From contig JAULBX010028947.1 of NCBI GenBank assembly GCA_032358255.1, positions 1 to 25,016 of the forward strand: DNA of 25,016 nucleotides, given 5' to 3'. The DNA is from Heterotrichella gracilis (taxonomy: Eukaryota; Sar; Xanthophyceae; Tribonematales; Xanthonemataceae). Both the position numbers and the translations under genes were made by a program. Under the pieces are notes generated by a model. It had not been told where the DNA came from. It saw only the letters and a list, made by a program, of their open reading frames with translations, and ran no database searches. This document shows positions 1 to 25,016 of this stretch, in pieces (within the stretch, counting starts at the first letter, position 1; every line of letters begins with the position of its first letter).

Positions 1-95
1 GTGTTTGGGTGTGAGTGGGTGTAAGTTGGTGTGGGTGGGTGTGGGTGGGGAGGAGGGGGGTGGGGAGGAGGGGGGGGGAGGAGGGGTGGCAAGGT
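1..95. repeat. G-rich low-complexity tract
   Basis: The plus strand begins with degenerate GGGTGT repeats that pass into runs of GGAGGGGG. It lies just downstream of the stop codon of the minus-strand gene that ends at 122, so it would be C-rich in that transcript's 3' flank. The plus-strand reading frame across it (Gly/Val-rich) comes from the repeat and is not a gene. Confidence 0.8.
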
Positions 96-121
96 GGAAC
101 TTCCATCCATATGGAGCTGTT

Positions 122-586
122 TTAAATGTGTGCAGACGGTACAAGGCTTTGTATATTGTAGCCCTTGATAGCTTTGCCCACCGTCTGATGCTCGTGGGAC
201 GTAAGGTGCTGCAATGCCTGCTCAGCCAACTGGGGCAGGCAACGTTGAAAACAACCGTGTAATGAAATAAGTGGAAGGCCCCACTCACCCTAGTATCACC
301 AGCAGTTTCTTGTTCAGCGCAAAGCCTGTGCTTGAGCCCTTCGTGCTCCCTGGGGCCTTGGTTGCTGGCATCATGGGCACGTCGTTTTACCTGTAGTGTG
401 CGCAGTCAGCGCCGTACAGCTGTGGCAGCTGTTTGTTTTGCTCCTGATACCGCAGAGTAGGTCACAACCAGGCCGGCTGGCTGTTGACCCAGTTGCTGCA
501 ACGGTTTTCAAACTGGTGTTATGCATGCATGCATGTGGCGACGTTACCTCTTCGAGCTTCTGCCGTCGGAGTGGAAAGATAGACCA
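122..586 (-). CDS. C-terminal exons of an unrecognised basic, coiled-coil-like protein (5' end not found)
   Basis: Three minus-strand exons join in phase 0 at both introns: 586-548 (13 codons), 390-289 (34 codons) and 229-122 (35 codons plus TAA). The junctions are an ATAG acceptor at 587, donor GTAACG after 548, acceptor TACAG before 390, donor GTGAGT after 289 and acceptor CCCCAG before 229. The joined 82 residues are charged, with RRQKLEEVKRR near the beginning and LAEQALQHL later, which suggests a helical or coiled-coil tail. The frame stays open through all three pieces and every splice consensus is good, which is why I call it. I recognise no family. Upstream exons should lie in 600-1090 on the same strand, but I could not choose them. 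The gene may be divergent from the plus-strand gene that starts near 1097. Confidence 0.4.
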
Positions 587-1096
587 CTATTGGTGAAAAA
601 TAAAAGAAGTGACGCACAGACCCAACTCGGATAACTGCGTTTGGTGTACGAGGGGGCGTTCAGAGTGCACAACCTAACAGTGCTAAGGTTGTTTACATAA
701 ACAGGTCAACCGAGAAACATATCCAGCAATCCACCACTCCAGAAGTCCTGCTACGTAGTCGTTGCAACAGCCTCAGTACGGTTTCTACACCTCTTTTAAG
801 ATTGTGTGCTTTGTTTTAAATGGCGTGAACGACTGCCAGGAAGTTATATTGTTTTTTTTTTGCACCCTGCATGTGCATGCATGCATATGCAGGTGGCCTG
901 GCACGTCCAAACCGTCTGCGCAGTGCGAGTTTTGAGTGAGCCCACAACCAAGTCTACACCCGCAACCCCTGGACGGTCCAGTGAAGTGTGTGTCACACAG
1001 CGAGTTGAGTGAACTCAGGTCTAGTCCTGCTACTGGCAGCAACTCATGCTGCTAGTCTTGCAACCACGCTCAGCACAGTTGGTATATCTCTTATCC
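587..1096. other. Unresolved stretch, probably 5' part of the minus-strand gene and a shared upstream region
   Basis: Short open frames exist on both strands around 785-1042, but they have low-quality composition and no exon chain I can defend. A T-run at 850-859 and a CATGCATGCATAT block near 875-886 are present. The latter resembles the CATGCA blocks at 522-534, 14587-14624 and 23806-23823. No RNA gene was seen. Confidence 0.5.
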
Positions 1097-1677
1097 ATGA
1101 AGGTTCTGTGTGGCCAGTCTGCTAAATTGAGCAGCACCTTTCTTGCAACACCTTCACGGCAGTCTCTTGGGCATCACAAGAGTGGTGCATTTTCAGCACG
1201 CCACGCGGGTTTCTTTGGGTGCACTTACCAGTCACTGGCCTCAAAGCAGTCTGTAGTTCTGAGCGCTGCAGGCACTGGTGCCACCAGTGGTGGCCAGTTC
1301 ACGCCCCAGACAACACCGGAGCGCAAGTCCAGCCCCATTGGTGCCACTGGCTCAAAGGTGTGTTGTGCTGTAACAAGAGGTTTGGGTGGGTGGTTACCCG
1401 AAACATTGTGGTTAGTAATATTAGCCCACCGCACCTTGCCTGCCATTCAGCATATGGTAGAGGGTGATTGTTCAGGGTGCGTACTTACCCATGCAAACAA
1501 TTCCCTTTCTGACATAGTGCCCCTTGCTTGCAGGCGAACTCTCTCAAGAGGGAAAAGCGTCGCAAGTTCTGGGTCAATTGGTTGCTTAACGCGCTGGTCA
1601 CAGTCGTGTGCGTGGCAATCATCTGTGTCATGCTGAGGTGGATTATGTGGGAAATGATATACTCTCTTTGGGGGTGA
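1097..1677 (+). CDS. Small, probably plastid-targeted, single-span membrane protein
   Basis: Two exons, 1097-1357 and 1534-1677, join in phase 0 (donor GTGTGT, acceptor TTGCAG) and give 134 aa. An in-frame ATG at 1046 would add 17 residues. The first ~75 residues are rich in Ser, Ala, Thr, Lys and Arg with almost no acidic residues, and end near VVLSAAG, a typical chloroplast transit-peptide composition and cleavage context. The second exon encodes a basic patch (KREKRRKFW) followed by a ~20-residue hydrophobic segment with NALVTVVCVAIICVM, then a short Trp-rich tail and TGA. I infer a single-pass plastid membrane protein with its basic side next to the membrane. I do not recognise the family. 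The exon could instead splice at a GTGGAT after 1637, which would change the tail. Confidence 0.5.
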
Positions 1678-2948
1678 AGGCGAGGCTAGCAGGGTTGTTA
1701 CTGCAGGCACCTGCAGGCACCTTTTTGGTTGTGAGGCTAAATAGGGGCTCCAGGTGTGAGCAACAACCTGTTTCGATGCTTGCGTGATGCACGTGAGGAG
1801 GGGCTTGAACATCTCCTTTCGGCGTGTTTAGACAGGGTGTGTAGCCCCAAAGTAATCCAGCGCTATAGAAAGGATATTGAGATATCACTGCTGTTTTGCA
1901 CAGGCAACCTGCTATCCACTTCACCGCCAGTGTCCCACCCTCTGCGTTGATAACACCAATGGATGACAACAGCATCGCCATCTGCAATCCCTGCCAGGCC
2001 CTGGGAAGCGCACACCTGCACCAGACCAGGACAAACTTGCTTCTTTTTTGCTGATGGTGGATAAGTGCGCTCAAAGCCTCCTCAACCGGCGGGCCCAGTA
2101 GTGGCTATGCAGATATGCACACGTGGACTGTAGCCCAGAAAATTCCAGCTGGCATGCGGTGCCTGTTGATATGTGTCACTCGGCCTCTATGTCACGGCAA
2201 TGTGTTTTACATCTACAGCTAGCAAAATCTTAACCCAGAAACACAGGTTCTGAATGGTGTTGGCAACTTGACATGAAATATTGGTGTTGCCTGGCTAGTG
2301 GGTAACAACACAAATCATTATAAATAGCTAACCTAGGAACCATACAATGTTCAAACAACCTAAACAATGTAACAACAGTTGCGAAAGTCACCATGACCCG
2401 TACAGAACGCACCAATGCCATGCCATCACCCCATGCCTGACATGCAAAGTTCAACTGGCCCAGCTCAGAGGGAAAACTTGGGTGCTGACTTGGCACACAA
2501 CTTGCAGCTACCGCAACCCAGAGGAACAGTGCCATCACAGTGTACCAATTGCGCTGCAGAACCTCAGGCTGCCTGAGATACATCGCGGTGCGGCAAATAA
2601 CATATTGTTAATATGGCGATTCATTTTGAAAAAGCTTTGTTGACCGATAAAACCAAGGGCAGAACCGAATGGAGGACTGTGTGGTACCAAAGCCAGGTGT
2701 TTGCAGACCGTGAGCAAGGTCCATGTGGGTATTTAAACCCCAAGAATGTACACAAAAGCATGCTTACAGGGCATCCACAGTCACACCTAGTTCACCGCCA
2801 CCTGAAATGGGGCCATCCTGATATTGAGATGAAGCGTACGATGTAGTGTCTACCTCACCACACCACAGTACACCAGAAGACTTTGCAAAAATGTGAGCCA
2901 TCGTGGCGAGACATGCAACAGAAGCGGTCGCTACAAACACTCCCCTCC
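1678..2948. other. Intergenic stretch with no supportable gene
   Basis: Several 60-140 codon frames occur on both strands, including 2074-1643 on the minus strand. None shows conserved motifs, a splice chain or convincing composition. A small tandem (CAGGCACCTG twice) lies near 1703-1722. The reverse complement of TTACA at 2764-2768 gives TGTAA, the polyadenylation signal common in green algae, about 180 nt past the stop of the armadillo gene. It may be that gene's 3' signal, but the match is short. Confidence 0.5.
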
Positions 2949-5900
2949 TCATGACGCAGCAGCCCCTGCGACCATCCCCGCCATGTCCCCACCAGGCAAA
3001 ACTCCACCAGCCCCCGGTCCCACCACACCGCCACCAACCACCACCCCATGCGGTGCCGCATGCGCATGTGGACCCCCGTGCGCCCCCTCCCCCTCTCGCA
3101 GGTACCTCAGCGCCCGCAGGGCAGCACGGCCGGCGCGCGCCACACCCTGGCTAGGGTTTTGCGCCATCTTGAGCAGCAGGGGCACAGCTCCCTCGTCCAC
3201 TATCTCCATGCGCACCTCGTCGCTCCCCTTGGCAAGCTCGCTCAGCACCGAAGCTGCCGCCTCCTTGCCTGGGTCAGTGCCAAAGTACAGCATCTGCAGG
3301 GGCAGGGGGTAAGATTTAAAATAGAAGGGGCGAAGGAGAAGTTGCCTTGCCATGTCGGAGGGTTCAAGGGATTTAGGGTTCAAAGCTCAAGGCATATTGT
3401 GGAAACATGGGCATGGGTAGTGCGGGATGTACATGCCGTGCAGTGAGTGCATACTGCAAAACAAATGCACGATTTCCTGCACATTACATGGCATTGTGTG
3501 TAAGATACCAGCCACCAGGTGCATCATCTCATGTATGCACCTTGCCCCCTACACCCCCTCCATCTGCCCACCTGCACCAGGTGCGACACAGCGTCCGCCT
3601 CCACAATCTGCTGCTGGGCCGCATTGTTGTCAACAACCAGGTCCCAAAGGGCAGCAGCAACAGCCTGCCGGTATAAACACATGCAAGCATTGGAAAGAGG
3701 TAGAAGACAATTTTGAAATGGTGCACATTGTCGGTTCCCAAGGGCTACAGGGCAGCAGCAATGGCATGGGACATACAAGCAGCACGTCTGGACATTTCGG
3801 AAATTACAACAGGACTTTCGATGAAGCAACGTATACATTGGCGCTAAGATACGGACCTAGCACCAGTGGCGGGGGCAGTGACAAAGTAGGAGGAAAAGCA
3901 CTGCACAAAATATTTGCCTCCCGCGTATCAACACCCCCCTGTTCAGCGCTTCCACTAGCACAGGTGCCACCCCACCTCCAACGAATGAATGGTGTAGGGT
4001 ATTGCCCCAAGTTTAGGGTTTCCCTCACCTCGCGTGTGTCGTCATCCCCTTGCTCCAGCACCTCCACCAGCACAGGGATCACCCCCGCCTCAACCACAGC
4101 ATCCTGCAAGCAGGGGTGGCCATTACATTTACTTTGAGCTGCATGTATTACGGACAAACAGATTGTTTTTTGAAATTCTGTCTGACCGGTAAAACACAGG
4201 CCCAAACCTGCACTTCGACGCACGTACATTAAACCTTAGTTTTTCATTTCTACCCTCAAGTACTGCTATTTCCCCCCTGGCATTGCTTCAAGACGGTTGT
4301 GTCAGCCGGACACTACATTTTATTCCTTCCTTGTTACTGTAATTACTGATATTAATTGTTTAGGGTTTATTTTCCCTGGTATTGCGACATGCCAGCCGTA
4401 CCTGCGATGGCTCGCTGTTGCAGGCTATGTTAGACACTGCGCGTGCGGCGGCCTCCTTGCACCCCGCCTCCCCATATCGCAGCAGGTGCATGAGGGCGGG
4501 TATGGCTTGCTGGCATGCACGCTGGACCTCGGGGGAGTCGTTGTCGCACGCGATGTTGGCCACGGCGCTGCAGGGTGGGGTGGGAATGGGGTAAGGGGGG
4601 ATCATTCCAAGGGGAGGGAGGGGGTTGCGTGCTGGGGGGTGGGGTGCGGTTCTTCAAAGGGCGCGGGGAGAGCGCGTGGTGACATGCGTGCTGCACCATG
4701 AGGGGGTGGTTGTTGCACGCGATGTTGGCCACGGGTGGGGTTGGGGGTAAGGTGGGGTGGCAGAGGGGGAGGAGGAGGGGCTTGGAGGGCGTGGGCGGCT
4801 GTGGATGGGGGTGGAGGCACAGGCCCCATGAAACAGACAAAGAATTTAACTGCCTCTACAGAATAGACAAATAATATAAATGCCTCAATTTCTGACGTGG
4901 ACCTGTGTCAGGGACATCTGTGAATTACGGTAATGAATGTATTACAAACAAATAGAGAGGCATTTCCAGTCAGCGTCGTTTTAATAAAAAAATATATGTC
5001 TTTGTTTATTTTTTGGTCAGAGAAGCACCACTCACCGTGCAGACGCCTCCCTGCACACAGGCGAGCTCTGCATCATGGCGGCCACCAGCACAGGCACCGC
5101 CCCACACCGCACCAGCTCAGCCTGGTTGGCGCCGCTGCAGGCGAGGTTGGACAACGCACCGGCTGCCGCCTCCCGACTGGCTGGGCTGTGGTCGGGCTTG
5201 AGCAGGTCAACCAGCAGGGGCACCGCGCCCTGGCGGGCAATTTCTTCCTGAGACAGGTGAATGGGCAGTATTTTTCATAAGTACTTTTGTATATATGTTG
5301 AGGGACAACACAACAATTGCTTGAGCTTGCTACCGACAGAAAGCGGCACTAAAGTTCTCGCTCTCACATGTGGCTGTTCACAATTTAAGAACTGCCCTAC
5401 CGAGTTCTCGGTGCTCTTGACCAACAGGAAGCTCATCGCCTTGGCCGCTTCCTGCCTGCACCCCTCGCTGCCCCCCGGCAGGAGCATGTGCACCAGCAGC
5501 GGCAGCACACCACCAGCGGCGATGTCTGACCCAAAATGCTAGCGTGGAGTCCAACCCCCAATCCCTCAACCCTACATCCCAAATCCTCAACCTACCGAGT
5601 TCACTGTGCTCTTCACCGACAAAAAGCTCAGCGCCTTGGCCGCCTCCTGCCGGCACCCCTCGCTGCCCCCCGGCAGCAGCATGTGCACCAGCAGCGGCAG
5701 CGCGCCCGCGGCGGCGATGTCTGATCGGTGGCGTGCGTTGCGGTAGGCAAGGCTGGAAAGCGCATTGGCCGCAGCCCGCCTGGGGCCATCCTGCCCCTCG
5801 TGCAGGAGGGCAACCAGCAAGGGGATCGCACCGGCATCGGTGATGGCGGCCTGTAAGGGGGGGGGGGGGGGTCAACGGAAATGCTGGGTCGTTCTGTCAA

Positions 5901-8900
5901 GTTGGCGGGGGACAAATAAGGTAGGAGAGACTGCCCTTCTCTTTAACCACCCTTTTGTAACCAATGCCCATGTTCGAGACCAGGCCTCAACTTCGTTTAT
6001 TCTCTTCTCCTTTCTTTACTACATTTTAGTATTAAATTCTTCTCAGCCCCACCTCGATGCAATAATTCTACCACTTCATCTAATATAGTTTAAAATAGAT
6101 ATAATACATTAACCCCCACCTTGATGCTCTCGTGCTTCCCTGCCGCCAGGTGCTTGATGGCGCAGGCGGCAGCATGGCGGCAGCTGCCCACAGGCGACAC
6201 CAGCAGCCGGGTCAGCACCTCCACTCCACCGCCTGCCGCCACCGCCAGGCGGGCGTCATCTGAGCACGACAGGTTGCTGAGGGCCCATGCGGCAGCCTCC
6301 TGAGAGCTCCCGCTGCCCCCCTCCGCCATTGCCACCAGCAGGGGCACGGCTCCAGCGGCGGCGATGGCCACCTGGGGGGGAGGAGAAGGATATTTTGCTG
6401 ATTGTTTCAGGACATGCATGTTTCAAATGCTTTATAACAGGGGGGGGATGCCACCGCCAGCCTGGCATCATCTGAGCATGACAGGTTCCTGAGGGGCCAT
6501 ACCACTGCCCCCCTCCGCCATTGCCACCCAGCAGAGGGATGGCACAAGCGGCAACGATCGCCACCAGGGGAAGGGGGGGATAGGGTCGCTTGCTGATGTC
6601 CGGGGAAGTATTTAAAAGAAGTATTTAAATTTGGCTGTTGAACATATGCCGAGGCCTGCTGGAGCAATGCTCTTGGCGTCAAAGTGGTTCTAGCACCACG
6701 GGATCTGGTTGTCCTCCGAGTTGTAGGCCATGTTGCCCACCACCCCAGCCGCTGCCTGACTCCCCCAGGTTGTCCCTTGCAGGACCGGTGCCAGGATGGA
6801 ACAGCTCGGCGCCACGTGTTCAAGGTAGCCTGCTAGTCACGTCACTGTTCAGGGTTTAGGGTTTAGGGTCATACCTGGTTGTCCTCCGAGTTGTATGCGA
6901 TGTTCCCAAGGGCCGCCGCCGCCGCCTGGCGCCCCCCCTCGTTTGCCCCTAGCATCAGCTGCACCAGCAGCGGGATGGCGCCGCTCTTGGCTGTCTGCAT
7001 CTTGGTGAGGTTGTTGCGCCCAGCCAGGTTGCGCAGGGTGTATGCGGCCGACTGCTTGGCGCTGGGGGATCCCGACTCAAGCATGTGCACCAGGGCGGGG
7101 ATGGCGCCTGCAGTTTATTTCACCAATTGAAAAAGGTTGAAAATTGCTTGTCACTCACATCCAATTAGTCACCAGTCGTTTGATCACTTATTTGCTCTTG
7201 TGATGGTCTCTTGAGATAATGCTAGTACCATTTTTTTCAAGGAATACTTTATCCTGGTCCTTTGGGAACATGTCGCAAGGGGATCCCCTCCAGCTTAGCA
7301 ACCGCAGATGCAGTAGGTAGACTGCGATTGTGATTGCCATCCGTTCTCGGTCGGTGTAACTGTGACTGCGATTGCACCTATTCCAGGTGCATACCTGCGT
7401 TTGTTATAGCCAGCTGGTAGTCTGCGTGGTTGTATGCAAGGTTGGCCAGCGCCACTGCAGCAGCCTCCTTGTTGTCGATATTGTCAGATTGGAGCATCTG
7501 GACAAGCGAGGCGATGCCGCCCAGGCGTACAATCTCACCCTGCGCTGTGTAATCGGCTTAGGGTTTAGGGTTCAGGGTTCAGGGTTTAGGGTTTATGTTG
7601 ATGCCGCCCAGGCGCACAATCTCACCCTGTGGCATGTGATTGGCTTAGGGTTAGGGTTCAGGGTTTGGAGCTGCCTTTACTTTGAAGACAAAAGACACAG
7701 GTACACCCAACATATACATGTGTAGCTGGCACCGGATCCGACAACAATTTATGTATCCAAATACACTATGCAATAAACCTTTGCAACAGGGTACTTGCCT
7801 TGTTTGCGTCACTGTTGACCGCCAGGTTGCGCAGCGCCCTTGCCGCCACCTGCCTGCAGCAGTCGCTGCCACGCGCCACCAGTTGGAGGAGCACGGGAAT
7901 GCCACCCGCCTCCGCCACAGCCGCGCTGCAAGCAGGGAATAATATGAATACAACTTAAAATACGTGACATACAAGACCTGCATAGATGCAATAAGCAACC
8001 CGGTTTATTTACAGAAGAAGGGTAGGGCTACGGCAAAAAAATGCAGTGTATTTGCACTTGCAGTTTCGTACCATACATATAATCTTATAATAGCATACAT
8101 GACGTGACTTTAATAATCACTCCATCGCCGGTTGTGGCTGGCCAGGTAGCGCAGGGTTGATGCCACCAGGTTTTTGATCCAACGGTGGACCCCAGTGCGC
8201 AGGCTATACCCTTAACCCTACATCATGGCACACTCCTGTGCTCGGCTCCAAAAGCGTTTTAGTTCCCCTTAAACCCACACAATTCCTCACCGGTTGTGGC
8301 TGTCTCTGGCCAGGTAGCGCAGCGCCGATGCCACCAGGTTCTTGATCCAGGGGTCATCCCCTGTGCGCAGCAGATCCACTAGAGGAGGTATGACACCAGC
8401 GGCCTCAAGGGCAAGCTGCTGCTCCTTGGTCCCTGGTCACGGGGAGGTGAGAGTGGGGAGCGGCAAATTTCGTGTCACTTGAGCTTGGCTGAGGGGTTAG
8501 GGGGATGATATCGAAGGAGGGATTGGAACAGGAGGAAACAGGTGGTGCAGGGCGCAAGTGGGCCCAACCTTGTAAGCCTAAACCCCAACCCCCTGGGAAC
8601 AAATACCAGTGCAATATTCACTCATAAGCTTCAAAACAGCCCTCACCGGTGTCCGCCAGGTGGTTGACCAACACCACCGCAAACATCTGGTGCAGGCGGG
8701 AGGGACTGCTGATCCGAGCGGCCATGGACCCATAGTCGCTGGTCATCTCAAGGGCCTCTGCCTCATCCGGCGGCTGAAAGCTGGCGCCCGTGTGGGGATA
8801 GGGCAGCTCCCAGCCGGGGGTGGAAATTCGGGAGGAGCGCCTCCGGTGCAGGGGGCGGGTGGGGGTTGGTAATGGTGGGTTGAGGGGGCTGATTGCACCT

Positions 8901-8917
8901 GCCAGGGAAACATACAT
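2949..8917 (-). CDS. Armadillo (ARM) repeat protein, 12 exons
   Basis: Exons, 5' to 3': 8917-8647, 8432-8291, 7925-7799, 7539-7395, 7107-6875, 6371-6120, 5850-5596, 5247-5036, 4567-4402, 4103-4029, 3664-3572, 3293-2949 (TGA). Phases agree throughout and the total divides by three (771 aa). The body is a run of ~42-residue ARM units with the typical pattern GAIPLLVxLL...AAxALxNLA, for example AAGVIPPLVDLL, GGIASLVQMLQ, SGAIPLLVQLM, AAGAVPLLVAM, QGAVPLLVDLLKP and EAGVIPVLVEVL, about fifteen in all. The last exon ends in a Gly/Ala/His/Val-rich tail. ARM superhelices bind other proteins, and no enzymatic domain is present. The intron after 7799 starts with GCAAGT (GC-AG type). The start is uncertain: the first exon is open to Met at 8917, with further Met codons at 8746 and 8725, and the proline-rich stretch before 8746 may not be translated. 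Most introns hold degraded copies of adjacent exon edges. Confidence 0.85.
4695..4737 (-). repeat. Intronic copy of ARM exon start (exon 4567-4402)
   Basis: On the minus strand this encodes VANIACNN..., a near copy of VANIACDN... at the beginning of the exon that starts at 4567. It sits about 165 nt upstream in the same intron, in a G-rich plus-strand context. Confidence 0.75.
5396..5530 (-). repeat. Duplicated ARM half-exon with intact donor
   Basis: About 130 bp matching 5591-5722, the 3' half of ARM exon 5850-5596, with the donor GTAGG retained. The frame is still open and encodes AAGGVLPLLVHMLLPGG against AAAGALPLLVHMLLPGG in the exon. A CAG lies just before it, but splicing there from the phase-0 upstream exon would shift the frame. 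It is therefore more likely an intronic relic or an alternative end than a constitutive exon. Confidence 0.8.
6449..6567 (-). repeat. Degraded intronic copy of ARM exon 6371-6120
   Basis: The minus strand repeats the 5' half of the exon just downstream of it in transcription, including the region encoding LSCSDDARLAVA. It has internal deletions and frame breaks. The copied acceptor side (CCCCTGGTGGCGATCG) has lost the clean CAG/GTGGCC junction. Confidence 0.75.
6704..6761 (-). repeat. Intronic copy of the 3' edge of ARM exon 7107-6875
   Basis: The plus-strand CTGGTTGTCCTCCGAGTTGT block at 6705 repeats the block at 6875, followed by ~40 bp of weaker similarity. The donor GT is changed to AT, so it cannot work as a standard donor. 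Telomere-like repeats lie between copy and exon at 6851-6869. Confidence 0.8.
7600..7652 (-). repeat. Copy of the 5' edge of ARM exon 7539-7395, flanked by telomere-like repeats
   Basis: Positions 7600-7652 repeat 7512-7566 with a period of about 88 bp. The unit runs from inside the exon across the acceptor into the TTAGGG-bearing intron end. TTTAGGG/TTCAGGG variants fill 7559-7597 and 7645-7667 on either side. Confidence 0.85.
8129..8206 (-). repeat. Intronic copy of the 3' edge of ARM exon 8432-8291
   Basis: About 78 bp repeat 8291-8380 with a 6-bp deletion and substitutions. The donor is changed to GGCGAT. The copy ends next to the telomere-like CTTAACCCTA at 8211-8220. Confidence 0.8.
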
Positions 8918-9316
8918 ATACAGGTAAACGTGCTGTTTTTGAGTAACTGCCTTTGCTTGTCACGCATGCGCACACCTGGCGCCTGCCACCATGGGTGGGT
9001 CCGTGACCACTGCACCTGTACCTGACATGCAGACAGCATGTTGTCCTGTTTCATCAGATCCTGCTTGATCAAATCCACTACACAACATATTAGGCGCTCT
9101 GCATGAAGACCCTTCTTGGGATTGCAACTGTACTGCTGGGTTGGCATTTAATCACTTAGATAACAGACACATCTCAAAATCTCAGGTTTCCGCACCTGAT
9201 GTTGAAGGTAAGATTTGGCACCCAGCAGGCGCGCCAAGCGCACCCAGCACGTGCGCGGAGCGAGCACCATACAGCTCCGCACCCACGCTCCCGGACCGCC
9301 CGTGCGCCTCCCTCAC

Positions 9317-10118
9317 CGCTGCACTGCTGGATGATGCACTGCTGCCCCGTCGCAAGGTGGGGGTGGGTGCGTTCAGGCTGCATGCCCGGGCCAGGTGCGC
9401 TGCGGCGGTTTCGGTGGGGCAAGGGTTGGCCTCTGGCGCTGCTTCAATGCCAGCGATGAGCAGCTGTGACACCTGCAGCAGGGAGGAAGACATAGAAAAA
9501 TGTTATTATAAAGATAGTTGATCATCATCAAAGTGCTTTGCTTCATTGCCAGCGGTGAGCAGCTGGGACACCTCCAGCAGGCGGGAAGCAGCTTAGAAAA
9601 TACTTTGGGCTTATCGCGCAGCAATTCTGGACATTGTTCACCTTCCCCACAGCCTCCGCCACCTGCTGCAGCCCCGCTGCTTTGTAGGGCTTGTGTAGGG
9701 CAGCGCACTTTTACGATCTTTCTCTTTTCCTTGGCGCGTAAATATTATATATGCATATAGCACACATACCAATTGTGTGCAAACAAATGGCATGGCGTCC
9801 TCCTCCACCCAGCGCTGTGCCGCCTTTTGAGGCCTCTGCCTAGACCTCTCCCCCAAGTTTCAAACTTGCTTTCTGTGTTGCACTGTCGCATTGTTCTCCT
9901 GCTCGCTTTCCAAAAACAAAATAACCCACCTGTGTGAGGAAGAATGCCTGCACAGCGTCCTCCTCCTCCCCCGCCACCTCCGCTGCCTGCTGCAGCGCCT
10001 CCGCCTCCCGGCGCAGTGCCGCAGTGTCTGCCGCCCCCACCCCCGCGCGCACCGCTGCATCCATCACCAGCGCCACCACCCCCTCGCGCTCCACTTGCTG
10101 GCAGAACAGCAGGGTGAT
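9317..10118 (-). CDS. Two minus-strand exons of uncertain parent gene (NAA25 3' part or ARM 5' part)
   Basis: Exons 10118-9930 (63 codons) and 9472-9317 (52 codons) are phase 0 at both ends, with acceptors CCGCAG and CTGCAG and donors GTGGGT and GTGAGG. The first encodes a helical, Ala/Glu-rich stretch (VEREGVVALVMDAAV, then LRREAEALQQAAEV). The second begins VSQLLIAGIEAAPEAN and ends in a Ser-rich region. They follow NAA25 exon 10928-10713 in phase, but I do not see NAA25 landmarks such as the RGPYLA region that plant and animal proteins carry after the TPR half. They could instead be the N-terminus of the armadillo gene. The downstream partner is unresolved: joining to the acceptor TGTAG near 9078 in phase 0 gives Trp-Ile-stop. 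Both exons have edge copies in nearby introns (9540-9586, 9771-9835, 10190-10222). Confidence 0.45.
9540..9586 (-). repeat. Copy of the 5' edge of exon 9472-9317
   Basis: The plus-strand stretch around GAGCAGCTGGGACACCTCCA repeats the stretch ending at 9472 (GAGCAGCTGTGACACCTGCA), about 98 bp away. The acceptor-side sequence is included in both. Confidence 0.8.
9771..9835 (-). repeat. Copy of the 3' edge of exon 10118-9930
   Basis: The minus strand encodes VEEDAM...CTQLV, resembling EEEDAVQAFFLTQ at the end of the exon. The similarity is patchy but collinear and includes the junction. Confidence 0.55.
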
Positions 10119-10189
10119 CTGCGGTGCAAGGGGGGAGCCTTGAGACAATGATGCATGCGGCAAAAAGCATGCAACCATATAGTACTGCA

Positions 10190-10222
10190 TTGGACTTCTG
10201 GCAGACAGCAGGGTGGTCTGCA
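10190..10222 (-). repeat. Copy of the 5' edge of exon 10118-9930
   Basis: The plus-strand GACAGCAGGGTGGTCTGCAA here matches GAACAGCAGGGTGATCTGCG at 10104-10123, across the acceptor. A weaker third copy lies at 10240-10265 (GGACAGCAAGGTAATATGC). Confidence 0.8.
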
Positions 10223-10621
10223 ATGCAATGGGGGCAGGATAAAGGTGGCAGGACAGCAAGGTAATATGCACGCACACTAAAGGGGACAAGCAACCCTCCA
10301 GGAAGTTGTAGTATAATTACAGTGCTTTGCATGCGGCCACGGCCAGGCCACCCGCCTGCAGGCCATGTGAGACAACACCGGATCTCTGCCATGTGAAAGC
10401 CCCCCAATGCAATGGATCCTTGCTGTAGTAGAACCGCTCTCGCCCCCATCACCCACAATTCTACCGGCTGACTATCACCAATCACCCGCAGATTATGAAT
10501 GTGGCCAGAACCTCCACACCAACCCACCAACCCATCACCACCAGACCCCCCCACCTCCCACCTGCTCCAGCAGCTTGACCGTGACCTCCTCATGATCACC
10601 CCCACACCCCCACACCCCTCC

Positions 10622-10707
10622 ACCCACCCCACCACCACCACCACCACCACCACCACCACCACCACCACCACCACCACCACACCGCCACCACCACCACCAC
10701 CACCATC
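10622..10707. repeat. (CCA)n / (TGG)n microsatellite next to a splice donor
   Basis: About 75-85 bp of CCA trinucleotides on the plus strand begin 6 nt into the intron whose donor follows NAA25 exon 10928-10713. On the transcribed strand it is a GUG-type repeat directly after the donor GTGGGG. The long Val/Gly-rich minus-strand reading frame over it is a by-product of the repeat. Confidence 0.95.
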
Positions 10708-10712
10708 CCCAC

Positions 10713-13700
10713 CTGCTCAGCCTCCCTGAAGGGCCTCCCCTCTTCCAGCAGCAGCTCAGTCAACCCCCCCTCCACCCCCATCACGTTGATTGCGTGCTCG
10801 GGCCCTGGGCGCCAGGTGGCGGGCAGGCAGCAGTCGATGTAGCGCTGCCAGCTGGCCCAGTCATCGGGGTTTGCCAGGATGGCAGTGCGGAACACCTCAG
10901 CTGCCGCCGCCAGGTCACCTTTGCGCATCTGCACGGGCATAAATGTTAAGGGTTTAGGGAATAGGATAAGGGTGTTGCAAAATTGGCCCTGCGGAATATT
11001 GGTGGCTGCAGATCCTCGACCCAAACCCCGAATCCAATCTGCCAGTAGTCGGGACTTGAACTGGACTGAACCTATGTTCGGACATTTTTACATGATTCTT
11101 GTACCCCCAAATCCTACCACCAGCTGCATGCGGATCCACCCAAACCCTTAGCAAACCCTACAACACGGGACCCACACCACCAGTAGCTGCCCCTGGATCC
11201 ACCAAAAGTCCACTTTGATCCAACCCCCACCAGGAACCATGACCCCAACCTTTGGCACAAACCCTAAACCCTTGGCACGAACCCTTACACCAGAGGTTGC
11301 TGCCCCTGGATCCGCAATAGCTCATATTCCATCAAAACCCTAAAACCCGTAACCATAAACCCTAACAGCTGCATCACACGCACCAGTAGCTGCCCCTGGA
11401 TCCACCGGAACTCGGCCTCGATCGAAACCACGCCAGGAACCTTGGCCATGACCTCCAAAGCTTCCTCGAATTTCCCCCTGGCCTGCAGGATGTCCAGGTA
11501 CAGCAGCAGCTCCTCAAATGTGTGGAATTTGCCCCCCGCTTTCTGCACCTGCTTGTCTGCCATGGTGTGCGCTAGCTGGAGCAGTGTGGCCAGGGGGAGC
11601 GTGGTAGGTAGTCCTGAATGGGTGGGGGTTAGGGTTTAGACGATAGGGTTTAGGGTTTAGGAGTGTGCGCCAGCTGGAGCAGTGTGGCCAGGGGGAGCGT
11701 GGTAGGCAGGCCCAGCAAAACCTTACACCCAAAACCCCAAGGGCTCCACGCGCCTTGCGCCTGCAGCACAAGGCTCATGATGACCCACAAAACACCCTAT
11801 TCACCCTGCTGTAAACCCTACAAGGGTTCCACGCACCTTGCGCCGCTGCGCGCGCCTGCAGCACCATGCTGGTGATGACCCACCAGGTGTACAGCGCCCC
11901 CTCTGACCCAGCAAGCTTGCTCAGCTTCTGCGCCACCTGCTGCTGCTTCACCCATTCGCCCTCCCTGGGACAGGGAACACACAAACGAGGATTTGAAAAA
12001 TCGATACACAAAACACCGGGGATTAGGGAAGCGTTTGACTCAGATTCTGCGCCACCCGCTGCTACTTCACCCAGTCGCCCTCCCTGGGATGGGGAACACA
12101 AAAAATGGGGATGGGTATTCACGACATTGACTCCATCACAGCTGCTTGCCCCAGATATGTGGATTGAAATGCAGCCGAGAGCTGTTGCCCCCCATTGTTG
12201 CATTGTTGCTGCACTGTTGCATGTGGCATTGGGTTGTCATTTGCTCTGCATGTTGAGACATACCCAGGGGATGCGCTTTGCGATGTGCAAGCATGCAGTC
12301 AGGACGCCACCGCCATCAAACTCGTTGGTGGTGCCAAGGCCTCCAGATCACACCACATCATGATGTTCACAATGGCCTACATATGTGAAGAACCAATGCC
12401 CGCATGCATGTTTAGCGTCTACACCCGCCGCGGATTTGGCGACTACAACTACAACTGCAATTGTGATCGTAAGTGCGCCACACCCTTACCTGTTGTATGC
12501 CTCAAACAGGCCCTGCAGGATGGCCACATCCTTGGTCCACCCACCCACAGCCATGCACAGTACGGGTTGAGGAGCATATTTCTCACTCTGATTTTGATGA
12601 TGAGTGTCACCAGCATACCTGGTGTATGCCCCAAATAGGCCCTGCAAGATGGCCTCATCCTTTGGCCTTGCCTCGGCAGCCGCAGCATAGGATGCGGTGA
12701 TGTCTCCTGGCCGCTCCACTGACTTGAGCACCACGCTTAGGGTTGACAGCACATCGATATCGGTGGGGGTGGCGCGCAGGATCTCGTCCGCCAACTGCAC
12801 AGGGGAAGTTGGGTGGGTTGGCATGTGCGTTCCGTTGGGAGGGGTGGTGGGAGCTTGCTTTGTTGGGGTGGAGTTTGTAGCCGGCTTGGGCATAAGGGGT
12901 GGTGGTGCTTGTTATTGCGCACCTGGTAATCCTTACCTGTTCCACTTTGTCGTCATTTCCCACGCACAGCAGGCTGAATGAAACATGCATTTCTTCGGAG
13001 CAGGTTTGCGCAGGTCACCATGTCACCCTCGCTTGCTTTAAACGGTAGGTTAACGGCTTCCTGTTTGTGCACTTTGGCCCAGCGTGAATACAGGCCAGCG
13101 CCCTGGGCAGTTTCCGCCATGGTCCCGATTACCTGTTCCGCTTCATCGTCCTTGCCCACGCGCAGCAGGCGGAAGGCATAGGTGATGCGGTGGATGCTAG
13201 GTCTAAACCCTAAACCCTCAACACCACCCTGAGGGTCAACAGTTGCTCATCCACAAAGCAGGAATGCCGCGCAAGGGTCTCAACTGCCAAGTGCACAGGG
13301 GGTAGTGGCAGCGACACGCAGGGGGTGGAGGTGGTTGTGCAGGTGTCAGACTACCGTTACCTGCTCCGCTTCATCGTCCTTGCCCACGCGCAGCAGGCTG
13401 AATGCCTTGAGCGTCTTGATGTAGTCGTTTTTGGGGTACTTCTGGAGCGCCGCATTGGCGTGCTTGATGGCAGCCTGTAGAATGCACCATACACACTCAA
13501 TAACTCCCCCAGGAGACAGCCCAATCACCCGAACAACACCCTCCCCCAAACACCCCCCCAAACCCAGTCGGCCCGCAACCATCCACCTCTAACCAATTAC
13601 CCAACCAGCAGTTGTGCTTGATGGCAGCCTGGTTGCACTCCCAAACCAATTAAACAGCCCCAGCGACCAACTAATACTATCAACCCAATACCCTCTACCT

Positions 13701-14026
13701 CGCCTTTCACCCAGTCACGGACCACTCTTAAGGGGGTCACTAGGGGGTCACTCATTCACAGCATTCCTGATGCGCCTGCTGTTCGTCTCACTAGTCAAGG
13801 CGATCAGCCCCATCACTCCGTCAGTGCACTAGAGATGAACATATGTAGAATGCCCACAACCTTGTCTACCAACATCTCCACCTCTAGATGCATGCATGCC
13901 ACTTGCATGCATTGTAGCATGGGTTTTGCGATTCAGGGGACATCTTTTCCTCACCTTGTAGTTCTGGCACTCTAGTGACTCGTGGATCAGGCCGATCTTA
14001 CGATAAGCTGCCTCCTGAGAGGACAT
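10713..14026 (-). CDS. NAA25: NAA25 / MDM20: auxiliary TPR subunit of N-terminal acetyltransferase B (N-terminal half)
   Basis: Exons, 5' to 3': 14026-13955, 13474-13361, 12794-12619, 11964-11837, 11613-11384, 10928-10713. Together they give 312 codons in consistent phases (0,0,2,1,0,0), starting at ATG 14026 (MSSQEAAYRKIGLIHESLE). NAA25 is the non-catalytic subunit of cytosolic NatB. It anchors the NAA20 catalytic subunit to the ribosome, and NatB acetylates nascent Met-Asp/Glu/Asn/Gln N-termini. Family landmarks in order: a first TPR with AALQKYPKNDYIKTLKA, LLRVGKDDEAEQ, ATPTDIDVLSTLS, the conserved VKQQQVAQKLSKLAG, FEELLLYLDIL...GKFEEALEVM, RWIQGQLL, and ILANPDDWASWQRYIDC. These match plant NAA25 closely. 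The family is usually 900-1,050 aa, and no C-terminal half was found here apart from the two uncertain exons at 9317-10118. A 27-nt in-frame segment (EVTVKLLEQ) near 10566-10592 could be an extra micro-exon, but its acceptor is poor. Confidence 0.88.
11176..11330 (-). repeat. Two intronic copies of the 3' edge of NAA25 exon 11613-11384
   Basis: GTAGCTGCCCCTGGATCCACC recurs around 11183 and a variant (GTTGCTGCCCCTGGATCCGC) around 11296, matching the exon end at 11386-11406. The first copy also keeps the following block that encodes part of EAEF and PGVV. Telomere-like CCCTAAA variants lie between the copies (11260-11275, 11335-11363). Confidence 0.85.
11662..11712 (-). repeat. Copy of the 5' edge of NAA25 exon 11613-11384
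   Basis: GCCAGCTGGAGCAGTGTGGC and the following GGGGGAGCGTGGTAGG repeat 11571-11609, about 98 bp away. Telomere-like TTTAGGG repeats at 11629-11660 separate the two copies. Confidence 0.9.
11736..11806 (-). repeat. Copy of the 3' edge of NAA25 exon 11964-11837
   Basis: The plus-strand block CTCCACGCGCCTTGCGCCTGC and the following ATGATGACCCAC repeat 11828-11885 with a 9-bp deletion. The reverse complement of the junction still reads AAGGCGCG, so the donor GT is changed. Confidence 0.8.
12026..12095 (-). repeat. Copy of the 5' edge of NAA25 exon 11964-11837
   Basis: Positions 12043-12095 repeat 11927-11979. Both share the acceptor region, plus-strand TCGCCCTCCCTGGGA, and the exon portion encoding GEWVKQQQ. 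The copied acceptor CCCAG/GGAGGG is intact, so it is a potential decoy upstream of the true one. Confidence 0.85.
12486..12540 (-). repeat. Copy of the 3' edge of NAA25 exon 12794-12619 with functional-looking donor
   Basis: The minus strand encodes VAILQGLFEAYNR followed by GTAAGG, parallel to EAILQGLFGAYTR followed by GTATGC at 12619. The spacing is about 126 bp. Its donor is, if anything, closer to consensus than the one I chose. Confidence 0.85.
12934..13175 (-). repeat. Two copies of the 3' edge of NAA25 exon 13474-13361
   Basis: The block encoding LLRVGKDDEAEQ, plus its donor, occurs at 13361-13405 (exon), again at 13130-13175 (RVGKDDEAEQ followed by GTAATC) and again at 12934-12980 (LLCVGNDDKVEQ followed by GTAAGG). 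The third copy is the most diverged. Telomere-like CCCTAAACCCT lies at 13206-13218 between the first two. Confidence 0.9.
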
Positions 14027-15055
14027 GGTTGGCGTGGGCTGCACCCAGCAAGGTGCATGTGATAGGCCCCTTGGGCAAGATTCTTCCAAGGGAATGCGGG
14101 CCAGGTGGTGGCTTGCAAGTGGTTGTTGAAGGGAACAGATGGTACAGTAGAGGTTGCTGCTGCGATTTTCGCTTTGGACTGGCCCTGGCCTATGGAGACG
14201 GTACAATGGTCTTGCCGCCACCAATATCCAGTGTGACACTCTAGGGTTTCTACCTAGTGGGCTCCACGGAACCCTAGGCAGCCTGGCTGCCAGCGGCACT
14301 GCATGCTGAACCAGCGTTTACGGCAGGGTTTGCCCAGTGCGACGTTCAACTTGTTTCCTACAGCCTACAGCCAGTACAGGTAGCTAGCAGCTTGAGCTAA
14401 CGCATATTGACACCACCCCAGGGCCCGCCTTTGCGTTTCTTTGGCAGATGTCGAGTATTGCGTGCCAATACCTCGTGCCTGTATAAGAGCCCGCATACGT
14501 GACTTGAGCACACCACAGCTTGAAAGCTGATTGCTTGGGGTTCTGCGACAACGTCCTTGCGTGAGTGTGTCTCCAACCGCCCATGACATATGCATGCATG
14601 CAAAGCATGTGGCATATGCATGCATCGGTGGCGAGCTGCGGAGCACCTTCCTCGCAACTGACCGCCCGTGCTGACGGTACCCCGCCAACAGTTGCCTGAC
14701 ATCTTCGCCGTATCCTCACGTCATTGCTCTCGCAAACGGGCCCTGGGTCTCGGGACCGTGGCGATGACATCGGACGGCGACGACAGGGCTACATGCAGGT
14801 AGGTCAAGGACCAACTATGGGCGTTTTACTACCCCTGTTAGACTCTGCAACACGCTCTGTATCAGAGTGCCAGGTTGAACATAGTATACCGAGGGACCCT
14901 GGCATCGCACTCGGAAGCCAGGCATACACACTTGAGCCCTACCCACATCTTTCACAACCCAAGGAGGGTGTTCGACAAAGGCAACCAGCCTGCTACGAGC
15001 GGAAAGGCTGCATCTTGAACCCTCGTGCCTCAACCTGCACTCCGGCATCTGCGAC
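14027..15055. promoter_or_regulatory. Divergent intergenic region between NAA25 and trehalase
   Basis: About 1.03 kb separates the NAA25 start (minus, 14026) from the trehalase start (plus, 15056). It holds no exon chain I can support on either strand. It probably contains both promoters and 5' UTRs. No clear TATA box is obvious. The most distinctive element is the CATATGCATGCAT direct repeat at 14587-14624. Confidence 0.6.
14587..14624. repeat. CATATGCATGCAT direct repeat, self-complementary
   Basis: CATATGCATGCAT occurs at 14587-14599 and 14613-14625, separated by GCAAAGCATGTGG-type sequence. Each copy is largely palindromic (ATGCAT, CATATG), so the pair can also form a hairpin. Its position between two divergent start codons makes a regulatory role possible, but similar CATGCA tracts also occur elsewhere in the window. 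Confidence 0.7.
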
Positions 15056-18000
15056 ATGGGGTCAACCCTTGTTGTGGGATGGCTGCTGCTCGCCATGGCC
15101 GCACAGTGCAGGTCCGCATCAAGTTCGTAGGTTTCGTGCACACCCCTTTACCCCAACCGGGCGCACCTATGACCGTGGCTGAGGTGACGGTCGTTGCTCT
15201 CACCTGTAAAGCGTGTCTGCACCAACCCACGTGCAGGTTGTCACACTTTGCACAATGCACACATTGTCAGCTACGTCTAAAGTCTTAGGACCCTAAACCA
15301 CATCGTACTGAACGCAAACCAATTGCACCGCCTCTACCCCACTGCCAGGGTGTACACTTGTGTGGGGTTGGGGTTGGGGGTGGGGGTGGGTACCAGGCAG
15401 CAGCACCAGGTACTTGGCCCTGTTTAGGGTATTGGGGGTTAGGGTTCAGCCCTCCTATCACAAACCAACACCTACCCACTTCCACAAGGGTACCCCTGAG
15501 TCATTTCACACTCCTCTATCACTGCGGCAGGTCCTGCAGGGGCCAATTGACACTGAATGCCACTAAGAAAACAAGCCTCTCACTGATACACACTCGTGTC
15601 TGTGCAGTGGCCAGCAGCAGTACTACACCCCCGTGTCATTTACCAACGTGGCGCCGCCGCTATGGGAGTCGGGGCCGATACCCCAGGCTGTGCAAAGCAG
15701 CATGATCTTCAACGACTCCAAGACCTTTGTGTGAGTGCCCGTTAGGGTTTTGGATTATGGCGCAGGGGTTAGGGTTTAGGGTCGGGGCCAATACCCCAGG
15801 CTGTGCAGGGCAGCATGATATTCAGCGGCTCCAAGACCCTTTGTGAGAGTGCCCTTTAGGGTCTAGGGATTAGGGTTTTAATGGCAGGGCCAATAACCCA
15901 AAGCTGTGCAGAACCTCTGTAGGAACTCCAAGCCTTTTGTTCCAGTGATTGCATTTTCCCCAACAGGTGTGTATCCTAAAAAGACCCCCATGCTCTCGCT
16001 GCCGGCCCTGAACTGGATTTGCAAGTGCGCACCATAGCCCAGTAGCACACCCACTACAAGACAAGGCCACACGAATAGCAGAATGACAGAATAATGATGA
16101 ACAGCGCGTACTCCTGCTGTCCAAAGGGCACTGGGAAGCACGCGCACGAGTTTACCTCCCCGTTACTTTTCATTGTAGGGACATGCCCCTCAAGGTGGAC
16201 CCTGTGGCTGCTGTGGACAGCTTCAACAAGCTGCCGGGATCACAATCATCCCCACCTAACATCCCCAGGGCCCAGCTGCAGCAGTGGCTCAATGCCACTT
16301 TCGAGCCTGTGGGGAGGTACGCATGGGTGCTGGGGGCGATGCATGCCTGGGATGAATGTACATTATTTGACCAATACATGGGTCGAAATGTACTTGCATC
16401 GTCATGAGGGAAGGTACTGATTTGATCAGCATCTATGTGGGGATACGATTACCCCCGCGCATGCAAGAGTGTCGTACATGCACATAGTTAAATGCATCCA
16501 AGTGGATGTGTCCAAGCGTTCATCTCTCTTCATAGATCGTTGCTGTCTGGAACACCAACCATTTGGCCAACTAATCAAATAATCCATTCACCATCTGTGC
16601 AGCGATCTGGAGAACATCACGGTTCCTGGATTTGTGCCCGAGCCTCATCTAAGTCGATTAATCAACTAATCAATGAAGCAATCAATTAATGAACTATATA
16701 CAATTATTCACCGCATGTGCAGTGACTTGGAGAACATCACGATGCCTGGATTTGAGCCTGAGCCAGCTGATTTTCTTCCAAAAGTGACCAATCCCGACAT
16801 CCGGACCTGGGCCCTGGACATCCACCAGCTCTGGGGACAGCTGGGGAGGCAGGTGGGATTGACAGCATCCCAGGAAATTGCTGCATTGAACGCCTGGACC
16901 CATGTGCATGCCCAACCTAAACTCATCAGCCGCTACACGAATCGCGTGAGTGTCAAGTACTTAAGTGACCCCTAGATTAAGGTCTAGGCCTAGACCTTCG
17001 CCAGCTCTTGAGGAGGGCACTGGAAAGGCACTGGCGTTAAGAGCATCCCCAGGACATCAGGTTGCACACCTGAGTGTGCTTACCCGACCCCAATGATCTG
17101 TGCCAACATTGAGAACCCTAGTACTGACCCTAGCTTGTGGTGCAGGTGCCTGACAGGGTTCGTGAGGAGGAGGAGCGCAATACCCTAATCTGGGTGCCAG
17201 ACCCTATGGTGGTGCCGGGATCAAGGTTCAGGTGAGGCTCAAAAGTACTTGCAAAGTGTTAGTACTTGCAAAGAGATTTCATAAAGGAAATCAAGAAGCC
17301 AGCTGTCCAACCCCCTCCCATGAGGACCATGTTTCGCCTGGACCTGCAATACAGAACAGGTTTTGCCTGATGTGTCACATGTCATGTGCCAGTTTCCATC
17401 TCTCATGACGTTTCATTGTCAACGACACATACCTCATGTGCACTATGTCTATGGCATTTCCTGATTCACGTATAAGTACTGGGACATCCACATACCAATG
17501 CTTTCCCCCATTGTCAATCCCAGGGAGGTGTATTACTGGGACAGCTACTGGTCCATCAAGGGGCTCCTGGTGAGCCAGCTCCCCGAATTGGCCACAGACA
17601 TTGTGCGCAACCTCATGTATCTGCTGGGGAAGATTGGCCACATACCCAACGGCAACCGCATCTACTATGAAAACAGAAGGTGACGCATTACATGCATGGG
17701 GCTGGCACGGTGGTAGGGTGTAAGTTTCTTGCACATCAACAAGCTCTAGGCTGGTTTAGGCTGCTTTTGGTGAGTCACCTGCCTGAATTGGCCACATGCC
17801 CAACGGGAACCGCATCTACTACGAAAACAGAAGGTGCGGGTTGCCTCGCACGCTCATGGGTATCTAACAGTGGTAAGGATTAGGATTTCATGCAGCCCTC
17901 ACTTAGCTTCTGGGCATGCCCTGTTTGAAGGTATCATAACACGTCCACTGGCTTTTGTTACTGACCTAATTACACCCCCTGCGGCTAGCCCCCCTCCTGA

Positions 18001-21000
18001 GCCACATGAATTCAGTCATTGGCGCCTACACACGAAACCACCACCCTACTGCAGAATATACTTGTTTTTGCTTACGGACTTCATTCCATCCCCTGCAGCC
18101 AGCCACCCCTCCTGAGTCACATGATCTCCGACATCTACGCCTACACACAAAACACATCCCTGCTAGAAGATGCCCTGCCCCTGCTGGTCCAGGAGCACAC
18201 CTACTTCACAACCCCACCCAAGGGTTTGACCCTGATCGATGCCAACGGGTCAGCGCACCACCTCAGCAGATACTATGCCAACTGGACGCAGCCCAGGCCC
18301 GAATCCTACAGGTGAGCTAAACCCTGGCGCTAAATCCTAAACCTCACCTAAGGGTTTGACCCTGGTGGGTGCCAATATGGGTCAGCGCACCACCTCAACA
18401 AATACTACGCCAACTGGACGCAGCCGAGGCCAGAATCCTACAGGTGAGCTAAACCCTGGGGCTAAACCCTAAACCCCACCTATGGGTTTGACACTGGTGG
18501 ATGCCAATATGGGTCCGTCCACCACCTCAGCAGATACTGTGCCAACTGGACGCAGCCCAGGCCAGAATCCTATAGGTGAGCTAAAACCCTGGCGCTAAAG
18601 CCCTGAACCTTAAACACCTGGAAACCTGAACCTGGAAGATCGAACCTGGCAAATTTCTACAAGAAGAGCCACTCCCAAAGTAAATTTGAAGCAAAATCTG
18701 ATGTCCACTCTGGAGATGCTGGGACTGCCGCAAGCCTGCCGTCCAACCCCAAACCAAAGAAACTAAATTCGAAATCCTAAACCCCAAACGCTGAACCCTA
18801 CACCCCGTACTTGCAGGGAGGATGCTGACACTGCCACAAGCCTGTCCCTCGATCAAGCCCAGCAGCTGTGGCGCGATCTGGCCAGCGCTGCCGAATCGGG
18901 CTGGGATTTCTCTTCCCGATGGTTGGCCAATCAGACTGACCTGAAGACCATTCGCACCACCAGCATCATTCCAGCCGATCTGAATGGGTTTTTGTATCAG
19001 ATGGAGAGGGATATCGCCAGGTTTGCAGGTGGGTGGGTGGAGGGTGTGGTATCTACCCTATCTAAGGGTATTGGGAACATGCGAGGACCTAGGGTTAGAA
19101 GCGATGGTGTCATGAGCTAGGACGGCTCTCGCATCTTCGCCAGTGCTCTCCTCATCCAAAAGGAACGTGTTTGGGCATAAACAGCAGACATTCAATTCAG
19201 CTGTCATCTTCTGCAGATGAGACTGGCCAGGAGAGCCTGGCTGATGACTTCACCCGGCTGGCGGATGCAAGGCAGCAGGACATGATGGCGCTCATGTGGA
19301 ACGAAACCACAGGTAAGGTTTTGGCGGGGCTATGGTACTTGCACCACAGACCACACAAAGGATGGGGCCATTGATCAGGGTCCACAGCTGGGATGTGAGC
19401 ACACAAAAGTATTATGGACGCACCTATTGCTGATGTAAATATCTGTTGCTCCAAATTTAATGCGATATTCTGGCATAGTTTGAAGGCGTACTTATTTATT
19501 CACATATTCACATATTTTACCTTCGCATACGACCCTTGCTTACAACCAGGGTGGAAAAAGGCGGCGGTAAGCTTGCTGAATAATGTTCATAGACATTCGT
19601 ATGTATCTAGATTTTCACAGCTTGTGTGGGTGCAGGCTACTGGCACGACTTGCTCCTGACGGGGCCCCCAAGCGGCCCAGCAAATGACACATGGCACACA
19701 TACCAGCAGCTGCCGGGACCATACCCATCAAACTGGGTACCGCTGTGGTACGTCCGTGTACATGTGCGGTGTACACATTCAGCATTTTGTGTGTCCATCA
19801 GACGTGTGCCGTCTTTTTATCAGCAGCCTTCCCAGCAGTCTTTGTATCAGTAGCATTTGTCCTGACACTGTTTACATCATGCCTGCACTATCGGCTGCCA
19901 TTGAGTCGGCAGGGCAGCAGGCAACATGGCGCATACATACGAGCAACTGCCAACCAGTACCAAATGTGGTAAACTGGGTGCTTTTTTATAGGGTGGTGCT
20001 GTTCATGTGCTCTGCAGTTGGCATTCCAGGATCGGCAATTTCTCCTTTCAAAATCACAGGAGGTTTTGTCCCCAACATGATGGTGGCTGCATGCCGAGAT
20101 GTCTAGCTGGCTGCTCACAGCGCTCTGCAGTTTAGCAATGGCTTTGCACTCCAAAGTAGAGTGCAAAGCTAATCAATGTCCTGCACTCTAAAACCCTAAC
20201 CCTGAGTGCCCCTGTCTCCCCTCAGGACGGGCCTGGTGGCTCCTGAGAGCCCCCAAGCACTGGCGGCGGTCACCAGCCTGGCAGGATCGGGCCTCATTGG
20301 AGTGGGAGGTGGGTCCATGCACTCGCACTGGAACTCGAAATCCAAATTGTGATGTCCACTTGTAATCGAGCTCTGTCTTTTTGTGGTGGTTCATGCAGTG
20401 GTTTGGTGCTAGATTAGGGTGTCTAGGGTTTTGGGTAGGGATTTCGGTCACCAGCCTGGCAGGATCGGGCCTCATTGGAGTGGGAGGTGGGTCCATGCAC
20501 TCGCACTCAAAAGTCCCAATTGGGATGCATGCACTTGCTTGTCCTTGAGCTCTTTCTCTACCTGTTTGTGGTGGTTTAAGCCGAGGTTTTGGTGCGAGGT
20601 TAGGGTGTAGGGTTTTGGGTAGGGATTTCGATCACCAGCCTGGTAGGATCAGGTCTCATTGGAAAGGGCGGTGGGTCATGTAATGGAGAACGAGGGATTC
20701 AGGTTCTGTGCAGCCTGTCCATAAAGCACGCAGTGGTCTTTTCGGTTGCGTTCAGGCATCCCCCTACTGCCCCCCCCCCCCCCCAGGGCATCTCCACGCT
20801 CCCTGCTGTCCACTAGAGAGCAGTGGGACTCCCCCCTTTGACACATACACACCCTCGTCCTCCCCTTTACCCCCCACAGGCATCTCCACCTCACTGTTAG
20901 ACACTGGCGAGCAGTGGGACTCCCCCAACGCCTGGCCACCCCTGCAGCACATGATGATAGAGGCGCTGGACATGTATGGAGGTGGGTGAAGCCACTGGTT

Positions 21001-21926
21001 AGGGTTTAGGTGTGTAGAATTTAGGTTTTAGGGTTGACAATGTACAGCACATGATGATGGAGGCGCTGGACATGTACGGAGGTGGGTGAAGCTGCAAGTG
21101 TATTTGCAAGTGCATGTGCCTGTAAGGGGTGGCCAACTATTCAGAGTTTTGAATCTCTACGCGTTAGGATATGCATTTCACGAGTCTGGGATGAATTTTG
21201 AATGAAACCCAGCTTTCCGCCACCTAGCTTAGGGCAATTCTTAGGGCAGCTGTTGTTCTTGTAGCTTTGTCATAATGATTGTAACTTTGTCATAATGATT
21301 GCGGTGCCAGCAAGAACTGAACATGCTGAAAAGAAAATGCACGTATTAATGTACCAACCCTACACGCAGGCTCCACCGGCCGCCAGCTGGCACAACAGCT
21401 TGCCGCCACCTGGCTGTATTCCAACTACGAGGGATACATGGACCTCAACCGCACCATGGTGGAGAAGTGGAGCGCACTCTCGGTGGGCAGGCCAGGGGGC
21501 GGGGGCGAATACGCGGTGCAGGTAGGGTGGGGGACAGGGCATTTTCTTAAATTCCCAACTCTGCAATGCGTGTTTTTTCATTCTTTGTTTCCGGCAGGAA
21601 ATTAGTCTGAACCTGCCTTTTCCCAAAACCCGCTTGAAAAACATAATAGCAGGTGCGAAGCGCACCACAGCATTGCTGAGGGTATTCCCCCGGTTAAGAG
21701 CCACACCTTCTCCCCCAAAACCCTAAAACCCTAGACGCTAATTTGACCCTCGTGTGCTCTCCTCCCCTTGCAGAAAGGCTTTGGCTGGACCAACGGGGTC
21801 GCTCTCGATCTCCTGGACCAGTACGGGTGGCAGCCTGATCTGGTGCCCCTGGCGACGCGGGTGGCAAGGGGGGCAAACGCGCTGGTGCCTGGGGAGGGCG
21901 TAGCCACTACATCGATATCGGGCTGA
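15056..21926 (+). CDS. TREH: Trehalase (alpha,alpha-trehalase, GH37), secreted, 14 exons
   Basis: Hydrolyses trehalose to two glucoses. Exons: 15056-15111, 15608-15730, 16179-16316, 16723-16852, 17146-17231, 17524-17679, 18099-18311, 18817-19028, 19217-19312, 19636-19747, 20226-20308, 20880-20981, 21370-21521, 21774-21926 (TGA). All phases agree and the sum, 1,812 nt, gives 603 aa, close to animal trehalases. Exon 1 encodes a signal peptide (VVGWLLLAMAAQC), so the enzyme should enter the secretory pathway. Signature 1 is PGSRFREVYYWDSYW (residues ~173-187), with Ser where the family has the second Gly. Signature 2 is QWDSPNAWPP (~480-489). The catalytic acid Asp lies in GWDFSSRW (~331), the base Glu in GGGGEY (~549), and GFGWTNGV follows (~555-562). 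No C-terminal anchor is seen. Exon 1 has an unusual donor (GTCCGC) and is the least certain exon. Confidence 0.93.
15767..15940 (+). repeat. Two copies of the 3' edge of trehalase exon 2
   Basis: The exon end encoding GPIPQAVQSSMIF...KTF (15681-15730) recurs at 15783-15844 and, more diverged, at 15887-15935. The first copy has an extra base before TTTGTGAGAG, so its donor frame differs. TTAGGG-type motifs stand directly before each copy (15767-15781, 15857-15876). Confidence 0.9.
16595..16645 (+). repeat. Copy of the 5' edge of trehalase exon 4 with intact acceptor
   Basis: TGTGCAG followed by a block encoding SDLENITVPGFVPEP precedes the true exon (SDLENITMPGFEPEP) by 120 bp. The copy's frame reaches a stop about 20 codons later. 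The spacer is AT-rich with repeated AATCAA motifs (16651-16705). Confidence 0.9.
17760..17835 (+). repeat. Internally deleted copy of the 3' part of trehalase exon 6, donor retained
   Basis: The copy reproduces the block around CTGAATTGGCCACA, then jumps to CCCAACGGGAACCGCATCTA and ends AACAGAAG followed by GTGCGG, like the exon end at 17679. The missing ~60 bp in between is bounded in the exon by two direct repeats of TTGGCCACA (near 17589 and 17633), consistent with deletion between short repeats. Confidence 0.88.
17976..18040 (+). repeat. Copy of the 5' edge of trehalase exon 7
   Basis: The block with CCCCTCCTGAG, CACATGA and GGCGCCTACACACGAAA parallels 18102-18150 in the exon. An acceptor-like GGCTAG stands in the matching place. 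The spacing is about 113 bp. Confidence 0.85.
18217..18612 (+). repeat. 132-bp tandem triplication across the donor of trehalase exon 7
   Basis: Unit 1 is the last ~95 bp of exon 7 plus the first ~37 bp of the intron. Units 2 and 3 follow directly, with exon-like ends at 18443 and 18575, each exactly 132 bp after the previous (true end 18311). All three donors read GTGAGCTAAA. Units 2 and 3 share a 2-nt insertion (GCCAATATGGG for GCCAACGGG) that shifts the frame. Telomere-like CTAAACCCTAAACC lies in the intron part of the unit. Confidence 0.95.
18700..18746 (+). repeat. Copy of the 5' edge of trehalase exon 8
   Basis: GGAGATGCTGGGACTGCCGC and the following AAGCCTG match GGAGGATGCTGACACTGCCACAAGCCTG at 18817-18845, about 108 bp downstream. 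The acceptor is not clearly preserved. Confidence 0.85.
20268..20700 (+). repeat. Triplication (178 and 184 bp steps) across the donor of trehalase exon 11
   Basis: The block from GGTCACCAGCCTGGCAGG to beyond the donor recurs at 20446 and 20630. Copy 2 is identical to the exon for about 60 bp (20268-20327), including donor GTGGGTCC. Copy 3 has diverged (exon-like end 20670, donor GTGGGT). The intervening intron sequence, including TTTTGGGTAGGGATTTCG, is also repeated, so this is a true tandem array and not isolated echoes. Confidence 0.95.
20756..20835 (+). repeat. Copy of the 5' edge of trehalase exon 12 with intact acceptor and in-frame stop
   Basis: A C16-type polypyrimidine run ends in CAG at 20786, followed by GGCATCTCCACG and later GAGCAGTGGGACTCCCCC, matching 20880-20926 in the exon. 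A TAG falls in frame after eight codons, so use of this acceptor would truncate the enzyme. A shorter CAGGCATCCCC fragment at 20755 may be a third trace. Confidence 0.88.
21036..21090 (+). repeat. Copy of the 3' edge of trehalase exon 12 with intact donor
   Basis: TACAGCACATGATGATGGAGG through GGTGGGTGAAGC repeats 20944-20993 about 95 bp downstream, with only a few substitutions. The two copies are separated by TTAGGG-type motifs (20999-21035). Confidence 0.92.
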
Positions 21927-23146
21927 TACTGCGACTCTGGATTGTTGAGACTGTGGAGCAGGGTCACCCAATTGCGTGCTTCCGCCGCTTGCTGGTATGG
22001 CGAGGTGGTGGTGTTGCTCGGGAGCGCCTGGATGGTGGTATGATTTTTACCCCGCTGGTGGCGCCCGCGTAGACAGCGAAGGGGGCGAATGCCGGACGCC
22101 TGCGGAGCCTCGATGAATTCCTGGGTGGCGGTTGAGGCTGGGAAGGATAGGTCACCTTTTGCATGTTTCCCTCTTGCTGGTAGGCTATGGGGAGTCGATG
22201 GTGTTGCTCGGGACCTTTTGGGTGGTTTGGTAGAATTTTGGGTGCAATGGCCCCAATTTTGGGTGCGCTCATTTTCACTTTTGTTTTCGATTTTGGAAGA
22301 CATGGAACCAACGTGATCGACAATGCTACTTGCGCACCACTTGAACAACATTTGTGGATGATTGCCAGTTGCATAACGGACCAATTGAGTGTATCTTGTC
22401 GGATATTGGCACTGGTTTTCAATTTGAGGGCCACGAGCTTGCAGCAGATTTTGGTGTGTGTGTCAGATTTTGGTGCTCAGCCTGATGCCCCTTGTGGGTT
22501 GTACTTGGACGGTCACTGAGTTTTTTTTGTTTTGGTTTACTTTTTGACACTGCTTGTCAAGATGAATAGTGTAGTTTTACTTTTTGCTGTGCCTTGCAAT
22601 GCACGCATCTCACTTTGCACAGTGCGACGCACCCTGCACATGTGTGTTCCCCCCTTGGGTTTAGGGTGTAGCAGATGTGTTACCACGAATAAGTGGGTGT
22701 TTGGATTTCTCCTGCACATGGTTGGACACTGTTTGTCAAGATCATTCATGAGAGTTATGTGGTTGTGCCCTCCACTGTTCTGGATGCTTTGCACAGTGCG
22801 ACACAGCCTGTGTTCCGCCTCGTGGACAGTTCACCTGCAAGCGTAGGGTTTGGTGTGTAGGGTTTAGGGTTTGACAGCTCGGGAGCGGCTGCTGGCCATC
22901 AGCTGGGGAAGCCCTGTCTGTTATACACGGTTGTTCTCCCGGGGTTGTTGACAACTCTTGTTGACAACGCTTGTTGCATGCAGTCGGAGGTGTACACTAA
23001 ATGCATATGTGAAGGCTCCGCTTCTCCTACGATACACATATACAGCTGCTTAGGCCTCCCCTTTTGCCTCAACCAGCAAAGGCTGTTGCATGCAGTGTGT
23101 CTGGCCTGGAACACAAGCCCAGGGTGTGTGCAGGGGTGTGTGCACA
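21927..23146. other. Trehalase 3' flank and intergenic region with diverged duplications
   Basis: No gene is called. Open minus-strand frames at 21731-22434 overlap the last trehalase exon and lack support. Two pairs of diverged duplications are visible. GTGTTGCTCGGGA with flanks occurs near 22011 and 22200. GACACTGYTTGTCAAGAT occurs at 22546 and 22727, with TTTGCACAGTGCGAC following at 22614 and 22789. A telomere-like stretch lies at 22857-22873, and TTGTTGACAAC occurs twice near 22946-22970. Confidence 0.6.
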
Positions 23147-23548
23147 ATGAGCGTCAAGGAGATGTTGAAGCGTATTGAAGGATGCACAGCTGAAGACAGG
23201 AAAGAGATCTTCAGAGTGATCGAAAACCCCCGCGTGAAGCACTCGCGGCACGACCCTGTCGCCGGGCTGTTCTCAATGCTGGACCCAAACCGGCTGCAGC
23301 TGAGTGTCAAGTGCCAAATCATTGTCGCTCAGGTCATTGAGCTGGCAAGAAAAGAAGGTAAGCAGTTGCAGAGTCAAGCCAGCGTTTGCCAGTCCTCTCT
23401 AACTGGGTACTGGTTGGTTCAGTCGGTATATAAAACCATGTTCGTCACAGGCGCGGCACAGCAGAAGAGGAGCCACCTGCGAAGGTGGAGGGAGGTGGTG
23501 GCGACCAGCGCTGGCGGCTGGCGGAATTTTTCACCATCACGCTGCTAG
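23147..23548 (+). CDS. Unrecognised protein, first two exons
   Basis: Exon 23147-23357 starts at ATG (MSVKEMLKRIEG) and encodes a charged, mostly helical ~70-residue segment with KEIFRVIENPRVKHSRHDP and SMLDPNRLQLSVK. Its donor is GTAAGC. Exon 23462-23548 (acceptor GCACAG, phase 1 in and out) adds an acidic Gly-rich linker (AEEEPPAKVEGGGG) and a hydrophobic stretch (WRLAEFFTITLLG), then donor GTATGC. Using the nearer acceptor GTCACAG at 23450 would give a different, stop-terminated frame. I chose the downstream one because it keeps a sensible composition. The upstream frame is also open from 23090, so the start could be earlier. I recognise no family. Continuation exons are not resolved. Confidence 0.5.
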   Translation: MSVKEMLKRIEGCTAEDRKEIFRVIENPRVKHSRHDPVAGLFSMLDPNRLQLSVKCQIIVAQVIELARKEGKQLQSQASVCQSSLTGYWLVQSVYKTMFVTGAAQQKRSHLRRWREVVATSAGGWRNFSPSRC

Positions 23549-24070
23549 GTATGCGAACCTTTCGGCTTACTGAGTCATGAGTGCAGGCTGGCTCTAGAGC
23601 CGCGTTGCTCTTCCAAAGGGTATTGCTCCTCCCCAGGTGTTGCCGAGGGCGTTCCTCCCACTTGTTGCAGAGCTATATAGGGGTCAAGCTAGGGTGGTGA
23701 GCAGTTTGGTAGGGGACAAACCCCGGTGCATACCCAGGAAGGGTTTTGGGTTGCCCAAACAGTTCAGTTTTCTGTGGCCACCGATATGGATGCATCACCT
23801 TACATGCATGCATGCATGCATCAGGTTTGCCTGGGGTCTATGTTCAAACTTTGCACATGGCTAGCTCATGTGTACAGAACGCCATTTAAAACAGGAGGCA
23901 CTTGTTTGTTTAGGGTGACGGCCACCGTAAGCAGGGGTGTTAGCAGGTTTGCCCCAAAGACGTGACAAACGCTCTCCTGTGCAGGTGCGGGAAGTGCTCA
24001 CGGTATGTAGCACCAAATGTGTTAGCGAGTTGGGGTATGGGAACAAGCAAAACTTATGCAGAAAATTATG
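23549..24070 (+). other. Possible further exons of the unrecognised gene, not resolved
   Basis: After acceptor CCCCAG at 23637, one frame reads VLPRAFLPLVAELYRGQ and looks protein-like, but its phase does not fit the donor at 23548. The in-phase frame reads VAEGVPPTC and stops soon after. A short segment VREVLT between TGTGCAG and GTATGT (23984-24001) could be an 18-nt micro-exon. A (CATG)n tract lies at 23803-23822. I cannot build a consistent chain here. Confidence 0.3.
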
Positions 24071-24315
24071 CAGTGCCAGCTTGTAGGTACCCAGCTCATG
24101 TTCCACGCCACCTTGCACCAGCGTGAATGCCTCACGCTATAATACAGGTGTGATCACCTTCTATACCATCACGATGAACGCGGCAGCACCACTGTGGGTA
24201 TTCAACCATTCGTGTGATGGTATAGAAGATGATCACACCTGTATTATAGCGTGAGGCATTCACGCTGGTGCAAGGTGGCGTGGAATATGAGCTGGGTACC
24301 TACAAGCTGGCACTG
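24071..24315. repeat. Near-perfect inverted repeat, 102-bp arms, 41-nt loop
   Basis: The left arm 24071-24172 is the reverse complement of the right arm 24214-24315 with two mismatches in 102 positions and no gaps. The outer ends are CAGTGCCAGC and GCTGGCACTG. The loop is 24173-24213. In plus-strand RNA one mismatch is G-U, so the stem would be almost continuous. I see no target-site duplication at the outer edges and no coding capacity. It could be a foldback/MITE-like element or a small-RNA hairpin locus. Confidence 0.95.
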
Positions 24316-24839
24316 TCTCCGACTTCCTCAGTTACAAAGGAGTAACACCTTTAAGACATATCATATCTTGCGAGTGAGTTTTTTTGTCATTTGAGACAAT
24401 AAGGTTGTTTTTGGTGGTTAAAGGAAACAGCTGGTTTAGCGCTACCTTGCGTCCGGTTCTGTGTTCCATATACGCGCTTAGGGTTTGGGTTTCAGGGTTC
24501 AGGATGGGGAGTTGCCCCCACGGTGTTCTCCCTGGATTGTCACTTGTGGGGTTTATTCACTTTTTCTCCAGGGGACTCCTGTCAGTGACAACCAGCGCTT
24601 GTATGGCTTCATGAGGTTTACACGTTCATAAGTGGTGGACGTGTGGTGGTGGCAGGGCTCTGAAACTTTCAGTGTGCCAAATATATTACTTTGGCGTCTG
24701 TTTTCTTTTCTTTTCTTTTCTACTATCAAGATTCAAGATTTATTTGACAGTCACATTCAGGGAGCCAACCCGGGCTCACAAGACTGTTGGGGGTGCTTCA
24801 AGAAGTCACCCCGCTTACTAATTAAACTGTTAATTTAAT
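24316..24839. other. Intergenic or intronic stretch
   Basis: A plus-strand frame after CTCCAG near 24571 reads GTPVSDNQRLYGFMRF and stops at TAA near 24630. It may be a terminal exon of the gene starting at 23147, but the phase cannot be checked. Telomere-like TTAGGGTTTGGG lies at 24479-24490 and a (CTTTT)n run at 24701-24720. From about 24721 the sequence may already belong to the element that follows. Confidence 0.4.
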
Positions 24840-25016
24840 GGAGCCACATTGGCCCCACATTTACTGGCAAAAAAGCTAAACAAGCTACTGATTCTTTCTC
24901 TCAGACAGTTGATGAGGTGCAGGAAAGGGAGCGCCGCAGGCTCAACCTCAGGGTTGATGGGCTGCCACAGGATGATGGAGAAACCCCAGAGCAGCTCCTG
25001 TGCAAGGTGGAGGACA
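24840..25016 (+). mobile_element. Partial LINE-type ORF1-like reading frame, cut by the window end
   Basis: The frame is open from the stop at 24836-24838 to the window end. It contains VDEVQERERRRLNLRVDGLP followed by an acidic stretch (QDDGETPEQ). A coiled-coil end with Arg-Arg, then NLRVxGLP and acidic residues, is the pattern of the nucleic-acid-binding domain in L1-like ORF1 proteins (Transposase_22 type). There is no Met at the beginning, so the 5' part may be missing or reached by splicing (a CTCTCAG stands just before the best part). The identification rests on a short motif. Confidence 0.45.

Follow-up and report, generated by a model that had tools for sequence, protein, structure and literature searches.

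Gene models in the window

The window, that is, the whole 25,016-nucleotide stretch of DNA analyzed here, contains three genes, all modelled by hand and all with reading frames open from end to end. The trehalase gene (TRE; 15056..21926, + strand) comprises 14 exons, namely 15056-15111, 15608-15730, 16179-16316, 16723-16945, 17146-17231, 17524-17679, and 18099-18311 (exons 1-7) and 18817-19028, 19217-19312, 19636-19747, 20226-20308, 20880-20981, 21370-21521, and 21774-21926 (exons 8-14); every join is GT-AG and keeps the frame open. Its product matches the solved trehalase 7e9u (PDB; E value 3e-125), which aligns with our model over residues 55-149 and 179-607, and the real exon side is thus fixed independently for most trehalase exons. 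Among the best 120 of 5730 matches listed for this protein, the highest score belongs to a record labelled Cannabis sativa (38%), the named matches after it come mostly from Myrmecia, Trebouxia, Elliptochloris, Coccomyxa, and Symbiochloris (43-46%), which we take to be trebouxiophyte green algae, and one JGI protein matches at 49%.

The other two genes lie on the - strand. An NAA25-like TPR protein gene (9200..14026) was modelled with 8 exons, an open frame, TPR repeats, and an uncertain 3' end of the last exon; one homologue of its product, from Chlorella variabilis, carries PF09797. The armadillo-repeat protein gene (ARM; 2953..8898) was modelled with 12 exons and an open frame (Pfam Arm, E value 4e-98), including one GC-AG intron; its first exons and last boundary are uncertain.

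Echoes of exon edges in the three genes

The window was compared with itself by BLAST, the search was repeated with telomere-like runs masked, and direct repeats within 400 bp were counted as pairs. This yielded 27 direct pairs (25 without redundant ones), 24 of the 25 being inside the three genes. In 22 of these 24, an exon edge is paired with a wholly intronic copy, which we call an echo, and the remaining two (12933/13129 and 20444/20628) are third copies of the same exon edges. The initial annotation had reported at least twenty exon-edge copies in the armadillo, NAA25, and trehalase genes; the 22 exon-anchored echoes bear this out, and the copies were recovered where it had placed them, also with telomere-like runs masked. 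Its description of their geometry held as well, with 22 of the 24 pairs aligning over 30-136 bp (30-130 bp had been proposed; the other two, of 159 and 248 bp, are both tandem arrays) and the offsets of the 24 gene pairs being 87-228 bp (against a proposed 80-250 bp).

The exonic part of the duplicated segment measures 26-134 bp and is always a partial exon (22/22 families), whereas exon duplication would copy a whole exon with both splice sites. Echoes are carried by 17 of the 31 introns and by 22 of the 62 intron-facing exon edges, so that the claim that most introns have them is correct, but barely. The junction dinucleotide is retained in 14 of the 22 echoes, which is above the proposed half, and is lost or not alignable in 8. 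The offsets of the exon-anchored echoes (n = 22) add up to 3066 bp, out of 12048 bp of intron in the three genes, in agreement with the suggestion that echoes add intron length.

In the trehalase gene (all features on the + strand), the clearest case is the 3' edge of exon 12, where a real copy (20945..20992; 37 bp of exon and 11 bp of intron) is followed by a telomere-like spacer (20993..21044), with TTTAGGG pointing away from the exon, and by an echo (21045..21092) that has 95.8% identity to the real copy and retains the GT. The 3' edge of exon 2 (real copy 15670-15740) has its echo at 15783..15854, beyond a telomere-like spacer (15741-15782) and with the GT lost, and that of exon 6 (17633-17682) has a 94% identical echo at 17787..17836, with the GT retained and no telomere run detected in the spacer. 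Echoes of 5' edges lie at 16586..16644 (exon 4; real copy 16706-16764; AG retained), 17947..18038 (exon 7; 18060-18153; AG lost), and 20787..20835 (exon 12; 20879-20926; AG retained). Some echoes are true tandem arrays of exon edge and intron, which the initial annotation had missed: the exon 7 3' edge with CCCTAAA-like DNA is present in three tandem copies at 18210..18609 (period 130-132), and the exon 11 3' edge with the intron start is present in three tandem copies at 20267..20677 (period ∼180), with a telomere-like run between copies.

The NAA25-like gene (- strand) has echoes of the 5' edges of exon 8 (9539..9600; real copy 9440-9499), exon 7 (10194..10234; 10093-10135), exon 5 (11663..11712; 11565-11614; 94%, with a telomere-like spacer at 11615-11662), and exon 4 (12039..12104; 11920-11985). 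Echoes of 3' edges belong to exon 5 (11173..11244; real copy 11375-11447), exon 4 (11757..11788; 11852-11883), and exon 3 (12487..12533; 12616-12662), as well as to exon 2 (13357-13405), which has two successive echoes (12933-12978 and 13129-13177) and a telomere-like run at ∼13201-13230. In ARM (- strand), 5' edge echoes are those of exon 9 (4674..4734; real copy 4505-4565), exon 6 (6450..6565; 6238-6372), and exon 4 (7600..7629; 7513-7542; 97%, with a telomere-like array at 7558-7595 in the spacer). Its 3' edge echoes are those of exon 7 (5398..5529; 5593-5724; GT retained, telomere-like spacer at 5530-5592), exon 5 (6705..6766; 6875-6936), whose telomere-like run (6848-6868) is exceptional in pointing inward, and exon 2 (8125..8202; 8287-8370).

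Recurrence across the sampled genome

The initial annotation had inferred a genome-wide process, and echoes do recur beyond the window: ∼180 kb of alga sequence, sampled blind to content from the same assembly, contained 77 direct pairs, whereas two bacterial-looking loci of that assembly (L006 and L007) contained no direct pairs. Taken together, the window and the sample have 104 direct pairs within 400 bp and 14 inverted ones, 13 of which are self-overlapping palindromes. Dinucleotide shuffles (five per locus) produced 0 direct and 6 inverted pairs; the echoes are thus above chance in the self-alignment with a shuffled control, and chance similarity is rejected. Pair identity spans about 69 to 100%, and this gradation, together with the lack of direct pairs in L006 and L007, makes an assembly artefact unlikely. 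Polymerase-theta templated insertions have copies in both orientations. Templating of this type is rejected, because direct copies prevail here by 104 pairs to 1 non-palindromic inverted one; of the "short templated or tandem duplication" proposed earlier, the short direct duplication stands and the theta-type templating does not.

The copies are anchored at exon edges in the sample too, as the expected splice-like site lies at the spacer-facing end in 43 of 71 random-locus pairs (placement null, 21). This anchoring declines with age, from 20/24 pairs at ≥88% identity (null, 7) to 23/47 below (null, 14); no splice-like site was called in 30 of 96 pairs. In the random loci, exons of HSP70, Las1, and DNA polymerase subunit B have echoes. 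A Pfam scan of 20 of the 40 random-locus real-copy frames returned a domain above the cut-off for 6 and none for 14; exon status in these loci therefore rests on the splice-site scores. Open-frame length gave little basis for telling real from echo copies in the random loci, the frame running into the real copy being longer in 21 of 40 (p 0.10).

Telomere-like DNA between the copies

Telomere-like (TTTAGGG) DNA lies between the copies, which is a feature that the initial annotation had missed. Such runs occupy a large minority of the spacers of at least 20 bp (36/85; null mean 6.1, maximum of 1000 nulls 16), and their density is 14.7% in spacers, 3.2% in the 200-bp flanks, and 1.2% overall. 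They are found in most young pairs (16/24 at ≥90% identity) and in 2/13 below 79% (Spearman 0.29, p 0.007). No run was detected in the other 49 of the 85 spacers, young ones included (window 17633/17787; L004:704/891; L018:8788/8992). Motif variants, among them TTCAGGG and TGTAGGG, also occur in the spacers. Of the 27 pairs with a placeable exon side and run, 24 have TTTAGGG pointing away from the exon. In some young pairs, such as L019:5888-6021 and window 20945-21092, the order is exon edge, near-pure telomere motif, and exon edge again, and the sequence past the echo is unrelated. The run is not nearer to the real copy than to the echo (14 versus 10, with 3 ties; p 0.84), which leaves telomerase priming from the exon-side end unsupported.

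Across the whole genome, GGTTTAGGG lies no more than 30 bp after a donor-like motif in 1622 instances, against 465 for the opposite order, and exact (TTTAGGG)3 has 834 matches (overlaps counted), against 0 for the reversed control. Degenerate telomere-like runs number 113, versus 8 mirror controls, in 225.6 kb; 50 of the 113 fall within the span of a pair ±50 bp, a zone that makes up 12.7% of the bases, and 63 have no duplication detected around them. TTTAGGG has been reported for Chlorella and Coccomyxa (PMC12636532).

Proposed origin of the echoes

We propose, at a probability of roughly 45%, that the echoes are scars of recurrent local duplication of exon edges coupled with insertion of telomere-like DNA. 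The event would begin with a staggered break formed by two offset nicks, one just outside the exon and the other ∼45-50 bp inside it. Filling in of the overhangs would duplicate the exon edge, and TTTAGGG repeats with variants would be added by telomerase or captured at the join, giving the order exon edge, telomere-like spacer, and echo. Splicing would act as the filter: such an event would be tolerated since it leaves the splice site of the exon itself where it was, whereas its exon-internal equivalents would be lost. Some units would later grow to two or three tandem copies by slippage or unequal exchange, and all would decay. The spacers that have no detected run tell against this course, as does an asymmetry that it does not explain: runs take up 12.5% of the 20 bp to the right of the second copy but 2.6% of those to the left of the first.

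Each ingredient has a precedent. Internal arrays of the telomere motif and a flanking duplication, as expected of telomeric insertion during break repair, are both found here, as they are in the telomeric insertions at break sites of primates and rodents, whose short internal telomere runs sometimes have duplicated flanks. There the duplication is a minority outcome, at 6/130 loci in rodents and 4/25 in primates (Table 1 of Nergadze et al. 2007, PMC2246262), whereas here there are many, at exon edges and with runs oriented away from the exon. The rice duplications at staggered breaks, termed patch-mediated (Vaughn and Bennetzen 2014, via PMC7407515), are likewise short, local, and wholly or partly tandem, and the expected excess of direct over rarely inverted copies is seen here (104 versus 1 non-palindromic); the passages of PMC7407515 on them describe neither telomere filler nor exon-edge anchoring. 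Intron gain in potato also involves tandem duplication across an exon-intron boundary, but there a new intron is made (Ma et al. 2016, PMC4974935), whereas here existing introns are extended. Intron gain of this kind would place the 3' splice site of the new intron in the second copy, beside the downstream exon; the overlap with exons of the same gene is 0 bp for each of the 22 window echoes. We did not find duplication, telomere-like spacer, and exon-edge anchoring together in the literature searched.

How introns grow and how new splice signals originate is a long-standing question. Scars of graded age, which bear a telomere signature and favour one orientation, mark the splice junctions of many genes here, so that a connection of break repair and telomere addition with intron evolution becomes open to test. 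A stronger, joint reading, which we regard as unlikely, is that telomere-coupled break repair is targeted to exon edges in this lineage and is a main engine of intron growth, and that the outward repeats act as donor-side G-runs or as acceptor-side pyrimidine and branch-point sequence, making the damage self-protecting for splicing. If so, the damage would bring its own splicing protection and be tolerable in many genes.

Alternative explanations

Slippage at telomere-like tracts already in place competes seriously with break repair as an explanation; we hold it to be somewhat doubtful. Here a G-rich, telomere-like tract near the exon edge would come first and stall replication, and the fork, restarting slightly back, would copy the neighbouring edge along with some of the tract by slippage or template switching. 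Consistent with this, the tandem units include the run, or the run trails both copies, in several arrays (18210-18609; L005:2717-2952; L016:7734-7925; L025:5570-5756). Further, an extra run lies no more than 40 bp outside in 14 of the 36 telomere-bearing pairs, and the outside run is the only one in 7 pairs, which fits a duplicating unit that already held the run. Runs in window introns also cluster by exon edges, with telomere-like bases at 7.7-13% within 50 bp and 1.4-5% deeper. Interstitial telomeric tracts in introns and genes are known to be unstable, expanding and rearranging, although exon-edge echoes are not described in the pertinent part of the review (PMC6410037). On the other hand, 22 of the 36 pairs have no detected run outside, and in young pairs such as window 20945/21045, L019:5888, and L011:4987 the DNA beyond the echo does not carry on in the way that the spacer does. 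Slippage also predicts intronic duplications beyond the tract, whereas the only two exon-less pairs in the window genes are third edge copies.

It is improbable, in our estimation, that the echoes are random short tandem duplications, with exon-internal events purged, purely intronic ones fading faster, and the telomere-like DNA a bystander microsatellite. Exon-internal events are necessarily purged, intronic copies decay on both sides, and rice has many short local duplications (Vaughn and Bennetzen, via PMC7407515); some of the 30 pairs without a called splice-like site may be purely intronic or intergenic. The earlier argument that ordinary duplication would be too rare is answered in part, as such duplications are common here, the exon-internal ones presumably being selected out. 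Yet a simple simulation with such a bias expects a fraction of ∼0.30 touching exons, whereas 22 of 22 families in the three genes lie at exon edges; the purging filter alone therefore fails to explain the absence of purely intronic families. Young pairs, least affected by fading, are still anchored at splice-like sites (20/24), and the telomere-like runs are both enriched within spacers and oriented.

Selection for splicing, in which random duplications survive if a spacer that is G-rich (after the donor) or CCCTAAAC-like (before the acceptor) favours the real site, is quite improbable, and we give the same low weight to telomere-like DNA acting as a splicing enhancer or branch-point sequence. 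The outward orientation agrees with it, as does spacer composition read in the outward sense (G 37%, C 14%; 56 pairs), and echo-free introns are likewise G-rich at their start and C-rich at their end. Counts across the genome are skewed in the same sense (1622:1005 at donor-like motifs, 1271:784 at acceptor-like ones). Such selection alone, however, neither creates the telomere motif nor explains why the intronic portion of the duplicated segment is short.

Insertion of a mobile element or introner that leaves long target-site duplications would account for the insertion-like structure and its flanking direct repeats, but is largely refuted and rejected here, since 82 spacers compared with telomere runs masked share no common element; of 7 cross hits, six are between overlapping or chained pairs of one locus and one, of 23 bp, joins two loci. 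Duplications of 30-130 bp also far exceed the usual target-site duplication length. An interpretation of the echoes as functional exons, extra or alternative, in repeat proteins is hardly credible: the ARM echo at 5398-5529 is in open frame with its GT retained, and the ARM protein is repetitive, but echoes copy exons partially, have lost their splice dinucleotide or cannot be aligned there in 8 of 22 cases, and occur also in non-repeat genes (trehalase; HSP70, Las1, and DNA polymerase subunit B). Open-frame echoes with an intact GT or AG are nevertheless a hazard for annotation, as they may pass for exons.

Genes of the window and echoes of their exon edges

The window is contig C642 of a 68.5-Mb, 903-contig assembly and carries an armadillo-repeat gene (ARM, 2953-8898) and a NAA25-like gene (9200-14026), both on the minus strand, together with a trehalase gene (15056-21926) on the plus strand; exon models for all three were made by hand, and their reading frames are open across all joins. 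Trehalase residues 55-149 and 179-607 align to a solved trehalase (7e9u), and the ARM identity is backed by a Pfam match. The NAA25 assignment is backed more weakly, by one homologue from Chlorella variabilis with a precomputed NatB domain; a Pfam scan of the protein returned TPR repeats, and no Nat auxiliary-subunit family, above the cut-off. Among the best 120 of 5730 trehalase matches listed, the top record is labelled Cannabis (38%), and most of the next named ones come from trebouxiophytes (green algae), at 43-46%. The DNA appears to be that of a green alga. The ARM gene has a likely GC-AG intron at 7797-7798 (AAG/GCAAGT), and a (CAC)n microsatellite occupies 10597-10713 within a NAA25 intron.

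Self-comparison of the window, with telomere-like (TTTAGGG-type) runs masked, yielded 27 direct pairs at most 400 bp apart, of which 25 are non-redundant and 24 of those lie inside genes. Twenty-two of the 24 comprise an exon-edge copy (the real copy) and an intronic echo, the remaining two being third copies of the same edges, which bears out the initial annotation in its claim that introns of ARM, NAA25 and trehalase hold copies of exon edges. The real copies are mostly exonic, with an exonic part of 26-134 bp (median 47) and an intronic part of 0-27 bp in 19/22, 39 bp in one, and 104 and 148 bp in two tandem arrays. The offsets of these 22 echoes sum to 3066 of the 12048 intronic bases of the three genes, a substantial source of intron length if each echo and its spacer was an addition. 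Weaker candidate echoes, identified by eye and kept outside all counts, lie at ~3942-3985, 9790-9835, 13612-13640, 18711-18750, and 19905-19985. The ARM echo at 5398-5529 retains its GT and sits within an open reading frame; its inclusion as an exon via the closest AG would, as worked out by eye, add 125 nt and shift the frame. Weaker direct pairs at 21944-22239 and 22543-22810, the first alone passing E<=1e-3 with runs masked, lie past the trehalase stop codon, and duplication may therefore not be limited to introns.

Recurrence across the assembly

In 22 further stretches, picked by contig number and blind to content, we found another 77 direct pairs. Five dinucleotide shuffles per locus gave 0 direct pairs and 6 inverted ones, so that direct pairs exceed chance (27 in the window and 77 in the sample vs 0). 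Inverted pairs nearby in the real loci numbered 14, including 13 self-overlapping palindromes; beyond 400 bp there were 14 direct and 2 inverted pairs. When 20 of 40 real-copy frames from the sampled loci were given to Pfam, six had a match, two exons to HSP70 and one frame each to Las1, DNA polymerase subunit B, RCC1, and a helicase domain; unrelated genes are therefore affected, as the initial annotation had held.

Two sampled stretches, on contigs C100 and C145, contain no direct pair and no telomere-like run. They have 35% GC and long bacterial-looking ORFs, resemble Bacteroidota by eye, and are probably a contaminant or associated bacterium within the assembly. A search of the whole assembly for the RuBisCO large subunit (PF00016) gave no match, meaning either that chloroplast contigs are absent from it or that the alga lacks the gene. 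With those two stretches left out, TGCATGCA is over-represented in the window and random loci (77 vs 17 expected under a first-order model). A 245-bp inverted repeat at 24071-24315 (90% self-complementary, RNA fold of about -218 kcal/mol) is possibly a foldback element.

Anchoring at exon edges

A donor/acceptor model trained on the window's 31+31 splice sites was used to look for sites lying 20 bp or less from the copy ends that face the spacer. The predicted kind of site was present in 43/71 random-locus pairs, as against 21 under random placement (maximum 32 of 300), 16 for the opposite kinds at the same ends, and 19 for the same kinds at the outer ends. Pairs of at least 88% identity had it in 20/24 cases (7 by random placement), and those below 88% in 23/47 (14). 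Some detection bias toward exon edges is expected, because duplications inside exons are eliminated and pairs lying wholly within an intron lose identity in both copies; in a simple simulation of that bias, with uniform ages, placement on present-day genes and families treated as independent, ~0.30 of detected pairs touched an exon, as against 22/22 families observed in the three genes. Given this shortfall, and since anchoring persists in the young random-locus pairs, for which decay is of least consequence, we take the anchoring as real rather than an artefact of detection.

Telomere-like spacers

Allowing at most 3 mismatches, (TTTAGGG)2 occurs 61 times in the window (1.8 expected), and telomere-like bases make up 4.7% of introns, 0/5596 bp of exons, and 1.0% of the sequence outside the three genes. 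The window and sample together contain 96 non-redundant pairs, and in 85 of them the spacer is 20 bp or longer. A telomere-like run was present in 36/85 spacers (null mean 6.1, largest 16 of 1000, with runs rotated within each locus) and was not detected in the other 49. With identity as a proxy for age, run presence falls as pairs grow older; by class of decreasing identity it is 16/24, 8/23, 10/25, and 2/13. Some of the youngest spacers are nearly pure telomere motif, with unrelated DNA past the echo.

We propose that repair of staggered breaks duplicates the exon edge and that telomere-like DNA would be added or captured in the process. Mammals offer a precedent, a duplication accompanying 6/130 rodent and 4/25 primate telomere insertions in Table 1 of PMC2246262; for the duplication itself there is also one from rice, according to PMC7407515. 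We looked in run-bearing pairs for evidence that the run had grown from the end on the exon side, and found none. Runs are also denser just right of the second copy than left of the first (12.5% vs 2.6% of the adjoining 20 bp), a skew for which the proposal does not account. Slippage at telomere-like tracts already in place is a serious rival, which we judge rather unlikely. It draws support from pairs in which the run repeats after the second copy, making a tandem unit that contains the tract.

Orientation of the runs

The exon side could be assigned in 62/96 pairs, 4 being ambiguous and 30 without a site. TTTAGGG points away from the exon in 24/27 side-assigned pairs with a spacer run (p 5e-5), and GGG:CCC counts in spacers are 183:2 with the exon on the left and 24:164 with it on the right. 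This skew is partly general, because echo-free introns here likewise begin G-rich and end C-rich, and selection on splicing could yield the orientation of the runs without any directional mechanism. Genome-wide, counting overlapping matches and any motif occurrence rather than true splice sites only, donor-like AGGTGNG is followed within 30 bp by GGTTTAGGG 1622 times and by CCCTAAACC 1005 times, GGTTTAGGG is followed by AGGTGNG within 30 bp 465 times, and acceptor-like TGCAGG is preceded by CCCTAAACC 1271 times and by GGTTTAGGG 784 times; backward-read controls gave 22, 9, 41, 0, and 8, respectively. These counts agree with the outward orientation. The first places listed for AGGTGNG followed by CCCTAAACC include series at 88-113 bp spacing (e.g., 62996/63084/63176 on contig C26 and 65635/65748/65861 on contig C11), apparently the same type of array elsewhere in the genome.
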